A stretch of DNA of 64,000 nt from Candidatus Poribacteria bacterium. GTDB taxonomy: Bacteria > Poribacteria > WGA-4E > WGA-3G. The notes under the pieces are model-generated. The model ran no database searches. It was given only the letters and a program-made list of their open reading frames with translations, and was not told the origin of the DNA. The stretch lies in contig OY282386.1 of assembly GCA_958295945.1 (NCBI GenBank), positions 806,001 to 870,000 on the forward strand, written 5' to 3'. Position 1 is the first letter of the stretch; each line of letters starts with the position of its first letter. The translations under genes and the position numbers were made by a program. Shown here one piece after another: positions 1 to 64,000 of this stretch.

Positions 1-11
1 AAAGACTTTCC

Positions 12-317
12 ATGCTATATCTTGGACAAAGCGGACAAGCCAAAAACCGAAAACAAGTAGCCGAGTTGTTAGGTTTGCATCGCACGACTATAGGAAACTG
101 GTTGTCGTGTTACGAAGCAGGTGGTCTTGAGAAACTCTTAGAGCGTCGGTATCCTCCGGGGTGTGTGCCAGCTCTCACTGAAGAACAACAAACAGGTCTT
201 CGCACTGAGTTGCAGAAACCTGAAGGCTTCAGAAGTTACAAAGAAATCCAGCAATATATTGCCGATACCTTTGGTGTCAACATGAAATATAGTGCTGTTT
301 ACGCGCTTGTTCATGGT
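12..317 (+). pseudogene. IS630-type transposase, N-terminal fragment
   Basis: The reading frame encodes a helix-turn-helix domain (residues about 12-45, with LGLHRTTIGNW) followed by a winged-helix-like segment (about 55-100, GFRSYKEIQQYIADTFGV), the usual DNA-binding half of IS630-type transposases. It stops being homologous at 317, where the left end of an IS701-type element begins; the catalytic DDE half is absent. The frame is also open to the window edge upstream, so the true start may lie outside. It is a dead remnant in an IS nest. Confidence 0.7.
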
Positions 318-1407
318 CAGAACTTACGCATTTTTAAAAATTATTGAAGGATTAGAGAGTTGAAATCGCATATAATCATCCAATAAACTTTGTTTTAGTT
401 CATAAATTGTTTTACCATGTTTGCGCGCAACACGTTTCAAACAGACCCATACTTGAAAACAACAAGCAATATGATTTCTTTGGGCACGCAACTTGCGGCA
501 TTGACATTTACCAATACCGGTGACTTGTTTGATCTCACGATGAAGTTGTTCAATCTTCCAACGCACGCGACATTCTTGGCGTGTCGCATCCGCATCCGAT
601 TGAGATAAATCGTTTGTCGCAATATATTCCGTGCGTCCGTTAGAGGAGACTAACCGGAACAACTTCACTTGATGCCCTTTTGGAAACTTCTTGATGTGCA
701 CGTGCTTTCCGTGTTGCGTTTCTGTCTGTGTCCAAGATAACTTTTGGACTTGTTGGTGTGGTTCAACGCCGTCCGTATCGTTTACAAGACGATTGCGTTT
801 CAGTGGCACATAATAAATCTTAGAAAGTTTTTCAATCGCTTTCATGACTTGCATGGATGCATACCAACTATCCATTAGCACCGTCCGAAACGGGAGTTGT
901 TTTTTGAAGACCGCGTTTTGCAGCATGTCTAATAAATGGTCTATTTTGGTTTTTCCATCATGGTCTTTGTCGTAAATGCGATAATCAATGATCCAATACT
1001 CTTGCGTCTTTGGGTTGACATAGAGACACGTTACAATACCGATGCCATCAACGACTTTTTTGTCGCTACCACTCCACTGAGGACGGAGAGCTTCAATCTT
1101 TTTCGCATGCGGTTTAGGTAGCACAACATCATCAAAAGCAATGTGCCCTTGATCATCAAACTCAATGTCATCCTGGACAGACTGCCAGAGTTCGCTTGAT
1201 GGAATGTTCTCATTTCTCAAAAAACGATTGAGTTGATCATGGCTCCATTTCTCAGACTGATCACCAAAGTACGTTTGCGTCCAGTTCGTAAAACTTGATA
1301 ACAAAAATTGACAATAATCGGAAAATAGGTTTTCCTTCTTTTTAGATTGTGTCCATGTAGTCATAATAGAATAGTATACACCATTTTATAAAAATGCGTA
1401 AGTCCTG
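318..1407 (-). mobile_element. IS701-type insertion sequence, copy 1
   Basis: A complete element of 1090 bp. Its ends are imperfect inverted repeats beginning CAGAACTTACGCATTTTTA on the left and CAGGACTTACGCATTTTTA on the right. An almost identical copy of the same length lies at 17644-18733, differing at only about eight positions by eye. The flanks of this copy (atggt and aggag) do not match, so no target duplication is visible. Together with different transposase remnants on either side, this suggests a rearrangement after insertion. Confidence 0.9.
324..1364 (-). CDS. IS701-type DDE transposase
   Basis: A 346-aa transposase of the IS4/IS701 type. The first catalytic Asp lies in FDDVVLPKPHAKK (about residue 77), the second in VLMDSWYAS (about residue 166), and the Glu in RWKIEQLHREIKQ (about residue 275). 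The C-terminal codons and the stop lie inside the terminal inverted repeat. It differs from the second copy (17650-18690) at only a few residues (for example Glu11 versus Val, Trp versus Arg near residue 310, Lys versus Pro near 319). It appears intact and may be active. Confidence 0.9.
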   Translation of the reverse strand: MTTWTQSKKKENLFSDYCQFLLSSFTNWTQTYFGDQSEKWSHDQLNRFLRNENIPSSELWQSVQDDIEFDDQGHIAFDDVVLPKPHAKKIEALRPQWSGSDKKVVDGIGIVTCLYVNPKTQEYWIIDYRIYDKDHDGKTKIDHLLDMLQNAVFKKQLPFRTVLMDSWYASMQVMKAIEKLSKIYYVPLKRNRLVNDTDGVEPHQQVQKLSWTQTETQHGKHVHIKKFPKGHQVKLFRLVSSNGRTEYIATNDLSQSDADATRQECRVRWKIEQLHREIKQVTGIGKCQCRKLRAQRNHIACCFQVWVCLKRVARKHGKTIYELKQSLLDDYMRFQLSNPSIIFKNA

Positions 1408-1953
1408 AGGAGATAATAGCATACCTCAACGGACTTGGACAACACAACGTTTAGAACACCTCGGCATAGTTGCTGGTGTCCGTGATCGTCCTGACTTGAT
1501 AAACACTATTGACACTTTTATTTGCCCAACGAAACGGAAAGTTTCAGTGGGTGAATCTGTGGTTGCCATGATCTTGAATGCTTTAGGCTTTGTCTCACGC
1601 CCACTCTACTTGACACCTGAGTTTTTTTCTAATAAACCGGTGGATCTATTGATCTGTCCTCATCTCTGTGCTGCCGATTTTACGATGGCACTTTCGTTAC
1701 TTGTTTATGCGCTTGCTGAACGATGGGTTCGGCAGGAACTAAAAAAACAGGATCAATACCTAACCAAATCGGAAAACCGACGCAAAACCCAACACTCCGA
1801 CGCATTTTTCAAATGTTTGAAGGCATTGATGTCCTATTAATAAAGCAAAATGATCAAGGACAACCCACTATCGTCCATCTAAATGAGGGACATACTAAGA
1901 TTATCAACATATTAGGTAAAGAAGTCAAAAATGTCTATTTTCCAGATCCGTAA
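1408..1953 (+). pseudogene. IS1634-type transposase remnant (deleted, frameshifted)
   Basis: Starting directly at the right end of the IS701 copy, the plus strand reads RLEHLGIVAGVRDRPDLINTIDTFI and onwards, typical of the N-terminus of IS1634-type transposases. Near residue 75 the sequence jumps to the C-terminal part (SLLVYALAERWVRQ), so most of the catalytic domain is deleted. Around 1780-1840 the frame shifts, and the remaining C-terminal tail (LRRIFQMFEGIDVLL to VKNVYFPDP) continues in another frame to 1953. It is clearly non-functional. Confidence 0.7.
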
Positions 1954-2095
1954 CTGCGGAGTGTAGGACGTAACAAAAAGATTCCTTCTTTTTCTGTAAC
2001 GTAATATACATAAGTTCCGTTCTTAATCTAAGCGATACTGCGAAACTGGTTTCATATTACCTTTGGCTAAAGGAGGACCAAGGAGGGTTTAACCT

Positions 2096-2713
2096 ATGGC
2101 GCGCCAAGCGAAAAATGACCTTAACGCAACCGAAGATACTTACCTAGCCACACAAGCCAAACAGGGGGATGAAGCAGCATTTAGTCAGTTGTTTGATAAG
2201 CATTACAATTGGGTATATAGTAAAGCATATAGAATATTAAAAGACCATCATGATACAGAAGAGGTTAGTTTAGATGTTTTTACTAAAGTCTGGCAAAAAT
2301 TGCACAATGATAAATGGGATCCCAAAAAAGGCAGTTTTCAAGCGTGGCTAAATATAGTTGCACGCAATACAATTATTGATGCAATACGCAAAAGGGATCG
2401 GATTCGGGAATCGCTCCTAACACTTGAAGAACAGGATGATTTGCCGTTAAATGAATTCGAAGATGGTAGACCTGGACCGGATAAGCATATTATTGCTCAG
2501 GAGGCACAGGAGATTTTAGAGAATGCCCTTGAACAGGTAACTAAACCGAACCACCGTATTGCATGGATTCTACGACATTTAGAAGGATGTAGTGTAGCGG
2601 ATATATCACGAATACTCAACCGTAAAGATGGTACTGTCAAAATCTGGATATTCCGTTGTACACAAGAGTTAAGACAAATATTAATCAATAAAGGTATACA
2701 ATGGATACAATAG
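2096..2713 (+). CDS. ECF-type RNA polymerase sigma factor
   Basis: A 205-aa sigma-70 family protein of extracytoplasmic-function size. Region 2 spans residues about 25-95 (FSQLFDKHYNWVYSKAYRILKD, then DVFTKVWQKL and FQAWLNIVARNTIIDAIRKR). Region 4 lies at about 140-200 and includes the recognition helix-turn-helix (CSVADISRILNRKDGTVKIWIFR). A strong ribosome-binding region (AAAGGAGGACCAAGGAGGG) precedes the ATG. The next gene starts 46 bp downstream on the same strand and is probably its partner or regulator. The stress or signal it answers cannot be read from the sequence. Confidence 0.9.
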   Translation: MARQAKNDLNATEDTYLATQAKQGDEAAFSQLFDKHYNWVYSKAYRILKDHHDTEEVSLDVFTKVWQKLHNDKWDPKKGSFQAWLNIVARNTIIDAIRKRDRIRESLLTLEEQDDLPLNEFEDGRPGPDKHIIAQEAQEILENALEQVTKPNHRIAWILRHLEGCSVADISRILNRKDGTVKIWIFRCTQELRQILINKGIQWIQ

Positions 2714-2759
2714 TTCTATTTTATAGTTTTCCATACTTTCCATTCATGGGGGATAACTA

Positions 2760-3395
2760 ATGCGTTTTTTTAGAAAAACACCAAGGTCTGCTCGGTATAG
2801 CGATGCCGATATTTATGAAGCAGATATCCAAGAAGCATATACTTGTTGGCTGAAAAATGAGAAACTCAGTCGTAAACAAAAAAGTCTTCTTAAGAATGTA
2901 CAGGGATCCAGCCACTTCCATAAAGTCAAGGATCTGATAGATTTTGCCCATTATCGTTTCCAAGAAACAGAAAGCGTTACGCCTCAAGAAGGCTCAAAGG
3001 AACGCGTTGCTGAAAAACTAATGGCGGCGATTAAGGATAAAACACAACAGAGAACAGGTGATCAGGACTTCGCGCTCAACCCCCAGCCTGCATATAGTCC
3101 AGAGGTAATGGGGAATGTGGATACAGATGTAATGCCTAATTCTCTGAAACCACCGTCAGAAGAGGATCTGAAGCAGTGGCAGAATCCTGAAGAATCGCAA
3201 GATGCTTCATCGCAAATATTGGCTCATCTCCATCTATCTTTTGAACAAGAGGATGATGAGTTATCAATATCAGATTTAGGAAGTTCCACCCCGACGTATG
3301 TTGATGGGGTACGTGTCAAAGACTCATCTCCTATAAAAGAAGATGAGGAATTCAAGTGCGGACAGATTACTTTCAAGATCGTTGACATTGATTGA
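2760..3395 (+). CDS. Sigma-factor-linked protein with C-terminal FHA-like half domain
   Basis: A 211-aa soluble protein encoded right after the ECF sigma factor. Residues 1-75 are helical and basic or charged. The middle (about 76-165) is Pro/Glu/Gln-rich and probably disordered. The end (about 172-211; ISDLGSSTPTYVDGVRV then a KEDEEFKCGQITFKIVD stretch) resembles the last strands of a forkhead-associated domain, where the family shows a Gly-Ser-Thr-Asn-Gly loop. The first half of an FHA fold, including the usual Arg and Ser, is not recognisable. There is no transmembrane segment or zinc motif, so it is not a standard membrane anti-sigma factor. A role as sigma-factor regulator is inference from position. 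Confidence 0.55.
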   Translation: MRFFRKTPRSARYSDADIYEADIQEAYTCWLKNEKLSRKQKSLLKNVQGSSHFHKVKDLIDFAHYRFQETESVTPQEGSKERVAEKLMAAIKDKTQQRTGDQDFALNPQPAYSPEVMGNVDTDVMPNSLKPPSEEDLKQWQNPEESQDASSQILAHLHLSFEQEDDELSISDLGSSTPTYVDGVRVKDSSPIKEDEEFKCGQITFKIVDID

Positions 3396-3447
3396 AAGTA
3401 AATAGATGTGATTAGGGGAGCGACAAACATATAATCATAAACAGTTT

Positions 3448-3496
3448 CATACGAATTAGTTTGAGATCTGTTCAATCGTATGCTCCTTTTTTTTTT
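3448..3496 (+). terminator. Possible rho-independent terminator after the sigma operon
   Basis: A 7-bp stem CATACGA (3448-3454) pairs with TCGTATG (3476-3482), closely followed by CTCC and a run of ten T. An upstream GGAGC at 3417-3421 could also pair with GCTCC. The loop is long (21 nt), so the call is moderate. It sits 53 bp after the FHA-like gene. Confidence 0.45.
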
Positions 3497-3617
3497 GCAT
3501 AAATGTATAGTAGAATTTAGCATTCTTTGATACAAAGTTCCACCCAAAAAGTTTTGAGGTTAGAATCCTTTCCAAATATAATGTTCATATAATTGTTTAA
3601 ATCTTAATTTTAGGAAT

Positions 3618-3683
3618 TGTAGGAGGGAACTCCGATTCCCGATAATCACTGAATTAAATCGCGATTCGGAGATCGCTCCTACA
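3618..3683. repeat. TGTAGGAG-bounded palindromic repeat, copy 1
   Basis: A 66-bp imperfect inverted repeat with outer ends TGTAGGAG and CTCCTACA and inner arms reading ACTCCGATTC and GATTCGGAGATC. A second copy, inverted, lies at 46610-46662. It is intergenic and sits between the sigma operon terminator and the TPR-peptidase gene. The 3396-3748 gap otherwise shows only the terminator and AT-rich sequence. Confidence 0.8.
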
Positions 3684-3748
3684 GTGGTGTGTATAATTAT
3701 TTTCATACTTCACCATAAATTGAAATCACAAGAATCTATATTAATCCC

Positions 3749-4756
3749 GTGTCTGATACAAATACACTTGCTATGTCCCATTTTCAACAAGCAGCAGCTT
3801 GTTATCAGCAAGCCCGTTATGTTGAAGCCATCCAGAACTACTTATCAGGATTAAAACTTGATAAGAGTCATTTCCATATCTACGCTGATCTTGCGAAAGC
3901 TTATGAAATGGTAGGTAGATGGGATCAAGCGTTGTCATATTTAGACACGGCACTGCAATTATGTCCTGATTCACCAACGGTACACAGGCGTTTGTCGCGT
4001 ATCAAAGAAGAAAAAACATACTATCAAGAGATAATTGCCGATGCAGCGTTAATAGTTGACCCACCACCTGAATTTATCCACATCCTTGCAGACAAGAATT
4101 TAGAAAATCCACAAAGTGTAGTGGAAGATAAGTTTTTTAAGTTATCGGTTGAACCAGCACTTATGCCAAAAACACTCTGGTATATCTGTCAACTCATCGT
4201 AAAAACATACAAGGAAGTTGGATCTAAACTTGATTGTTTTCCTGACAATCAGGTATCTATATCAATCATTAACACGGACAATGCACAAGTTCAGATAGAT
4301 ATGCCATCTTGGGCAAGTGGGTGTTATAATGGTCATATTATACTGAAGTATTGTGCAGATGGTGAACCGGAACTGGGTGTTTTATGGACACTTATGCGGC
4401 ATGAGTGGACACATCTATTGGTTGATCTGTTAACAGATGGAAATTGTCCAGTTTGGTTAAACGAAGGACTCGCGCAAGCCACTGCTCGTCCACTTTTATC
4501 TTTTGAGAAACTTGCATTAGATCAGGCTGATCGAAACGGGACATTACCAACTTTGAATGAACTCAGTCAACCATTTACTCATACGTCTGCTTCAGATCGT
4601 AAAATTGCATATCTTCAATCTGCAGCAATAGTGTCATCCTTGATTGACGAAGCTGGATTTCATTCAATCAGAAATCTTCTGCAACTTATACGAAATGACA
4701 CACCGATTGATATTGCATTACAACTCATATATGATAAATGTGTCATTACGAATTAA
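3749..4756 (+). CDS. TPR-containing MA-like metallopeptidase
   Basis: A 335-aa protein. Residues 9-85 form two TPR units (AAACYQQARYVEAIQNYLSG and AYEMVGRWDQALSYLDTALQ). The C-terminal part carries a gluzincin motif HEWTH (218-222) and NEGLA (238-242, Glu239 as likely third zinc ligand), matching the peptidase MA-like family. No signal peptide is seen. The start used is GTG at 3749; an in-frame ATG lies eight codons later and either could be used. The substrate is unknown, and TPR units suggest binding of partner proteins or peptides. It is a single gene with the CvpA-like gene following. Confidence 0.75.
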   Translation: MSDTNTLAMSHFQQAAACYQQARYVEAIQNYLSGLKLDKSHFHIYADLAKAYEMVGRWDQALSYLDTALQLCPDSPTVHRRLSRIKEEKTYYQEIIADAALIVDPPPEFIHILADKNLENPQSVVEDKFFKLSVEPALMPKTLWYICQLIVKTYKEVGSKLDCFPDNQVSISIINTDNAQVQIDMPSWASGCYNGHIILKYCADGEPELGVLWTLMRHEWTHLLVDLLTDGNCPVWLNEGLAQATARPLLSFEKLALDQADRNGTLPTLNELSQPFTHTSASDRKIAYLQSAAIVSSLIDEAGFHSIRNLLQLIRNDTPIDIALQLIYDKCVITN

Positions 4757-4863
4757 CAGCACTCCTTCAGTCTCAGATTGACTTTCTATACATTTTACAT
4801 CCATTTTAGATATCCCATGTCAAATACTTGATAAAAACGCTCACTTTGTCAAATACTCTTACT

Positions 4864-5358
4864 ATGTCAATACTTGATATAATCGTACTTATTCTTGTTG
4901 GATTAGCCGGATTTAGCTGCTTCAAGGCAGGATTTACCCGTAGCATCTGGGGAGTTTTTGCATTAGGTGCCGGTTTGGTCGTTGCAAGTCAAGTGTGGCA
5001 GGAACTTGCTTATATTATCGAGAAAGTCATACCGCAGGAGGATATTGCCAAATGGATCAGTATTGTGGTTCTGATCTTGATTGTCTCCATAATAGTCGAC
5101 CTGATATTTGGACGGATTCACCGATTATTTGAGGAAGGTATTTTGGGATGGTTGAATAGCCTTCTCGGTTTATGTCTCGGTGTCGTTTCAAGTGTGATTA
5201 TCGTTGCTCTACTTCTACATTTCCTATATCCACAAATCAGTGAGAACTTTGCTAATGAATTTGAGAATTCGCTTTTTGCTTCATATTTAGAGGAATTTGG
5301 TGCAGAGGTGTGGGCATTTGGTAAGGAGAATGTAAAAAGACATCTTGAATCTGAATGA
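4864..5358 (+). CDS. CvpA-family inner membrane protein
   Basis: About 164 aa with four hydrophobic segments (LDIIVLILVGLAGF, FALGAGLVVASQV, WISIVVLILIVSIIVDLIFG, GLCLGVVSSVIIVALLLHFL), the arrangement of the colicin V production (CvpA) family. The usual N-terminal D-x-x-x-L-x-x-x-x-x-x-G pattern starts at Met 4864, which is why this start is preferred to an upstream one at 4828. The C-terminus is short and charged. The family is linked to envelope functions, but its exact role is poorly known. The sequence just before the start contains near-copies of the start region itself. Confidence 0.7.
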   Translation: MSILDIIVLILVGLAGFSCFKAGFTRSIWGVFALGAGLVVASQVWQELAYIIEKVIPQEDIAKWISIVVLILIVSIIVDLIFGRIHRLFEEGILGWLNSLLGLCLGVVSSVIIVALLLHFLYPQISENFANEFENSLFASYLEEFGAEVWAFGKENVKRHLESE

Positions 5359-5502
5359 GGTAAAAAACGAATAGTGTGGTGACACTGTGGCGGATTGGTG
5401 ATGTCCACAAAACACCAAATGTCCGTAAGCAAGACAATAGGAAAGTGTCTAAATTAACAGGCACTAGTAACAAACTACACAACACACATGACTTATGTGA
5501 AG

Positions 5503-5540
5503 GTGGAGCACTGAGACCCCACCCTACAATGATTTGGAAG
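5503..5540. repeat. Partial copy of the composite GAGACCC repeat
   Basis: This stretch (GCACTGAGACCCCACCCTAC then AATGATTTGGAAG) matches the central part of the composite repeat seen in full at 46853-46992 and 56862-57001. It lies in the gap between two convergently transcribed genes. Confidence 0.5.
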
Positions 5541-5566
5541 TAGGATTGCCAAAAACTCTATTGCCT

Positions 5567-6208
5567 TTACCAACCTGCCAGATTCAAGAATTCTAATGCC
5601 ATCAAGGTATGTCCCTCTGCATTGGGATGAACACCATCTTGTGTAGTCCATAATGCCCCTGGTCGTGCGGCAACTGCACGATCAAATGCATTATTAGTCT
5701 GTATCAGCCGTGCCTCATATTCTCCTGCGAGTCTATGGACACAGGCATTGTATGCATCTACTGCTAACGGACGCGGATTTTCAACATCCTCTTCAATATA
5801 GAAGATTTCAAACAGGAAAAGCGGTGCATCTAATTCATTCTTTACACGCGTTAGAATACGTCCGTAGCATTCTTCCCACTCTGGTAAATATTCTTCATTT
5901 GAGACACCTTGTCCGAGTTGACGACTTGCATTGTTGATACCGATTTTCACAGAAACCCAATCAGGTTTTTCATCAATTACATCTGTATCCCACCGATTTT
6001 CCAAACCTTCAACAATATCCCCACCGATTCCTTTATTTACATAAGTTATGTCGCGCTCAGGGTATTTGGCAGTAATCAATTCAGTAATCTTACGAACATA
6101 CCCATGCCCATAAGGTGCATGGTCTCCACGTCTACCACAATCCGTGATGCTATCACCAATAAATAACACCTTTTCTCCAGATTTAAACAACAAATTACTC
6201 ACAAACAA
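5567..6208 (-). CDS. SGNH/GDSL-type hydrolase
   Basis: A 213-aa SGNH-fold esterase-like protein. The block I nucleophile motif is GDSITDCG (about residues 18-25), the block II Gly is in VNKGIGGD, the block III Asn in IGINNASR, and the block V Asp-His pair in DGVHPNAEGH near the C-terminus. There is no signal peptide, so it is probably cytoplasmic. This compact type often acts as a deacetylase on carbohydrate substrates, which is inference. It is convergent with the CvpA-like gene and divergent from thiE. Confidence 0.85.
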   Translation of the reverse strand: MFVSNLLFKSGEKVLFIGDSITDCGRRGDHAPYGHGYVRKITELITAKYPERDITYVNKGIGGDIVEGLENRWDTDVIDEKPDWVSVKIGINNASRQLGQGVSNEEYLPEWEECYGRILTRVKNELDAPLFLFEIFYIEEDVENPRPLAVDAYNACVHRLAGEYEARLIQTNNAFDRAVAARPGALWTTQDGVHPNAEGHTLMALEFLNLAGW

Positions 6209-6313
6209 ACTCCTTTATGTGTTATACTAATTAGGATCAATCGTATTTCTGAGAAGACTTTCTCCAGAACAGACATTCCCATTAACATAGCATATATTCA
6301 ATTGAAATCCAAC

Positions 6314-6943
6314 ATGAAAAATATTGGTGTTCTACATGTCATCACAGATACAACATTACAGACGCGGTTTAGTCATCAGCAACTGACTGAACTTGCAATA
6401 CAAGGTGGAGCAGATACAATCCAGTTTCGTCAGAAATATGGTACAACACGCGAGTTGATAGAAACTGCACAGCAGATGAAAGAAATATGCACAAAACACA
6501 ACGTGCCTTTGATAGTAAATGATAGGGCAGATATCGCGCTTGCAGCACAGGCAGATGGAACACACTTTGGGCAAAATGACATGCCGGTTTCCATTGGTAG
6601 ACAGGTTTTATCAACAGAGACCGTTATTGGTGCGTCTGCTCGAACTGAGGAGAAGATTCTTGAGGCAATATCTCAAGGTGCAGATTATATTGGATATGGA
6701 CCGATCTATCAGACATCCTCAAAAACTGATGCAGAAACACCAAAGGGTTTAGAACGATTGAGTCTGATTTGTCATCTTGCAGCGTGTCCAGTGATAGCCA
6801 TTGGTGGGATCACGATAGATACCGCTGCAGAAGTGATTAGTGCAGGTGCACACGGTATTGCAGTTATTTCTGCAGTTTGTGGGCAAAAGGATCCATTTGC
6901 TGCGACACAAAATCTTATACAAGAGATACAACGGGTAAAATAG
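6314..6943 (+). CDS. thiE: Thiamine-phosphate synthase
   Basis: A TIM-barrel enzyme that joins hydroxymethylpyrimidine diphosphate and thiazole phosphate to make thiamine phosphate. Diagnostic features are GADTIQFRQK (diphosphate binding), IVNDRADIALAAQADGTHFGQNDMP (Mg and substrate loop), the GASARTEE region in the usual GxSxH place, YIGYGPIYQTSSK, and PVIAIGGIT near the end. Length about 209 aa fits the family. The ATG at 6314 is preferred over a TTG four codons earlier. No TPP riboswitch was recognised upstream. Other thiamine genes are not in the window. Confidence 0.9.
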   Translation: MKNIGVLHVITDTTLQTRFSHQQLTELAIQGGADTIQFRQKYGTTRELIETAQQMKEICTKHNVPLIVNDRADIALAAQADGTHFGQNDMPVSIGRQVLSTETVIGASARTEEKILEAISQGADYIGYGPIYQTSSKTDAETPKGLERLSLICHLAACPVIAIGGITIDTAAEVISAGAHGIAVISAVCGQKDPFAATQNLIQEIQRVK

Positions 6944-6975
6944 ACATAAAATAGTTTACGGAGTATAAAACAAAC

Positions 6976-8451
6976 ATGAAGGGATCAAATTATGATTACA
7001 AAACAGATGCATTTTCAACAAAGCAGTACAGAGAAGTAGATCATGTTTATGAACCAGATTTTGACAAGATAGAAGAAGAATTCGTTCAAAAATTGTGGCA
7101 TGGACAACGTTTTTTCAATGCAAATCTCATTTCAATAGATGGTAAAGATATTCGTGTGCTAAAACCGGGTGTTTGGAATAAAGAAGATGGTCCCGATTTT
7201 TTACACGCAGAGATAGAAATTAATGGTAAATTACTTGTTGGAGATATTGAAATACATGTCAAATCGTCAGAATGGTATGCACATAAACATCACCTGAATT
7301 CAAGATATAACCGAGTTGTCCTGCATGTTGTTCTATATGGAGATGACTTCAATCTTCGCACGCGTCTTCAAAATGGAAAACGGATTTCAACGTTGGAACT
7401 CCTAAAATGGATAGATGCTCCCATAGGAGATTTATATGACGAAACAACACAAGCAGAGGAGGATGCTTCCAATTTCTGTCGTGTTACTGGAAACAGATTA
7501 GATTTAGACAATCTGAAGCATGTATTTAATTCGTTAGGAACAGAACGATTTTTAGAGAAAGCAGATGCTGTACGACTTCTAAGAACGCGCCTGAATTTTG
7601 AGCAAATCCTATATGAAGGGATAATGGAGGCATTGGGATATTCGCAAAATAGCAAACCCTTACGCGAGTTAGCACAACGCGTGCCTTTTTCTGAATTTGA
7701 TCACAAATCAGAACATGAAACACAAGCCATTCTATTTGGTGTTGCAGGTTTGTTACCATCGCAATTAGAGAAAACTTTACCAGCAATTGAAACAGAAAAT
7801 CCGTATATCGTAGCCTTAGAAAAACTATGGGAAGTTTCAGAACTTGCTAAACGAACAGAACGTATGGTAGCATCAAAATGGCAATTTGGTCGAATTCGAC
7901 CAAATAATCATCCTGTCAGACGTATCGTGGCGATGAGTCAATTGATTTTTCGGTGCAAAGGAAGTTTGATGATGTATTTTCTCCCTACATGTGAAATCGC
8001 GGGGAATATTGACACTTCCAGTATGTTACGTAATATCAGAAACAATCTTCTTGATCTATTAATACTTGAACCGACCGGTTACTGGGAGACACATTCCAAT
8101 TTTGGCAAAGGTGGCACCAAGAATGCTAAACTCATTGGCACTGATAGAGCATTGGACATCTTAGTCAATAAAATCCTGCCTGTTGCGTATATTTGGGCAG
8201 TGGAATCAGAGAGTAAGCAGCTACAGGATGCTATTCTGAAACTCTATAGTGACTTTACAAAAATGCAGGAAAATAGTATCATTCGTCAGGTAGCAAAACA
8301 GGTTTTCAACGAAGCACAACCGATGCGTATTATTAAACCTACTGCCAAAACCCAACAAGGAATAATTCGGCTATACAAGAACTACTGTGTTGATCAACTC
8401 TGTGATTTATGTCCGATTTTTGAGAATAACTGTGTGTTGTCAACTGAGTGA
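6976..8451 (+). CDS. DUF2851 family protein
   Basis: A 491-aa protein of the DUF2851 family, which occurs in Bacteroidetes and related groups and has no established function. The conserved core near the N-terminus is clear (WHGQRF, GVWNKEDGPDFLHAEI, GDIEIHVKSSEWYAHKH, YNRVVLHVV). A C-terminal cysteine cluster (C-x4-C-x2-C-x6-C within CVDQLCDLCPIFENNC) resembles an iron-sulfur or zinc site. The nuclease-like D-x(n)-E-x-K spacing (PDFLHAEI then GDIEIHVK) is consistent with a PD-(D/E)XK fold, but that is inference. It lies 33 bp after thiE. Confidence 0.75.
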   Translation: MKGSNYDYKTDAFSTKQYREVDHVYEPDFDKIEEEFVQKLWHGQRFFNANLISIDGKDIRVLKPGVWNKEDGPDFLHAEIEINGKLLVGDIEIHVKSSEWYAHKHHLNSRYNRVVLHVVLYGDDFNLRTRLQNGKRISTLELLKWIDAPIGDLYDETTQAEEDASNFCRVTGNRLDLDNLKHVFNSLGTERFLEKADAVRLLRTRLNFEQILYEGIMEALGYSQNSKPLRELAQRVPFSEFDHKSEHETQAILFGVAGLLPSQLEKTLPAIETENPYIVALEKLWEVSELAKRTERMVASKWQFGRIRPNNHPVRRIVAMSQLIFRCKGSLMMYFLPTCEIAGNIDTSSMLRNIRNNLLDLLILEPTGYWETHSNFGKGGTKNAKLIGTDRALDILVNKILPVAYIWAVESESKQLQDAILKLYSDFTKMQENSIIRQVAKQVFNEAQPMRIIKPTAKTQQGIIRLYKNYCVDQLCDLCPIFENNCVLSTE

Positions 8452-8566
8452 ATTGATGTAAACCTAAATGTATATTGATTTTGAAATATGTATGTTTTAC
8501 AATAGATATGACCACAATGAGTGTTCATATTGACACTATAAATATTAATAAATTAAGGAGAACTTC

Positions 8567-9286
8567 ATGAAAACTTTGTATATAACAACAATAATGTTGC
8601 TGTGTTGCTCGCTTGTCTCAGCTGAAGAGACATTCTTCTCTGAACTTGAAAGTCAGGCAGAAGTTGAGAAAGAGGGTGGCACTGTAGATGGTGGTAGTTT
8701 TGTTCCAGGTAAATTTGGTAACGGATTTGTAAGTGAAGAAGTTGGGGATGTCATCCACTTTCCTGTAGAAGACCGCTTTGTCAACCTTGAAGAAGGCACA
8801 GTTGAGTTATGGGTAACAATGGGAATGGATACCAGCACTATCACCGGTGAACTCTTTACGTTCATGACTTACAAACGCGACACTGACGCTATATTTTTAC
8901 AGTTCAACGATGGTGGTATTGCACAGATGCGGATTAAGAGTGCAAACTCTTGGATAAACGCCAATAGTGAACCACTTAAGTGGAAAAAGGGTGAACATCA
9001 CCACATGGCAGGGACATGGGGACCAGATGGACTGAAACTTTACCTTGATGGTGAATTGGCAGGAGAGGACCCATCAAATAAAGGTCCAACCGTATTTGCA
9101 GAAACATTTGAAATTAATAACGCATCACCACCGGATCCCAAATTCCCAACGAATTGTGTCGTTGATGGTCTTCGGATCTCAGATCACCAGAAGGAAGCTA
9201 ATGAATTAGTGCTTGATGACCCTGCGCCTGTGCATTCGAAAGGGAAACTGACTGTTACATGGGGTAGATTGAAAGCCGTAAATTAA
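8567..9286 (+). CDS. Secreted LamG-domain protein with C-terminal W-G tag
   Basis: A 239-aa protein. It has a signal peptide at residues 1-19 (hydrophobic core ITTIMLLCCSLVSA, cleavage near Ala19), then a LamG/concanavalin-like jelly-roll domain at about 35-215 (EGTVELWVTM, HHMAGTWGPDGLKLYLDGEL, VVDGLRISD). The last 15 residues read KGKLTVTWGRLKAVN after a Pro-rich linker. The same ending occurs in four other proteins here (29873, 55316, 57065, 57794), two folds of which are unrelated, so the tail is probably a separate functional tag. The ribosome-binding site AAGGAG precedes the ATG. A sialidase gene follows. Confidence 0.85.
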   Translation: MKTLYITTIMLLCCSLVSAEETFFSELESQAEVEKEGGTVDGGSFVPGKFGNGFVSEEVGDVIHFPVEDRFVNLEEGTVELWVTMGMDTSTITGELFTFMTYKRDTDAIFLQFNDGGIAQMRIKSANSWINANSEPLKWKKGEHHHMAGTWGPDGLKLYLDGELAGEDPSNKGPTVFAETFEINNASPPDPKFPTNCVVDGLRISDHQKEANELVLDDPAPVHSKGKLTVTWGRLKAVN

Positions 9287-9347
9287 ACAAATGTAAGGGT
9301 GGTACTACGGTTCTACCCATTTCATTCACTACAAATGAGGTTCATAG

Positions 9348-10412
9348 ATGTATAAAACAGAAAGTCCGCTTTTTACATCAGGGACAGAAGGATATAACAC
9401 TTTTCGTATTCCCGCGCTCGTCGCATCAAAAGAAGGAACACTATTAGCGTTCTGTGAGGGCAGACGAAAAGGTGGAGGCGATTCTGGTGACATTGATATT
9501 GTGTTGAAACGCAGTCTTGACAACGGTGAGACATGGCAACCATTGCAAGTTGCCGTATCCACTGGAGCAGATACGGACGGTAATCCAGCACCTGTTGTTG
9601 ACAGAGATACTGGAACTATTTGGCTACTGTTCTGTAAGAATTATGCTGATGGTGGTGAAGGGAAGATCATCGCTGGAGAAGCACCACGAACTGTTTGGGT
9701 TACCTCCAGTTCGGATGATGGAGAAACTTGGTCAGAACCGAGAGAGATCACTTCTGATACGAAATTGGATACGTGGACTTGGTATGCAACCGGACCTTGT
9801 CATGGTATTCAATTGGCAAATGGCAGAATGGTGATTCCGTGTGATCATGTTCTTGGTCAAAGTCGTAATTATGCTGAGATGGGGTATTCACATCTCATCG
9901 TTAGTAATGATCATGGTGAGACATGGCGTATGGCAGGGGATGCACAACCGGGAACAAACGAGTCAGTTGTGGTAGAAACGGTGGATGGCGACCTCTATTT
10001 CAATTGTCGAAACTATGTTGCACCAAAACGTCGTGCTTATGCTTGGAGTTCTGACGGTGGGGATACGTTCACTGAATTCGGCTATGACGATGACTTGATT
10101 GAACCTATATGTCAAGCGAGTATGGTTCGTTATACTGATGCCAATTCACACGACAAGAATCGTGTGTTGTTCTCTAATCCTGCAAGCACTGGACGGGAAA
10201 AAATGACAGTTCGTGTCAGTTACGATGAATGCCGCAGCTGGAACGAAGGCAAAGTTCTACACGAAGGTCCTGCTGCATACTCAGATCTCTGTATCGATTC
10301 AGAGATGAATATATGCTGTCTTTATGAACGTGGTGAGCGCGGTGCTTCTGAGACGTTGTCGTTTGCTAAGTTTGATTTAGCGTGGTTGACAGATGGAGAA
10401 GACTCGCTGTAA
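9348..10412 (+). CDS. Exo-alpha-sialidase-like glycosidase (BNR repeat)
   Basis: A 354-aa six-bladed propeller protein of the sialidase superfamily. The FRIP motif (YNTFRIPAL, about residues 16-24) supplies the first active-site Arg. An acidic GGDSGDIDI loop follows, and Asp-box repeats recur (SLDNGETW, SSDDGETW, SNDHGETW, SSDGGDTF). A late AYSDL may provide the catalytic Tyr. It has no signal peptide or C-terminal tag, so it would act inside the cell unless exported otherwise. The gene follows the secreted LamG gene and precedes oppositely oriented PhyH and oxidoreductase genes. Activity on true sialic acid is not proven by sequence. Confidence 0.8.
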   Translation: MYKTESPLFTSGTEGYNTFRIPALVASKEGTLLAFCEGRRKGGGDSGDIDIVLKRSLDNGETWQPLQVAVSTGADTDGNPAPVVDRDTGTIWLLFCKNYADGGEGKIIAGEAPRTVWVTSSSDDGETWSEPREITSDTKLDTWTWYATGPCHGIQLANGRMVIPCDHVLGQSRNYAEMGYSHLIVSNDHGETWRMAGDAQPGTNESVVVETVDGDLYFNCRNYVAPKRRAYAWSSDGGDTFTEFGYDDDLIEPICQASMVRYTDANSHDKNRVLFSNPASTGREKMTVRVSYDECRSWNEGKVLHEGPAAYSDLCIDSEMNICCLYERGERGASETLSFAKFDLAWLTDGEDSL

Positions 10413-10550
10413 GACATGTTTTAAATGCGACATTCTGGATAAAAAAGGAAATTTGAGGGATATTGGATCAGTTAGGAAACTACTCCTACCATGGTCGCTT
10501 GTATTTTACATTGAATTTACTTGAATATTTCTCGTATAGTAAATCAGTTA

Positions 10551-11393
10551 TTACACATATTCCTCACCACGGTGTTTTGCAATCCAAGTCTTCAATGGGA
10601 CATCCGCATCAGTGGGTTGCCACCAGCCTTTTATGTTCACACCGTCACCTAACAACTGCCTGCGAATCGGGTCGCATTTTTCAAGTAGTTCTGGTGGCAT
10701 AAGGTTGTAATCTAATCCGCGTAGCCAACGGTAACTATATCCCATAAACAGTACCTTACGGGTAACTTCGGAGAAATTCCATCCACGTGAATGCCACATT
10801 CTTCTATCAAATAGCACTGCAGTACCGCGTTTAACGATCAAATCAATTGCGCCGTCAGGGTCTTCATCAGGATTGTTCCTTGGAGGCAATTTGTCAAGCT
10901 TATGACTACCCGGTATAAGTCGCATTGCACCGTTATCACGATTCGTCACGTCACTTAACCAATAACTTACTTTCAGTGAAAGTCGTGGATGGGGACGTTC
11001 CATCTCAGGAATTGGTCTGCCACCGTCCTGATGCCAATGTGCTGCCTTGCTAACACGTGGTGTTTCGGCAGGTACCGGGGGATACATGATGAGGTGTGAA
11101 ATGTATAGTTGTATGTTCCATCCTAAAATGTCCCAGAGCAGTGGAAAGACCTTCTTGTTATCAAGCAATTCCAGAAGTAAGTCGTCTTCCATGACAGTGC
11201 GAAACTTTGATAGGAGTTTGTGTGCTGCCAATCCAGTTTTAGCGCGTTCTTCTGCATCAATCCGATCTGCTACTGCCTCTAATTGGTCTACCAACTCGGA
11301 AGTAATTGCGTTCTCAACGATGAGATAACCAGTCTCATTGAATGTGTTGAGTTGTTCGTCTGTTGCACAGTATTCAAGCCAACTTGTATCCAT
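10551..11393 (-). CDS. Phytanoyl-CoA dioxygenase family protein
   Basis: A 280-aa Fe(II)/2-oxoglutarate-dependent oxygenase of the PhyH family. Numbered from Met at 11393, the iron ligands are the H-x-D at His121/Asp123 (AAHWHQDGG) and the distal His201 (MWHSRGWN). Arg212 (VTRKVLF) probably holds 2-oxoglutarate. The chosen ATG lies four bases past the upstream gene's stop codon and has a GAGG/AAGGA region, making it preferable to a start 39 codons upstream inside the oxidoreductase gene. It forms an operon with the oxidoreductase at 11398-12609. Its substrate is unknown. Confidence 0.85.
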   Translation of the reverse strand: MDTSWLEYCATDEQLNTFNETGYLIVENAITSELVDQLEAVADRIDAEERAKTGLAAHKLLSKFRTVMEDDLLLELLDNKKVFPLLWDILGWNIQLYISHLIMYPPVPAETPRVSKAAHWHQDGGRPIPEMERPHPRLSLKVSYWLSDVTNRDNGAMRLIPGSHKLDKLPPRNNPDEDPDGAIDLIVKRGTAVLFDRRMWHSRGWNFSEVTRKVLFMGYSYRWLRGLDYNLMPPELLEKCDPIRRQLLGDGVNIKGWWQPTDADVPLKTWIAKHRGEEYV

Positions 11394-11397
11394 ATCC

Positions 11398-12609
11398 TTA
11401 TTCCTCAACACGTTCAATAATCTCACCAGTTTCCCGATTTCTGAAGATGCGTTTCTTTCTTCCATCAGGCAGCAGTTCATCTTTGAGATGTACCAATTTA
11501 TCATCAGCATCTATCTGAGCTGCTTGAATGTCTTCAATATCGGTTTCACCACGCCAGTCTTCAAGTTCAACTGACTCCCACTGTTTTGACTTTGCCGATT
11601 TATAGCAAGCATCAATGATTGCATTAACGACATATCCATCATAGAATGTTTCTAAAGGCTCTCTGTCTTCATCAATTGCATTGAACATATCCAGGAACAT
11701 ATCTCTATAACCGAGTTCTGCAACTTCATCACCGACAGGGAATAACCAACCGGTATCACCCTCTGCTTTTTCAGCAACATAACCCCCTTGACCTACTGCG
11801 GTGAACATCTCAAAACCGGTTCGTAGCCAGTGATTGAGCCAGATTGTTCCTTCACTACCAGATACTTCATCTCGCAAATCCATACCACCTCGGAAAGCCC
11901 AACTTACTTCAAACTGACCCATCGCACCACTTTCAAAGCGGATAAGTGCGATGCCATGATCCTCAGCATCAATAGGATGAACAAGTGTGTCAGCCCAACA
12001 CATCACTTCAAGCGGCTTATTATTCTTTCCAACGAAATTTCGGATAATCTCAATACAGTGGCATCCCATATCAACGATAGCACCACCACCTGCTTGTTCT
12101 AAATCCCAAAACCAATCGCTATGTGGACCGGGATGTGTTTCACGCGAACGTACCCACAGAATCTTTCCAAGTGCCCCATTCTGAACAGATTCTAATGCTT
12201 TCAACGTTTTTGGTGGATAGACCAAATCTTCAAGATACCCACCAAAAACTCCTGCGTTTTCCACCGCATCTAACATTGCTTTACCTTCAGCGGCTGTGCG
12301 ACCAAGGGGTTTCGTACAGAGAATGGCTTTTCCTGCTTTGGCAGCGAGTTCAACAGCATTCAGGTGTAAGTTGTTTGGTAAACCGATGACAACGACATCT
12401 GTCTCTGGATGATTTATGGCTTCTGCTAAATCGGTCGTTGCATTCGGAATATTCCATTCTTGTGCGAATTCGTTTGCGCGTTCTTCACGACGTGAATATA
12501 CAACATGCACACGGTCTCCACCGCGTTGGTTGTGGAGTGTCATCGTGTAGAACATGCCAATAAGCCCGCTACCGAGCATTGTAACTTTATGGTTATTCTG
12601 GTCTGACAT
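11398..12609 (-). CDS. Gfo/Idh/MocA family oxidoreductase
   Basis: A 403-aa NAD(P)-dependent sugar or inositol dehydrogenase-type protein. The N-terminal Rossmann fold starts with [13 protein letters not shown]; the KPLGRT motif near residue 100 is the family's EKP-type sequence with the catalytic Lys. The C-terminal alpha/beta domain includes [21 protein letters not shown]. It is the first gene of a two-gene operon with the PhyH dioxygenase, a pairing that suggests a small catabolic or modification step on an uncommon carbohydrate. Four members of this family occur in the window. Confidence 0.9.
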
Positions 12610-13640
12610 TTGTCTCCTTTATGTCAAGTAGATTAATTTTAATTAAAGAGGCCAATGAATTGTGCGACTACGAACAGGGGTGATTATGAGTTGACAGTTA
12701 TTCTCCTTTGTATGCTGAGATAACACCCCAGTCGTCCACTGTCCAGCAATGGTCTTTATCAGTTGCGGATAAGCCTTTGATAGTGCCACTCCCTCCAGCT
12801 TTTGTTGTTTTCCATGTTTTACCACCATCGTTGGTATGTAGAACTGAACCGAAATCTCCCGCTGCCCAACCGACTTTTTCATCAACAAACATAATATCAT
12901 GTAAATTATCAAAAGAATCTGTTTCCTGCTCATTCCATGTTTTGCCACCATCGTTGGTGTGCAGGATTAATCCTTCCTGTCCGCTAATCCAACCAGTTGT
13001 TTCATTGACAAAATGGATACCAAAAAGATTGTTATCCACCCCTGCGTCCTGTTTTTTCCAAGTTTCACCACTGTCGGTTGTATATAATAGTGTCCCATAA
13101 GAACCTATCACCCACCCTGTTGTAGGAGAAACAAACCAGATATTTTCAAGGTTGTTACGGGTTTCACCAACACGTGCACGTTCAGAACTACCTAACCACG
13201 TCTCTCCACCATCTGTTGTCTTGAGCACAGTGTTTTCTGAACCAGCGATGAAACCAACCGTATCGCTAATCATCTGTATTCCCATCAGGTTTGCCCGTAT
13301 TCCTCCACCACCACGTCGGTTAGGATTCGGTCTTGCATTCTCATTTCTTGCGACTTTTTTGTTCCAAGTTTTTCCACCATCTTCTGTTTTTAGGATAGTT
13401 CCTCTTGCTCCAGTGATGTAACCAATGTTTTCATTGACAAAATAGATATTATATAGAGTCGGTGTGCCACCACGAAATCCTGCTGGTGGACCACCGCCAG
13501 CCCCTCCAGGACGCTCCGGTCTTTGTCCGGGAGTAACTCCTTGTTGTCTGGGGTTGGCTTCTTTTTTTATCCAAGTTTTCCCAGCATCGTTTGTAGTAAG
13601 CATTAACCCGTTATCACCTACCACTAGTAGACTGTCCACA

Positions 13641-14312
13641 CTAAAATTGTGGGTATAAGCGTTTCAATCGGATGCGAGCATCATCCGTTGTCCATTGCCA
13701 GTCTACTTGCTTCGCTTCACCATTTCGTCTTTTTTCCCAAGCTTGTGTCTCTCGTCGTAGTGTTTCTATATCAGGGATGCGACGACCTAAACATTGTCGT
13801 GTTAGCACGCTAAGTTCTATCTCAGCAATATTCAACCAACTTCCATGTTTGGGCGTATACACGATTTCTAAACGAGCACATAAACGGCGTGCTTCCGCTG
13901 CTGGAAACGCTTTATACAAGGATGAAACTTTATGTGTATTCAGATTATCACAAACTAAAATCACTCGTTTTGCTTTCGGATACACCTCGTCTAATAGCAC
14001 CTTTACCTCTTGTGCCCAATCCACCGCAGTCCGACGCTCACGCACAGACACGCCTCTCCACCCCGTTAGTGCTTCTGTGAATATGAAAAGTTGTGCTGTG
14101 CCATTGCGTCTATATTCATTATCTACACGCTTGATTTGACCCGGTTTGAGGGGGCACGGCTCGCGAATATCATCCCTCAACGTTACAGGTTGTTCATCCA
14201 TATTCACAACCGGCACATCTGTGTCTAAAGGTTTCTGATAGAGATCAAGCACTTCTTCCATTGCTGCGACAAACTCAGCATTTTCGGTGGGTGGGATTAC
14301 CCATTGTTCCAC
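13641..14312 (-). CDS. IS630 transposase, catalytic part (orfB)
   Basis: The DDE domain of the transposase: first Asp in VVNMDEQPV, second Asp in VILVCDNLNTHK, Glu in WLNIAEIELSV. It lacks its own good start. The frame opens upstream of the first Met, directly after the A8 run at 14332-14339 where the upstream orfA ends. It is presumably translated by a -1 shift on A-AAA-AAA, giving one fused transposase with orfA. About 223 aa after its first Met. Confidence 0.85.
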   Translation of the reverse strand: MEQWVIPPTENAEFVAAMEEVLDLYQKPLDTDVPVVNMDEQPVTLRDDIREPCPLKPGQIKRVDNEYRRNGTAQLFIFTEALTGWRGVSVRERRTAVDWAQEVKVLLDEVYPKAKRVILVCDNLNTHKVSSLYKAFPAAEARRLCARLEIVYTPKHGSWLNIAEIELSVLTRQCLGRRIPDIETLRRETQAWEKRRNGEAKQVDWQWTTDDARIRLKRLYPQF

Positions 14313-14323
14313 CAGGTGTGGCT

Positions 14324-14827
14324 TTAGTTCGTTTTTTTTAGCGTCTGGCGCACTGTTTCAGAACAAATACTCTCAACGATTTCAAGCTTCACGAATTCCG
14401 AAGCAAGAAGACGAAGGGACCACCTGCTATAGCCTTCAGGCGGTTCGCTACAACTCAACGCAATCAGACGCGCTTCTGCTTCACCATCCAACTTTCGAGG
14501 ACACGGAGGTGTTTTGCGGTGCACTCGATCCAACGCTCCCGATAAACCCTTTTCTACAAAACGATGCCGCACATTGTAAACCGTCTGCTCATGACACGAG
14601 TAAGCTTCAGCTATCTGCTTATCAGTCCAGCGAGGACCATTTACATCGGATTTCAATAAGATGTGTGCATGCCTGATCTTATACGCTTTATTTTCTCCTT
14701 TACTTATATACTTGTTTAGTTCTTCACGCTCAATATCAGTTAATTCAACTATATATTTCTTTTTCAAGAGACTATTCCTTAAAGAAGTATTTAGGGACAT
14801 TCTAAAAGAAATACGTCTGTTTGGCAA
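14324..14827 (-). CDS. IS630 transposase, DNA-binding part (orfA)
   Basis: About 158-167 aa. It carries a helix-turn-helix (WTDKQIAEAYSCHEQTVYNVRHR) and a winged-helix-like segment (GYSRWSLRLLASEFV), ending LKKTN at the A8 run. The start may be the Met at 14827 or the one at 14800; neither has a clear ribosome-binding site. It is the N-terminal half of the frameshifted transposase. Confidence 0.8.
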   Translation of the reverse strand: MPNRRISFRMSLNTSLRNSLLKKKYIVELTDIEREELNKYISKGENKAYKIRHAHILLKSDVNGPRWTDKQIAEAYSCHEQTVYNVRHRFVEKGLSGALDRVHRKTPPCPRKLDGEAEARLIALSCSEPPEGYSRWSLRLLASEFVKLEIVESICSETVRQTLKKTN

Positions 14828-15163
14828 GTTTTATTGAAGAATATACCTATAATTTTAGTGTAGACACTCCACTAGACCGTTCTTTTGATCAAAAAAATGC
14901 ACATCATGTAACATTCCTTGAATGTCATCCCCACGAATTATATCATCTTCTCGTAGTACAGTCCATTTTCCTTCAACAACTGTCTGTGAAAAAAGGACCG
15001 TGATACCGATAAATATGATGGCTAATGTGTTATTTCTATTGGTCATAATTTCCTCCTTTTCAGTAAGCATTATTTGTACACGCTTTGAAATTTCAGACTT
15101 CATTATGCGATAATAGATTGACGGTGATGTAAATAATGTAAGAGGCGAAATGAATTGCGCTCC

Positions 15164-15880
15164 TTATGTGAAAAATTCCTCGTTGTGTGGACGGACATCT
15201 ACCTCAAAGCTCCATGCACTTCTGTCCTGTTGAATGAGTGCCCAATAAGTGTCTGCGATAGCATCTGGTTCAAGTAAAGGATCACCTTCCTCTACTTGAT
15301 ACCGTTCACGTAGATTGGGTGAGTTAATAACACCATCAATGATGATGTGTGCAACATGAATGCCTTGTGGACCGACTTCTCGAGCAAGTGAAGAAGCCAA
15401 TCCGCGCATAGCGTATTTTGCACTGCTAAATGCAATTGCCCCTGCTCTCCCACGGACAGCAGATGTTGCACCAGAAAAAAGTATTGTCCCACTTTTCTTT
15501 TCAAGCATATCAGGAACAACCTGTTTAACACATAGAAATGCACCGAGGGTACAAACACGCCAAGCATTTTCAAATGCATCTGGTGTAAGTTCTGACAGGT
15601 TTCCCCACGCTGCATTTCCAGCATGATTTACCAAGATATCTGGTGCTCCAAATTCATTTCGGATTTGCTCAAAACTTGCTGCAACTTGTGTAGCATCTGT
15701 TATATCTGTGGGGATTGGAAGGACAGAAATGCCCTCTTCTTCCAATCTGTTTGATAGATTGATAATGTAGGGTGATGAACGTGATAGTAGTACAAGGTGG
15801 CATCCTTCGTTAGCAAATTTACGGGCAATAGCTGCACCTAAACCTGGTCCTACGCCAGCAATCACTGCAGTTTGTGACAT
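15164..15880 (-). CDS. Short-chain dehydrogenase/reductase family protein
   Basis: A 238-aa Rossmann-fold protein with the coenzyme motif GVGPGLG (residues 9-15) and LVNHAGNAAWG. The catalytic Ser region is FSGATSAV. Where classical members have Tyr-x3-Lys, this one reads F-S-S-A-K, so the catalytic Tyr is Phe. This is shared, as far as I recall, by a subgroup of uncharacterised SDR proteins, so it may be a divergent enzyme rather than a dead one. A strong GAGGAGGG ribosome-binding site precedes the ATG. It stands between the interrupted propeller gene and the macB fragment. Confidence 0.85.
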   Translation of the reverse strand: MSQTAVIAGVGPGLGAAIARKFANEGCHLVLLSRSSPYIINLSNRLEEEGISVLPIPTDITDATQVAASFEQIRNEFGAPDILVNHAGNAAWGNLSELTPDAFENAWRVCTLGAFLCVKQVVPDMLEKKSGTILFSGATSAVRGRAGAIAFSSAKYAMRGLASSLAREVGPQGIHVAHIIIDGVINSPNLRERYQVEEGDPLLEPDAIADTYWALIQQDRSAWSFEVDVRPHNEEFFT

Positions 15881-15945
15881 GTCAATCCCTCCTCAATAGG
15901 ATTTAATAAATGTTTAATTGCCATAGTTCTAATTCTATTAATATG

Positions 15946-16313
15946 TTACTCATGTCGCAAGGCATCAATCGGATGAAGTTTGGCTGCTTTCCAAGCAGGA
16001 TACGCACCAAAGAATATACCGACAAGTGCACTTACTATGAAAGAAAGCACTCCGTAAACGGGTGAGATAACTGTCCGCCAACCCCAAAGCGATGGTACCA
16101 TTTCAGCACCGACTATACCAAAACCGACACCGACAATTCCACCAAGCAATGCTAATGTTGTCGATTCAACAAGGAATTGGGTAAGGATATCTAAACGTTG
16201 TGCCCCAACAGCTTTGCGAAGACCAATCTCTTTAGTCCGTTCTGTAACCGAGACCAGCATGATATTCATAATCCCAATACCACCCACAAGTAAAGATACA
16301 ACAGCAATACCTA
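15946..16313 (-). pseudogene. MacB/FtsX-type ABC transporter permease, C-terminal fragment
   Basis: Only the last 122 or so residues of a MacB-like permease remain: [38 protein letters not shown], the last transmembrane segments, and the typical ending [13 protein letters not shown]. The upstream boundary is the left end of an IS5/IS427-type element at 16314. Beyond that element lies not the rest of macB but the end of an aldo/keto reductase gene. The N-terminal part (transmembrane helix 1 and the periplasmic domain) has therefore been deleted. Confidence 0.85.
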
Positions 16314-16321
16314 GGTAGTGT

Positions 16322-16778
16322 TTACATTTTTTTAGCAGTGATAAGTATAGATGCAAAATAGACGAATCCGAGGTATCTGACTGCGTATTTGTCGTAGCGT
16401 GTGGCAACTCGGCGATACTGTTTCAACCGATGAAAAAAACGTTCTACGACATTGCGAAGTTTATAGATGACTTTATCATAAGGACGATCTTCAACACGGT
16501 TCTTGCGAGGACGGATAACAGCCTCGGCATCCTGTGCTGTGATCTCTAATCGAAACGCATCGGAGTCGTAGGCAGCATCAGCAATAACATATTCACACGA
16601 GTAGTCAGCAATCAACGCCGAAGCTTGTGTGATATCATGACATTGCCCCGCTGTTAAGGTGAAACGTAAGGGGGTAAACTCCGCACTCACAGCGACATTA
16701 AGTTTTGTGGTAAAACCACCCACACTACGACCGAGAGCCTCCATCTCTTGACCGCCGTTTTTTTTTCGGTGCACCTGC
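16322..16778 (-). CDS. IS427-type transposase, C-terminal part (orfB)
   Basis: The catalytic C-terminal half of an IS5/IS427 transposase: [30 protein letters not shown] (second Asp), and the [23 protein letters not shown] signature carrying the Glu. It overlaps orfA in another frame near 16765, where an A9 run (16758-16766) allows a +1 shift or slippage losing one A. It has no independent start of its own. Confidence 0.85.
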
Positions 16779-17156
16779 GGCACAAGAATGTGCACGCACG
16801 ATAGAGGAATCAACGAGGAGTACTGATATTTCACCCGCTTCATGGAAATGTTCATGAAGTTTTTCAAAGACCTTGGCATCACACCATCTGCCGAAACGCC
16901 GATAGATGGTATTCCAATACCCATAGACTTCAGGTATGGCACGCCAGGTAGCTCCCTCTTTAGTTATCCAAAGGAGAGCAGAGAGGAAGCGTCTGCAGTC
17001 TTCTGGATCACCAATATAGACGTTTGGACACGCTTGCAGAAACGGTAAAATACTTTCCCATGCCACATCACTGATAGAATGGGGAAGTTCTTTGGATTTA
17101 TCTGTTTTTTTAGTTTTCATAAACAATAGAATACAAAAATATATGCTAAATGTCAA
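16725..17156 (-). CDS. IS427-type transposase, N-terminal part (orfA)
   Basis: The N-terminal half of the transposase (about 130-143 aa): ISDVAWESILPFLQ, FLSALLWITKEGATWRAIP, WNTIYRRFGRWCDAKVFEKL, and the first catalytic Asp in [16 protein letters not shown]. It ends in basic residues after an A9 run. The second Met (about 17120) fits the family start better than the first. Confidence 0.85.
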   Translation of the reverse strand: MTFSIYFCILLFMKTKKTDKSKELPHSISDVAWESILPFLQACPNVYIGDPEDCRRFLSALLWITKEGATWRAIPEVYGYWNTIYRRFGRWCDAKVFEKLHEHFHEAGEISVLLVDSSIVRAHSCAAGAPKKKRRSRDGGSRS

Positions 17157-17643
17157 TACTTTTTAAATGTAAACACAACCTAAGACCTTAATCTTCATTT
17201 GATTTCGTATCAAGACAACCGAATTGGCATATCAACTGCGGCGTCACGACGTTCATGCATATTCTTTTCCATAGCCTCCGGATATCGATCTGGCAGATGA
17301 GAGATTTCATTCAGCCTTTCCAATGCTTCGTCTTCTAATTTCCATCCTGCTGCTCCGAGATTATCCTGCAAATGCTGTGTGTGTCGTGCACCGACTATTG
17401 CTGAGGTGATTGCACGTTGTTGAAGTGTCCAACGTAGAGCAACCTGTGCAGGACTATATCCCAATTCATCTGCAACTTCAATGAGCGTTTGTAAGGTCTC
17501 ATCTGCATTTTCAGCAAAGTAGCGTTGTGGAAATGCCCATCCTTCTTCTGAACGTGCTCCTAATTGTTTTCTCTCACCCGGTTTATATTTACCAGAGAGA
17601 AACCCTCCTGCTAATGGACTCCAAACGACAATTCCTAATCCTT

Positions 17644-18733
17644 CAGAACTTACGCATTTTTAAAAATTATTGAAGGATTAGAGAGTTGAAATCGCATATA
17701 ATCATCCAATAAACTTTGTTTTAGTTCATAAATTGTTGGACCATGTTTGCGCGCAACACGTTTCAAACAGACCCGGACTTGAAAACAACAAGCAATATGA
17801 TTTCTTTGGGCACGCAACTTGCGGCATTGACATTTACCAATACCGGTGACTTGTTTGATCTCACGATGAAGTTGTTCAATCTTCCAACGCACGCGACATT
17901 CTTGGCGTGTCGCATCCGCATCCGATTGAGATAAATCGTTTGTCGCAATATATTCCGTGCGTCCGTTAGAGGAGACTAACCGGAACAACTTCACTTGATG
18001 CCCTTTTGGAAACTTCTTGATGTGCACGTGCTTTCCGTGTTGCGTTTCTGTCTGTGTCCAAGATAACTTTTGGACTTGTTGGTGTGGTTCAACGCCGTCC
18101 GTATCGTTTACAAGACGATTGCGTTTCAGTGGCACATAATAAATCTTAGAAAGTTTTTCAATCGCTTTCATGACTTGCATGGATGCATACCAACTATCCA
18201 TTAGCACCGTCCGAAACGGGAGTTGTTTTTTGAAGACCGCGTTTTGCAGCATGTCTAATAAATGGTCTATTTTGGTTTTTCCATCATGGTCTTTGTCGTA
18301 AATGCGATAATCAATGATCCAATACTCTTGCGTCTTTGGGTTGACATAGAGACACGTTACAATACCGATGCCATCAACGACTTTTTTGTCGCTACCACTC
18401 CACTGAGGACGGAGAGCTTCAATCTTTTTCGCATGCGGTTTAGGTAGCACAACATCATCAAAAGCAATGTGCCCTTGATCATCAAACTCAATGTCATCCT
18501 GGACAGACTGCCAGAGTTCGCTTGATGGAATGTTCTCATTTCTCAAAAAACGATTGAGTTGATCATGGCTCCATTTCTCAGACTGATCACCAAAGTACGT
18601 TTGCGTCCAGTTCGTAAAACTTGATAACAAAAATTGACAATAATCGGAAAATAGGTTTACCTTCTTTTTAGATTGTGTCCATGTAGTCATAATAGAATAT
18701 TGGACACCATTTTATAAAAATGCGTAAGTCCTG
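17644..18733 (-). mobile_element. IS701-type insertion sequence, copy 2
   Basis: A second 1090-bp copy of the element at 318-1407, with the same inverted ends. It is flanked by a perfect 5-bp direct repeat TCCTT (17639-17643 and 18734-18738), which gives the exact insertion point in the aldo/keto reductase gene and fixes the element's limits. Confidence 0.97.
17650..18690 (-). CDS. IS701-type DDE transposase (copy 2)
   Basis: A 346-aa transposase differing from the copy at 324-1364 in about four residues. It keeps all three catalytic regions (FDDVVLPKPHAKK, VLMDSWYAS, EQLHREIKQ) and ends inside the inverted repeat. It is intact and probably functional. Confidence 0.9.
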   Translation of the reverse strand: MTTWTQSKKKVNLFSDYCQFLLSSFTNWTQTYFGDQSEKWSHDQLNRFLRNENIPSSELWQSVQDDIEFDDQGHIAFDDVVLPKPHAKKIEALRPQWSGSDKKVVDGIGIVTCLYVNPKTQEYWIIDYRIYDKDHDGKTKIDHLLDMLQNAVFKKQLPFRTVLMDSWYASMQVMKAIEKLSKIYYVPLKRNRLVNDTDGVEPHQQVQKLSWTQTETQHGKHVHIKKFPKGHQVKLFRLVSSNGRTEYIATNDLSQSDADATRQECRVRWKIEQLHREIKQVTGIGKCQCRKLRAQRNHIACCFQVRVCLKRVARKHGPTIYELKQSLLDDYMRFQLSNPSIIFKNA

Positions 18734-19336
18734 TCCTTTATTTTCACAAAGCGGTACCAATTCTTGTTCTATGTCACGCACAACAAGATTATACAATGGT
18801 TGATAACAAGAAAACCTTGTTAGGTTATGTAAATCACTTAGCCACAAAGCATCGGATAACCGCCATGCTTGGTAGTTGCTGCAAGCTGTGTAACGGACTT
18901 TCCCTTTATGAACAAGGTCATCTAAAGCGCGGAGCATCTCTTCTAATGGTGTTTGTGTGTCAACGTGGTGGATATAATAGATGTCTACATAATCCATCTG
19001 TAGTCGTTTAAGACTGTCGTCTATTGCTTGCATGATGTGCACACGAGACATACCAGAATCATTTGGACCTGGACCCATCGGATTGAAGAACTTGGTTGCA
19101 ACAACTGCATCACGTCGTCTACCTTTGAGAGCTTTTCCGAGTATTGTTTCAGATTCTCCTTCTCCATAAGAATTTGCAGTATCAAAGAAGTTGACACCCG
19201 CATCCAAAGCGAGATGCACCATACGTGTGGATTCCGTTTCATCTGCTCCGTGTCCGAAGGTCATAGTACCCAGACAGAGTTCAGATACTCTTAAACCACT
19301 ATTCCCTAATCTTCTGTATTCCACTTTTCCTCCGAT

Positions 19337-21076
19337 CTACAAACTGCGTAAGGGTTTTGCTTTGTTAGCAACTTCTAAGATTGCATCAAGAACTTCTGTA
19401 ACTTCTGCTTCTATTTGATCTACTGGAACATATTGGACTAAAGTATGGTAATTGGTCTTTTGCATAAGATTGGGTAAATTTAGTTTTTTGAAAAATAAGC
19501 CAAATAACGGATCTAAGAATTCAGTGCTTACCTTTGTATCTGATGACCATGGTGATTCTTGTCCGAGAGTTTCACGTGCTTTTTCTATTTCTGTTATACA
19601 TTCTTCCATTATAGATATACAAGGTTGTGAGAATAAATGTCCACCTACATGTTCTGCACCTTCGTTGTGTGCCCAGTCAATTAGCAGCTGTTTGTTAAAA
19701 ACAATATAATTCTCAATTTCGCGACGTTTCCATATATGCTCTATTAGTTCTGGTTGCATGACATATTCTGTTGATATTCGATCAAAAAGACAGAAACCGA
19801 CCAAATCCGGTTTTGCCTCGTATAAACCGTAAAAATGTTCGCGGGCTTTCTGTGGTTGGTTACCAACATACCAAACGTAGACATCATCTAATATACTTTG
19901 AACATCGTGCCCTATTTTCTCAGCAAATGCCTTTAAGATTGCAAGATCAGTTGCACCTTCAAGAAAAAGAACCCACCCCTTTTGTTCAGCTTGATAATAT
20001 TGTTCAAAACCTATCACTCGCAGAGATTTCTGTAGTTGGCTTCCTCTGTCATCGATTCGATGTGGTGTGCCAAGAAATGCAATAACAACATCACGTTCTG
20101 CTGCTTCATTGAGAATTACTTCGGAATGACTGGCAGCTATGATTTGACTTCCATGTTTTCGTGCTAAATCAGTTAAAACTTGATATATCTGCCGTTGACG
20201 CAGTATTTCAAGGTGTGCGTCCGGTTCATCAAGTAGAAGGATTGCACTCGGATGCGCTGCAATATAGACGAGAAGTAATAACGTCTGTTGTAATCCCCGT
20301 CCTGATGAAGACAGGTCAAGAGTGGTGCCAGATTCATCGTGATAGGTCATTGTTATTTCACCGCGTTCGGTAATATAAACAGGTTTATCAAGTTGTACAC
20401 CGAATAACGTAGATATCTTCTCACATATTATTTCCCATTTACTTTTATCTGAATCCTCTGATACTTGATAGCAGAGATTTCGTAATACCTCTGCTGTGCG
20501 CCCTTCTCCTATTCGGACATTGACAGCACCTTGATCAAGTCGTGTTTCATTAGATGCGAGACCAGACATTGGAGGCAGAAATGCAACAGAAAAACGACCT
20601 GCTTCATCAGGTACAGACATCTGTCCTATTACTTCATTATTCGCATCAATTTTTCTTAAGGGGCGGCAGTAAAACGATTCTTCATTTGCAAAATCAAACT
20701 CTAGACCACATTCCCATGTAATTCCATTTGTAACACCTTCAACGATGATATCTATACGAATGTTCTGCGTTTGCGGTTTGCGATTGATTCTCTGGACATC
20801 CCTAACTTGCAAATTTCTCCACAACAATTTTGCACTTGGTACTGGTATAGAGATTAAATCACGTCGGTTGATAGCGACACCAGAACGTTTTTCAGGATTA
20901 GTTTTACCTTTACGTTTTTCGTTCCAACGTTTGAGACCTATTTCCCACAATGCAAGTGCTTGTAAAGCTGTTGTCTTGCCCGAGTTATTAGGACCAATAA
21001 AAACAACTGGATTGCCCAACTCTATCTCAACATCATCAAAATATTTGAAATTACGACAGATCAATTTTGTTAACAT
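19337..21076 (-). CDS. OLD-like AAA ATPase with TOPRIM-like C-terminal region
   Basis: A 579-aa protein. The ABC/RecF-type ATPase core includes Walker A GPNNSGKTT (28-36), a signature LSSSGRGLQQ (255-264), Walker B AILLLDEPDAHLE (278-290) and the H-loop His in AASHS (about 317). C-terminal to this, WVLFLEGATDLAIL (368-381) matches the first acidic motif of TOPRIM domains. The later Asp-x-Asp is not canonical (FCLFDRIS), so nuclease activity is uncertain. Such single-gene OLD-like ATPases are often linked to phage defence. No partner gene is adjacent, and the neighbour downstream is the IS-damaged reductase. Confidence 0.75.
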   Translation of the reverse strand: MLTKLICRNFKYFDDVEIELGNPVVFIGPNNSGKTTALQALALWEIGLKRWNEKRKGKTNPEKRSGVAINRRDLISIPVPSAKLLWRNLQVRDVQRINRKPQTQNIRIDIIVEGVTNGITWECGLEFDFANEESFYCRPLRKIDANNEVIGQMSVPDEAGRFSVAFLPPMSGLASNETRLDQGAVNVRIGEGRTAEVLRNLCYQVSEDSDKSKWEIICEKISTLFGVQLDKPVYITERGEITMTYHDESGTTLDLSSSGRGLQQTLLLLVYIAAHPSAILLLDEPDAHLEILRQRQIYQVLTDLARKHGSQIIAASHSEVILNEAAERDVVIAFLGTPHRIDDRGSQLQKSLRVIGFEQYYQAEQKGWVLFLEGATDLAILKAFAEKIGHDVQSILDDVYVWYVGNQPQKAREHFYGLYEAKPDLVGFCLFDRISTEYVMQPELIEHIWKRREIENYIVFNKQLLIDWAHNEGAEHVGGHLFSQPCISIMEECITEIEKARETLGQESPWSSDTKVSTEFLDPLFGLFFKKLNLPNLMQKTNYHTLVQYVPVDQIEAEVTEVLDAILEVANKAKPLRSL

Positions 21077-21094
21077 CTTTACTCCAAAAGGACA

Positions 21095-22141
21095 TCACTG
21101 AATCGGAACAGTATCACCATCAGAACGCAATCCTGCCTCATAAACTTTCATAACTTCTAACGCAAACTCAAGCGATCCTTTAACTGCGGGTTTTCCCTCC
21201 AGTATACAATCACAGAAATATCGCATCTCTTGATAGAAACCTTGAATAAAGAGTCCTTTATTTTCAAGTGTGCCAAGACTGTTCTGTGGTTCCCAGACAA
21301 TTGCCCCACTGTCAAAACCTTCTGCCACGAAACTTGTACTTCCGGTGTAATCGAATCGCATACCGCGTTGGAGAATAACCTGTGTTCCGTTGTGAATTTC
21401 GGCGTGACAACCATCACCGAAAAATTGGTAAAGTTCGGAGGGTTGTCCGTGTCTTGCCCCATCTGCAAGATGGAAATTTCCGATTGCACCGCTGGCAAAA
21501 CGTAGAACACAAACGCCACCACCGCGTTCACCACGATGTACGGTGACTGCTGAAACCTTCCCGCCGACTGACAATAACAGTGACAACGGATGAACTCCAT
21601 TCTGAAGCCAATTGGTATGTTCACCTTCACGAAGAATTCGTTCACCATCACGCGGAATTGTCATTGGGTAGATACCCAATAATGTTCGTAACGGACCGTA
21701 GTCATCTGAATCAAAGATTTCAATAATTTTCTGAGTTGCAGGCATGAACGCTTTCTTGAATCCGACAACGGCAACGCGGTCTTTTCGGTGCTGGATCATC
21801 TTCTCAACTTCACGAGCAAACATCCCTGGTGGTTTTTCTAACCAAACATGAACACCAGCATCTAATGCCTGACACGTCAGTTCAGGATGAAGGCGCGGTG
21901 GAACACACAGGAAAATTGCATCCAATTCCTCATTCCTGAACATCTCTGACATGTCGGCATAACACCGTGGTACACCATACTGTTCTGCAGTGATTTTGGC
22001 ACGATCAATGTTGACATCGCAAAACGCTTTCAAGCGGACTGGAAGAAAGGTCATTGTTGGTAGGACATTCCTATATCCGTGAGAACCAACACCAACGACT
22101 GCCACATTGAGTCTATTTTCAAAGTCTCTTTGGTAACTCAT
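21095..22141 (-). CDS. Gfo/Idh/MocA family oxidoreductase
   Basis: A 348-aa protein with the nucleotide-binding start [47 protein letters not shown] carrying the catalytic-type EKP, and a C-terminal alpha/beta domain ([20 protein letters not shown]). It lies 18 bp upstream of the ATPase gene on the same strand and 32 bp downstream of the S10 peptidase, so the three may be one transcript. The sugar substrate is unknown. Confidence 0.9.
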
Positions 22142-22173
22142 ACCAACTTTGTAACTCTTATTGAATGTAAGTA

Positions 22174-23670
22174 CTAAATATCAGAGAGAACGTCATCAAG
22201 ATATGCGTCCATATCTTCTTTCATTTTTCTCAATTCATCCATGTCAATATACATCATGTGTCCCGCTTTATAATAGGACATTGTGATGTTATCCTGCAGT
22301 GACTTATCCAATCCCAGATGACTGAAAGTGTATTCTGTTGCTAAGAATGGAGTTGCGAGATCAAAATAACCGTTCGCTACATAAACTTTCAATGCAGGAT
22401 TAGTGGTCATTGCTTTACGGAGCGTATCTGCGACATTCACATACTCGTTTTGATGGCTGCCATAGTCCCACGGATGCACACGTCCACTCAGGATTTCATA
22501 GGGTAGGTCGCTTTCAAACGCCAGATCTCCACGAACATAATCGTTCAGAGTAGCAGTATATGCTCCTTGTATCACCGCGGAACTTGGGTCATATTCGTAG
22601 TTTTCACCAGCGGAGTCTCGGTCGATACCAGTGAAACGACTATCAAAACGTCCTACAGTTTTACCTTCATCTCGGAGCAATTCCTTACAGAATCTGTTTA
22701 TCTTGATTCGCAAATCGGTTTTTTCAATGTATTCGGTTGATAGACCAGTATACATCGCAAGTTTCTTTACAATCGTTTGCCTTCTGCGATCAGAGACGTT
22801 TGAGCCTTGCATCATTGCCACGCTATAATCTCCTAAAGCAAACTCTCGCACTTCATCCAAAATCTTTTCAAAACTATCTTCTGCTGAAGTTTCCAAACCT
22901 GTCAGTTTGTTATGGTGGAAGGCAGTAGCAGCATAAGTTGGTAGAAATAGAATGTAAGGTAAATCGTTACCCACTGCAAACCGAATTGTTTGAAAGTTCA
23001 GGACGACCGACACGAGCATAATACCGTTCAAGTAAGTCCCGTTTCTATCTTGTAGATAACCTGATAGACCGCAAGCACGTGTTGTGCCATAACTTTCACC
23101 GATGAGGAATTTTGGTGAACGCCAGCGTTGATATCGACCTAAGTAAAGTAGTATAAAGTTCCCAACAGATTCAATATCTTTTTGAAACCCGTGGAATTGC
23201 TTGGCTTCTTCACCCGGAACTGCGCGACTGAAACCAGTACTTACCGGATCAATAAAAACAAGATCGGTTTTATCCAAGATGGAAAATTCGTTGTTAGTCA
23301 ATTGATAAGGGGGTTGTGGTGGGTTACCATCAGCATCCGGTTGAACACGACGCGGTCCCAAAACACCTAAATGCAACCAAACCGATGACGACCCTGGACC
23401 ACCGTTAAATGAGAATGTCACAGGTCGTTTAGAAGCGTCTTCTACATCATCAAGAGTGTATGCAACAAAGAAAATAGAGGCTTTCGGTTTCTCACCCTCT
23501 TTGTCATCTTCAGCCTTTAAAACAAGTGTACCTGCAGTTGCAGTGTAATTGAGTTCTTTTCCATCAATTGTAACACTATGATGTGTTACAGATAGATTAT
23601 CTTCAGGAACAGATTTGTCTTTATCCTCAGATTTTTCTTCATCACTGTTTTTGTTTTCTTCTTTGCTCAT
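22174..23670 (-). CDS. S10-family serine carboxypeptidase-like protein
   Basis: A 498-aa alpha/beta hydrolase of peptidase family S10. The oxyanion motif FNGGPGSSS lies at 88-96. The catalytic triad is Ser193 (GESYGTTR), Asp437 ([10 protein letters not shown]) and His471 (AGHMMYID). Residues 1-28 are a highly charged Lys/Glu/Asp stretch without a signal peptide, so the enzyme seems cytoplasmic, unusual for the eukaryotic family but common for bacterial S10 homologues. It would remove C-terminal residues from peptides. It is divergent from the oxidoreductase at 23792. Confidence 0.9.
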
Positions 23671-23745
23671 AAATAAGTCCTTTTCTGTATAGATATATGA
23701 TGTTTCATTATAGCAGATTTTTCAGAACAGGTGTTAGAAATTTGT

Positions 23746-23773
23746 TTGATTCATAAGGTAAATGTGATACACT
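23746..23773 (+). promoter_or_regulatory. Sigma-70-like promoter candidate
   Basis: TTGATT (23746-23751) and TACACT (23768-23773) are separated by 16 bp, about 20 bp upstream of the AAGGAGGG ribosome-binding site of the oxidoreductase at 23792. It is the only such match in this divergent gap. Confidence 0.4.
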
Positions 23774-23791
23774 CTAAGAAAGGAGGGTATA

Positions 23792-24838
23792 ATGAATAAA
23801 CCGATACATTTAGGGTTAATAGGTTGTGGTGGTATAGTTCAGAAAACTCATGCACGAGCGTATCATTCACTTACAGAGACCGTCAAAATATCCGCTCTTG
23901 CAGATATAGTTTCTGAAAATCTACAGAAGGTTGGTGAGGAATTTGATGTTCCCGAAAAACATAGATATTCAGATTACCGTGATATGTTGGCAAATGCTGA
24001 AATTGATGCGGTAACAATTGCAACACCACATTCATTTCATGCAGAACAAGTTGCAGAATCGGCACAGGCAGGTGTAGCGATTATCTCCGAAAAACCGATG
24101 GCGACATCAATAGAAGAAGCAGACCAGATTATGGAAGCAGTTAATCAAAACAGTGTGCCATATACAATAGTTCATAACTATCTCTATACCGCTGGCATGC
24201 AAACTGCAATAGCGCAGCTACCTGAATTAGGAAGTACATATTATGGACGAAGCACTGGGATGGGATTGAGATCAACTGATTTCAACGCCAATCATCCAAA
24301 TCCAGCGTTTGCATGGCGAGCAAGTAAGTCAAAAGGTGGAGGGTGTATAAGCGATACCAGTTATCATGAAATCTATTCTGTTTGTACTTTGATTCAATCT
24401 CCTGTCCGTTATGTTGAGGCGCGTGTCCGTACAATGGTTCTGGACATTGATGTTGACGATTTTGCAATGCTTTTACTTGAACATGAAAATGGAGCAGTCA
24501 CCACTGTCTCTGGTGCTTGGAGTGTTCCTGCAACCGATTTCGGTTGGTGTGAAGTGCATGCAGAAAATGGTTCTCTGAGAGTTAAACACCGATACAATGT
24601 TCGAGAAGCACTACAAAAATATTCCAGAGCAGAAGGATGGAAACAAATTGAACTTACAGAACTTGATGATGAAGGATTGAAAGATTCAAGTGGGCATGCT
24701 GGATATTTTACCGCAACATTTAATGCACTTGCTGAAAACAATCCATTGCCAATAAGTGCAGAAAAGGCATACCAAAACCTTGCGATTATTGATGCAGCAA
24801 GACGTGCTACAAATGAACGTCGCGCAATTGAAATCTGA
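23792..24838 (+). CDS. Gfo/Idh/MocA family oxidoreductase
   Basis: A 348-aa protein. It shows the Rossmann start HLGLIGCGGIVQKTHARAY, the motif VAIISEKPMATSIEEAD containing the family Lys, and a C-terminal domain with GGGCISDTSYHEIYSV, where the His and Tyr likely contribute to the active site. A strong AAGGAGGG site precedes the ATG. It is monocistronic or at the head of the small membrane genes that follow 80 bp later. Confidence 0.9.
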   Translation: MNKPIHLGLIGCGGIVQKTHARAYHSLTETVKISALADIVSENLQKVGEEFDVPEKHRYSDYRDMLANAEIDAVTIATPHSFHAEQVAESAQAGVAIISEKPMATSIEEADQIMEAVNQNSVPYTIVHNYLYTAGMQTAIAQLPELGSTYYGRSTGMGLRSTDFNANHPNPAFAWRASKSKGGGCISDTSYHEIYSVCTLIQSPVRYVEARVRTMVLDIDVDDFAMLLLEHENGAVTTVSGAWSVPATDFGWCEVHAENGSLRVKHRYNVREALQKYSRAEGWKQIELTELDDEGLKDSSGHAGYFTATFNALAENNPLPISAEKAYQNLAIIDAARRATNERRAIEI

Positions 24839-24918
24839 TTGGAAGTAGGAATGAGATAAAATATATCCGTTTCATCAAATTATCGGAAATCTTTAATCAA
24901 ATACTCATGGAGAAAAAT

Positions 24919-25275
24919 ATGGATGTGAATACAGATCAGATACATAAGACTGCTGAACAAGATGCAGAAAACGATTCCAGCAAACTTCTATGGTTTTTTG
25001 TAGGTTTATTATTAAGTATTTTTGGCGTACTTGTCGCATATATCTATCAACAAGAACCACCCGCATCCCGTTTTCTTAATAAACCCCAGGATTGGACTGT
25101 GTTGTATTCAGATGCATACAAAGCAAAATTACGTAGTATTCAATTAAAATATTCACTTATCGGTTTCTTTATAACAGGTGTCTTGATAGTAATATACATT
25201 GCCTTGATGATATCACTATATTTCAGTATGTGGGACCAGTTTAGGTACAATGGTTATGAGATTGATAACAGATAA
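24919..25275 (+). CDS. Small two-helix membrane protein, paralogue 1
   Basis: About 118 aa of unknown function. An acidic N-terminus (AEQDAENDSSK) precedes transmembrane segment 1 (LLWFFVGLLLSIFGVLVAYIY). A conserved loop (Q-x-P-P-A-S-x-x-L-x-x-K-P-Q then SDAYKAKLRSIQLKYS) follows, then transmembrane segment 2 (LIGFFITGVLIVIYIALMISL). The ATG at 24919 is chosen because GGAG lies seven bases upstream. A related gene follows at 25407. Confidence 0.65.
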   Translation: MDVNTDQIHKTAEQDAENDSSKLLWFFVGLLLSIFGVLVAYIYQQEPPASRFLNKPQDWTVLYSDAYKAKLRSIQLKYSLIGFFITGVLIVIYIALMISLYFSMWDQFRYNGYEIDNR

Positions 25276-25406
25276 TTTGAAATTGCGATTTTTAGTTGAC
25301 GATATGCTATTGCATCAGGTAAACTTTCATGGAGGCATTGTGCCAAAATAGACCTAACAACACGATTATTTTATCTGTGTTATTACAATGACAAGGAGAA
25401 CAATTG

Positions 25407-25733
25407 ATGAATAATGAACAACATCAGGCAAGAATTGATGCTGAACAAGATGCTGAACTGGATGTTTCAAAAGCACTATGGATTGTAGTCGGATTTTTCA
25501 TTAATCTTGTAGGGATTTTAATCGCTTATATCTATCAACCCAATCCATCTGCGGCAAAACTAATTGATAAATCACAAGAATACGCAATGTTCTACACTGA
25601 GGCATATAAGGATAAGTCAAGGAGTATTCAACTTACTTATTCTGCCATTGGATTTGCTATAGGTGCTGGGATAGGTATTATTTTCTTCTTAGCAAGTATG
25701 GCTATGATTGGGAGTATCACGTCTAATTTCTAA
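25407..25733 (+). CDS. Small two-helix membrane protein, paralogue 2
   Basis: About 108 aa, clearly homologous to the preceding gene: acidic lead (DAEQDAELDVSKALW), transmembrane segment 1 (IVVGFFINLVGILIAYIYQ), the shared loop (NPSAAKLIDKSQE, then TEAYKDKSRSIQLTYS), and a Gly-rich second segment (AIGFAIGAGIGIIFFLASMA). The AAGGAGA ribosome-binding site is seven bases from ATG 25407. The function is unknown. The 230 bp that follow are AT-rich with nothing recognisable. Confidence 0.65.
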   Translation: MNNEQHQARIDAEQDAELDVSKALWIVVGFFINLVGILIAYIYQPNPSAAKLIDKSQEYAMFYTEAYKDKSRSIQLTYSAIGFAIGAGIGIIFFLASMAMIGSITSNF

Positions 25734-25968
25734 ATTGTCTTGTTTTGACTTATACACGTATTTAAAAATATCGTATAGAAGGTGATAAATTGAATGCTAC
25801 CGGTACGATTCAATTATTTGTGAGTATTCGCCCTTTTGCAGAATTAGTAGAATGAGTACTAAATTTCAAAGAAAATTCTGACTAAATACCACTAATTACT
25901 TACAATTCACAATTTACGAGTTTGATTTAAGAATATTCATAAATAATTACACCTACTTGGAGATAATA

Positions 25969-26953
25969 ATGTCCACCATACGGAGACTAAGCAAAACGGC
26001 ATTTTTTCTATTTATTCTGACGTGTGTCATTCCTATTTCAACATTCGCTCAACAGAAGTCTCAGATTGAAGGTGTTTCACCCACTCCTGAATTATTGGTC
26101 GTGGAGAATTCTGGTTTAGATGATGTTGATGCACAGAGTGCAGCTATGTTGATCATTGAAGAATTCAGAAAATTCAATATTTCTGTGAGAGATCCTGTCT
26201 TCAAAGAACCTAAAACTGGAAATTTTTACACAATATCTTTTCGACGCTTGGGAAAAAAGATATTGGTTCGTCTAAGTCAGAACATGTCTGGAACAATTGC
26301 TATTGAAAGACAGATATGGATTAACAATATTGAAGAGGATGATTAAAGCAGCCCCAAGATTGGTTGATGCGATAGTACACAACAAACCGTTATCTTCCAC
26401 AGCTGATATTGAGAAAGTTACTGGTCATGAAGCAACAGAATATGAAAAATTGGCAGGTGAATCCTTATGGAATGTGGGAATCTTTGGCACTTTTTTACCG
26501 GGAACAGAAGTTTTTGCGAAACCTGGTTGGGAAATTGGATGGGGCTATCAGACACCGAGATATGCTGTGGGAACTGAGTTTCGATTTAGCGGTGGAGCGA
26601 ATGATTCCGAAGATTATATGTTTGCCTTGTGGTCAATTGGTGGACGGTATTTCTTCAATAAAAAGAATATAACACCTTACGTCGGTGGTGGATTCTCTAT
26701 CATAGGGTTAAGCTATTATGATTACGACAACAACAATTATCACAGTTATTATGGGTCAAACGATGACAATGGTTTAGGTGCATATTTTGTTGGTGGAGTA
26801 GAAATGTTACGTCTTACCAAAAGTCGTCTAAAATTTGAAATGCGAGTGGATAGACCATTTTTTTCATTGTCAGATCAAGATATAATGCCTATTACCTTCG
26901 GAATCTTCTTTTCACAACACTATCTTCCTGGTGGCGGATGTAGTTTGTTTTGA
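25969..26953 (+). pseudogene. Exported beta-barrel-like protein gene with a frameshift
   Basis: The first frame (25969 to about 26330) encodes a signal peptide (TAFFLFILTCVIPISTFAQ) and an alpha/beta domain ending IWINNIEE. The second frame (from about 26335 to 26953) continues at once with MIKAAPRLVDAIVHNKPLS and an outer-membrane-barrel-like segment with alternating aromatic residues (GWEIGWGYQTPRYAVGTEFRF, ITPYVGGGFSIIG). It ends in a short Gly-Gly-Gly-Cys tail. Neither half makes sense alone, and the switch needs one base gained or lost near 26330-26345. This is either a real pseudogene or an assembly error. The family was not recognised. Confidence 0.6.
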
Positions 26954-27021
26954 TATATAGTCTCAACTTATAGATTTTGTCATCTTCTCGTTTCGAAAGT
27001 GTTTCTATGAGGAGCAATTAC

Positions 27022-27765
27022 ATGGTTAGTTCGAAAGACATTCAGGCAACTTGTGATGACATTGTCCGTGAATTTTCTCCGTTGCAAGTGATTCTATTTG
27101 GTTCTTATGCATCTGGCACACCTTCAGAAGAATCAGATGTTGACTTGTTAGTTGTGATGCCTATTCCAAAATCCGATTTTCGGAAGAAAGCAGTAGAAAT
27201 ACGGCAAAGTATTCCATATCGTTTTGGGATGGACCTTCTTGTGAGATCACCTGAAGAGATTGCATATCGGGTTTCCTATAATGATTGGTTTCTTCGTGAG
27301 ATCACTGAAAAAGGGAAACTATTACACGGCTCCTATACAGACTATAATTTAGACAAATTACAAGATATATCGGGTGTTGCCAAAAAGGATAAAGTCACCA
27401 TGAATCCGTTGACGTTGGAATGGATTGAGAAAGCTGAAGAAGATTTCAATTCAGCAAAATGGCTTCAGGAATCTCCAAATCCTGTCTATAACTCTATCTG
27501 TTTTCATGCTCAACAAAGTATTGAAAAGTATCTGAAGGCGTGGTTGCAGGAGCAGAACATCCCTTTTTCAAAAACACATGATCTTGAAGAATTACTAATT
27601 TTAATTGTACCAACACAACCCATGTGGAATATTTGGCAATCTGATTTAAAGATAATTAGTACTTATGCTGTGGAATCTCGTTATCCTGGGGATTCTGCGA
27701 CAGATGAAGATACAAAACATGCACTTAAAATCTGCGATGAAGTGCGCCAAACAATTCGGACGTAA
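27022..27765 (+). CDS. Fused MNT nucleotidyltransferase-HEPN domain protein
   Basis: About 247 aa. The N-terminal minimal nucleotidyltransferase domain has the GS-x-D-x-D signature (ILFGSYASGTPSEESDVDLLVV). The C-terminal HEPN domain is seen in LEWIEKAEEDFNSAKWL, CFHAQQSIEKYLKAWL, KTHDLEELL and YAVESRYPGD. The two are usually separate adjacent genes acting as a toxin-antitoxin-like pair; here they are one polypeptide. A canonical R-x(4-6)-H RNase motif is not obvious, so toxicity is not assured. The ATG at 27022 follows a GAGGAG site by seven bases and is preferred over upstream starts. Confidence 0.8.
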   Translation: MVSSKDIQATCDDIVREFSPLQVILFGSYASGTPSEESDVDLLVVMPIPKSDFRKKAVEIRQSIPYRFGMDLLVRSPEEIAYRVSYNDWFLREITEKGKLLHGSYTDYNLDKLQDISGVAKKDKVTMNPLTLEWIEKAEEDFNSAKWLQESPNPVYNSICFHAQQSIEKYLKAWLQEQNIPFSKTHDLEELLILIVPTQPMWNIWQSDLKIISTYAVESRYPGDSATDEDTKHALKICDEVRQTIRT

Positions 27766-27835
27766 TTGAAACTAATTGAATAGGTAATCAACGAAATTAA
27801 AGCCGATCTCAAACTCTTATTAAATAAGATACTAA

Positions 27836-28552
27836 ATGTCTAAAAGACTATTGCTTCTATTATTTCTCACAACACTATCTTTCTCTCAGGTACTTCACGC
27901 AGCTCCGTTAAAAACTCTTTCGTTAGATTTCACACGGGAACTTACTGAAAACAGTAAAACTGAAGAGATTATAGGTACACTACACTATGATGTAAAGACA
28001 GCACGAGTTGTTGTTGAAGTAACAAAGCCAATTCAACAGATAATGATAGCGAAGGACAAAGTCTTAGAGATTTACTATCCAATTGAAAAACAGGCATTCC
28101 GTTTTCTATCTCAAGGGCGAATCCCGCTCCCATTTGTGGAATCCATCATACAAACTACACAAACGGAGTATGGGCTTACAGCATTGGGATATACATTACA
28201 TAAGCATGATGTTGTAGACAAAGTGCTTTTCACCTATTGGCATCCACCTGAAAAAGCTAAAGATAAACTCGGGTCAATTATTCTCGGCATGCAAGACGAT
28301 AAACTCATCTCTGCAGAAATAAAAAACCCAAAAGGACAGATTGTCGCAAGATCCACTTATAAGAACCACCACAAACTTGGGAACTTCAATGTGCCGATGA
28401 CTGTTATCTCCAATACGTATGGTGAAAAATCTAAAGTTGTGCAGCAAGAAACAATTGTCTATAGCAATCCAAAGGTGAATGTGGAACCAAGAAACGAAAA
28501 ACTTAATTTCACAATCCCTGAATCCGTTAAAGTTAAGGTGGTAAAATGGTAA
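27836..28552 (+). CDS. LolA-like outer membrane lipoprotein carrier protein
   Basis: A 238-aa protein. It has a signal peptide (LLLLLFLTTLSFSQVLHAA, residues 4-22) followed by a half-barrel of alternating strands (LSLDFTRELT, GTLHYDVKTARVVVEV, KVLEIYYPIEKQAFRF, GSIILGMQDDKLISAEIKNP) as in the LolA/LolB fold. The likely role is carrying lipoproteins or lipids across the periplasm, but the true LolA cannot be told from a divergent paralogue. Its stop overlaps the next gene (yidD) by seven bases, so the two are translationally coupled. Confidence 0.65.
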   Translation: MSKRLLLLLFLTTLSFSQVLHAAPLKTLSLDFTRELTENSKTEEIIGTLHYDVKTARVVVEVTKPIQQIMIAKDKVLEIYYPIEKQAFRFLSQGRIPLPFVESIIQTTQTEYGLTALGYTLHKHDVVDKVLFTYWHPPEKAKDKLGSIILGMQDDKLISAEIKNPKGQIVARSTYKNHHKLGNFNVPMTVISNTYGEKSKVVQQETIVYSNPKVNVEPRNEKLNFTIPESVKVKVVKW

Positions 28553-28986
28553 ATAAGACTTGGTTTTGCATTCTATCATTGAATTTTTGTGTCGTCACCT
28601 CTCTAATCGCAATTCTCTCAACCCCTTCTTCTGCGAATGAAGCATCTGACCTTATCTTCATTCGTCAAGTTAATCCGATAATCAAGGAAAAACGACAGGA
28701 ATCATTCATCGTTGAATCACAAGTAAGTTCTGAATTGAAGTTCGCTGCAACCGCACTTATTCGTCTGTATCAGAAATTCATCTCCAGCCAAGATGGTCCA
28801 ACTTGTAGTTTCAGTCCCAGTTGCTCTCGTTTTGGTATGGGGGCAATAAAAGAGTATGGTATAATGCGAGGTGTACTCCTTACCGCAGACAGATTACTCC
28901 GATGTAATGGTTCTCAAGGACAACACTATCATAAAGACCCAAATAGTGAGAAGTATGTCGATCCAATTTCAGATTATTCACAGTAA
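28546..28986 (+). CDS. yidD: YidD membrane protein insertion efficiency factor
   Basis: A 146-aa protein. The YidD core starts near residue 65 (FAATALIRLYQKFISSQDGP) and carries the conserved CSFSPSCSRFGMGAI and a Lys-x-Tyr-Gly followed by the R-L-L-R-C-N ending. The known role is aiding membrane protein insertion alongside YidC. Unusually, about 64 residues precede the core, with a hydrophobic segment (LNFCVVTSLIAILS) ending PSSA like a signal peptide. That would place the core outside the cytoplasm, unlike the normal protein. It overlaps genes on both sides. Confidence 0.85.
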   Translation: MVNKTWFCILSLNFCVVTSLIAILSTPSSANEASDLIFIRQVNPIIKEKRQESFIVESQVSSELKFAATALIRLYQKFISSQDGPTCSFSPSCSRFGMGAIKEYGIMRGVLLTADRLLRCNGSQGQHYHKDPNSEKYVDPISDYSQ

Positions 28987-29860
28987 ACAGATTTTAAGAT
29001 TGTTACTCATAATACTTCTCAATCTGTCGTGTTTGAACAACGTTTTCTCAGAGGAATCAATAGACTATTACAGTCCAGAAAATGTTCTCAAATTTGCTGA
29101 CAATCTATTTAATCAAGGAGATTATCTGCGTGCTATAGGTGAATACCAACGTCACCTATTCTATGTACCAGTTGACAATGAGCAGATACAATACAAGATT
29201 GCTCTGTGTTATCGTTTAGGGGGTAGACCAGAAAAGTCGATACACGCATTTCATGATCTACTCTCAGATTCATCTGACAGTAGATTTGTTAGTAGTGCCT
29301 ATTATCAGATTGGTGTATCCTATTTTCTTATGGAACAGTTTGGAAAATCAGAAGATTTTTTGCAATCATCATTGCCACATATATCAGATATACGGTATAG
29401 CACAGAAGCACAACAGGTTATTGGTCTTTCTTACCTGATGCAAAGAGATTGGGTTGCAGCAGAAAATACCTTCAACAACTTACTACAATCTGATGTGATT
29501 GAAGTAAGAGAAAAAGCCGTAACATATAACATGTATGCTCAACAAGGCAGGCAACTTCCGAGACGAAGTCCGTTATTAGCCGGTATAATGTCATCTATTA
29601 TTCCAGGTTCTGGTAGATTATATACTGGTCGTGTTAATGATGCCATTACTTCAATAATCACCGTAGGCATTACAGGATGGCAGGCTTATGATGGTTTTCG
29701 CAGAGATGGACTCTCATCTGTAAAGGGCTGGACTCTCGGCACACTTAGTGGAATCTTCTATCTGGGAAATATATATGGTTCGGTAATATCCGCACGCGTG
29801 TATAATGATCATGTTGCAGAAGAATTCTTGTCAACCCTTTACATTACGTTTCCAGATTAA
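28955..29860 (+). CDS. Exported TPR protein with C-terminal membrane hairpin
   Basis: About 301 aa from ATG 28955, inside the end of yidD. It has an N-terminal signal sequence (ILRLLLIILLNLSCLNNVFS). Tetratricopeptide-like repeats cover residues about 40-200 (LFNQGDYLRAIGEYQRHLFY, AYYQIGVSYFLMEQFGKSEDFL, QVIGLSYLMQRDWVAAENTFNN). A hydrophobic region follows with the PGSGRLYTGRVNDAITS motif seen in DUF5683-like membrane proteins that accompany yidD. Overlap with yidD implies joint translation, and the three-gene set suggests an envelope assembly function. Confidence 0.75.
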   Translation: MSIQFQIIHSKQILRLLLIILLNLSCLNNVFSEESIDYYSPENVLKFADNLFNQGDYLRAIGEYQRHLFYVPVDNEQIQYKIALCYRLGGRPEKSIHAFHDLLSDSSDSRFVSSAYYQIGVSYFLMEQFGKSEDFLQSSLPHISDIRYSTEAQQVIGLSYLMQRDWVAAENTFNNLLQSDVIEVREKAVTYNMYAQQGRQLPRRSPLLAGIMSSIIPGSGRLYTGRVNDAITSIITVGITGWQAYDGFRRDGLSSVKGWTLGTLSGIFYLGNIYGSVISARVYNDHVAEEFLSTLYITFPD

Positions 29861-29872
29861 GCAGCTGAGTAT

Positions 29873-30231
29873 TTACAAAATAGACCGAGTCTTCATTCTT
29901 CCCCATGTCGTTGTTAATTTATCTTTCGGTGTTATTGATAACACACCATTTATTAATAAATTCATCAGATCCTGAATTTCTTTCTGGGTACGGGCAATGT
30001 TTGATATGCGAACTTCGTCGATGTACCCATCAAGGAATGGGCCCGCGCCGCGGCCAAGCCATAGGACAACATTATTTGTAATGATCTTTCCACCAATGTC
30101 ACCTTCATTGTCAATCTCGCCATCAAAATAGAGTTTTCCTTCACCAGAAGCAGCATCATAAGTGCCAGCAATATGCACCCACTTCTTGAGAGGCAATTCT
30201 GTACTTCCAATCACTACAGCACTCCCCAAAT
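29873..30231 (-). pseudogene. LamG-domain protein, C-terminal fragment with W-G tag
   Basis: The last part of a LamG jelly-roll protein: WVHIAGTYDAASGEGKLYFDGEI, GGKIITNNVVLWLGRG, DGYIDEVRISNIARTQKEIQDLMN, and the tail KDKLTTTWGRMKTRSIL. The open frame runs upstream into a palindromic repeat (30232-30350) whose translation is unrelated, so the signal peptide and first half of the domain have been lost. The repeat sits exactly at the break. It is the only truncated member of the five tagged proteins. Confidence 0.8.
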
Positions 30232-30350
30232 CCATTGTAGTGCGGGGTCTACGGGCCACACCATCTTTCAATCTACCAAGAACTGTGGGGCACAGAGACC
30301 CACACTACAATGGATGCTAAGAAGTTAGTGTCTAAAACTTTACACACCCA
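30232..30350. repeat. Composite GAGACCC repeat, copy at the LamG fragment
   Basis: Left arm CCATTGTAGTGCGGGGTC, right arm GGGCACAGAGACCCACAC followed by TACAATGGATGCTAAGAAG and TTAGTGTC, ending in AAAACTTTACACACCC. The right half matches the elements at 46853-46992 (inverted) and 56862-57001. It borders the truncated LamG gene and precedes the tat promoter. Confidence 0.8.
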
Positions 30351-30365
30351 CAAGGCAGAATTTAT

Positions 30366-30394
30366 TTGTCTTTCTATAGTCAATATGATATACT
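30366..30394 (+). promoter_or_regulatory. Sigma-70-like promoter of the tat operon
   Basis: TTGTCT (30366-30371) and TATACT (30389-30394) are separated by 17 bp. The position is about 50 bp upstream of the tatA start, and the intervening sequence holds a good ribosome-binding site AAAGGAGG (30427-30434). Confidence 0.5.
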
Positions 30395-30444
30395 ATTAAA
30401 TATTATTTTCTTTGTTTCATTTCATCAAAGGAGGGATTAAGAAA

Positions 30445-30651
30445 ATGGGACCAGGCGGAATGGAGATATTTTTACTCTTAATAGCTGCACTCGTCATTTT
30501 CGGTCCTCAGAAATTACCGGAATTGGGACGTTCCTTAGGTAAAGCAATCAGAGAATTTAGAAGTGCTGGGAGCCAGATCCAAGATGAAATCACAAAGGTA
30601 ACTGATGAGGTAGATCCAGACAAAAAAATCAAACCCCCCAAATCAACGTAA
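30445..30651 (+). CDS. tatA: Sec-independent protein translocase TatA
   Basis: A 68-aa protein with the TatA/E pattern: a short hydrophobic helix (MEIFLLLIAALVIFGPQKLPELG), the hinge FGP, an amphipathic helix (RSLGKAIREFRSAGSQIQDEI) and an acidic/basic tail. It forms the Tat pore that exports folded proteins. ATG 30445 is chosen over an upstream TTG because AAAGGAGG precedes it. It lies 20 bp upstream of tatC; a tatB-like gene is not present here. Confidence 0.9.
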   Translation: MGPGGMEIFLLLIAALVIFGPQKLPELGRSLGKAIREFRSAGSQIQDEITKVTDEVDPDKKIKPPKST

Positions 30652-30671
30652 CTCCGTGAGTAGACGAGATT

Positions 30672-31493
30672 ATGAAATCTAACGATGTAGCAATGACCTT
30701 CTTGGAACATCTTGGGGAACTACGACGCCGTATAATTATTTCACTAATAACTTTTGGTGTCTTTACAGTTATCGGTATGACTTTCAATAAACCGATATTA
30801 TATATTCTTGAATTACCAATGCGGAGTCCCTTTACCAACTTTCTCGCCGATGCAATTGAATTAAGGGCTGGTTCTGAAGGTTCAACACTCGGTTTCTTAT
30901 CGTTAACACTTCGATCAGAGTCGTCAAGTCCTGAAGCTGAGATTGTCACTACCGGTGCTATGCAAATTATTATGTCATACCTCACTATAGGTATTACAAC
31001 AGGTATAATCCTTTCACTCCCCGTTATCCTTTTTCAAATATGGATGTTTATTTTCCCAGCATTAAAAAGTAATGAGCGTAGAATAGCACTACCGCTTTTC
31101 TTCACGATCATTTTCTTCTTTTTGCTTGGTGCAATATTTGCATATTTAATTGTAGTTCCAGTAGTGCTGCAATTTGCAGCGGGTATATTTCCTGATTATA
31201 GAAACCTTTGGGATTTAAGAACATATCTCAGTTTTGTCACAGGGTTAATCTTAGGATTCGGTATCGCATTTGAATTACCAGTTGTAATGGCGTTTCTTGC
31301 ACGAATTGGTATCATTGATTCTCGTGGATTTCGTAGTAAGCAGCGTTTAGCTATAATGGGTATCTTTGTCATGTCCGCCATGTTAACACCAGCAGATCCA
31401 GGTTCAATGCTTCTGATGGCAATTCCACTCTTAGTATTGTATCAACTAGGGATATTTTTCGCATTCCTTGTTGAAAAGGAGGTCGAAATATAA
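30672..31493 (+). CDS. tatC: Sec-independent protein translocase TatC
   Basis: A 273-aa multispanning protein with the N-terminal TatC signature (FLEHLGELRRRIIISLI) and LPVILFQIWMFIFPALKSNERR. Six hydrophobic segments are visible, including LILGFGIAFELPVVMAFLARIG. The first periplasmic loop is enlarged by about 45 residues (about 48-95, with a Ser/Glu-rich stretch). It recognises twin-arginine signal peptides. The stop codon overlaps the start of the next gene (TAATG). Confidence 0.95.
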   Translation: MKSNDVAMTFLEHLGELRRRIIISLITFGVFTVIGMTFNKPILYILELPMRSPFTNFLADAIELRAGSEGSTLGFLSLTLRSESSSPEAEIVTTGAMQIIMSYLTIGITTGIILSLPVILFQIWMFIFPALKSNERRIALPLFFTIIFFFLLGAIFAYLIVVPVVLQFAAGIFPDYRNLWDLRTYLSFVTGLILGFGIAFELPVVMAFLARIGIIDSRGFRSKQRLAIMGIFVMSAMLTPADPGSMLLMAIPLLVLYQLGIFFAFLVEKEVEI

Positions 31494-32236
31494 TGGCTAA
31501 CGGATCTTTACGACAACAACTTGCTGTGCTTTACCAACTACAAGAGCATGATAGAGAGTTGTTGTCTATACACCAACGTTTTCAAGCGATCCCACAACAC
31601 TTAAAACAGTTAGAAGATTCCGTAACAAAATTCAAAACAGAGATGACCAAAAAATCTGATGAACTCGCAGATGTGGAAAAATCGTTACGATCTAAGAATG
31701 CTGAAATAGAAATGAACGATGTCCAACGCGAGAAGTACAAAATCGAACAACGCGCAGTTACCACAAATGAGCAGTATACAGCACTTGATAATCAGATTGA
31801 ATTTCTTGATCAAAAGGATTCAGAAACGGAAGAAGAAATCTTAGAACTGATGGAAAAGTCTGATCGGTTGAAAGAAGAGTTAACAGATCTTGATGCCGAG
31901 GTCGCTCGTGAGGATGAGAAGACTGCAGAGAAAAGATTAGAATTTCACGAAGAACAGAAGAGTCTAAAAGAACTTATTGATGAGAAAACTAAACAACGTT
32001 CACAATATTTACCTGAGATTAACAAAGAACTCAGTAGATTATATCACAATTGGGTAAACCGTCGGAAATCTGATTTTGTGTCTTTAGGTAAGAACGGAAC
32101 TTGTGGTAGTTGTCGCCTAACAATCCAGCCACAAAATCTGAAGGAAGCTCAAAAATACGAAAAAATAGTATATTGTACAAGTTGTAAGCGACTCCTATAT
32201 GTAGAACCACTCTCATCCGATATTCCATTCCCATAA
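31493..32236 (+). CDS. Coiled-coil C4 zinc-ribbon protein
   Basis: A 247-aa protein. Residues about 10-180 form a long antiparallel coiled coil rich in Glu/Lys/Leu. The C-terminus (about 200-240) is a zinc ribbon with two Cys pairs (CGSCRLTI and CTSCKRLLYVE). This is the PF02591-type zinc ribbon family, associated with nucleic acid or envelope processes but not well characterised. It is translationally coupled to tatC. Confidence 0.85.
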   Translation: MANGSLRQQLAVLYQLQEHDRELLSIHQRFQAIPQHLKQLEDSVTKFKTEMTKKSDELADVEKSLRSKNAEIEMNDVQREKYKIEQRAVTTNEQYTALDNQIEFLDQKDSETEEEILELMEKSDRLKEELTDLDAEVAREDEKTAEKRLEFHEEQKSLKELIDEKTKQRSQYLPEINKELSRLYHNWVNRRKSDFVSLGKNGTCGSCRLTIQPQNLKEAQKYEKIVYCTSCKRLLYVEPLSSDIPFP

Positions 32237-32273
32237 ATATGTTAGTTGTTTATTCTTAGATGGAGTTTTCTAT

Positions 32274-32600
32274 ATGCCATTTTTAGATATCAATGAACAA
32301 CCTGAGCAACACGTTTTTGACGGTGTTTCCATACGGACAATCCATGGCGAGAAGTTGATGATTTCTTATGTTTATTTGCAACCAAACAGTATAGTCAAAG
32401 AACATAGTCATTACCATGAACAGATGGGTATGGTATTAGAAGGTTCATTTGAATTAACCATTGATGGAGAATCACGCACATTAAATAAAGGTGATACTTA
32501 CCTTATACCCTCTCATGTGAAACACAGCGCAAAAGCAAATGATAAATCTGCAATTGCACTTGACATTTTTAGTCCACCTCGGGAAGATTACATATCTTGA
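32274..32600 (+). CDS. Cupin-domain protein
   Basis: A 108-aa single-domain cupin. Motif 1 is KEHSHYHEQMGMVLEGSFELTIDG, with His and Glu metal ligands; motif 2 is YLIPSHVKHSAKA with the last His. Such small cupins bind a metal and sense or convert small molecules; the ligand is unknown. It overlaps the next gene by four bases (TTGA), so the two are coupled. Confidence 0.85.
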   Translation: MPFLDINEQPEQHVFDGVSIRTIHGEKLMISYVYLQPNSIVKEHSHYHEQMGMVLEGSFELTIDGESRTLNKGDTYLIPSHVKHSAKANDKSAIALDIFSPPREDYIS

Positions 32601-33367
32601 CTGAAAATTTGTATCTTACAATTCAGGAGTTAACAGACACAAGGTTAGTCAAGGCAGGAATCAGTCTACGTTCTGGAGGAGTAAGTGATACACCATATAG
32701 ATCTTTAAACTTAGCAACACATGTTGGAGACAATCCTGAAGCAGTAATTCAAAATAGACAGCGTTTCTCCAATCGAACAGGTATTACCTCACTCAAATAT
32801 TGCCAACAAATCCATAGTAATACAGTAATCAATGGCAATACATTGCCATTGACATTATTCAATAATATTAATCCGAACTTAACAACAGTGTCTGGTGATG
32901 CCTTAATTACTACAAACCATGGTGATACAATAGGTGTGTTCACTGCAGATTGTGTGTCTATTTTCATTTTAGATATTGCGACACCAGCAATAGGCATTGT
33001 GCATGCTGGTTGGCGTGGCACCATTGCTCGTATAGTGACAAATGCTTTAGCACAAATGATGAATTTCTACGGCACGCATGCAGAAAATTGTCTGATACAC
33101 TTAGGTCCTTCTATACAACAGTGCTGTTATGAGGTAAGTTCAGAATTGTTAACCCGTTTCGAAGAACACTTTGGACAAGACGTACATAATGGTCATTCCT
33201 TATCCCTACATACTGCAAATGTGATTCAATTGGTTAATGTAGGTGTGCCAACTGAGTTCATATCCACCTCACCCTTCTGTACGTCATGTCGTACAGATAT
33301 GTTTTATTCATATCGTGCTGAGGGTGGACAAACAGGTCGGATGTTGTCATATATACAACTTATATAG
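32597..33367 (+). CDS. pgeF: Peptidoglycan editing factor (YfiH/laccase-domain family)
   Basis: A 256-aa protein of the YfiH/PgeF family (formerly called polyphenol oxidase). It has TADCVSIFILD, HAGWRGTIARIVTNAL with the metal-binding His, and HLGPSIQQCCYEV with the Cys, plus a second His/Cys region near SPFCTSCRTDMFYSYRAEGGQTGRM. Known activities include purine nucleoside phosphorolysis and removal of mis-inserted residues from murein precursors. Translation starts at TTG in a four-base overlap with the cupin gene. Confidence 0.9.
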   Translation: MTENLYLTIQELTDTRLVKAGISLRSGGVSDTPYRSLNLATHVGDNPEAVIQNRQRFSNRTGITSLKYCQQIHSNTVINGNTLPLTLFNNINPNLTTVSGDALITTNHGDTIGVFTADCVSIFILDIATPAIGIVHAGWRGTIARIVTNALAQMMNFYGTHAENCLIHLGPSIQQCCYEVSSELLTRFEEHFGQDVHNGHSLSLHTANVIQLVNVGVPTEFISTSPFCTSCRTDMFYSYRAEGGQTGRMLSYIQLI

Positions 33368-33584
33368 AAACCGTTTCTATTGGATCGTTAGAATAGCAAT
33401 GTATGTAGGACGCCTTAATTCCAGTATTGTTATGCATACAAATGAAATAAATGTGAAATCAGAGCTTATAGATTACCCCGCAAAGTAATCATAGACACCG
33501 TTGAAACAAATTTGCAATGGGTTTCAAAAAATGGTATCATTAATTGACAGAATTGTAGGTCTGAGACCTAAGTGAGAATTGAAT

Positions 33585-33890
33585 ATGCGTATTTTCTTTA
33601 TTTCGCTATCAATCTTATCGTGTGTTCTCGGTTCAATCTTCATCGTGAAAGGTTGCAATCATCCTTCTAAATATGAAAAGGAACTTTCAAAGAAAATGAC
33701 AACAGCAGTGAGAGTGACTCAAGTTTATTCAGAGGCTACACATACTGTTGTTGTAGGTATCGGTTTTGTAAGTTTAGCTATCTTATTTGCTTCAATGGGA
33801 AGACTGGTTGACAATAATGAATTGAAACAGATTTTTGAAAGAATATTTGGTAGAAACAGTGACCATCCTGGAGATTCACAGGATGAATAA
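33585..33890 (+). CDS. Small two-helix membrane protein of unknown function
   Basis: About 101 aa. An N-terminal hydrophobic segment (IFFISLSILSCVLGSIFIVKGC) and a second one (TVVVGIGFVSLAILFASMG) flank a Lys/Ser-rich loop; the C-terminus is charged. The first segment ends VKGC, which does not fit a lipobox well. It lies between pgeF and yggS in the housekeeping block. I do not recognise the family. The ATG at 33585 is preferred over a TTG two codons earlier. Confidence 0.55.
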   Translation: MRIFFISLSILSCVLGSIFIVKGCNHPSKYEKELSKKMTTAVRVTQVYSEATHTVVVGIGFVSLAILFASMGRLVDNNELKQIFERIFGRNSDHPGDSQDE

Positions 33891-33915
33891 TTTTTTGAGT
33901 GTGAGGAGCTAGCAA

Positions 33916-34632
33916 TTGAACATAATTGCTGATAACCTTACGAAAGTAAAGGCACGAATTGCATTAGCTGCAGAACGAAGTGGACGCACACCACAGGAAG
34001 TAAAACTTGTCGTTGTAACAAAGGGGCGCACAACAGAAGAAATACATACGGTACTTGAAACTGGACATACTGTTATTGGTGAAAACCGAGTGCAGGAAGC
34101 ACAACAAAAATATAAAACTATAAATCAACTAATAACCGATTCAGACAACATTTCGTCAGATCTTACATGTGAATGGCATCTTATTGGTCATTTACAAAGA
34201 AATAAAGTTAAACCCGCATTAGATATGTTTGGTATGATTCACTCTGTGGATAGTTTCCGTTTATTAGAGGAGATATCCCGACGCGCAGAAATGAACAAGC
34301 AGCAAGTTGACATTTTATTACAGATAAACACTACGAAAGAAGTAAGTAAATTCGGTTTAGACGCTGCTGAATTATTCGAATTCATAGAGAGATCATTGTC
34401 ATATCCTGTAGTACATATTAAAGGTCTTATGACTATGGGAATGTTCAGTGATTCACCCGAGGAGAACCGTCCTGCATTTGCATTATTACGAACTCTTGCT
34501 GAGAAGATACAGGTTGAGGAAATTACAGGTATTTCAATGCAATACCTGTCAATGGGAATGACAAACGACTTTGAAATTGCAATTGAAGAAGGTGCAAATA
34601 TTGTCAGAATTGGAAGGGCTATTTTTGAATAA
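33916..34632 (+). CDS. yggS: YggS-family PLP homeostasis protein
   Basis: A 238-aa fold-III pyridoxal-phosphate-binding protein. The PLP Lys lies in LVVVTKGRTTEEI, followed by IGENRVQEAQQK, WHLIGHLQRNKVKP, HSVDSFRLLEEI and LSMGMTNDFEIAIEEGANIVRIGRAIF, all family hallmarks. It balances intracellular PLP and has no catalytic activity of its own. The start is TTG with GAGGAG upstream. Placement before proC is common. Confidence 0.95.
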   Translation: MNIIADNLTKVKARIALAAERSGRTPQEVKLVVVTKGRTTEEIHTVLETGHTVIGENRVQEAQQKYKTINQLITDSDNISSDLTCEWHLIGHLQRNKVKPALDMFGMIHSVDSFRLLEEISRRAEMNKQQVDILLQINTTKEVSKFGLDAAELFEFIERSLSYPVVHIKGLMTMGMFSDSPEENRPAFALLRTLAEKIQVEEITGISMQYLSMGMTNDFEIAIEEGANIVRIGRAIFE

Positions 34633-34673
34633 TCCGTTAAAAAGAACTTTTAAATATTGCAGTTAGGAGTTAA

Positions 34674-35492
34674 ATGGTGGAAGAAAACATAAGAATAGGG
34701 TTTATCGGCGTTGGTAAAATGGGTGAAATCATTGTGCGAAGTGTTGTGGACAATCTGATACCAGCACAACAGATTTGGATTACCGATTTGGATCAAGAAC
34801 TTGTAAGACACCTATCCGATGAAACGGGTGTTAACATTGCATCAAGTATCGACAAACTAATTCCAAAGATAGATGTTATTGTCTGTGCAGTTCCACCAGT
34901 GGCTATACCGTACATTCTACCCCAAGTTGCTTCAGTTCTCACATCCCCGCAATTGATCATTAGCATCGCAGCAGGAGTCACTACAGAATCACTTGAATCA
35001 TACTTTGATACGCTTCCACCAATTGTCCGAGTGATGCCAAATATAGCGGCATCAGTTCAAGCTGCTATTTCTGTCTTGACACCTGGAACCGAAGTTGAAG
35101 ATAGTCATCTCACCATTACAAAAAAGATTTTTGACACATGTGGAACAACATTAGTAATGGATGAACGACACCTGAATGCGGTCACAGCTGTTAGTGGTAG
35201 CGGTCCAGCCTATGTTGCACTTTTCGTGGAGGCATTAGCAGATGCAGGTGTTAATGTTGGATTATCACGCCAGGATGCACAAATTCTTGCAACACATACG
35301 GTTTTGGGTGCAGCTAAGATGTTGGCAGAGACAGAAGAACATCCAGCTACATTAAAAAACAGGGTTACAACACCTGGAGGAACAACAGCTGCTGGACTCC
35401 ATGAACTTGAGAGAGGTGGAATCCGATCAACGCTTGCAGAAGCAATAATTGCCGCTACCGTTCGTGCAGAACAACTTGGCACAACAAAATAG
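34674..35492 (+). CDS. proC: Pyrroline-5-carboxylate reductase
   Basis: A 272-aa enzyme catalysing the last step of proline synthesis. It has the Rossmann motif IGFIGVGKMGEI, VRVMPNIAASVQAAISVLTPG, and the signature VTAVSGSGPAYVALFVEALADAGV, then KNRVTTPGGTTAAGLHELERGG. Length and all motifs match the family. It lies between yggS and yggT. Confidence 0.97.
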   Translation: MVEENIRIGFIGVGKMGEIIVRSVVDNLIPAQQIWITDLDQELVRHLSDETGVNIASSIDKLIPKIDVIVCAVPPVAIPYILPQVASVLTSPQLIISIAAGVTTESLESYFDTLPPIVRVMPNIAASVQAAISVLTPGTEVEDSHLTITKKIFDTCGTTLVMDERHLNAVTAVSGSGPAYVALFVEALADAGVNVGLSRQDAQILATHTVLGAAKMLAETEEHPATLKNRVTTPGGTTAAGLHELERGGIRSTLAEAIIAATVRAEQLGTTK

Positions 35493-35509
35493 GAAGGGAT
35501 AAACTGGTA

Positions 35510-35773
35510 ATGGCATTTCTTGTCTATGTTCTTAGCCTAGTACTTGACGTTTACATTTTCATCGTATTTGTAAATGTAATACTCTCATGGATAGTATTTG
35601 GAATACAAAATGATATTATACGACAAATCTATTCGTTCACAGGACAACTTGTTGATCCTATTCTACAACCAATCCGAAAACTAATGCAACCAGTGAGTAG
35701 AAATATTGGTGTCGATTTCTCACCGATGGTGTTATTGTTCTTATTATATTTTTTGAAGCAATTATATCACTAA
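35510..35773 (+). CDS. yggT: YggT family membrane protein
   Basis: An 87-aa protein with two hydrophobic segments (LVYVLSLVLDVYIFIVFVNVILSW and MVLLFLLYFLKQL) separated by the conserved VDPILQPIRKLMQPV and IGVDFSPMV. YggT proteins are conserved between proC and cell-division or ileS genes in many bacteria and may act in ion transport or envelope integrity. It lies 17 bp after proC. Confidence 0.9.
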   Translation: MAFLVYVLSLVLDVYIFIVFVNVILSWIVFGIQNDIIRQIYSFTGQLVDPILQPIRKLMQPVSRNIGVDFSPMVLLFLLYFLKQLYH

Positions 35774-35861
35774 ATTCTCCTAAAAAGGAATTATTTAAGT
35801 TACAACTGTGATTTGAGTATGATTGCATTGTCAAAACAGACTTTATAGTGACAGTATCTAT

Positions 35862-38426
35862 ATGAAACAGAAAAAGAATTCAAATAAAAACTCAACTGCA
35901 ACTCGGTCTGGTTGCAAATCAATACAAAAGAACGATGTTTCTGCTCCCACGGACAAGGTTCAACACAAATTACGTGAAACTGAAATACGCAAGTTGTGGG
36001 AAAAACGAAAGGTGTACAAGGTTGATGAAAAAACGACGGAGTTGCCAACTTATGTGATTCGTGAAATGCCGACACCAGTTCATAGACTAAATGCAGATAC
36101 GCTACGAAGAAAGATTTATCAAGATGTATTCCTAAAGTACGAAACGATGCAAGGACATACAGTTGCTTATGCACCACTTTGGGAAACTTTCCCGTTTAGC
36201 ATTGAAGCAAGTGTGATTAGAGAGAATAATACAGATTCATCAGGCAATATAATCAGTTTTAGAAAAAAGTGCCGTCAATTATATAGTGAGAGTCTAAAAT
36301 TACAACAACACAAGTTAAAAAATCTAGGTATTTTTGCAGATTGGAGTTCTGCTGACAAAACTTTGGAGGCACGTTACGAAACTAAACTATTCAGTTTCTT
36401 TGATAGACTAAGGGATTCAAAATATCTGCAAGATGAACTTAAACTCAGTCATTGGTGTCCCAATTGTGTCTCTCCATTAGAACCAGGCCAGACAGTTACA
36501 CCTGTTTCTACAAATGTCTTATATACTTATGTCAAATTCCCATTCAACGCTGGTTTTGAAGAGTTTGGTAGAGAAATATATTTTGCCATACGATTTCCTA
36601 TGAATCAATTATGGGAGATTGCAGGCACTATAGGTATTGGCATTTATGAAAACACTCAATTTTGTCTGACTGAGTTTGATAACCATTATCTCATCTTTGC
36701 AGAACCACAACTGAAGCAATTTGTAAAACCAAATTCTAAAGAAAAGACTGTTCCCAAACTTATTGCCAAATTAAATGCAAAACAACTCAATAATTGCACT
36801 CTTTCACACCCACTATTTTCACTGACTGACCTTCCGTTTTTTATAATACCAGAGGAAATTATTGAAAACGTATCTGATCCATCAGAAATAAGAAAACTAA
36901 AAGATGGCATCATTCCACTTAATCCTGCACATCATACGCTGAGTCATAACATTTTTAATGTATTACCAAATATTCGTAACGCGATTGATGCCAAGTTTTT
37001 ATCATCTACATCAACAACACCTATATTTGATGAAACGGGTAGGTTTACAGAAGATGCGGATTCTCTATGTGGTTTATACCTACACAACGCAATACATTTT
37101 ATTACAGATGAGTTGGAAAGTCGTCAATGCTTGATTACAGAACGAAAACGGAAGATTGAGAATCTTGAATGTCAACATTGCAACGGGATATCTGTTCTAC
37201 GCCCTTTCCGTCATTGGACCTTTACCACATCCTCTGTAGGTGTTTCTGACGAAATTACTACAACTCCAGAATATTGGGAACACTATGATGAGTATATCCG
37301 TAATGACATTAAAGATGAAATGATGAGTGTATCCGATATGCAAATATCATCGCAGAGACAGTGGGGGATTCCTCTACCTGTGCTAAGATGTGACAACTGC
37401 AATCACCTTATCACTGATAAAAAAATACTTCGGACAGTTCGAAGTTCAATTAGACGAGGATCTGAACATTGGTTCCGACTTAGTGTTGAAGAGCTGTTAC
37501 CTACAGATGCAACCTGTATGAACTGTCAATCTAAGGATTTTCGGAAAGAGTCAACATACATAGAGAGTTATTTTGCTAACTTGCTTCAAACACTTGACAT
37601 ATCAGACTTTAAGAAATCCACTCTTGAGACCACTAACAATATTGCATTTGTACCAAGAACGCCATTTATAAAGTGGTTAGGTGAATTGAGTGTGTTGGCT
37701 GTATCGCTTCAACTCAGCAGACCTTCTAAAGAGAGTCACCCATTTAAACACTTAAAACTAAATGAAATTGATGAAGTAGTATGGGAAACTGAAATTCAAG
37801 ACAGTATATTAGAGAAATATCCAGCCGATATAATCAGATTATTATCAATTTCTCCTGATATACACCAAATTCCTCTGGAAAACGCAGCAATAGAACAACT
37901 TGAAACATTACTAGAAAAACACTATCATAATTATGAAGCTCTAAAAGAGACATTCAATCAGGTTGTGGAGATATTATCTGGTTTTAAGAAGACTGCAAAG
38001 AAAAATCAGCAAACATTTTTAAATGAAAGCAATGGAAAGGACTATGACAAACTTCAGAAACATGATACACTTGCTATATTGATAACACATCAACTCTTAG
38101 TACATCTTCAAGAGGTATATGAAAAGAATGATTTTTACAAGATGTGGGTATTGATGTTTGAATTTTGTCAATCAGAATTGACTTTTTACCTAAATCTATG
38201 TAAAACAGACAAATCTGATTCTGTATCTATTGCACTTACTTCAATTCTAAAAGCACTACTACAACGGATTGCTCCCATTCTCCCTTACTTAGCTGAAGAG
38301 TTTTACACAGAAGTGTTCTCAACTGAAACAAGCATTTTTGAAGAAAAGTGGTACCACATTCCACTTATTAATGATGAAATTAATATAAATGATGAGTGGG
38401 AATCACTAAAGCAATCTGATAAATAA
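35862..38426 (+). CDS. Isoleucyl-tRNA synthetase-like protein lacking HIGH and KMSKS
   Basis: About 854 aa from Met 35862, aligning by landmarks over the whole length of IleRS. Present: the Rossmann start (YQDVFLKYETMQGHTVAYAPLWETF), HWCPNCVSPLE (zinc Cys), an editing-domain-like part (NPAHHTLSH), ECQHCNG, RQWGIPLPV with CDNC, and an anticodon-binding helical domain ending PILPYLAEEFYTEVF. The HIGH site reads H-R-L-N (74-77), the W-D-C-H-G loop reads W-E-T-F-P, and the KMSKS loop reads V-V-W-E-T-E-I (about 639-645). The segment bearing the usual DQ-x-RGW is shortened. Adenylation activity is therefore very unlikely. It occupies the ileS slot between yggT and lspA, and has about 40 extra residues at the N-terminus. 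Confidence 0.8.
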   Translation: MKQKKNSNKNSTATRSGCKSIQKNDVSAPTDKVQHKLRETEIRKLWEKRKVYKVDEKTTELPTYVIREMPTPVHRLNADTLRRKIYQDVFLKYETMQGHTVAYAPLWETFPFSIEASVIRENNTDSSGNIISFRKKCRQLYSESLKLQQHKLKNLGIFADWSSADKTLEARYETKLFSFFDRLRDSKYLQDELKLSHWCPNCVSPLEPGQTVTPVSTNVLYTYVKFPFNAGFEEFGREIYFAIRFPMNQLWEIAGTIGIGIYENTQFCLTEFDNHYLIFAEPQLKQFVKPNSKEKTVPKLIAKLNAKQLNNCTLSHPLFSLTDLPFFIIPEEIIENVSDPSEIRKLKDGIIPLNPAHHTLSHNIFNVLPNIRNAIDAKFLSSTSTTPIFDETGRFTEDADSLCGLYLHNAIHFITDELESRQCLITERKRKIENLECQHCNGISVLRPFRHWTFTTSSVGVSDEITTTPEYWEHYDEYIRNDIKDEMMSVSDMQISSQRQWGIPLPVLRCDNCNHLITDKKILRTVRSSIRRGSEHWFRLSVEELLPTDATCMNCQSKDFRKESTYIESYFANLLQTLDISDFKKSTLETTNNIAFVPRTPFIKWLGELSVLAVSLQLSRPSKESHPFKHLKLNEIDEVVWETEIQDSILEKYPADIIRLLSISPDIHQIPLENAAIEQLETLLEKHYHNYEALKETFNQVVEILSGFKKTAKKNQQTFLNESNGKDYDKLQKHDTLAILITHQLLVHLQEVYEKNDFYKMWVLMFEFCQSELTFYLNLCKTDKSDSVSIALTSILKALLQRIAPILPYLAEEFYTEVFSTETSIFEEKWYHIPLINDEININDEWESLKQSDK

Positions 38427-38458
38427 AAAAGTAATAGTGATAAGATATTCAGGTAGTT

Positions 38459-38947
38459 ATGTCACCAATTCAATACTTTAAGAATATATTTCCATTAATC
38501 ATCGTAGCGATTCCATCATTAGCACTTGACATCATCACCAAACGTATGGTTCAGTTCAACATTCCTAAAGGGAGTGGTATCACAGTAATTGACGGTTTTT
38601 TTAATTTACGACACGATAGAAATACAGGAGCGGCATTCGGCATTTTATCTGACCAACGCACCCTATTGGTGATAATAACAATTGCAGCTTTACTTTTCAT
38701 TGTCATCTATTCGTTTAGATTTAGCCACAGTAGATGGATGCAAGTCTCATTAGGATTTCTTCTTGGTGGTGCAGTAGGAAATTTTATTGATAGAATCTAT
38801 CTGGGAGAAGTGGTTGATTTCCTTCAGTTTGGGATTGAAAGCAAAAGACTTTATTGGCCCACATTTAATGTCGCTGATATATCTGTATGTATCGGTGCTG
38901 GTATGCTTATCGTGTATCTCTTTAAGGTGCAAAACACTGAAAACTGA
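38459..38947 (+). CDS. lspA: Lipoprotein signal peptidase
   Basis: A 162-aa inner-membrane aspartic peptidase that cleaves prolipoprotein signal peptides. Four hydrophobic segments are present. The conserved N-x-G-x-A-F-G site is seen in RHDRNTGAAFGIL. The catalytic Asp pair lies in GGAVGNFIDRIYLGEVVDFLQF and WPTFNVADISVCIG. It follows the IleRS-like gene, as in many genomes where ileS precedes lspA. Confidence 0.97.
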   Translation: MSPIQYFKNIFPLIIVAIPSLALDIITKRMVQFNIPKGSGITVIDGFFNLRHDRNTGAAFGILSDQRTLLVIITIAALLFIVIYSFRFSHSRWMQVSLGFLLGGAVGNFIDRIYLGEVVDFLQFGIESKRLYWPTFNVADISVCIGAGMLIVYLFKVQNTEN

Positions 38948-39013
38948 AAATCAGAACTAAGAACTACCATTTACCAAAATTCACATATCTTTAGAAATAA
39001 CTAGGGGTAAGCA

Positions 39014-39571
39014 ATGTTCAAATCATGCATTAGGATATTTACAATCTCTATAGTCTGTTTTCTCTTTATTATTCCTCATTTACAAGCTCAAAAACAAGAA
39101 ACGCCTCATGAAGAATATAGTGAAAGTGCTCTTCGCCGTTTTGAAATAGTAACTTTGAGCTCTCTACCTTTCACTGCGGTGCATAGTTATTTGGGGGTTC
39201 GTGGTGTTAAGATGATACAGACAAATAAAATTGCACCAATATTGACTCCGCAGAATTATAGAGTGATGGGTATTAGTGCAGTTTCGCTATCACTTTTCAT
39301 AGGAATATGGGATTGGTTACATACCCGAAATGTTGATAGGTCAGCACCGAGTGTTCCCGGACGAGAGCCTTTAACGCCTCCCACTGAAGAGGAAGTTCCA
39401 CCCGATGGTACGCTTGCAGGTATGCCACGTTTAGGACCTCATGTGAACCTAAGTAACATCTCAACATTTATTGGTCACCCGCATGAATCTTTGACAAGAA
39501 ACCAGCTGAACATGTGGGCAAATGATCCACCAGTAGGCATAGCCATTCCACTGCTTGAAATTCGATTTTAA
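39014..39571 (+). CDS. Exported protein of unknown function
   Basis: A 185-aa protein. It has a signal peptide (IFTISIVCFLFIIPHLQAQ, about residues 8-26), a hydrophobic pair (FEIVTLSSLPFTAVHSYLGV and VMGISAVSLSLFIGIWDWLH), and a Pro/Glu-rich C-terminal tail ending in aromatic-containing IPLLEIRF, which could be an outer membrane-type end. No family was recognised. It sits between lspA and fmt on the same strand. Confidence 0.6.
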   Translation: MFKSCIRIFTISIVCFLFIIPHLQAQKQETPHEEYSESALRRFEIVTLSSLPFTAVHSYLGVRGVKMIQTNKIAPILTPQNYRVMGISAVSLSLFIGIWDWLHTRNVDRSAPSVPGREPLTPPTEEEVPPDGTLAGMPRLGPHVNLSNISTFIGHPHESLTRNQLNMWANDPPVGIAIPLLEIRF

Positions 39572-39625
39572 TCTTTGGTAATACTGATAATTCAATGAAA
39601 GTAACATGTAGGTAGTTATCATAAT

Positions 39626-40600
39626 ATGCGTGTTCTGTTTATGGGCACAAGTGAATTTGCAATTCCAGCACTCACCACCTTAATTGCCCAAAATCTTGAA
39701 ATCATAGGAGTTATTACACAACCAGATCGTCCAAGCGGTAGAGGAAAAAAATTAAAGCCTACACCCGTGAAGGAGATCTCAGTAAAACATGACTTGCACG
39801 TGTATCAACCAGAAAGACTTAGAAAAAAAGAATCTGTAGAATATCTGAAACAACTTAATCCAGATGTCATGGTCGTTGCTGCTTTTGGTCAACTATTACC
39901 ACAAACAGTATTAGACATTCCACCTTGCGGGGTAATAAATATACACCCCTCTCTATTGCCAAAATACAGAGGAGCCGCTCCGATTCAATGGACACTAATT
40001 AATGGGGAGGAAGAAACGGGCGTAACACTAATGCTTTTGGATGCTGGTGAAGATACCGGTGACATTATCTGTATGGAGCGAATACCGATTCAACTTGAGG
40101 ATACTGCAGTTACATTACATCAAAAATTGGCAGACATTGGAGCAAGGTTATTGTTAGAAGTCCTATCTAACTTGCAACCAGGACAACCACCGTCAGCATC
40201 ACCTCAGAATCACGCAGAGGCAACGCATGCACCACGACTTACAAAAGACATTGGATGTATCAATTGGTCCGAGTCTTCAACCATAATCCATAATCTAATT
40301 AGAGGCACATCAGGCTGGCCAGGAGCATACACATTTTTTCGCGAAAACACATTGATCAAGATCATGCAAACTATACCATGTTGTTCAAAAGAAAATAAAC
40401 TGAATGAAAATTCCGGCACAATCAGGATAAATACTGAACAGGATCTATTTGTAAGTACTGCTAATGGAGAAATCCAGTTACTACAAGTTCAACCTGCAAC
40501 GAAAAAGGTTATGTCGGCAAAAGATTTTGTAAATGGATACCAACTAAAGACCGGTGAATGTTTTGTAAGCTCAGAATCAACCACTGATGGAAAGAAATAG
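39626..40600 (+). CDS. fmt: Methionyl-tRNA formyltransferase
   Basis: A 324-aa enzyme that formylates initiator Met-tRNA. The start RVLFMGTSEFAIPAL, the catalytic Asn/His block GVINIHPSLLPKYRGAAPIQWTLING, and the Asp in LMLLDAGEDTGDI are all intact. A C-terminal domain with VMSAKDFVNGYQLKTGE is present. It belongs to the plus-strand block with PASTA, rpe and rsmE downstream. Confidence 0.97.
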   Translation: MRVLFMGTSEFAIPALTTLIAQNLEIIGVITQPDRPSGRGKKLKPTPVKEISVKHDLHVYQPERLRKKESVEYLKQLNPDVMVVAAFGQLLPQTVLDIPPCGVINIHPSLLPKYRGAAPIQWTLINGEEETGVTLMLLDAGEDTGDIICMERIPIQLEDTAVTLHQKLADIGARLLLEVLSNLQPGQPPSASPQNHAEATHAPRLTKDIGCINWSESSTIIHNLIRGTSGWPGAYTFFRENTLIKIMQTIPCCSKENKLNENSGTIRINTEQDLFVSTANGEIQLLQVQPATKKVMSAKDFVNGYQLKTGECFVSSESTTDGKK

Positions 40601-40614
40601 GAACTTACTATGGG

Positions 40615-41580
40615 ATGAACAAACTGAATTCTATATTATGGGCAATGGTTAAGATTGCTATCTATTGCATGATCGTAATGGGTATTATCGGATTCTTAAC
40701 GGTATTCATTGTTATTCCTCAGTGGGTTAAGTCAACTGAAATATTGGTGCCAAATATTGTCGGTAAACATTACTATCAAGCTGCACCAGCACTTTCTGAA
40801 GTTGGACTAAGAATAGAAAATCCAATCATACAAGCAAGTAGTAGCGAACCCAAAGGGAATGTCATTGAGCAAGACCCGCTAGCAAATTCCAGTATAAAGC
40901 CGCACCATCCCGTAAAGATAACTGTCAGCATTGGTGCTGTATTATCTCCAATTCCATCAGTGATTGGTAAAATGGAGGATGCAGCTTATGAAACATTGCA
41001 ATCGGCAGGCTTTCGTCCCAATTCAATTGCTCGTGTTCACTCAACAAGATATTTGACCAACACAGTAATCGCTCAAAATCCTTCAGAAGGCACAGCAAAA
41101 GAACGTGGTCACCCAGTAGATTTATTAGTTAGTTTGGGTAGAAAACCTGAAGTTATCAAACTACCAAGCCTAAAGAACGAACTTGTCAACGACGTTTTAC
41201 CGGCACTTGAAGCAATAGGACTCAGCGTTGAAACAAAATATGCTCCACATCCTATAATTGAAAAAGGACGGATAATTGGACACAAACAACTGGTGCAAAT
41301 AGGTGATCTAATAACACTTGAGGTAAGCGGTAAGCGAGACATCACGGAAAATAGGGGTAGATGGTTAACTCATAAACATACCGTCAGCCAAGAGGGAAAC
41401 AAGGCACGTGATGTAAAGATCATTGTAGCAGATGAATATCAAGAAAGGACTGTATTAGAAGCACCTTATGCACCAGGAACAGTAATTGATTTGGAACAAA
41501 ATAGAATCAGAGTCTTTGGTTCAACACTTGTAATTGTGTTTGAAGATGGTAAGAAAATGTATGAACGTCAATATCAATGA
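40615..41580 (+). CDS. Membrane-anchored PASTA-domain protein
   Basis: A 321-aa protein with one N-terminal transmembrane segment (VKIAIYCMIVMGIIGFLTVFIVI) and three extracytoplasmic PASTA repeats at about residues 44-106, 108-175 and 177-240 (each with a GLRIE or GFRP-like turn and V-I-x-Q-x-P). A C-terminal region of about 80 residues has strands but no recognised domain. PASTA repeats bind peptidoglycan fragments or beta-lactams in kinases and penicillin-binding proteins; no kinase domain is present here. A location between fmt and rpe is commonly seen. Confidence 0.85.
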   Translation: MNKLNSILWAMVKIAIYCMIVMGIIGFLTVFIVIPQWVKSTEILVPNIVGKHYYQAAPALSEVGLRIENPIIQASSSEPKGNVIEQDPLANSSIKPHHPVKITVSIGAVLSPIPSVIGKMEDAAYETLQSAGFRPNSIARVHSTRYLTNTVIAQNPSEGTAKERGHPVDLLVSLGRKPEVIKLPSLKNELVNDVLPALEAIGLSVETKYAPHPIIEKGRIIGHKQLVQIGDLITLEVSGKRDITENRGRWLTHKHTVSQEGNKARDVKIIVADEYQERTVLEAPYAPGTVIDLEQNRIRVFGSTLVIVFEDGKKMYERQYQ

Positions 41581-41636
41581 AACCTTATCTCAATTAATAT
41601 CAAGTCTAACAATTTGAATGTAGTTTATGAAACCCT

Positions 41637-42308
41637 ATGAAACATAATAAAAGCGTTACACCTAAAATCGCACCCTCATTATTAGCAGCAGACTTCAGTC
41701 GTTTTGGCGAAGAAGTGGATCGTGTCGTTGCTGCAGGAGCAGACCTACTCCATTTTGATGTGATGGATGGGGATTTTGTGCCAAACTTTGGACTAAGTCC
41801 ATTGATGATTGACGCAGTTCGCTCAAAAACTGAAGTGCCGTTTGATGTTCATATTATGGTCACACATCCATTAAGATATATTGACGCATTAGTAGATGCA
41901 GGATCAGATATGATCACATTTCATATTGAAAGTGATGATGAACCTTATGCTATAATATCAGTAATCAAAGCGCACAACTTAAAGGTCGGTATCGCCTTTT
42001 CACCGAAAACAAGCTGTGATGAAATTATTCCTTTTCTATCAGATATTGACTTGGTTTTACCGATGAGTGTTGAACCGGGATTTGGTGGACAATCATTCTT
42101 ACCAGATACATTTGAGAAGATTGAGCGGATACATCAAGAGATTAAGGATATGGATGTTCCACCTGAAATCTCGGTTGATGGAGGTGTGACACCAGAAATT
42201 GGTCCCGTTGCAGCAAGACATGGCGCAACAATTCTCGTCGCTGGTACAGCGATTTTTCGTTGTGAACACCCAGATGTTGTGATTGAAAAATTACGGACAA
42301 TAGAATAG
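41637..42308 (+). CDS. rpe: Ribulose-phosphate 3-epimerase
   Basis: A 223-aa TIM barrel that interconverts ribulose- and xylulose-5-phosphate in the pentose phosphate pathway. Motifs are APSLLAADFSRFGEEV, HFDVMDGDFVPNFGLSP, HIMVTHPLRYI, MSVEPGFGGQSFLP and EISVDGGVTPEIGP, containing the metal-binding His/Asp residues. It lies directly upstream of rsmE with a two-base gap. Confidence 0.97.
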   Translation: MKHNKSVTPKIAPSLLAADFSRFGEEVDRVVAAGADLLHFDVMDGDFVPNFGLSPLMIDAVRSKTEVPFDVHIMVTHPLRYIDALVDAGSDMITFHIESDDEPYAIISVIKAHNLKVGIAFSPKTSCDEIIPFLSDIDLVLPMSVEPGFGGQSFLPDTFEKIERIHQEIKDMDVPPEISVDGGVTPEIGPVAARHGATILVAGTAIFRCEHPDVVIEKLRTIE

Positions 42309-42310
42309 AT

Positions 42311-43060
42311 ATGGGTTCACACATTGTGAACAAGAAACTGATGCATACATTCTATGTTCCAAGAACTCAAATCTATGATGATAGCGCTACTGTTGTGGGT
42401 TCAGAACACCATCATCTGCGGAATGTGCTACGATTGAAGTTAGGGGAAACCATCAGGATTATTGATGGAGAAGGATCCGTTATTTCCGCAACAATAAGTA
42501 AGATCGACACTGAATTGACGTTCACCAAAACAGAAAAATTGGAATACCACGATAGAACTACACCGTCCATCACACTATTTCAAGGCATACCAAAACACGA
42601 TAAAATGGAATTGATTTTGCAAAAGACAACTGAGCTTGGTGTAACTCAGATTGTTCCAATAATAACAGAACGGTCTTTGCAGAAACCAAGTAAAAGCAGA
42701 TTAGAAAGATGGCACCGAATTATGCTCTCTGCTACGAAACAGTGTGGACGCGCCTGGATACCAGAACTAAATGAGATTCAGACCTTACAAGGTTGTTTAG
42801 ATGCAATACATACTTATGATTGTGCAGTTATATTCTGGGAAATAGAATCTGAAAGACACATTCAATCTGTGTTGAGAAAGCATCCAGAAGTCAAAACAAT
42901 CGCACTAATAGTTGGTCCAGAAGGTGGATTTACTGACGATGAAGTGAAAGACATTATAGAAAAGGGTTGTATCCCAGTGAAAATCGGATCAACCATATTG
43001 AGAACAGAAACCGCAGCAATTGCTGGGATGGCTATGACAGTTTATGAATACAAACTCTGA
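42311..43060 (+). CDS. rsmE: 16S rRNA (uracil-1498-N3)-methyltransferase
   Basis: A 249-aa SPOUT-type methyltransferase. The N-terminal PUA-like part contains EHHHLRNVLRLKLGETIRI. The knotted C-terminal half contains KHDKMELILQKTTELGVTQIVPI, ERSLQKPSKSRLERWHRI, and the S-adenosylmethionine loop LIVGPEGGFTDDEV with LRTETAAIAGMA. It overlaps mtaB by 17 bp. The start may be ATG 42311 or the Met ten codons later. Confidence 0.95.
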   Translation: MGSHIVNKKLMHTFYVPRTQIYDDSATVVGSEHHHLRNVLRLKLGETIRIIDGEGSVISATISKIDTELTFTKTEKLEYHDRTTPSITLFQGIPKHDKMELILQKTTELGVTQIVPIITERSLQKPSKSRLERWHRIMLSATKQCGRAWIPELNEIQTLQGCLDAIHTYDCAVIFWEIESERHIQSVLRKHPEVKTIALIVGPEGGFTDDEVKDIIEKGCIPVKIGSTILRTETAAIAGMAMTVYEYKL

Positions 43061-44384
43061 GACCTCAAATACTATTAAAACTGCTAAACTCATAACTATG
43101 GGTTGTAAAGTAAATCAATATGATACGCAATCTATGCAGGAGACACTTGTCAGCAATGGATACGCGATAGTTGATGAAACTCAAACCGCAGACCTATATC
43201 TGATTAACACATGCACAGTAACAAATGCTGCCGACCAAAAGGCAAGACAAGCTGTTCGGAAAGCTATTCGGCAGAATCCCAATGCTGAAGTTCTGGTTAC
43301 TGGTTGCTATGCAGAGAGTGATAGAAAGGCTATTGAACAGATTCCTGGCGTGACCATAGTTTTCGGTAATCGTGAAAAAGCCGACTTCCAAACCTATATG
43401 GATAAGTTACATAGCAAAACAGAATTACAGATTCAACCTGTACAACACGATGCTGTCCGTGAACACGCGCGGTTTAGTGGAGGTGTTAGTAGTGCAGGAA
43501 AACGAACGCGTGCACTCATCAAAGTTCAGGATGGATGTAGTGCTTTTTGTACATACTGTATCATACCTTATGTGCGAGGCAGAATGACAAGCCGTCCACT
43601 TTTGGATATTGTTGATGAAGCAAAACGTATTGCAGAGAGTGGGATAAAGGAGATTGTAATTACTGGTGTGCATCTCGGTGCGTACGGACAAGACACAGGA
43701 AGAGACAAGGACATTGCTGATATTTTAGAACACATACACGGAATTGATGGAATTGAACGGATTCGTTTCAGTTCAATAGAACCGATGTATTTCCCCGATT
43801 TTCTCTCAGAAAGAATGTCTGCACTTCCCAAGTGTATGCCGCACTTTCACATACCAATTCAAGCTGGATCTGACAAAGTATTACGTGATATGCGGCGACG
43901 TTATACGACTGCACAATTCGCGCACCTTGTTGAAAATCTACGCTCACGTTTTACAGATGACGTAGGCATTACAACAGATATTATGGTTGGTTTCCCTGGG
44001 GAATCTGATGCTGATTTTAAAGAATCACTTAGATTCGTTGAAAAAATAGGATTTAGTCAATTACATGTCTTTCGTTACTCTCCACGCAAAGGCACACCTG
44101 CAGCCACATATTCCAATCAAATATCTTCTGAAGTTTCAGCCAGTAGAAGTCGTCAAATGATAGAATTGGGAAAAGAAATGAGTGAATCATTCCGCAAGCG
44201 TATGCTTGGAAAATATAAAAATGTCTTAGTCGAAGAAAGCAGAGAAGGTGATAAGAAACAACTTGCAGGTTTTACGGATAATTACCTAAGGGTTTTGATG
44301 GATGTTCCTGATTCCGCGATCAACAAAGTAATGAAGGTTAAGTTAACAAGTTCGGATAATAAATTTATTTATGGTATATGTTAA
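43044..44384 (+). CDS. mtaB: tRNA (t6A37) methylthiotransferase
   Basis: A 446-aa radical-SAM methylthiotransferase. The N-terminal MTTase domain is recognised by ITMGCKVNQYDTQSMQ, TCTVTNAADQKARQ and VTGCYAESD with three cluster Cys. The radical SAM motif is CSAFCTYCIIPYVRGR. A TRAM domain occupies about 380-445. The GCKVNQY form marks the MtaB branch rather than MiaB, which is encoded separately at 47925. The product is 2-methylthio-t6A in tRNA. Confidence 0.93.
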   Translation: MNTNSETSNTIKTAKLITMGCKVNQYDTQSMQETLVSNGYAIVDETQTADLYLINTCTVTNAADQKARQAVRKAIRQNPNAEVLVTGCYAESDRKAIEQIPGVTIVFGNREKADFQTYMDKLHSKTELQIQPVQHDAVREHARFSGGVSSAGKRTRALIKVQDGCSAFCTYCIIPYVRGRMTSRPLLDIVDEAKRIAESGIKEIVITGVHLGAYGQDTGRDKDIADILEHIHGIDGIERIRFSSIEPMYFPDFLSERMSALPKCMPHFHIPIQAGSDKVLRDMRRRYTTAQFAHLVENLRSRFTDDVGITTDIMVGFPGESDADFKESLRFVEKIGFSQLHVFRYSPRKGTPAATYSNQISSEVSASRSRQMIELGKEMSESFRKRMLGKYKNVLVEESREGDKKQLAGFTDNYLRVLMDVPDSAINKVMKVKLTSSDNKFIYGIC

Positions 44385-44456
44385 TCATCTTTGATACTAT
44401 GGTATATCTTAGGAGAAGAAGTAATTACGAACTACAATTTTATCGGAGGAAACAAC

Positions 44457-45527
44457 TTGTCAAAAATCAAACTATATGGTCTATTTGTAATTTTTATATT
44501 AGTCATTTCAGGTTGCGAATATGCAACTGATCGAGTGTGGGAACCTATACAGACTATAGATTCACAACCACTGACTGTAATGACATACAACATTTACGTG
44601 GGTAGCAGTGCTGAACCTTTATTGAATGTTGAAAACATACTACAGGCTCCCGCAGAAGTTGAGAAGATGTATAATAACGTCATTGCAGCTGATTTTCCAA
44701 ATCGGGCAGCAACAATTGCAAAGACAATAGAAACATATCAGCCTCATCTTATTGGTCTTCAAGAAATATCTCTAGTCCGTCGTCAAAGTCCGGGTGACTT
44801 TCTATCGGGCAATCCTACGCCTGCAGAAGATGTTGAATTGGACTATCTCCAAATATTGTTGAACGCACTCCAGGCAGAAGGATTAGACTATAAAGTTGCT
44901 GCACAAGTAAAAAATTTAGACGTTGAAATGCCGTTGCTAACAGCTGCTGGTTTAGACGATATCCGATTAACCGACTATGATGTTATTTTGTCTCGAAGTG
45001 ATGTAGGAATATCACGTCCTACGAGTGCAAATTATGATACCATACTCACGATTGAGTTACTCGGACTTGAAATAGAACGTGGGTATGCTACAGTAGATGC
45101 AACTGTTGAAGGCACTACATACCGCTTTGTAAATACACACTTGGAAGCGTTTACTGAGGATGTTAGAGTAGCGCAAACGCAGGAACTCATTGACATCCTT
45201 GCGGACGAACCATTACCGATTATTCTCTTAGGTGATTTCAATACAAGGGCAACTCATGGCACTGGATACCAAACCATAATTTCTGCTGGCTATGAAGACC
45301 TTTGGCAGATGGATTCTGATGGAACAGGGAACACATGTTGCCAAGATGATAACATCCTCAATGACATAAGTGATCTCACAGTTCGGATTGACCAAATATT
45401 TGTCCGAAATTTACAGCCTACAGAAGTCATGACACATACCGTAGGTGATAAATCCACGGATCGGTTAGAATCAGGACTGTGGCCCTCAGATCACGCAGGC
45501 GTTGTAGCATTGATTAGTGTAGAATAA
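44457..45527 (+). CDS. Endonuclease/exonuclease/phosphatase-family lipoprotein
   Basis: About 356 aa from TTG 44457, which has CGGAGG seven bases upstream. The N-terminus is a lipoprotein signal (LFVIFILVISGC with the lipobox I-S-G-C). The remainder is an EEP phosphoesterase fold: VMTYNIYVG, IGLQEISLV, the ILLGDFNTRATHGTGY block with Asp/Asn, and LWPSDHAGVVALI with the Asp-His pair. It probably cleaves phosphodiester or phosphoester bonds outside the cytoplasm, either a secreted nuclease or a sphingomyelinase-like enzyme. It is the last gene before the repeat cluster. Confidence 0.85.
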   Translation: MSKIKLYGLFVIFILVISGCEYATDRVWEPIQTIDSQPLTVMTYNIYVGSSAEPLLNVENILQAPAEVEKMYNNVIAADFPNRAATIAKTIETYQPHLIGLQEISLVRRQSPGDFLSGNPTPAEDVELDYLQILLNALQAEGLDYKVAAQVKNLDVEMPLLTAAGLDDIRLTDYDVILSRSDVGISRPTSANYDTILTIELLGLEIERGYATVDATVEGTTYRFVNTHLEAFTEDVRVAQTQELIDILADEPLPIILLGDFNTRATHGTGYQTIISAGYEDLWQMDSDGTGNTCCQDDNILNDISDLTVRIDQIFVRNLQPTEVMTHTVGDKSTDRLESGLWPSDHAGVVALISVE

Positions 45528-45555
45528 CCAATAACCCGAGTTTTCACCTATGGCT

Positions 45556-45654
45556 TGTTGAAGGGCTTTCTAACCAAGATTTACCATAATTGACATCAGA
45601 ATTCGTTTGTTCTATGCTTTTTATTTACCATCGGGGTTAGAAACCCATCCAACA
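45556..45654. repeat. Inverted repeat with TGTTGAAGGGC arms
   Basis: Left arm TGTTGAAGGGCTTTCTAACC (45556-45575) pairs imperfectly with right arm GGTTAGAAACCCATCCAACA (45635-45654). The loop of about 59 bp is AT-rich and has no gene. It is the first of a run of distinct inverted repeats in the 45528-47092 region. Confidence 0.75.
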
Positions 45655-45750
45655 AATAATAGGTTGAAGTGCCATCGCTTTTTTAAACCATAATTTCATA
45701 AATTAAGACAAGCTTTTGCTCAAATCTCCTTTTCTTCATAAATGTTCATG

Positions 45751-45821
45751 GTAGTAGGCACACTCCGTGTGCCGTCTATATTGTGTTCTAAAGTATACGG
45801 CACACGGAGTGTGCCTACTAC
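45751..45821. repeat. Perfect 25-bp inverted repeat with 21-bp loop
   Basis: The left arm (45751-45775, beginning GTAGTAGGCACACTCCGTG) is exactly complementary to the right arm (45797-45821, ending GGAGTGTGCCTACTAC). The arms are G+C-rich in an AT-rich surround. The perfect match suggests recent spread or selection on hairpin structure. No T-run follows, so it is not a simple terminator. Confidence 0.9.
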
Positions 45822-45904
45822 TATGCATTGCCTTATATTGATATGTGAACAAATCTATTAGAATTACCGAAAATTAAATAACCCTGAATATATTGCTTTT
45901 TTAC

Positions 45905-45934
45905 TTGACTTATGTTAGTTGCTTACGTTATAAT
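45905..45934 (+). promoter_or_regulatory. Sigma-70-like promoter in the repeat cluster
   Basis: TTGACT (45905-45910) and TATAAT (45929-45934) are 18 bp apart. It lies about 40 bp upstream of the Met at 45975 and is the best promoter match in the window. Confidence 0.6.
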
Positions 45935-45974
45935 ATATGTCACATAAATAGTTTTGAAATGTAGGTTATCAAAT

Positions 45975-46289
45975 ATGTATACAGATCAGGTTAAACATGT
46001 CACAGCAAATGTCCAGCAAATGTTCACGTCATTCCATAGAGTGGCAGCTCAAAATTGTGGCAGATCAGAAACAAAATCGGTCATAGACGCGCAATTAAGT
46101 GCACCTCATAACATTTTGGAAATGATATTCTTAACTATTGAATTATCATACCAGATTATGCGGGGAAGGTGTCCATCTCCGATTTCTTACACACCGAAAC
46201 TGAATATGGATGACGTACAATTTAAGAAAAATTTTATTTTTGAAAAAACCTTTCTTAACCCTTATGTAGACAACGCTATCAACAACTAA
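45975..46289 (+). CDS. Small protein of unknown function
   Basis: About 104 aa starting at ATG 45975, following a good promoter but without a strong ribosome-binding site. The protein is mixed helical (VKHVTANVQQMFTSFHRVAAQN, then ILEMIFLTIELSYQIMRG), with no signal peptide and no recognised domain. It is surrounded on both sides by inverted repeats. It may be a real orphan gene, a decayed remnant, or chance. I cannot assign a function. Confidence 0.3.
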   Translation: MYTDQVKHVTANVQQMFTSFHRVAAQNCGRSETKSVIDAQLSAPHNILEMIFLTIELSYQIMRGRCPSPISYTPKLNMDDVQFKKNFIFEKTFLNPYVDNAINN

Positions 46290-46290
46290 A

Positions 46291-46338
46291 ACAACGTACA
46301 GTTGTACATACTAGTGTACGTCAATTGTACGTCGTTGT
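46291..46338. repeat. GTAC-rich inverted repeat
   Basis: ACAACGTACA (46291-46300) pairs with TGTACGTCGTTGT (46326-46338), and TTGTACA with TGTAC closer to the centre, around CTAG. The 48-bp palindrome lies just after the small orphan gene and could also end its transcript, though no T-run is seen. Confidence 0.65.
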
Positions 46339-46450
46339 GGATCAAAATTACAATGATATTTGAAGAATGACATAAAGAATTTGCTGTTAAATGTTTCGCA
46401 AGATTCATGACCATTTCAGTTATCGAAATCTATAATTACTTACACACAAT

Positions 46451-46507
46451 TGTAGCGCAAACTTTCAGTTTGCGTACACAACTGCACAAACTGGCAGTTT
46501 GTGCTAC
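46451..46507. repeat. Double hairpin repeat (CGCAAACT/AGTTTGTGC)
   Basis: Two small hairpins, GCGCAAACTTTCAGTTTGCG and GCACAAACTGGCAGTTTGTG, stand side by side. The whole block is also an inverted repeat with outer ends TGTAGC and GCTAC. Several repeats here share such TGTAG ends. Confidence 0.8.
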
Positions 46508-46560
46508 GACACAGTCCATTAGTTTAGGTCTCACATACCAAAAGTGTGAATAAATCTTTG

Positions 46561-46586
46561 TATTTCACTATAATTATAGTGAAATA
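46561..46586. repeat. Perfect 26-bp palindrome
   Basis: The 26 bases at 46561-46586 (half-site TATTTCACTATAA) are exactly self-complementary with no spacer. Such spacer-free AT-rich palindromes can be protein-binding sites. Confidence 0.8.
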
Positions 46587-46609
46587 TCAAAATAAGTTGA
46601 CAAATCATC

Positions 46610-46662
46610 TGTAGGAGCGATCTCCGAATCGCGATAGACCGAGAATCGGAGTTCCTCCTACA
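46610..46662. repeat. TGTAGGAG-bounded palindromic repeat, copy 2
   Basis: Fifty-three bases with ends TGTAGGAG and CTCCTACA and arms CGATCTCCGAATCGCGAT and GAATCGGAGTTC. It is the inverse of the element at 3618-3683, with a shorter centre. Confidence 0.85.
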
Positions 46663-46716
46663 ACTCGTAATGTCAAGTTAATTGTAAAATCCACTATAAA
46701 CAATCGTCATAATAGA

Positions 46717-46799
46717 TTGTAGGTCGGGTAGAGTTTACGAAACCCAACATGGCACTATAAGAAGTCGAAATTCGCTATGGATTCTACCCGACCTACAAA
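46717..46799. repeat. TTGTAGGTCGGGTAGA inverted repeat
   Basis: An 83-bp element with a perfect 16-bp terminal inverted repeat (TTGTAGGTCGGGTAGA at 46718-46733; complement at 46783-46798). The 49-bp interior has no coding potential. It again has TGTAGG outer ends. Confidence 0.85.
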
Positions 46800-46852
46800 T
46801 GTTGGAGTGGTTTCCAACCACGATTTATTAGAATGTAAACATTGTTGGAGGG

Positions 46853-46992
46853 TTTGGGTGTGTAGAGTTCTTGGTACTAACTTCTTACCATCCATTGTAG
46901 AGAGGGGTCTCCGTGCCCCGCAATTGATGGAAGGAAAGATGGCGGGGGACGGAGACCCGGAAATGCCATAAGTACATTCATACCGTTGATCT
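46853..46992 (-). repeat. Composite GAGACCC repeat, full copy (inverted)
   Basis: Read on the minus strand: a lead ATCAACGGTATGAATG, then GGGTCTCCGTCCCCCGCC, a spacer, GGGGCACGGAGACCCC, TACAATGGATGGTAAGAAG, TTAGTACCAAGAACTCTACA. The same order of blocks occurs at 56862-57001. An internal G+C-rich hairpin is formed by the two GAGACCC arms. Confidence 0.85.
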
Positions 46993-47059
46993 CGCACTAC
47001 AATGGTTACTGGGATATTATGTCAAAAACTTTACACACCTCCGAAGTTTGTAAAGTTTT
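46993..47059 (+). repeat. Partial composite repeat with a terminal AAAACTTTACA hairpin
   Basis: Directly adjoining the inverted full copy, this carries CACTACAATGG, a diverged centre, and TCAAAAACTTTACACACC, i.e. the right half of the composite element. Its end forms an 11-bp hairpin with TGTAAAGTTTT (47049-47059). It lies about 35 bp upstream of the start of the DUF6807-like gene, so it may affect that gene's expression. Confidence 0.7.
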
Positions 47060-47092
47060 GCATTATCTGGGTAAGCATGGTATAATTTATAA

Positions 47093-47878
47093 ATGGGATT
47101 TAAGATAGAAGAAATCCTTGGAAAAGAGGTATCCATCATAGAGAACAACGAGTTGGTACTCACCTATTGTTATGGTGATGGTGTGCTTTCTTCATATTTC
47201 CATCCGTTGTATGCTCCAAATGGAGAAAACATGACAGAGGAATTTGCAGAAAACAAGCCACCCGGACTCTGTTTCTCTTTAGGTACAGTATTTGATGCCA
47301 CGAATGAAAAAGTTAATCTAAAAAGAAATAACACGACTCTTGAATCTGAAATCACAGAGACAGATGCATCTGGAGTTTGTGTTAATCTAATAGGTAAGAC
47401 TCAGTGGAAATGTTCAAATATTGAGATTTTTGAGATATGTAGCACTACAGTTCATTCATTAACAAGCAATGTCCGGGATATTGATATAACTATTGAAATC
47501 CATGCAGATACACATCCAATTACATTTATGGATAATATAGGACTTGGATATTCTGCAGCTGAAATGGGACATAGAAAAACAGCAAATGCAGATGGACGAA
47601 TTGGTGAAATAGAAGTCAACCAACAAGTATCAAAGTGGGCAACGCTATGTGGGATTTCGGCAAATGCTGCAGTTGGAGTGGCTATTCTTCCCCACCCAAG
47701 CAATGGTAAAACATCTTTTTTGGCAAAGGATGCATACCAAGGATACTTATTTGCACAGACACCTCAGTTTACATTAGATGCGAATACATCACAGACCTTA
47801 AAATACCGCGTGGTTATTTATGTTGGAGACATATTTACAATTGACTTAGACCAATATTATGATAACTACATAGTATAA
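47093..47878 (+). CDS. DUF6807/PmoA-like family protein
   Basis: A 261-aa all-beta protein. It resembles the PmoA-like (DUF6807) family in YFHPLYAPNGENMTEEF, in the VNLIGKTQWKC strand region, and in AVGVAILPHPSNGKTSF followed by GYLFAQTPQFTLDANTS. The family's characteristic HPHHxG motif is replaced by NKPPGLCFSLG, so the usual metal-site or binding His residues may be absent. No signal peptide is seen. In related genomes these proteins accompany Gfo/Idh/MocA enzymes. Its function is unproven. Confidence 0.65.
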   Translation: MGFKIEEILGKEVSIIENNELVLTYCYGDGVLSSYFHPLYAPNGENMTEEFAENKPPGLCFSLGTVFDATNEKVNLKRNNTTLESEITETDASGVCVNLIGKTQWKCSNIEIFEICSTTVHSLTSNVRDIDITIEIHADTHPITFMDNIGLGYSAAEMGHRKTANADGRIGEIEVNQQVSKWATLCGISANAAVGVAILPHPSNGKTSFLAKDAYQGYLFAQTPQFTLDANTSQTLKYRVVIYVGDIFTIDLDQYYDNYIV

Positions 47879-47924
47879 GATTTTGTAGATGATATAATAT
47901 AACTCTTGATTGTATAGTTTTCTT

Positions 47925-49346
47925 ATGAAGCAAAAATCCGAATTCCCAATTTACAAACCAGAATATCAAGATCATGCAGATTCAAGGTTGATTGCACAAC
48001 CTTCTGATATGAGGATGGGTGCCACGAAAATCAAAAATCGTATGGCGCGAAAAGTCTTCATTGAAACTTATGGGTGCCAGATGAATGCCAGTGATAGCGA
48101 ACTAATGGCTGGAATCTTAACACAATCTGGACACCAAACTGTTACTGATATTGAAGATGCTGATGTTATCTTACTCAACACTTGCGCTATTCGTGAAAAC
48201 GCTGAAACGAAAGTCATCAACCGACTTGAGCATCTAAATCATCGGAAACGCAGAGAGAGTAATCTTGTTATCGGTGTTTGTGGATGTATGGCACAACATC
48301 TGCGAGACAAACTTCTGGAAGCAGCACCCTATGTTGACATTGTGATGGGACCTGACGCATATCGGAATCTGCCCATGGCACTGAATGCAGTAGTCAGTGG
48401 AGACCCATATCTCGGTTTACAGTTGGACAAGGGTGAAGACTATGCTGATATATCACCCATTCGTAAAGAAGGAATTCGTGCTTGGCTTACTATTCAACGT
48501 GGATGCGATAAAATGTGCACATTCTGCATTGTTCCATTTGTTCGTGGGAGAGAGCGGAGTATACCACTAAATATATTGAAAGATGATGTTGAGAGACTTG
48601 TAGATGAAGGTTTCAAAGAGATTGTACTACTTGGACAAACAGTAAATTCCTATCATGATGGAAAACACGATTTCGGTGAACTGCTCTGGTCAATTGCTGA
48701 AGTTGAAGGTATTGAACGTGTACGATTTACATCACCACACCCAGCGGATGCAACTGAAAGCATGATAGATGCTATGGAGAATTCTCCTAAGGTCTGCAAA
48801 CAACTCCATCTCCCATTACAATCCGGTTCAACGCCAGTTTTAGAACGTATGCGACGAACATACACCGCAGAAGAATATCGAAAACTCGTTCAGAAACTCA
48901 GGGAACGTATACCACAAATCGCACTTTCAACAGATGTAATCGTTGGCTTTTGTGGTGAAACAGAAGAAGATTTTGACAAAACCCACACCTTAATGGAAGA
49001 AATCCGATTTGATTCTGCATTTATGTTCAAATACTCTGATCGGGATGGCACATTAGCAAATAAAATGTTGGATGACGATGTGCCAGAACCAGAAAAGTCC
49101 CGTAGATTAAATGAGATTATCACACTTCAAGAGCACATTTCAGCTGAAATCAATCAAACAAAGGTAGGAACTACTGTGCCTGTTTTGGTTGAAGGAAATA
49201 GCAGACGTGACAACGAGCAATATCATGGAAAATCTGATACATTTAAAAGCACAGTGTTCCCAAAGGAAAACGCACAGATAGGTGACATCGTCAACGTAGA
49301 AATCCATTCTGCCACTGCGCATACGTTGATTGGTCAGATTTCTTGA
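47925..49346 (+). CDS. miaB: tRNA-2-methylthio-N6-dimethylallyladenosine synthase
   Basis: About 473 aa. The MTTase domain starts at FIETYGCQMNASDSELM, with TCAIRENAETKV and VCGCMAQ supplying the other cluster Cys. The radical SAM motif is CDKMCTFCIVPFVRGRERS. A C-terminal TRAM domain (about 400-473) contains VPVLVEG. It adds the 2-methylthio group to i6A37 in tRNA. Met 47925 is preferred over a TTG five codons upstream. map follows 15 bp later. Confidence 0.95.
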   Translation: MKQKSEFPIYKPEYQDHADSRLIAQPSDMRMGATKIKNRMARKVFIETYGCQMNASDSELMAGILTQSGHQTVTDIEDADVILLNTCAIRENAETKVINRLEHLNHRKRRESNLVIGVCGCMAQHLRDKLLEAAPYVDIVMGPDAYRNLPMALNAVVSGDPYLGLQLDKGEDYADISPIRKEGIRAWLTIQRGCDKMCTFCIVPFVRGRERSIPLNILKDDVERLVDEGFKEIVLLGQTVNSYHDGKHDFGELLWSIAEVEGIERVRFTSPHPADATESMIDAMENSPKVCKQLHLPLQSGSTPVLERMRRTYTAEEYRKLVQKLRERIPQIALSTDVIVGFCGETEEDFDKTHTLMEEIRFDSAFMFKYSDRDGTLANKMLDDDVPEPEKSRRLNEIITLQEHISAEINQTKVGTTVPVLVEGNSRRDNEQYHGKSDTFKSTVFPKENAQIGDIVNVEIHSATAHTLIGQIS

Positions 49347-49361
49347 TAATATCATCCAGAA

Positions 49362-50213
49362 ATGAGTTCAATAATGTTTTCTCAAGTATCAGACATATTT
49401 GAAAGAATACAACCTGTGTCCTTTATGCAAAAAATTAGAATAAAAAGCAGATTAGAAATAGAGAAAATGAAACGCAGCGGACAAGCCGCAGCAACTGTCC
49501 TAAAGAAAATCGCAGATGCGATTCAACCCGGTGTATCTACTTACGAATTGGAAATACTATCTCGTAAAGCAATTGCTGAAATAAACGCAACATCATCATT
49601 TCTTAACTATGTCATTCCAGACCACCCACCTTATCCTGCCACCATCTGTGTCTCAGCCAATAACATTGTGATCCACGGGATTCCTGACCAAAATGAAGTC
49701 CTTAAGGACGGAGACATTATCGGGGTTGACACTGCTGTTCATATTGATGGTTATCATGGTGATAACGCATTTACTTTTCCCGTTGGACAGATTCCACCTG
49801 ATGCCCTAAAGTTACTTAAAGTAACAAAAGAGTCATTATATGCAGCCATATCAGAAGCAAAACCCGGAAACCGTATGGGTGATGTCTCTTATAAACTGCA
49901 AAATGTTGCAGAAAATGCAGGTTTTTCTGTGCTTCAGAACTATTCCGGACACGGTATCGGTCGTAACCTCCATGAAGACCCACAAGTACCTACTAACGGA
50001 ACACCGGGACGCGGAACACGACTCAGACCGGGTATGGTGCTGGCAATTGAGGCTATGGTGAATGCAGGTCATCCCGATGTTGATGTTATGGAAGATGGAT
50101 GGGGGGTTGAAACATCCGATGGAAGTCTATCGGCACTCTTTGAACATACTGTAGCAATCCTATCTGATGGACCAGAAATACTAACGGGGAGTCCAATATG
50201 GGAAGATCTTTAA
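49362..50213 (+). CDS. map: Type I methionine aminopeptidase
   Basis: A 283-aa (or 262-aa from Met 49425) metallopeptidase that removes the initiator Met. It shows the catalytic His in NNIVIHGIPD, metal ligands Asp in IGVDTAVHIDGYHGDNAFTF, His in YSGHGIGRNLHEDP, Glu in LAIEAMVN, and the last Glu in LFEHTVAIL. The 21-residue leader upstream of Met 49425 is unlike the family, so the inner start is plausible. It overlaps ccmC by 16 bp. Confidence 0.95.
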   Translation: MSSIMFSQVSDIFERIQPVSFMQKIRIKSRLEIEKMKRSGQAAATVLKKIADAIQPGVSTYELEILSRKAIAEINATSSFLNYVIPDHPPYPATICVSANNIVIHGIPDQNEVLKDGDIIGVDTAVHIDGYHGDNAFTFPVGQIPPDALKLLKVTKESLYAAISEAKPGNRMGDVSYKLQNVAENAGFSVLQNYSGHGIGRNLHEDPQVPTNGTPGRGTRLRPGMVLAIEAMVNAGHPDVDVMEDGWGVETSDGSLSALFEHTVAILSDGPEILTGSPIWEDL

Positions 50214-50977
50214 ATTCTCTCTTTCAATTTTGCAGACAGATGTTTTCTAATTCTATACATTTTGCTGTAACAGAATTCCGAGACATATACTCGGCACTTA
50301 GGGTCCTATATCATTCTCGAATTGCTTTTGTTATAACTGCAACATTATTATTTATTTCTATATACCTTATTTTTGGATATGCACAGGTTGAAAAAACAAT
50401 GTTAGAGGCACAGAAAATTTTCTACCTCCACGTTTCAGCTGCGATGACTGTTTATCTGGCATTCGGTGTAAACTTTATATTTAGCATCAAATATCTAATT
50501 AAACGCAAACCTGACGATGATCTATTGGCAGTATCAGCAGCAGAAATAGGTCTTGTTTTTTGTACTATTGTCCTGCTTTCCGGACCGATTTGGGCAAAAT
50601 ATGCATGGGAAACTTGGTGGACTTGGGAAGCACGTCTCACAAGCACGCTTGTACTCTGGTTAATGTACGTCGGTTATTTTATACTCCGTTCTGCATTAAC
50701 TGAAGACAAACGAAAGATCTATTCCGCAGTACTTGGCATTATTGCTTTTTTTGATGTACCGATTGTCCATTTTGCAACAAAGTTTTGGGAAACCAAATTG
50801 CATCCAGAACGGGGTTCAAAATTTGACTTGCTGCCAACAATGTTACATACTTGGATGACAGTGTTAGCGGCATTCGTCATATTATTCTTGGTATTATTGA
50901 TCCTACAATATCAGACAATAAAGACTGAGTCGCGCTACGAAGTCCTTAGACAAAAACACCTACAGGAGCTCAACTGA
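50198..50977 (+). CDS. ccmC: Heme exporter/cytochrome c biogenesis protein CcmC
   Basis: A 259-aa protein with six hydrophobic segments and the tryptophan-rich heme-handling motif WAKYAWETWWTWEARLTSTLVLW. Conserved His residues occur before it (FYLHVSAAMTVYLAFG) and after it (DVPIVHFATKFWETKLHP), as in the CcmC/CcsA family. It passes heme to the cytochrome c maturation system. It is coupled to the next gene by TGATG overlap; ccmE and ccmF are not in this window. Confidence 0.9.
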   Translation: MGRSLNSLFQFCRQMFSNSIHFAVTEFRDIYSALRVLYHSRIAFVITATLLFISIYLIFGYAQVEKTMLEAQKIFYLHVSAAMTVYLAFGVNFIFSIKYLIKRKPDDDLLAVSAAEIGLVFCTIVLLSGPIWAKYAWETWWTWEARLTSTLVLWLMYVGYFILRSALTEDKRKIYSAVLGIIAFFDVPIVHFATKFWETKLHPERGSKFDLLPTMLHTWMTVLAAFVILFLVLLILQYQTIKTESRYEVLRQKHLQELN

Positions 50978-51321
50978 TGCGAATTGTTATTGTCCTCAGC
51001 TGTTTAATTGTAATCGGTTTAGTGTTCTCAGCTATTCAAGTTCCAACTATAGATTTTGCCAAGGTTGAAGAGGCAATTAATGATGTAAAATCTAAATCAC
51101 AAGTGAACATTGCGGATGAAGATACACTAAAGAAAACTGTTAATCTAATAGTTAAGGAATTGGAGGCAGACCAACGTACTCGACTAAAATATCTTGTCTC
51201 TGCCTATCTCGTTATTTGGTTGGTATTCATGCTCTACTTGGTGCGAATGGGAAAACAGCAGCAGTCATTAGACAAACGTCTCTCGCAACTTGAACAAGAC
51301 ACTGAAGAACCCGTAGAATAA
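50977..51321 (+). CDS. CcmD-like membrane protein with N-terminal extension
   Basis: A 114-aa protein. The C-terminal third (YLVSAYLVIWLVFMLYLVRMGKQQQSLDKRL) matches CcmD, the small helper of the CcmC heme complex, with its one helix and basic/coiled-coil tail. Ahead of it are another hydrophobic segment (IVIVLSCLIVIGLVFSAIQV) and about 50 polar residues, so the protein is twice the normal length with two membrane spans. Overlap with ccmC supports the assignment. Confidence 0.7.
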   Translation: MRIVIVLSCLIVIGLVFSAIQVPTIDFAKVEEAINDVKSKSQVNIADEDTLKKTVNLIVKELEADQRTRLKYLVSAYLVIWLVFMLYLVRMGKQQQSLDKRLSQLEQDTEEPVE

Positions 51322-51353
51322 TTTTATTATATTTCATTGTGTCTAATCCTCCC

Positions 51354-51725
51354 TTACAAACCGACAAGCCAATTTGACAGAGATGCGACTTGATCTGGGT
51401 CTGTTAAGTTAGCTGCGTTTCCAAGTAATCCCTCTTCAAGATGTGTCCAGATTCCCTGTGCCATGCTGTCAACAATAACGGATCCAATAAAAAAGAGGCA
51501 TGGTGACAAGTCTTTTGCTGCAAAAGCATTTCGGATACGAGTTAAGGCAGTTTGAGCTGTTTTCCAGTGTTCATCCGCTCCAGCGGGATCAATTCCACCT
51601 TTCAATTCAACAAAAGGTGTAGTTTGCCGATTTTTCTCCAAGGCAAGGCTAACAAATCCAGATCTAATCTCTTCATGTGGAGTAATGAGATCGGCACTTT
51701 CAGATAAATGTTGAATATACGACAT
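51354..51725 (-). pseudogene. Type II restriction endonuclease remnant
   Basis: A 123-aa frame starting at Met 51725, whose ATG overlaps the stop of the methyltransferase gene (TAATG). The start ([23 protein letters not shown]) and the end ([26 protein letters not shown], then [15 protein letters not shown]) look like the two ends of a type II restriction enzyme of the kind found beside cytosine-N4 methyltransferases. The usual 150-200 residues between them appear missing without a frameshift. Family assignment is from memory of such motifs and is tentative. If right, the enzyme is inactive. Confidence 0.5.
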
Positions 51726-53155
51726 TATCTCTTTTTCCATACATACACGCATTTACGAAGAGGAATGCGACCATAAGTTCCCATTTGTTGACTACTATTT
51801 CCCTTTTTTCCTGGTACAATAAGTATTTTTTCCACCTTGAAGCCCAGCATTTTGGCTATGTCAGATAAAATCAAATCTACAGAAATACCGATACCTGCAT
51901 ATCGGACATTATCGTTCACCATGAAAAGACGCGCATTCGGTTTTAACAGTCGGTAACATTCACTAATTACACACGCCATTTCTGAAAAATATCCACGAAC
52001 CATTCTCGGTATACTGTTGTTGTTTAATGTTCCGCACGACTTTTCGTATTCAAGATAGGCATTGATTGAATTTAGCAATTGTTGATTCTTCACGGTATCT
52101 AAAACGGCATCCCATTCTGGTCCAATCTTTGACAAATCCTTTTCTCTATTTTCTACCGTGCAGCTAAGCATTTCCTGTCTTAAACTACAAACTTCCTCAT
52201 GTGTCAAACCCAACATCGTCAATTCAAGGGCATAGGTACGTGTATAATCATATCGGTTGTAGTAAGGAGGTGATGTCATGATGGCAGTATATGTTTCTGT
52301 CTCTAAGCTCGGTAGAATATCTAAACAAGAGCCTGGGAACAATTGAATATTACATTTAGAACGAAGGACAGGAAATAGAGTTGTAGGTGTTTGATGAGAA
52401 GTTACATAGAACAAAATCTCTCTTAGTTTTGTAGTTATAGCAGAAGCGAAGGTCTGAATTTTCCCTTTATCAAACGGTTTTGTACCGGGACGTATCTTGC
52501 CGGAACGCGCATCCCAACGTAGATATTGCCCATCTTTACGTGTATAACTGATCGATTCCAAGATACATAATAAAGCAAGACGAAGAATTAACTGTATTTT
52601 TTCGTTTTCATGCTGCATTGCCCCTCTGTACCTTTCTATTGCCTCTACTGTATCTGATGGATATGCCCCCTCTGTAATCCGAATTGTACTAAATGGCACT
52701 TTTTCCGGAAATCCGTTCCACGGTTGAGAGTTTATCCACAATTCAAGCGTAGCAATGTCATTAGGTGACAATCCCTTTTCCAACAATATTCGTGCTTGTA
52801 TGATTTCTTGTCCAATAGGTAATAATTCTATTCCATCAGCGTGTATATTTTGTTCACTTGCTGCAAAGAAGGTCGTGCCTATTCCAGCAAAGGGATCAAG
52901 GACCTTTCCTTGAGTCCCACCTTCATAATTGCTCAAGAAGTATTCAACAAGTCCTGCAGAAAACGCTTCCTTGTATTTATACCAACTATATGCGGGTCTT
53001 GCTTTGTTTCCTTGAAAACTCACGATCTTTCGAGACAAGTATGGAGCAATAGACATTTGTGATTTGAATCTTTCAGTGAGTTTAGAGTCAAGTTTAGTAA
53101 TCACTGTCCGCATTTCTTCGGATTGTGTATATACTTTGTCTTTTTGAAGAGTCAT
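51725..53155 (-). CDS. DNA methyltransferase (amino-MTase, beta-type order)
   Basis: A 476-aa site-specific amino-methyltransferase. The S-adenosylmethionine motif is [12 protein letters not shown] (86-97) and the catalytic motif IV is [11 protein letters not shown] (294-304). TSPPY is the form usual for cytosine-N4 enzymes, though adenine cannot be excluded. A large helical region separates the motifs. A later HxxN-like end contains [16 protein letters not shown]. The companion restriction gene overlaps the stop but looks truncated, so the methyltransferase may now be a solitary modifying enzyme. Confidence 0.85.
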
Positions 53156-53169
53156 AAGGACCTCTAATG

Positions 53170-53928
53170 TTAGTTATCTGGAATCTCATCCCAATTATAC
53201 TCAGGTGAATATCCCAAATCTTTTTCTGCTTGCTTCCAATCATAACGCGAGTCTTCTCGTCCAGCAACAGCGTTATATGCACCATATTTAATTGTTTCGT
53301 TTTCAATAGCACGTTCTATACATTGAGCAACATCCCTCGGATCCACATAAACAAACCATCGACCAGACGCAACTTCAGGGGCAGAGGGACCAGGATTAAG
53401 TCCATCACCATCTATTACACCTGGACGGATATGTATAATTTTCAACCCGTGTGCTTGATGGTAGGCTAAACATATTTCCTCTCCAAGATGTTTTGAGAGT
53501 GAATAATATATGTCACCCCCACCAAACTGAAACGCATCTCCGACTTGATATGGTAATTCGACACCTGCTGAAGGCGGACATGCTGAGATACTTGAGATAT
53601 TCACCAGTTTTTGCACACCCTGGCGAACACAAGCCTCCGCTACATTCCAAGTGCCTTTGACCATCACCTCAGCATATAATGAGAGTGGTTTACCATGTCG
53701 TTCACGCACCAAAGCAACCAGATGGATTACTGCATCGTGTTCAGCACAAGCAGCTTCAATTTCTGACAAATCTGTTACATCTGCTTTGATGAACGTAACA
53801 CCATCAGCCACTTGATCTGGTTCAACTATATCAGTTAATGTTAGTTCGTAATTTGGGTGCAGCCGCTCAATGATAAATTGTGCCAGGTATCCAGCTGCAC
53901 CGGTGATCAATATCTTTTCTATTGCCAT
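53170..53928 (-). CDS. NAD-dependent epimerase/dehydratase family protein
   Basis: A 252-aa extended SDR with the motif ILITGAAGYLAQFI, VIHLVALVRERHGKPLSLY, a Ser in NISSISACPP and the catalytic pair Tyr-x3-Lys in YYSLSKHLGEE. Probable substrates are nucleotide or free sugars. It shares the minus strand with the methyltransferase and lies just downstream of the frameshifted ArsC-like remnant and the oxidoreductase at 54284. Confidence 0.9.
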   Translation of the reverse strand: MAIEKILITGAAGYLAQFIIERLHPNYELTLTDIVEPDQVADGVTFIKADVTDLSEIEAACAEHDAVIHLVALVRERHGKPLSLYAEVMVKGTWNVAEACVRQGVQKLVNISSISACPPSAGVELPYQVGDAFQFGGGDIYYSLSKHLGEEICLAYHQAHGLKIIHIRPGVIDGDGLNPGPSAPEVASGRWFVYVDPRDVAQCIERAIENETIKYGAYNAVAGREDSRYDWKQAEKDLGYSPEYNWDEIPDN

Positions 53929-53939
53929 CAGTTGAAATG

Positions 53940-54277
53940 CTATCCTTTTACAAAAGGAGGATCGGTATAGAGGGTATCATTGTAACCGACATAGAATACA
54001 TTACCAGTCCTAATAGTCGGTGCACGCAAACTACCACTACGTCCAAGTACTGCTTTGAGCACGGAGTCACGATCAACTTCGTTAGGTTGGAAGGTTGCCA
54101 CACTTTTCCCTTTTGCCACAACGATACTTTCAGCAGATTCCAACAAATCCCATACTGCATCTGCTTCTAACTTCTCTTTTCGTGCATCTGCCCGTTCTTT
54201 AACTGCTAAGTCGTTCGTGTCAAGAAACTCTTGAACTTTCTTACACGAGTTTCAGCTGTTCCTAAAATAAATCCAAT
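53940..54277 (-). pseudogene. ArsC/Spx-like thioredoxin-fold gene, frameshifted
   Basis: On the minus strand the sequence first reads IGFILGTAETR (about 54277-54245) without a clear start codon. It then continues in another frame as CKKVQEFLDTNDLAVKERAD through VWDLLESAESIVVAKG to LRAPTIRTGNVFYVGYND, ending at 53940. Together this matches the ArsC/Spx-like fold: an N-terminal strand, active-site Cys, and a cis-Pro in R-A-P-T. One base is gained or lost near 54245 and the start is degraded. Real decay or a sequence error are both possible. Confidence 0.55.
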
Positions 54278-54283
54278 CTATCA

Positions 54284-55282
54284 CTATCCTTCCTCCACTT
54301 TGACAAATTTTCCTGTATTACGGCTATTTATCGCCGCGTCAATTAATTCCAGTGTTTTAAGGGCGTCATTGAAATCTGAACGGATCAACCTTTTGTCCCC
54401 TGTTTCAATGGCCCGGAGCCATGCACCGGTCTTGTCTAAACCTAAGTTGTTAGTTGAAGCTGCAGGTTCATCTATTGTCTCACCATTTAGATAACCGCGT
54501 ATTACATTGTCGGACATTTTGCCTTGTAAGTGTATATGAGGTCCGATCACCTCAACATCAAAACAGAAACCTTCGGTACCGCAATGATTCATGTGTGTGC
54601 CAAAAACTCCGTTATCCAATTCGTAAGTCATTTGGATGGCATTTTCAGCGTCAAATTCCGTTCTATCTAATGCCATATTTTTCGTTGCCAAGGCGTGTGC
54701 TTGTATCGGCTTCGGGTTTCCCAATACATAACGCGCACAATCCAACACATGCACTGCTTGTTCCGCTAAAGGTCCACCGCTTATTTCAGATTGCAAAAAC
54801 CAGAAAGGCATTTGAAAATTGAGATAGTAGTTAATCGTGCAGACTGTTCTGACAAGATGGACAGTTTCCGATGCGATCAATTCCTTCATCCGCTCATAAA
54901 GAGGATGATAACGGAGTTGAAATCCAACGGCTGCCATCACACCCGATGATTCAATGTGTTCAAGACATTTTCGTCCATCAGACATATTTAGGGCAGGTGG
55001 TTTTTCAACCAGAATTGGGACACCACGTTCACATGCCAGTTGGATAGGTTCTAAACGAACAGGGGGTGGTGTTGTAATCACCACCCCGTCTAATTCTACG
55101 TCAAAAAAAGCATGTAATATATCGGTAAAATGTTCAGCATCTGCATGCGTTGCCAATGCTATTGAGGCATCAGATAGGACATCGTGAACTGCAACAACAC
55201 GAGCACCGTAATTCGTTACTGCATCACAGTGGTGTCTACCCATTCTGCCAGCACCGATAATGCCAATTGATAATTGATTCAC
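54284..55282 (-). CDS. Gfo/Idh/MocA family oxidoreductase
   Basis: A 332-aa protein with IGIIGAGRMGRHHCDAV, the catalytic-type motif VPILVEKPPALNMSDG, and a C-terminal domain with SGGPLAEQAVHVLDCARYVLG. It probably oxidises or isomerises a sugar derivative. It lies upstream of the ArsC-like remnant and downstream of a secreted jelly-roll protein, all on the minus strand, fitting a carbohydrate-processing locus. Confidence 0.9.
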   Translation of the reverse strand: MNQLSIGIIGAGRMGRHHCDAVTNYGARVVAVHDVLSDASIALATHADAEHFTDILHAFFDVELDGVVITTPPPVRLEPIQLACERGVPILVEKPPALNMSDGRKCLEHIESSGVMAAVGFQLRYHPLYERMKELIASETVHLVRTVCTINYYLNFQMPFWFLQSEISGGPLAEQAVHVLDCARYVLGNPKPIQAHALATKNMALDRTEFDAENAIQMTYELDNGVFGTHMNHCGTEGFCFDVEVIGPHIHLQGKMSDNVIRGYLNGETIDEPAASTNNLGLDKTGAWLRAIETGDKRLIRSDFNDALKTLELIDAAINSRNTGKFVKVEEG

Positions 55283-55315
55283 TCTGTTATATTACTCACT
55301 GAAGTTGTTGTGGAA

Positions 55316-56026
55316 TTACTTACGTTTTAAGTTGCCCCAGGTAACTGCAATTTTACCTTTAGGTTCAACTGGTGTGGCTTCTCCGCCTGGTGTTACGACA
55401 AATATATTATCATATTGAGCATGTTCAGCACCACTCATACGGAAACCAATTTTTCCCATTGAGAAAGCCTTCTGTGAATCTGTCCATTCACTCACGAAAG
55501 ATAACTCGGCACCAATTCCACCAACAGGTCCTATATAAGCCTTAAAATTGGATCCTGACCGCACCTCAAATTTTGCACGATACCAGACACCTTGTTCACG
55601 GTCAATACCATCTTCAAATGCACCTGGTTCAGCTGCCCATCCACCGTTTACTCTTCTGTGCCAGCGGATGTGTTGTGGAGTATGTCCAGATGCTGCTGTA
55701 GAAACTTGGTGCATATAGATATTGTTCTCATCTTGTGCATGGAAAATAAATCCTGTCAAACCATTTTGGACTGCTTTAAAATCAGCATAGTAGTCATATT
55801 CTTCTGGAAACTCGTCAACACTGAGTCCAACATCACCACCGGGAACAAATAGAACATTGTTTCCCAATGCATCATGACCATCTGCATTATCTTCAAGCAC
55901 CCAAGTGTTTTTGGGAACCCATTTTGTATCGTCAATGTTTTCACTCTCAAAATCATCATGAAACAGTATTTCTGCTGAAACAGTAGCAGCACATAATATC
56001 AGTAATAAACAGACAAAATATCGCAT
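55316..56026 (-). CDS. Secreted jelly-roll (DUF1080-like) protein with W-G tag, paralogue 1
   Basis: A 236-aa protein with a signal peptide (FVCLLLILCAATVSA, cut before Glu19). A single concanavalin-like domain follows (ILFHDDFES, YDYYADFKAVQNGLTGFIFH, NNIYMHQVS, HIRWHRRVNGGW, WYRAKFEVR, GKIGFRMSGAEHAQYDNI). The last residues are VEPKGKIAVTWGNLKRK. It is clearly more than half identical to the gene at 57065-57775, most strongly in the aromatic-rich strands, and differs most in the linker. Such domains bind or cut polysaccharides; no catalytic residues could be assigned. Confidence 0.8.
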   Translation of the reverse strand: MRYFVCLLLILCAATVSAEILFHDDFESENIDDTKWVPKNTWVLEDNADGHDALGNNVLFVPGGDVGLSVDEFPEEYDYYADFKAVQNGLTGFIFHAQDENNIYMHQVSTAASGHTPQHIRWHRRVNGGWAAEPGAFEDGIDREQGVWYRAKFEVRSGSNFKAYIGPVGGIGAELSFVSEWTDSQKAFSMGKIGFRMSGAEHAQYDNIFVVTPGGEATPVEPKGKIAVTWGNLKRK

Positions 56027-56175
56027 TTAAATCATCTCCTTGTGTTATAAGAAATCAGATGAATGATGTTCATCCTGACTTTCATTTATAATATGTATCT
56101 AAACTTTAAAGTAATTCCAATCAACTATTTCTCAATTATACCATATTTCTGTATTTCTGGTTACAATTAATGGTA

Positions 56176-56204
56176 TACAAAGGGTGTGTAAAGTTTTTGT
56201 CACC
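56176..56204. repeat. Terminal block of the composite repeat (inverted)
   Basis: GGGTGTGTAAAGTTTTTGTC is the inverse of the GACAAAAACTTTACACACCC block that ends the composite elements. It stands alone here, without the GAGACCC arms. Confidence 0.5.
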
Positions 56205-56235
56205 GTAGTCGTCAATTTAGCGTCCTTCCAGTGCC

Positions 56236-56265
56236 GTTAGGTTCGGTTAGGAAACCGCACCTAAC
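56236..56265. repeat. GTTAGGT hairpin
   Basis: A 30-base imperfect hairpin with arms GTTAGGTTCGGTT and AACCGCACCTAAC and a 4-nt loop. The adjoining 56280-56740 is AT-rich with scattered AAACTGTAAGA-like direct repeats and no supported gene. Confidence 0.6.
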
Positions 56266-56742
56266 CAGGACTATGAGAGAAGTAATTTTTGTGTAGTATC
56301 TGACGGCAAATTCATTGTATTAATCTTGCAATTTCATGGTCTGTCTCCTTCTTGAAAAGTTACGAAACTGTAAGAAATCTCGGACAAACTGTAAGACGGG
56401 CAAATTGTCTATGCACGTAGTCACTGTATGGGTTTATAGGCAATAATTTGATGGCACTAAAATTTGAATTTTGTAAACTGTAAGATTTTTCTGAGATGCT
56501 GAGATTTGTCCGTTATTTTTGTCTATAAATGTGTGATGAATTGCATGAATATCGTCTTTTATCTTCATAATAGTTTCCATTATTTTGCTCTTATATAAAT
56601 TTCTTAAAATTGTTATATTGCATATAACAATCATGTTAAAATAAATAATAAATATATATTAACACATAAATGGGCTTATGTCAAGTTATTTTTTGGCAAT
56701 GGACATATTTTTCATTGTTCAACACACATTTCTTAGACCTGT

Positions 56743-56790
56743 AAGGACGATATGGTTATAAGGACTGGTTAGTACAGACATATCATCCCT
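56743..56790. repeat. GGACGATATG imperfect inverted repeat
   Basis: AAGGACGATATGG (56743-56755) pairs with ACATATCATCCCT (56778-56790) with a few mismatches and a 22-nt loop. Confidence 0.4.
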
Positions 56791-56861
56791 AATGGAGATT
56801 AGGAAATAAATATGGTAATTTGAGATCAAAGTCCAGAGCACTTACAAAGTGCCAAATCAAG

Positions 56862-57001
56862 AAATCAACGGTATGAATGCCTTTTGGCGTTCCCCGGGTC
56901 TCTGTGCCCCGCCATTCCTTGTCTTGTAATGCAACGGGCGGGCACAGAGACCCGCCCCTACAATTCATGGTGAGAAGTTAGTGACAAAATCTTTAAACAC
57001 C
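56862..57001 (+). repeat. Composite GAGACCC repeat, full copy (forward)
   Basis: Blocks in order: ATCAACGGTATGAATG, GGGTCTCTGTGCCCCGCC (56896-56913), a spacer, GGGCGGGCACAGAGACCCGC, TACAATTCATGGTGAGAAG, TTAGTGACAAAATCTTTAAA. The order and spacing match the inverted copy at 46853-46992. It lies 65 bp beyond the 3' end of the jelly-roll gene at 57065. Confidence 0.85.
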
Positions 57002-57064
57002 TGTATACAAATTGGTTAAAAAATAGAACAAACCATGAATAAATATTACATTTATTGTATTGGC

Positions 57065-57775
57065 TTATTTCTTCTTTATACTTCCCCATGTCACAGCGAG
57101 TTTTGCTTTGGGTTCAACAAGGAAGATGTCAAATCCTGCGGCAGCAACAACAATATTGTCATATTGAGCCTGCTCTGCACCGGACTTACGAAATCCAATC
57201 TTTCCTTTCTCAAAAGATTTTGCACTATCAGTCCATTCACTTACAAGTGTAAGATCTTCATCTTCTGAACCGACATCACCTATAAATGCCTTAAATTTAT
57301 AGTTCTTACGCACCTCAAACTTGATGCGATACCATACATTTTGTTGGCGTTTTACACCATCTTCAAATGCACCCGGTTCTGCGGTCCATGCGCCGTTAAT
57401 TCTTCTGTGCCATCTGATGTGTTGTGGTGTATGTGCAGAACCATCAGTTGAAACTTGATGCATGTATATGTTATTACCGTCTTGCCCGTGGAACACAAAT
57501 CCAGTCAAACCGTTCGTTGTGGCTTTAAAATCCGCGTAATAATCATATTCTTCTGGAAAATCATCCACACTAAGACCAACATCACCACCTTGGATATCAA
57601 TGACTTTATTACCCAGTACATCATGATCATCCTCATTATCCACTATTTTCCAACTGGCTTGTGGTGACCATTTCTTGTCATCAATCTTTCCACTTTCAAA
57701 GTCATCTTGAAACAGTATTTCAGCTGACACTGTGCTTACACATAATATCAGCAACAAACAAATTGCATAACGCAT
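57065..57775 (-). CDS. Secreted jelly-roll (DUF1080-like) protein with W-G tag, paralogue 2
   Basis: A 236-aa paralogue of the protein at 55316-56026: signal peptide AICLLLILCVSTVSA, then ILFQDDFES, YDYYADFKATTNGLTGFVFH, NNIYMHQVS, HIRWHRRINGAW, GKIGFRKSGAEQAQYDNI, and the tail VEPKAKLAVTWGSIKKK. Its start lies 18 bp after the stop of the discoidin-like gene, so the two are probably co-transcribed. The duplicated pair is separated by about 1 kb of repeats. Confidence 0.8.
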   Translation of the reverse strand: MRYAICLLLILCVSTVSAEILFQDDFESGKIDDKKWSPQASWKIVDNEDDHDVLGNKVIDIQGGDVGLSVDDFPEEYDYYADFKATTNGLTGFVFHGQDGNNIYMHQVSTDGSAHTPQHIRWHRRINGAWTAEPGAFEDGVKRQQNVWYRIKFEVRKNYKFKAFIGDVGSEDEDLTLVSEWTDSAKSFEKGKIGFRKSGAEQAQYDNIVVAAAGFDIFLVEPKAKLAVTWGSIKKK

Positions 57776-57793
57776 AATTAATCTCCTATTTTA

Positions 57794-58507
57794 TTAGTAT
57801 TTATCAGTTTTAACTTGTCCCCAGACTGTTGTTAGTTTTTCGGTTGGCTCAACAGCAGTCGGATCACTACCACCATAGATTTCTATTTCATCAATACGCG
57901 CACCACCATTTGTACGAATGTGGATACGTAACCACCGTGCCTCTACATCATCAAAAGTGATCTCTGTGGTTTTGCTAACTGGCGCACCTTTATGTGTATA
58001 GACAATATTCCAAGTATTTGCTTCAGAGTCGGCATCAGCTACCTTTGTTGCGACGAGGATATCAAAATCGGCAGCTGTTCGGTCAATAAAACCTTGCGAA
58101 TGGTCGCTTCCAAAAATTATGCGATTTACATTCGCAACTTCACCAATATCAATCTGTGCCCAACCGGGTATAGCACCAATAATCCAACTTCTGCAATTGT
58201 TATAGAAACCGTCGTTGAGATATTCGGTACAGTGCCGTTGAGGACACCACCCGTCCAATAAAGAAGAGGCTTCAGGTTTAGCATCCTTCAGTAATGCTAA
58301 ATTTGGTTCTTTATCTCGAACGGTTGGGACAAATTCTGGTCCCGGTTTTCCACCTGCTTCACATGCCTTCGTTGCTGCATCAATATCTTGCTCTTTAAAT
58401 TCATATCGTCCGAATTTCTCTGGTCCCTTCTCTTCATTATGTTCAGCGAAAACCGAAGGAGTATTTATTATTAATGTCACGAGTAAACAGAAAAGTCCTA
58501 TTCTCAT
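57794..58507 (-). CDS. Secreted F5/8 type C (discoidin-like) protein with W-G tag
   Basis: A 237-aa protein. The signal peptide is LFCLLVTLIINTPSVFA. The N-terminal 70 residues are charged. The discoidin-like domain includes NLALLKDAKPEASSLL, CTEYLNDGFYNNCRSWIIG, PGWAQIDIGEVANVNRIIFGSD, WNIVYTHKG and ARWLRIHIRTNGGARIDEIEIYG, the usual F5/8 type C pattern for binding carbohydrate or lipid. The end is AVEPTEKLTTVWGQVKTDKY. It has the same tag as the jelly-roll proteins despite a different fold. Confidence 0.85.
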   Translation of the reverse strand: MRIGLFCLLVTLIINTPSVFAEHNEEKGPEKFGRYEFKEQDIDAATKACEAGGKPGPEFVPTVRDKEPNLALLKDAKPEASSLLDGWCPQRHCTEYLNDGFYNNCRSWIIGAIPGWAQIDIGEVANVNRIIFGSDHSQGFIDRTAADFDILVATKVADADSEANTWNIVYTHKGAPVSKTTEITFDDVEARWLRIHIRTNGGARIDEIEIYGGSDPTAVEPTEKLTTVWGQVKTDKY

Positions 58508-58701
58508 TTTTCATTCCTCCAGAGGTTTTGTATATATTTGTTAATTGTTACATTTATTGATAGTATCTCATGTTAAGGGTCCACTTCAAGGTATACCTTG
58601 ATTACTCGTATCGAGGTTGTCTTCCAGTAGGATTTCTTTGTAGACGAATTTTTGAGTTTTTCAATGGGAGTTCAATTCGTGCCCCATTGTGTAGATGTGA
58701 T

Positions 58702-59691
58702 TCATTCTGAGAAATACTCGTTTGCTACTACATTTACGAAATTATTTCCCATAACTCTATAACCTTCGGCATCAGGATGTAAGTTATCTGGGAGCAGGTC
58801 TACAAAATCAGCACCAAAGACATCTAACCCGCTAACATAGTGTATGTTTTCATCACCATAGGATTTAAGTGCATTCACAGCTGCCTGCACCTCTTCACGC
58901 ATTTTCTGTAGATTGAAACCGACAGCATTTGGATTTTCTTCTCTGTTAGGACAATAGATGGGAGACATCAGGACAATAGGTATATCAGTATGTTTTTCAC
59001 GAATAATTTGCACAGCACCTATAATCGCTGGACGAAACGCCCGAGGTCCTAAACTTGAAGCACCTTGTATGTTTATACCAAGACACATTGAAATGTAATT
59101 CGCGGGTAGATCTCGAATCATCCTTGCTACCATTGAATCAAGATGACACTGTCCACCATAACCCAGACAAGTTAGGTTGAAGTTTTTACTACGAGCAGCA
59201 ATACCAGGCCAAGTCTGTGTTGGTGAAGCAGCGGAACGGCACTGAGTTATTGAACTACCGTAAGTAATCCACTTTGGACGTTTGTCTATGTATGGATCTA
59301 TTGATGCACCATCATCAATTTCTATATTACGAAGTTGAAACCTGCCAAACTGTGGCAACCACAATTCTATCAGTTTATCCTTATCAGGAAGATTCTCGAA
59401 CACGAAACTATTCTTTCCTCGGAGATCGGACGATGCGATGAACTCTCCATTGCAGCATAGATCAAGCATACCAGAATCGCGTTGTTCAACAATACTACCA
59501 GATATGTGTGTGGTATTACTACGAAAACTAATTCGCACACCTGCTGGCATTGCTGAACGCTCCAATAAAGGTTCAGGAAACAGTACATGCTTTTCGTGTG
59601 GTGTTCGCCACGGCATAAGTGCCTCACCTGTTTTTTCAACAGATACAACACCTTGCCAATTCAAATTTGGTGAATCAGGCTTCAAATGCAT
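58702..59691 (-). CDS. SGNH hydrolase with N-terminal jelly-roll domain
   Basis: A 329-aa protein. Residues about 1-125 form a beta domain (GVVSVEKTG, MPAGVRISFRSNTTHISGSI, ELWLPQFGRFQLRNIEID). An SGNH catalytic domain follows: Ser in ITYGSSITQCR, Gly in GYGGQCHLD, Asn in LGINIQGASS, and Asp/His in DNLHPDAEGYRVMG. This order is seen in carbohydrate esterases that deacetylate polysaccharides. No signal peptide is present. It precedes a sugar isomerase-type gene and follows the secreted tagged proteins. Confidence 0.85.
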   Translation of the reverse strand: MHLKPDSPNLNWQGVVSVEKTGEALMPWRTPHEKHVLFPEPLLERSAMPAGVRISFRSNTTHISGSIVEQRDSGMLDLCCNGEFIASSDLRGKNSFVFENLPDKDKLIELWLPQFGRFQLRNIEIDDGASIDPYIDKRPKWITYGSSITQCRSAASPTQTWPGIAARSKNFNLTCLGYGGQCHLDSMVARMIRDLPANYISMCLGINIQGASSLGPRAFRPAIIGAVQIIREKHTDIPIVLMSPIYCPNREENPNAVGFNLQKMREEVQAAVNALKSYGDENIHYVSGLDVFGADFVDLLPDNLHPDAEGYRVMGNNFVNVVANEYFSE

Positions 59692-59723
59692 TACAATAGC
59701 TCTCCTTACAATTCTTAATATGA

Positions 59724-60536
59724 TTATATCGCGTCAACAACTGCTCGTAATTGACGGACTCCATCTAACATCTGTTGCGGGTTACCCCAATGTTCAATAC
59801 TTGCTGCCCCTTCAAAACCATCATTGATGAGCGTTTTTAACAGTTGTTCATAGCGTAAATCAGTATCTCTGATAGGATCAAGATTTTTCTCACGATTCGG
59901 TTTCACGTGCACATGCCGCACAAGCCCTTTTATATGTGAATACCCATCGGGTAATGGCCGTTCACCACAGTGTATTCCGTTATTGACATCCCAGCATGAC
60001 GCGAGTGCGGGACTATTGCCAAGTGCATCAATGACTGCACGTGTCTCTTCACATGAACCAGCAAGTGTAGCATCTTCATTTTCAAATGCAAGGACTACGT
60101 TTTCACTTTCTGCAATTGGAACAACAGGAGAAAGTTTCTCGGCAATCTGTTCAAGATAATCGTTTATATCTGGTCGGGATGACTCCTTCAATCTACGATT
60201 AGGATTCCAAAAGGCAAAACCACGAATGATTGGTGTATCAAATGCGTGTGCCAGTTCAACCATTCGGTCAAAATGTCGTAGGTGTTTTTCATACTCCTGT
60301 TGATTGTCTATGGGACATTTGCCGAAAGGAGAACCGATACTTGCCACGCTTACATTATACTTGCTCAGCACATCTTGTGCGCGCTTAGCATCATCATCGT
60401 CTATCTCAGTAACATGCTTTCCCCATACACCTCCACGGATTTCAACAGTTGTAGCACCCGCTTCTTTCCCGAGTTTGATTGCTTCTTCAAAATCATCTCT
60501 GGAAACTTCATCTGCGAAAAAACATACATCTATCAT
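59724..60536 (-). CDS. Sugar phosphate isomerase/epimerase family (TIM barrel)
   Basis: About 270 aa from Met 60536, with features of the xylose isomerase-like TIM barrel: VCFFADEVSRDDFEEAI, TTVEIRGGVWGKHV, IGSPFGKCP, VLAFENEDATLAGS with metal-binding Glu, CWDVNNGIHCGE with Asp/His, HVHVKPN with His, and ASIEHWGNPQ with the last Glu. It isomerises or epimerises a sugar or a sugar-like molecule. It is 32 bp upstream of the SGNH hydrolase on the same strand. Confidence 0.85.
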   Translation of the reverse strand: MIDVCFFADEVSRDDFEEAIKLGKEAGATTVEIRGGVWGKHVTEIDDDDAKRAQDVLSKYNVSVASIGSPFGKCPIDNQQEYEKHLRHFDRMVELAHAFDTPIIRGFAFWNPNRRLKESSRPDINDYLEQIAEKLSPVVPIAESENVVLAFENEDATLAGSCEETRAVIDALGNSPALASCWDVNNGIHCGERPLPDGYSHIKGLVRHVHVKPNREKNLDPIRDTDLRYEQLLKTLINDGFEGAASIEHWGNPQQMLDGVRQLRAVVDAI

Positions 60537-60702
60537 TTCAAATTTCTTGTGAGTTCTCAAGGAATACATTTAATCAGATTGAGTAGTTTGAATGGTAATC
60601 TCATCCAGACAAGTCTTTACCGAGAGAACGTACGCTCCTTTATATAATCAATAGAACTTCTAAAATATTGAACATCAAAAATATAAATACCTAAAAGGGC
60701 CA

Positions 60703-60982
60703 TCATGCAATTATTAGCAGAACTGTGCCGACAAGCACCAAAAGTGTTTCAGACACCTTAGCAACTAACTGACCAATCTCACTTAGAAATCGTGAAAGCA
60801 ATTCAAGACCGCCGCAAAAAAACCATAATGATCCACCTATCATATATAACAGACCTTGGTTGTTCTTGCCAAATAGAATATCCCATCACGATAAGACCCA
60901 ATCCAAGGATTGGTAAGCAAACAACATCTATCCACTTTACCCATTTCGCATTCTTATAGTAGTGATAAATCTTTGTAAACAC
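60703..60982 (-). pseudogene. Small membrane protein gene with a frameshift
   Basis: On the minus strand a frame starts at GTG 60982 (GGGAG upstream): FTKIYHYYKNAKWVKWIDVV, then LPILGLGLIVMGYSIWQEQ. About one extra base near 60857-60862 shifts it to GLLYMIGGSLWFFCGGLELL, then SRFLSEIGQLVAKVSETLLV to a stop at 60703. Together it would be about 93 aa with three hydrophobic segments. The part 60570-60702 shows nothing else. The family is not recognised, and a sequence error cannot be excluded. Confidence 0.5.
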
Positions 60983-61006
60983 AATTATAAGCTCCCATTA
61001 TTCAGA

Positions 61007-62689
61007 TTAGAAAGAATTAGAAAGAAGAAAAGGCACTAATTTTAGTAGCACTTCAAGCGGTGACTCTTTATCTGAAACCATAACCTCTAACATAACCGTA
61101 TTTTCCTTAACATTGATCCACGCAAGCAGAGGAGAAATTTCAGTGTCTATTTCATCTTCGTTTATTGTTATTTCACCTTCACTGACCAATTCTAAAACCT
61201 TCAGAATATTAAGTTTCGCGAATGCAAGTGGCTTTTTTGGAACCTGTTTCATAAAAGATATTTTTCTCTTATTTTCAAGTCCATCAATCAACGAAAACAT
61301 CTGCTCATCTGAAAAGCTCAATAGAGAAAGTCCATCTTTTTCTGAATAGTATATATTTGTGGCAAATATTGAGATATCAGTATCTTTATAATTTATCTTT
61401 GATACTGACGTATTCTGTATGTTTGAAAGACTATTCTTAATCTGTTTCCATTTATCTGTATTCGATGAATTGAAGATGATACCACCATTCGTATGAACAT
61501 TACCTGCATCTATCTGGAAACTTTCAAATAATTCCAGATTAAGATTCTCTATGGAACTCGGTTCAAACAGGGAGAGATTATTAACAGTTAATGCAATTTC
61601 ACCTGTCAATCCAGCAACCACATCTTCATCAAAGTTGAGATTCAACATGCCTTCCAAATAGGTTATCAATGCAAATGCATCATCTGTTTCACTGTTTTCT
61701 AATTCTTCGTTGATAAGTTCCCAGACCGTATTCAATATCCCAGGTGCAATAGATACAAATAGATCTTCATCTCCAGATATACTCTTTAAAGTTGATAGTT
61801 CTTTACCTTCTTTTAAAAAGCGACTAATATAACTTTCAGACCGATCTGGATCAATTTTCGTTTGTAACTGAAGTATAGGACCTTTTTCTAATAAATTCAG
61901 GACAGCACTAACATTGGAAATCACTTCAACTTGTACTCGTGTTTCTTCATCTATGCCATCTAAATAAGGTAGGACATCACCGAAATCAAGATACATGTTC
62001 ACTTGACCAGTTTCCATTGCTTTAGAAGTTTGAACAAAAGATTCGTTGCGTTTAATAGAATCTGATTTCTTACGGTATGTGTCAATCAATTGTTCAAAAC
62101 TGTTCTCCTGAATACCCACCACGAGAAAATCTCCGACAAATCCATAAGCCAAAAGGAAGTCAGGCATTTGGAGTGTATCGTATTTTACTTTCCTATGTTC
62201 GCCCGCATCAAGTGTTAAAATGCCTTCTGACAAACCCAAAAGACCAGTTGCAATTTTTGTAAATCGTTTGAGTTCTGCCAAATTTCCACCTGAATGCACT
62301 ACTATGCCACCTTGTTGGTTTCCTGTTTCATCCAACCACATTGCCCCTCCAACCTGGTAACCAAGTGTTTCAATAACAGTGTAAACATCAGCACTAATGA
62401 TATTTTGTGCCAACATCAGGCCATTCTGTATGTTTCTCCTTAGTTCTTCACCGATGAGCGGTTCAAGATCTTTTTTCCATGTTTCTGACATTTTAATTTC
62501 GTTATATATTTCACCTAAATCATTTATTTGTAAATATGCTACACTATCTTTAGGTATAAAATCAGTTACTTTGGCAGCATGAGATAATATTGGAAAAGAT
62601 AATAATAGCGTGCAGATAATAACCTTAAATTTATCAAACCAAGGGTATATTGATATAATGTCATCTTTTAGAATGATTTTGAATTTCAT
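61007..62689 (-). CDS. DUF3352-like exported protein
   Basis: A 560-aa protein. A basic/hydrophobic N-terminus (FKVIICTLLLSFPILSHAA, about residues 20-39) is a probable signal peptide. The rest matches the DUF3352 pattern: FIPKDSVAYLQINDL, GGAMWLDETGNQQGGIVVHSG, YGFVGDFLVVGIQENSFEQLIDTYR, and repeated domains with DLFVSIAPG and AGLTGEIALTVNN. It probably folds as two tandem alpha/beta units exposed outside the cytoplasm. The function is unknown. Its start is 15 bp after the stop of the symporter gene, so they are likely one operon. Confidence 0.7.
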   Translation of the reverse strand: MKFKIILKDDIISIYPWFDKFKVIICTLLLSFPILSHAAKVTDFIPKDSVAYLQINDLGEIYNEIKMSETWKKDLEPLIGEELRRNIQNGLMLAQNIISADVYTVIETLGYQVGGAMWLDETGNQQGGIVVHSGGNLAELKRFTKIATGLLGLSEGILTLDAGEHRKVKYDTLQMPDFLLAYGFVGDFLVVGIQENSFEQLIDTYRKKSDSIKRNESFVQTSKAMETGQVNMYLDFGDVLPYLDGIDEETRVQVEVISNVSAVLNLLEKGPILQLQTKIDPDRSESYISRFLKEGKELSTLKSISGDEDLFVSIAPGILNTVWELINEELENSETDDAFALITYLEGMLNLNFDEDVVAGLTGEIALTVNNLSLFEPSSIENLNLELFESFQIDAGNVHTNGGIIFNSSNTDKWKQIKNSLSNIQNTSVSKINYKDTDISIFATNIYYSEKDGLSLLSFSDEQMFSLIDGLENKRKISFMKQVPKKPLAFAKLNILKVLELVSEGEITINEDEIDTEISPLLAWINVKENTVMLEVMVSDKESPLEVLLKLVPFLLSNSF

Positions 62690-62704
62690 TTGAAAATCTC
62701 CATT

Positions 62705-64000
62705 TTATGGCACCCGAATTTCTTCTACCATTGCTTGCACCTCTTCGGGTGGTGATGGGGTATAAGCCGATACTACAGATGCAACTATGAAATTTAATAA
62801 CATACCAATTGTACCGATTCCTTCAGGGGATATTCCCCACAACCAGAATTCTGCGCTGTCAAGATCTTTTCTGATAAATTTGAAAAAGATAATATACGCT
62901 GCTGTCAAGGTAATACCAACTATCATACCCGCTACAGCACCGTTTTTATTCATCCGTTTAGTGAAAATACCCATAACGATTGCCGGGAAAAATGAACTTG
63001 CTGCGAGACCGAAAGCAAAGGCAACGACTTCTCCGACAAATCCTGGTGGATTGATACCTAAATATCCAGCTATACACACCGCAACACCTGCAGCAATACG
63101 TGCGGCTGCCAATTCCTGTTTTTCTGTGAGATGTGGGGCAATACAACCTTTAAGTAAATCGTGGGCAACTGCAGTTGAAATAACCAATAGTAATCCCGCT
63201 GCTGTTGATAGTGCCGCTGCTAAACCACCAGCAGCAACTAATCCTATGATCCAATTCGGAAGTTTGGCAATTTCTGGATTTGCCAACACCATAATGTCTT
63301 TATTTATCTCAAGTTCATTTTGCGTTTCGGATTTTTGCCCACGGTATTGAATCTTACCATCATTGTTTATGTCATTAAATATAATTAGCTTTGTTTTTTC
63401 CCAATTTTTGAACCATTCTGGAACGTCTTCATATCTAATATCTTGTAATTCTCCATTCTGTTCATAGGTTACCGTTTCAAGTAGGTTTGTTCGTGCGAAA
63501 ATTGCAACTGCAGGTGCAGTTGTGTAAAGTAGGGCGATGAAAAGCAACGCCCATCCTGCTGATGCCCGTGCCTCTGAGGCTTTGCGCACTGTGTAGAAGC
63601 GGATAATTACATGCGGAAGTCCTGCCGTCCCTAACATCAAGGCTGCAGTAAAGCAAATGACATCAATTTTGGATTTACTTCCATCTGTGTATCGGTCAAA
63701 ACCGAGTGCTGTGTTTAATTCATTCAGTCGATCCAACAGATTGACACCCGAGGCATCTACTGCCCCCATGCCCAACTGAGGAATAGGATTATTGGTAATT
63801 AGGATAGAGATAAAAATCGCAGGAACCATATACGCAAAAATTAGGACACAATATTGTGCAACCTGTGTATATGTAATTCCCTTCATTCCTCCGAGTACAG
63901 CATAGAAAAACACAATTCCTATGCCTATAATGACACCAAGCGTAGCATTGACATTTAGGAAACGCGAAAGTACTATACCCACACCTTGCATCTGTCCAGA
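62705..64000 (-). CDS. Sodium/solute symporter (SSS family), partial
   Basis: At least 431 aa; the frame continues past the window end, so the N-terminus is missing. Membrane segments and family motifs include GVIIGIGIVFFYAVLGGMKG, ALMLGTAGLPHVIIRFYTVR, GLAAALSTAAGLLLVISTAV and FGLAASSFFPAIVMGIFTKRM. A hydrophilic insert of about 70 residues (VPEWFKNWEKTKLIIFNDIN, then NDGKIQYRG) is typical of a large-type branch related to acetate permeases (VC_2705-like). It probably imports a carboxylate or other small anion with sodium. Confidence 0.9.
   Translation of the reverse strand, partial: SGQMQGVGIVLSRFLNVNATLGVIIGIGIVFFYAVLGGMKGITYTQVAQYCVLIFAYMVPAIFISILITNNPIPQLGMGAVDASGVNLLDRLNELNTALGFDRYTDGSKSKIDVICFTAALMLGTAGLPHVIIRFYTVRKASEARASAGWALLFIALLYTTAPAVAIFARTNLLETVTYEQNGELQDIRYEDVPEWFKNWEKTKLIIFNDINNDGKIQYRGQKSETQNELEINKDIMVLANPEIAKLPNWIIGLVAAGGLAAALSTAAGLLLVISTAVAHDLLKGCIAPHLTEKQELAAARIAAGVAVCIAGYLGINPPGFVGEVVAFAFGLAASSFFPAIVMGIFTKRMNKNGAVAGMIVGITLTAAYIIFFKFIRKDLDSAEFWLWGISPEGIGTIGMLLNFIVASVVSAYTPSPPEEVQAMVEEIRVP

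Follow-up and report, generated by a model that had tools for sequence, protein, structure and literature searches.

The window of this study is a 64-kb stretch of a Candidatus Poribacteria genome, and five of the genes in it end in nearly the same short peptide. What might such a tail do for the proteins that carry it? An earlier note on the same DNA had read it as a novel sorting, anchoring or processing signal. The features concerned are as follows.

8567..9286, + strand: exported LamG protein, 239 aa, signal peptide MKTLYITTIMLLCCSLVSA; ORF and translation; PF13385, E 4.9e-12
9245..9274, + strand: tail core KLTVTWGRLK of the LamG protein, then AVN and stop
29873..30271, - strand: LamG gene remnant, N-terminal part and signal peptide lost, tail kept; PF13385 profile positions 67-151 only, E 1.2e-18
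29891..29920, - strand: tail core KLTTTWGRMK of the LamG remnant, then TRSIL and stop
55316..56026, - strand: exported jelly-roll protein 1, 236 aa, signal peptide; ORF; no Pfam match
55325..55354, - strand: tail core KIAVTWGNLK of jelly-roll protein 1, then RK and stop
57065..57775, - strand: exported jelly-roll protein 2, 236 aa, signal peptide; ORF; no Pfam match
57074..57103, - strand: tail core KLAVTWGSIK of jelly-roll protein 2, then KK and stop
57794..58507, - strand: exported discoidin-like (F5/8 type C) protein, 237 aa, signal peptide; PF00754, E 2.7e-06, 28.0 bits against a cut-off of 28.2
57809..57838, - strand: tail core KLTTVWGQVK of the discoidin-like protein, then TDKY and stop

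All five tails are in frame where the earlier note had placed them, with 3, 5, 2, 2 and 4 residues left to the stop. The four intact proteins start with Sec-like signal peptides. The fifth, described in the note as having lost its N-terminus, is indeed a LamG remnant, with many stops in frame upstream of 29873–30271.

Composition and Position of the Tail

The tail consists of a Val-Glu/Asp-Pro/Ala linker followed by K-[LIV]-[TA]-x-x-W-[GA]-x-[LIVM]-K, mostly 1–5 residues from the stop. That is, it approximates VEP..KLTTTWGxLK, is about 16 residues long, and has its Trp some 4–14 residues from the C-terminal end. A strict DNA pattern finds 31 matches in this genome (G000), and the reversed control none. 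Thirty of the 31 loci were read, and in all 30 the motif is in frame, 1–10 residues ahead of a stop. In named Poribacteria stretches, which come from MAGs, 93 of 93 strict places lie 1–8 residues ahead of a stop, a count that took in 80 (L041–L120) of 113 stretches among the matches listed and includes one chance frame of 24 aa (L078). Without that frame there are 92 places, several of them in short or contig-edge frames, and residues outside the search pattern are conserved in them: Val at −5 in 85 of 92 and Pro or Ala at −3 in 81 of 92.

Among the 31 strict 30-mers, Gly is written with all four of its codons, as is Thr at position 5, and the second motif position uses 10 codons (six for Leu, the others for Ile, Met or Phe). 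The free synonymous variation seen in the window therefore extends to the genome, and a copied DNA element as the source of the tails is rejected because the codons vary freely. The core also stays recognisable in divergent homologues, four pairs of which have bodies 51–73% identical.

A looser pattern matches 83 of 84 Poribacteria genomes, with 48 matches in G000 and none in any reversed control; in a control phylum it matches 1 of 299 genomes, by chance. In related genomes, where the note had proposed to look, the tail is thus found throughout the phylum, with a variant in the 84th genome. This genome, G009, might have been taken to be tail-less; that is ruled out by its K[AML]A[AS]xW[GA]xLK-like tail, found mostly on exported proteins.

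Attached Domains and Predicted Structure

Does the tail simply form the final strand, or the closing portion, of a single domain shared by its carriers? Many carriers are ConA-like sandwiches, Laminin_G_3 matching 21 of 32 tail proteins of our own set, and the polar/hydrophobic alternation of the tail is strand-like. In the AlphaFold model of the LamG protein at 8567–9286, the domain is complete and mostly confident, and tail residues 223–239 lie outside it with pLDDT below 50. The model of the jelly-roll protein at 57065 is weak (mean pLDDT 64); residues 1–38 and tail residues 221–236 fall below 50, the tail at about 40, where a low-confidence helix is drawn. Thus, the tail is predicted to be disordered and outside the folded domain in both proteins modelled, in the second only weakly. 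It is also borne by quite different folds. The attached domains, which the note had proposed to list, include LamG and discoidin domains and, elsewhere, a TolB-type propeller, CBM9, a lamin-tail domain and an ankyrin-repeat protein. A shared last strand is largely refuted, and we regard it as scarcely credible.

The folds within the window are less diverse than was claimed. Foldseek matches the low-confidence 57065 model to ConA-like, galectin and DUF1080 structures, so this jelly-roll may, with low confidence, fall in the same broad class as LamG; the bodies of the two jelly-roll proteins are 69% identical. The claim of three different folds is too strong for the window, in which four of the five domains appear to be ConA-like.

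The Tail and Protein Export

Signal peptides were assigned by a home-made rule, with no trained predictor. Under it, 28 of the 30 strict G000 loci have a signal-like N-terminus (L007 at 1.94); L009 and L030 make up the rest, and both are truncated at the N-terminus. All 75 full-length named proteins have a signal-like segment, a figure biased by picking the start for maximal hydrophobicity.

Outside the window, G000 was sampled in 20 evenly spaced 20-kb stretches (346 ORFs, 114,141 residues). The tail is C-terminal in 10 of 58 ORFs with a signal peptide only, versus 0 of 288 others (Fisher p ~9e-9). The regex matches internally twice in this sample: one match lies in an unrelated sequence, the other immediately before a type IX sorting domain. 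Internal matches elsewhere number three in G009, one in G008 and none in G002; of the six in all, two precede a type IX domain and the rest look unrelated. In pooled samples from four Poribacteria genomes, which take in the window (itself picked for its tails) and G008 and G002 stretches lying partly on contigs with known matches, so that tail frequency there is biased upward, and for which the regex was slightly stricter for G000 than for the remaining genomes, the tail occurs in 33 of 183 ORFs with a signal peptide only, in none of 27 lipoproteins (p 0.010), in none of 87 ORFs with a signal peptide plus a TM segment (p 1e-6) and in 5 of 778 others. Against the class "other", the comparison is 33 of 183 versus 3 of 707 (p 7e-21). 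These tallies keep three G009 tails scored as TM or "cyto", plus one in G008. Among the tails so scored, L259 has an inner start that is signal-like, and L275 resembles a chance match.

The enrichment among signal-peptide proteins that the note had suggested checking is therefore present, and the motif is not equally frequent inside proteins or on cytoplasmic ones. A motif with a set position, carried by exported proteins that are otherwise unrelated and hardly ever by cytosolic ones, is what a sorting or anchoring tag should look like. Since 150 of the 183 signal-peptide ORFs have no tail, it is no general requirement for export.

Relationship to Type IX Secretion

The same genomes are rich in type IX components. 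TIGR04183 (Por-type) domains are present in 84 of 84 Poribacteria genomes, tens per genome, and C25 peptidases in 83 of 84. A divergent SprA match is likewise found in 83 of 84, above the curated cut-off in one. The SprA of G000 scores 148 bits against a cut-off of 200 and has no sequence match in the PDB; the PorU model NF033707 gives E 6e-112 in G000, at 375 bits against a cut-off of 420. A passage of a 2014 paper states that structural Por-system genes were not found in poribacterial genomes (PMC3909097).

The tail might be a short type IX cargo signal that stands in, in minimal form, for the large C-terminal domain and is recognised by SprA/PorV to take the protein through the outer membrane. 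This idea gains from the presence of the machinery and from 56 places, in 51 of 84 Poribacteria genomes, where the element directly precedes a Por-type domain at near-fixed spacing. The earlier note had described a tail with no hydrophobic stretch, LPXTG or Por-type domain; the first two statements agree with the tail sequences, and the third is right for the tail itself, but in some proteins the element does precede such a domain. These proteins are a separate minority. In 32 tail-only proteins scanned with NCBIfam there was no TIGR04183 match at E <= 0.01 and one weak GCX_COOH match (E 0.0049). Where both elements are present, the large domain already supplies a signal, and few Por domains have the element: in G000, one linked place versus 47 TIGR04183 matches. 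As described below, two genomes carry the tail without a SprA match. We therefore consider a cargo signal unlikely.

Stand-alone tails stop just ahead of where Por-type domains would begin. Together with the near-fixed spacing, this would suit a functionless linker left behind after loss of a type IX domain. Stand-alone tails far outnumber linked ones, however (48 loose-pattern matches versus one linked place in G000), and the core persists in homologues as divergent as those above, in another phylum and in phages. Such a remnant is very improbable.

Tails in Another Phylum and in Phages

Outside the Poribacteria, G110 and G084, both of a second phylum, also have the tail. The case for them rests on ORF reading, as the loosest pattern gives five matches in 2 of 58 genomes of this phylum and the reversed control four matches in four others; G084 also had one control match at one mismatch. 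The signal-peptide rule puts two tailed ORFs of this phylum in the signal-peptide-plus-TM class, which is therefore not strictly excluded. No SprA match was found in G110, most of which is one 2.84-Mb contig, or in G084, which is fragmentary; across the second-phylum set, 1 of 58 genomes gives a 40-position match in a 41-aa frame. Tailed LamG proteins are also encoded on T4-like phage contigs, among the matches listed; L352, a 41-aa frame, was set aside.

The gene neighbourhoods inspected, those of G110 and G084, contain tail genes that are homologous, along with further genes in common; L323:912 and L322:16521 are 54% identical. No receptor candidate was found in them, nor the co-occurring peptidase or transporter that the note had envisaged.

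Comparison with Known Systems

The tail and type IX cargo domains (TIGR04183) are alike in being C-terminal, on signal-peptide proteins and in tens of copies per genome, and they share their genomes and, in some cases, a single protein. The Por domain is Ig-like, and its model has 72 positions, whereas the tail has about 16 residues and is predicted to be disordered; 32 tail proteins gave no TIGR04183 match, and two genomes carry the tail without a SprA match. LPXTG, PEP-CTERM, GlyGly-CTERM and MYXO-CTERM are, like the tail, short C-terminal tags on otherwise unrelated exported proteins. The tail differs in having no transmembrane helix or stop-transfer cluster: no hydrophobic stretch, or transmembrane helix with basic residues, was found at the motif in the tail sequences inspected, and none of the four models matched the 32 tail proteins in the NCBIfam scan.

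These tags raise the prospect that the tail is a signal for processing, proteolytic or covalent, in which a sortase- or rhombosortase-like enzyme would cleave near W-G and attach the product to a carrier. The strict near-C-terminal position, the invariant Trp with Gly/Ala and flanking Lys, the analogy itself and the PorU-like sortases of the phylum all speak for it. On the other side, no membrane segment would hold the substrate, the stop comes only 1–10 residues past the motif, and no dedicated enzyme was found in a search confined to C25. Processing of this kind seems to us quite unlikely.

The C-terminal β-signal of outer-membrane barrels has an aromatic residue and strand-like alternation, as has the tail; none of the domains recognised in tail carriers is a barrel, and the Trp of the tail lies about 4–14 residues from the end. 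Encapsulin cargo tags and dockerins, finally, pair a short C-terminal peptide with a protein receptor, as is proposed here for the tail. Encapsulin cargo is cytosolic, whereas tail proteins have signal peptides, and dockerins are folded calcium-binding modules.

A Proposal for the Role of the Tail

We suggest that the tail is probably an address tag, linear and C-terminal, which Sec-exported proteins carry across the phylum and which would dock or anchor them after export. A protein made of a signal peptide, a folded domain (often of a glycan-binding type) and the tail would be exported via Sec, and the exposed peptide would be captured by a putative envelope or surface receptor. The tail would then be to soluble lectin-like proteins what the lipid anchor is to lipoproteins. 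Where a type IX domain follows, a PorU-like peptidase would remove that domain, leaving the element near the new C-terminus; the tag would thus act after translocation, whatever the export route. Docking is preferred over translocation or processing on three indirect grounds: the absence of the tail from the lipoproteins sampled (small numbers), its site before Por-type domains and its apparent SprA independence. The sorting, anchoring or processing signal of the earlier note is supported in general; it is the choice among the three that we infer.

Taken further, the tail may represent a new anchoring system, an idea that we offer tentatively and hold to be possible: a docking peptide of about 16 residues and a putative envelope receptor, independent of type IX secretion, would serve dozens of poribacterial lectin-like proteins, a few genomes of another phylum, and T4-like phages that would put a LamG protein of their own on the cell they infect. 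In the literature on Poribacteria sorting signals and C-terminal TWG sorting, we found no description of such a tag.

The divergent SprA and PorU matches reopen the statement on Por structural genes in the 2014 passage (PMC3909097). The same paper counts Poribacteria as one of the groups that dominate the communities of marine sponges (PMC3909097). The tag could suggest hosts for T4-like phage contigs. The putative receptor would be a concrete target, and the localisation mechanism would be neither a lipid, a membrane helix, LPXTG-type sorting nor a type IX domain. Read directly from sequence, such a tag would provide a list of proteins that Poribacteria place in their envelope.

Tails in the Window and in Its Genome

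All five tails that the earlier note had claimed in the window are present in frame, with a stop codon 2–5 residues downstream. The core is K-[LIV]-[TA]-x-x-W-[GA]-x-[LIVM]-K, preceded by a Val-Glu/Asp-Pro/Ala linker. Four of the carriers begin with a signal peptide, as had been proposed, and the fifth is a LamG remnant.

The window occupies 806001-870000 of G000, a genome in a single contig of 5.34 Mb. Compared with 111 partial named Poribacteria records, 330 proteins sampled from G000 gave 50 full-length matches (median identity 57%, maximum 96%). These matches, together with the titles of the tail-bearing stretches in the named genome collection, assign G000 to the Candidatus Poribacteria. 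The strict DNA pattern for the tail occurs in G000 at 31 places, versus 0 for the reversed control. The 30 of these 31 loci that were read are all in frame, with a stop 1–10 residues away. The loose pattern gives 48 matches, or 89 if one mismatch is tolerated. Outside the window, 10 C-terminal tails were found in 400 kb of evenly spaced G000 stretches, which by extrapolation suggests a genome total of about 130 tailed proteins.

Across the loci read, those from the named genome collection included, tailed genes of similar sequence are often closely paired ( L017/L018, L026/L027, L041, L042, L050, L061 and L085). Window gene 29873-30271 and a second G000 gene, L030, lack the N-terminal part and signal peptide and keep the tail intact; both are probably pseudogenes.

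Distribution

The tail is phylum-wide in Poribacteria. The loose pattern matches 83 of 84 genomes, with 3 to 85 matches per genome, and the reversed controls are all 0. The one genome left, G009, carries a variant tail that resembles K-[AML]-A-x-x-W-[GA]-x-L-K. Of the 299 genomes of a control phylum, 298 are without a match, the single match being a 24-residue chance frame. In the named genome collection, strict matches fall on at least 113 stretches; among the matches listed, 111 are from Poribacteria, one from a ‘Pseudomonadota’ record and one from a ‘Clostridia’ record. In the 80 of 113 stretches that were read, all 93 strict places, including the ‘Clostridia’ chance frame, end 1–8 residues before the stop, with a peak at 3. 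Conservation extends upstream of the core to positions outside the search pattern: at 92 places, Val occupies −5 in 85, and Pro or Ala occupies −3 in 81.

Association with Export

The tail is C-terminal and tied to export. ORFs were sampled from four genomes with a simple script (1,075 ORFs, window included), and signal peptides were assigned by a home-made rule. Tails are carried by 33/183 signal-peptide-only ORFs, 0/27 lipoproteins, 0/87 signal-peptide-plus-TM ORFs, 2/71 TM ORFs and 3/707 others, one of these last being the window's LamG remnant. For G000 without the window, the counts are 10/58 signal-peptide-only ORFs versus 0/288 of the rest. There is modest evidence (p 0.010) for its exclusion from lipoproteins.

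Carrier Domains

Among 32 of our own tailed proteins, the domain matches are Laminin_G_3 (21), 3-keto-disaccharide hydrolase (3) and F5/8 type C (2), with one each of CBM9, DUF4960 and a TolB-type propeller. Two lamin-tail-domain proteins from named relatives are further carriers. The window tails had been described as lying on three different folds. The tails are real; three separate folds is too strong a description of the window, since a low-confidence fold match makes the jelly-roll pair ConA-like, placing four of the five proteins in one broad fold class.

The tail might be the last strand of a shared domain, a possibility the earlier note had raised against itself. Up to about residue 220, most of the LamG model is confident, and residues 223–239 score below 50; the jelly-roll model is weaker (mean 64), with residues 221–236 below 50. 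The last-strand reading is rejected on this low confidence past the domain end, and both models place the tail outside the domain.

Link to Type IX Secretion

As noted earlier, the tail has no membrane anchor and is not a Por domain (Por_Secre_tail, TIGR04183). The following G000 features bear on type IX secretion:

L191:1431-3287, FG-GAP/ASPIC protein with an internal tail element abutting a Por_Secre_tail domain
L353:2676-9098 (G000:C1:1010676-1017098) and L192:2233-7458, divergent SprA (translocon) and PorU-like C25 sortase

In the FG-GAP/ASPIC protein, VEPHGKKSITWGRLK directly joins the start of the Por domain, YPNPFNPETW. Searched with a gapped pattern, 51/84 genomes show the same order of element and domain, at 56 places in all. 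The spacing is of identical length in 55 of the 56 and one codon shorter in the other, where 30 bases of variation were permitted. By eye, most of the 56 proteins resemble the FG-GAP protein, with WD40-like and others present; the domain scan covered the G000 protein.

Por_Secre_tail domains occur in 84/84 Poribacteria genomes. Divergent SprA matches occur in 83/84, one of them above the cut-off; the G000 SprA spans five stretches and scores 148 bits against a cut-off of 200. C25 peptidases are found in 83/84, and the G000 copy matches PorU with 375 bits, where the cut-off is 420. The SprA and PorU-like sortase are at odds with PMC3909097 (2014), which reports finding no structural Por genes in genomes of Poribacteria. 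The link between tail and type IX secretion is real, but partial.

A Second Phylum

The phylum of the ‘Pseudomonadota’ record has the tail in 2/58 genomes, G084 and G110. With the loosest pattern, reversed-control matches also number 4, all in genomes of the phylum other than these two. When the ORFs of G084 and G110 were read, each genome proved to encode three tailed proteins that begin with a signal-like segment, including:

L304:14575-15717, L322:16521-18689, L323:912-1940, L324:768-1850 and L048:1965-3059, tailed proteins with signal-like N-termini

By the home-made rule, two of the six are signal-peptide-plus-TM proteins. Pfam gives no match for five of them; the sixth contains ankyrin repeats along with a weak zincin-like match. 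G084 and G110 share two pairs of homologues, whose bodies are 51–57% identical and whose core is retained. A neighbouring pair of tailed genes is common to both genomes. A search for SprA in G084 (fragmentary) and G110 gave no match. A type IX translocon therefore does not appear to be needed for the tail to be present.

Proposed Role

The tail is conserved at the protein level, lies at the C-terminus outside the folded domain in two models, and is carried by proteins with signal-like N-termini. We infer that it would be recognised by an envelope receptor; the gene neighbourhoods inspected in G084 and G110 yielded no candidate partner. Docking or anchoring is favoured over translocation for three reasons: none of the sampled lipoproteins carries the tail, a tail preceding a Por domain would sit near the mature C-terminus after domain removal, and the tail occurs without a SprA match.

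Phages

Two T4-like IMG/VR viral contigs encode tailed LamG proteins:

L345:12770-13696, LamG protein with tail
L347:5498-6421, LamG protein with tail

Both contigs have T4-like replication genes (DNA polymerase, UvsX, DnaB-like helicase), and L345 also has a processivity factor, clamp loader and translation repressor. The LamG proteins, encoded near these genes, start with a hydrophobic signal or anchor and end in KLTTTWGEVKK. A third contig, L346, has only the end of a tailed LamG gene. The L345 polymerase has its best identity, 51%, to Synechococcus phages; the L345 LamG protein has no match among 50,697 phage records. A NifU/iron-sulphur assembly protein gene (L345:12159-12758) adjoins the tailed gene.

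From the tail alone, we infer that the phage host may be poribacterial. That phage genes bear the host's tail argues for a function of the tail in the host. The tail might also be of use in assigning phage contigs to poribacterial hosts.

Follow-up and report, generated by a model that had tools for sequence, protein, structure and literature searches.

A pseudo-isoleucyl-tRNA synthetase of IleRS1 descent conserved across the phylum Poribacteria

The gene in the ancestral ileS slot of a Candidatus Poribacteria genome encodes a relative of isoleucyl-tRNA synthetase (IleRS) that is almost certainly a pseudoenzyme. It lies in a 64,000-nucleotide stretch of DNA, hereafter the window. The initial annotation had described this single gene; the analysis reported here extends the description to a phylum-wide family of single origin in the Poribacteria, which are sponge-associated bacteria. 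We consider it likely that the family represents a conserved pseudoenzyme that arose once and that binds some partner without catalysis.

Results

The window protein is an IleRS relative without the catalytic signatures

The frame at 35862-38426 on the forward strand is open and undamaged and encodes an IleRS relative of 854 aa. The protein matched the Pfam families tRNA-synt_1 (3e-25) and Anticodon_1 (1e-10), and the top NCBIfam model was TIGR00392 (ileS, 2.4e-48) with a score of 165 bits, below the curated cut-off (621.4) for a functional IleRS. With these matches, the open frame and the missing motifs, the annotation of an IleRS-like pseudoenzyme in the ileS slot was borne out. Sequence comparison with solved structures gave the type-1 IleRS of Priestia megaterium and 1ffy as the best matches. 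The AlphaFold2 model, built from an alignment of 48 family members only, without canonical IleRS, had a mean pLDDT of 83.9 and a pTM of 0.82. It has the class I I/L/V fold with a CP1 insertion and an anticodon bundle, and its top structural matches by Foldseek and VIA-align were IleRS1 enzymes, the closest being 8c9e (Z 25.7, rmsd 8.2 over 743 residues; Foldseek E about 1e-35). The features of the locus are as follows.

35510..35773, + strand: yggT, conserved upstream neighbour (locus comparison)
35862..38426, + strand: pseudo-isoleucyl-tRNA synthetase of IleRS1 descent, 854 aa (Pfam, TIGR00392, AlphaFold2, structure matches)
35862..35966, + strand: Lys/Arg/Ser-rich N-terminal tail, residues 1-35 (pLDDT about 30; present only in f1, the family of the window protein)
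36069..36101, + strand: former HIGH region, P70-T80 (P70 retained, HxGH lost)
36180..36194, + strand: W-E-T-F-P replacing W-D-x-H-G (W107 invariant; H and G gone in 48/48 copies)
36456..36467, + strand: CP1 zinc site, first half, C199xxC202 (invariant or nearly so)
36537..36569, + strand: F226-P-x3-G-x-E-x-x-G236 element (E233 and G236 fixed in the family, not in IleRS1)
36594..36614, + strand: former editing threonine motif, TTTPW in IleRS (W251 alone left)
37170-37181, + strand: CP1 zinc site, second half, C437xxC440 (invariant or nearly so)
37389..37526, + strand: CP3 zinc module, C510xxC513...RRGxxxWFxL...C552xxC555 (stretch of highest conservation, holding the gained R527, R531 and R532)
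37563..37583, + strand: E-S-Y-F-A-N-L replacing D-V-W-F-D-S-G (alignment)
37674..37676, + strand: W605, counterpart of E. coli W569, xRGWF (invariant)
37764..37784, + strand: former KMSKS loop, E635-I-D-E-V-V-W641 (unconserved among copies)
38085..38369, + strand: anticodon-binding helical bundle (Pfam Anticodon_1; the YRKIRNT helix signature before the bundle and the C-terminal zinc domain are gone)
38459..38947, + strand: lspA, conserved downstream neighbour (locus comparison)

Intact HIGH, WDxHG, DVWFDSG and KMSKS motifs were found in none of the 48 aligned copies, and the window protein lacks all four; the HxGH (or GxHH) and KMSKS signatures were likewise scored 0/48. The three replacement strings read in the initial annotation, HRLN at 36081-36092, WETFP at 36180-36194 and VVWETEI near 37776, are present as claimed. 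The absence of HIGH and KMSKS thus stands, but their placement was off by a few residues: the IleRS alignment puts the HIGH columns on N77-A-D-T80 and the KMSKS columns on E635-I-D-E-V639, and no HxGH or K-S-K occurs either way. DVWFDSG is lost in all or nearly all copies except for the F and a partly retained first D. The editing-domain region had been noted as kept, and the CP1 domain is indeed there, but its catalytic residues are not. The T241-T243 triad is retained in 0/48 copies, and H333 and D342 are lost in 41/48 (85%) and 35/48 (73%), respectively. The alignments therefore indicate that both the synthetic and the editing site are without their catalytic residues.

The losses extend to tRNA recognition. 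The YRKIRNT helix, its Y excepted, is gone in all or nearly all copies. The zinc domain at the C-terminus of IleRS1 (about 801-938 in E. coli) is missing from the family, with a gap fraction of 0.91, so that the claim of a whole scaffold goes too far. Without the anticodon-helix signature and the C-terminal domain, the protein is unlikely to recognise tRNA(Ile) in the canonical way, and the earlier suggestion of tRNA binding is not supported for binding of this kind. A set of 21 canonical IleRS1 defined 351 columns with at least 95% identity; of these, 65 are retained in the family (kept in at least 80% of copies) and 224 are lost (kept in less than 20%).

As a control, 59 IleRS-like matches from 59 non-Poribacteria families spanning the bacterial domain were scored, each motif only where the sequence covers that stretch. 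All covered stretches keep the motifs, namely HxG plus H, T or Q, (W/F/Y)DxHG, a VWFDSG-like and a KMSKS-like motif, and TTT. Within this 59-family sample, the motif loss thus appears specific to Poribacteria.

The family descends from IleRS1 and keeps its gene slot

In a 48-sequence tree (LG+C20, SH-aLRT support), the pseudo-IleRS clade received a support of 100, its grouping with IleRS1 99, and IleRS2 100. The tree of IleRS including the window protein, as had been proposed, hence yields one pseudo-IleRS clade that goes with IleRS1. In a 69-sequence tree this clade (100) branched from within the IleRS1 radiation, with a stem as long as roughly one change per column, and in a lineage test the pseudo-IleRS family grouped with IleRS1, not with IleRS2 or ValRS (SH-aLRT 99-100). 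The exact sister of the clade is uncertain because of the long branches. These trees are most simply explained if the family arose once from IleRS1, at the base of the phylum or close to it.

The neighbours named earlier, yggS-proC-yggT before the gene and lspA after it, were seen at the locus, and the order yggS-proC-yggT-pseudoIleRS-lspA-orf-fmt-PASTA is essentially invariant within the order. Canonical ileS occupies the same slot before lspA in Bacillus and Peptococcaceae. The window gene is thereby shown to be an IleRS1 descendant still in the ancestral yggT-ileS-lspA slot. An Rfam scan of the window gave no family over threshold, and so no T-box or other known riboswitch. The orf between lspA and fmt (39014-39571 in the window) encodes a short protein of 185 aa that appears to have a signal or anchor segment; it is present in nearly all Poribacteria loci, including those without pseudo-IleRS.

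A profile search, using a profile built from 21 family members, detected pseudo-IleRS in 78 of 85 Poribacteria genomes, with 75 strong and 3 partial matches. Wherever it occurs, the gene occupies the position ahead of lspA. The partial matches (G053, G055 and G061) come from broken contigs; that of G061, which belongs to another class, consists of a C-terminal half, which has the ERCW zinc motif of IleRS1 and neither DVWFDSG nor KMSKS. An assembly or frameshift artefact was ruled out, as the gene is intact in many independent genomes, several of them single-contig. The remaining seven genomes fall into two groups. G036, G039 and G038 have no gene at an intact locus, where yggT adjoins lspA with 184-539 bases between, and these are accordingly real losses in at least two lineages, so the gene is dispensable. 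The other four cannot be judged as losses: the contig of G010 ends just past lspA, and lspA was not found in G050, G059 and G060. The clean absence between yggT and lspA is seen in f2 and G038 (L206, L207, L208), and the yggT-lspA gap of G038 may hold a short unrelated ORF.

The same genomes carry a complete type-2 IleRS

The initial annotation had proposed that ileS was freed by acquisition of another IleRS, an idea that depends on a second enzyme elsewhere in the genome. The search of the source genome (one contig, 5.3 Mb, 95% complete) found one, a complete type-2 IleRS of 1061 aa at C1:2713142-2715658, which is its only other IleRS and carries GVHH, WDTHG, CWFDSG, KMSKS and the editing TTT. 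That the window gene is the sole IleRS of the genome is accordingly rejected. ValRS, LeuRS and MetRS, named by sequence, are also present. An IleRS over the curated cut-off was found in 75/85 Poribacteria genomes, with nearly all frames of about 1000-1190 aa, and all aligned working IleRS of the phylum are type 2. IleRS2 with a GXHH motif is the mupirocin hyper-resistant kind (PMC10485003).

Two variations were observed among these enzymes. In f2 and f4 (L214 of G036, L215 of G044), the apparently only complete IleRS is a very divergent IleRS2 of about 1120-1190 aa, which has GVHH, FDCQG, NPWLDAG and EMHKS/AMHKS for KMSKS and branches deeply from other IleRS2. Genome G015 has two IleRS2-type open frames of 1051 aa and 1047 aa (G015:C84, G015:C74), for which duplication or bin contamination is possible.

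Constraint, retained residues and newly fixed residues

The dN/dS values of the 30 closest pairs, approximate values by the Nei-Gojobori method, were 0.12-0.39, similar to or somewhat above those of lspA, proC and fmt. Close relatives thus show purifying selection rather than stops, and the view that the gene is not simply decaying held. Between G000 and G021, identity was 41% for pseudo-IleRS and 86% for IleRS2; pseudo-IleRS evolves much faster, so that the constraint on it is merely ordinary. Purifying selection together with an intact frame across many species marks a conserved pseudoenzyme.

Across the family, 71 positions are common to pseudo-IleRS and IleRS1, and 30 are fixed in the family yet rare in IleRS1, including E233, G236, A572, P808 and four arginines (R171, R527, R531 and R532). 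Judged from the sequences, the gene is thus maintained under purifying selection of ordinary strength, and the family has acquired new fixed positions. The most conserved stretches include 221-240 and 491-560, the latter being the second zinc module. The alignment across all families proved too variable for a pattern scan, and a narrower alignment sufficed. All 48 copies have P70, D88, W107 and W605. P70 and W605 correspond to P57 and W569 of E. coli, columns which we take to line the isoleucine side-chain pocket, and with this invariance some of the old amino-acid pocket may remain. The charge of the N-terminus differs among families: the first 30 residues have a net charge of +6 in the window protein, +1 to +13 in other f1 members and mostly negative values in other families. 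Families f4 and f5 consist of acidic copies (pI 4.6-5.6) without the basic tail.

Discussion

The old ileS has probably taken a new non-enzymatic job, and a non-catalytic binding role is very likely. We propose that IleRS2 took over the charging of tRNA(Ile) in Poribacteria and that IleRS1, relieved in this way, would have lost catalysis while its zinc-braced core was retained as a non-catalytic binder. The CP3 zinc module with the gained R527, R531 and R532, together with R171 and the FPxxxGxExxG element of CP1, would then contact an anionic partner, most likely RNA (e.g. a structured stem such as the acceptor) or a protein with a part in translation; this contact would serve regulation or scaffolding. 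The arginines gained in the family and the basic tail of f1 point towards an anionic partner, for instance RNA, whereas the acidic f4 and f5 copies without a basic tail weaken a general RNA-binding role; a general tRNA/RNA-binding or regulatory role may still apply, and RNA itself as the binding partner is possible but rather doubtful. Our fuller proposal is tentative: after replacement by IleRS2, the ancestral IleRS of the whole phylum could have become a dedicated regulator, non-catalytic and equipped with a new binding surface, and would be the first pseudoenzyme known in the IleRS1 line. With equal reserve, its regulated target could be RNA, translation or the branched-chain amino-acid state.

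The invariance of P70, W605, W107 and D88 would also suit a regulator in which the old pocket binds a branched-chain amino acid or a related small ligand and allosterically controls a partner protein, as does HisZ, a HisRS paralogue without adenylation (PMC9437257). We regard this as unlikely, since most copies carry H, R or Y where the E. coli enzyme has its third pocket tryptophan, W534, the Asp position of WDxHG varies among E, N and D, and the adjacent genes are ordinary ancestral neighbours with no biosynthetic partner gene among them. Pairing of an inactive with an active synthetase is known in principle from the trypanosome TyrRS pseudo-dimer (PMC9437257), and pseudo-IleRS might be a structural partner of the working IleRS2, such as a heteromeric stabiliser. 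This is improbable: most members of f4 keep the dead IleRS1 in spite of their very divergent IleRS2 (L215: GVHH, FDCQG, AMHKS), which speaks against obligatory pairing with a single IleRS2.

Unconventional catalysis, as an active synthetase or aminoacyl-transferase, is suggested by the IleRS paralogue SbzA. This protein has a new chemistry, the transfer of Ile from Ile-tRNA to altemicidin, and keeps HIGH and KMSKS with slight changes (PMC6331615). Pseudo-IleRS has neither motif, its KMSKS region is unconserved among copies and no biosynthetic cluster surrounds its locus, so that such activity is very improbable. A slowly decaying relic without function would explain the fast evolution relative to IleRS2 and the complete loss in two lineages, but we give this very little credence, because the frame is open in almost all of the 78 genomes and in several families, dN/dS is like that of the neighbours, and 30 positions are newly fixed. 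Editing in trans had been proposed at the outset, and clearing of Val-tRNA(Ile) would agree with a CP1 domain that is present and well modelled. The loss of the editing-site threonines, the His and mostly the Asp makes it next to incredible, IleRS2 retains its own editing residues, and the proposal is largely refuted by sequence.

Among known systems, IleRS1 encoded beside lspA shares with pseudo-IleRS its descent, the gene slot, the Rossmann/CP1/CP3/anticodon architecture and the zinc cysteines, and differs in having HIGH, WDxHG, DVWFDSG, KMSKS, the editing residues and the C-terminal zinc domain. SbzA, of SB-203208 biosynthesis, is likewise a paralogue beside a working IleRS, but has HIGH/KMSKS and a biosynthetic cluster. 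HisZ and similar non-synthetases also keep an uncharging synthetase scaffold for another task; HisZ, however, is class II with HisRS as parent and HisG as partner, whereas pseudo-IleRS is class I, from IleRS1, with a putative partner. LeuRS-I of Sulfolobaceae is a class I I/L/V-type paralogue unable to charge tRNA, but it makes leucyl-adenylate and binds tRNA(Leu) (PMC9437257), while pseudo-IleRS is without the adenylation residues.

Non-synthetases derived from aminoacyl-tRNA synthetases are already known as a class, and the IleRS1-derived case is new in the open-access literature searched. In that literature nothing relevant was found on an IleRS1-derived pseudoenzyme or on Poribacteria with a tRNA synthetase, and a description elsewhere is possible. 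A 2022 review of duplicated synthetases lists for IleRS only IleRS2 and SbzA (PMC9437257). One phylum here displays the full course in which a core translation enzyme is replaced and the old enzyme is retained as a pseudoenzyme, with replacement, operon slot, losses and residual constraint all visible. Domain-based annotation would label pseudo-IleRS as a tRNA ligase, which would mislead metabolic models of sponge symbionts.

In the survey of 379 IleRS by Brkic et al. (2023), HXGH occurred in all IleRS1 and none had a non-canonical motif; a GXHH swap abolishes IleRS1 activity (PMC10485003), which we count in favour of a dead enzyme. Unlike the IleRS1 of that survey, the pseudo-IleRS family is, by its aligned sequences, an IleRS1 branch without any HXGH-type motif. 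Separately, over a third of our control IleRS covering the HIGH site (set L253-L311; e.g. L253, L255 and L258) have HxGT or HxGQ rather than HxGH, in contrast with the published survey.
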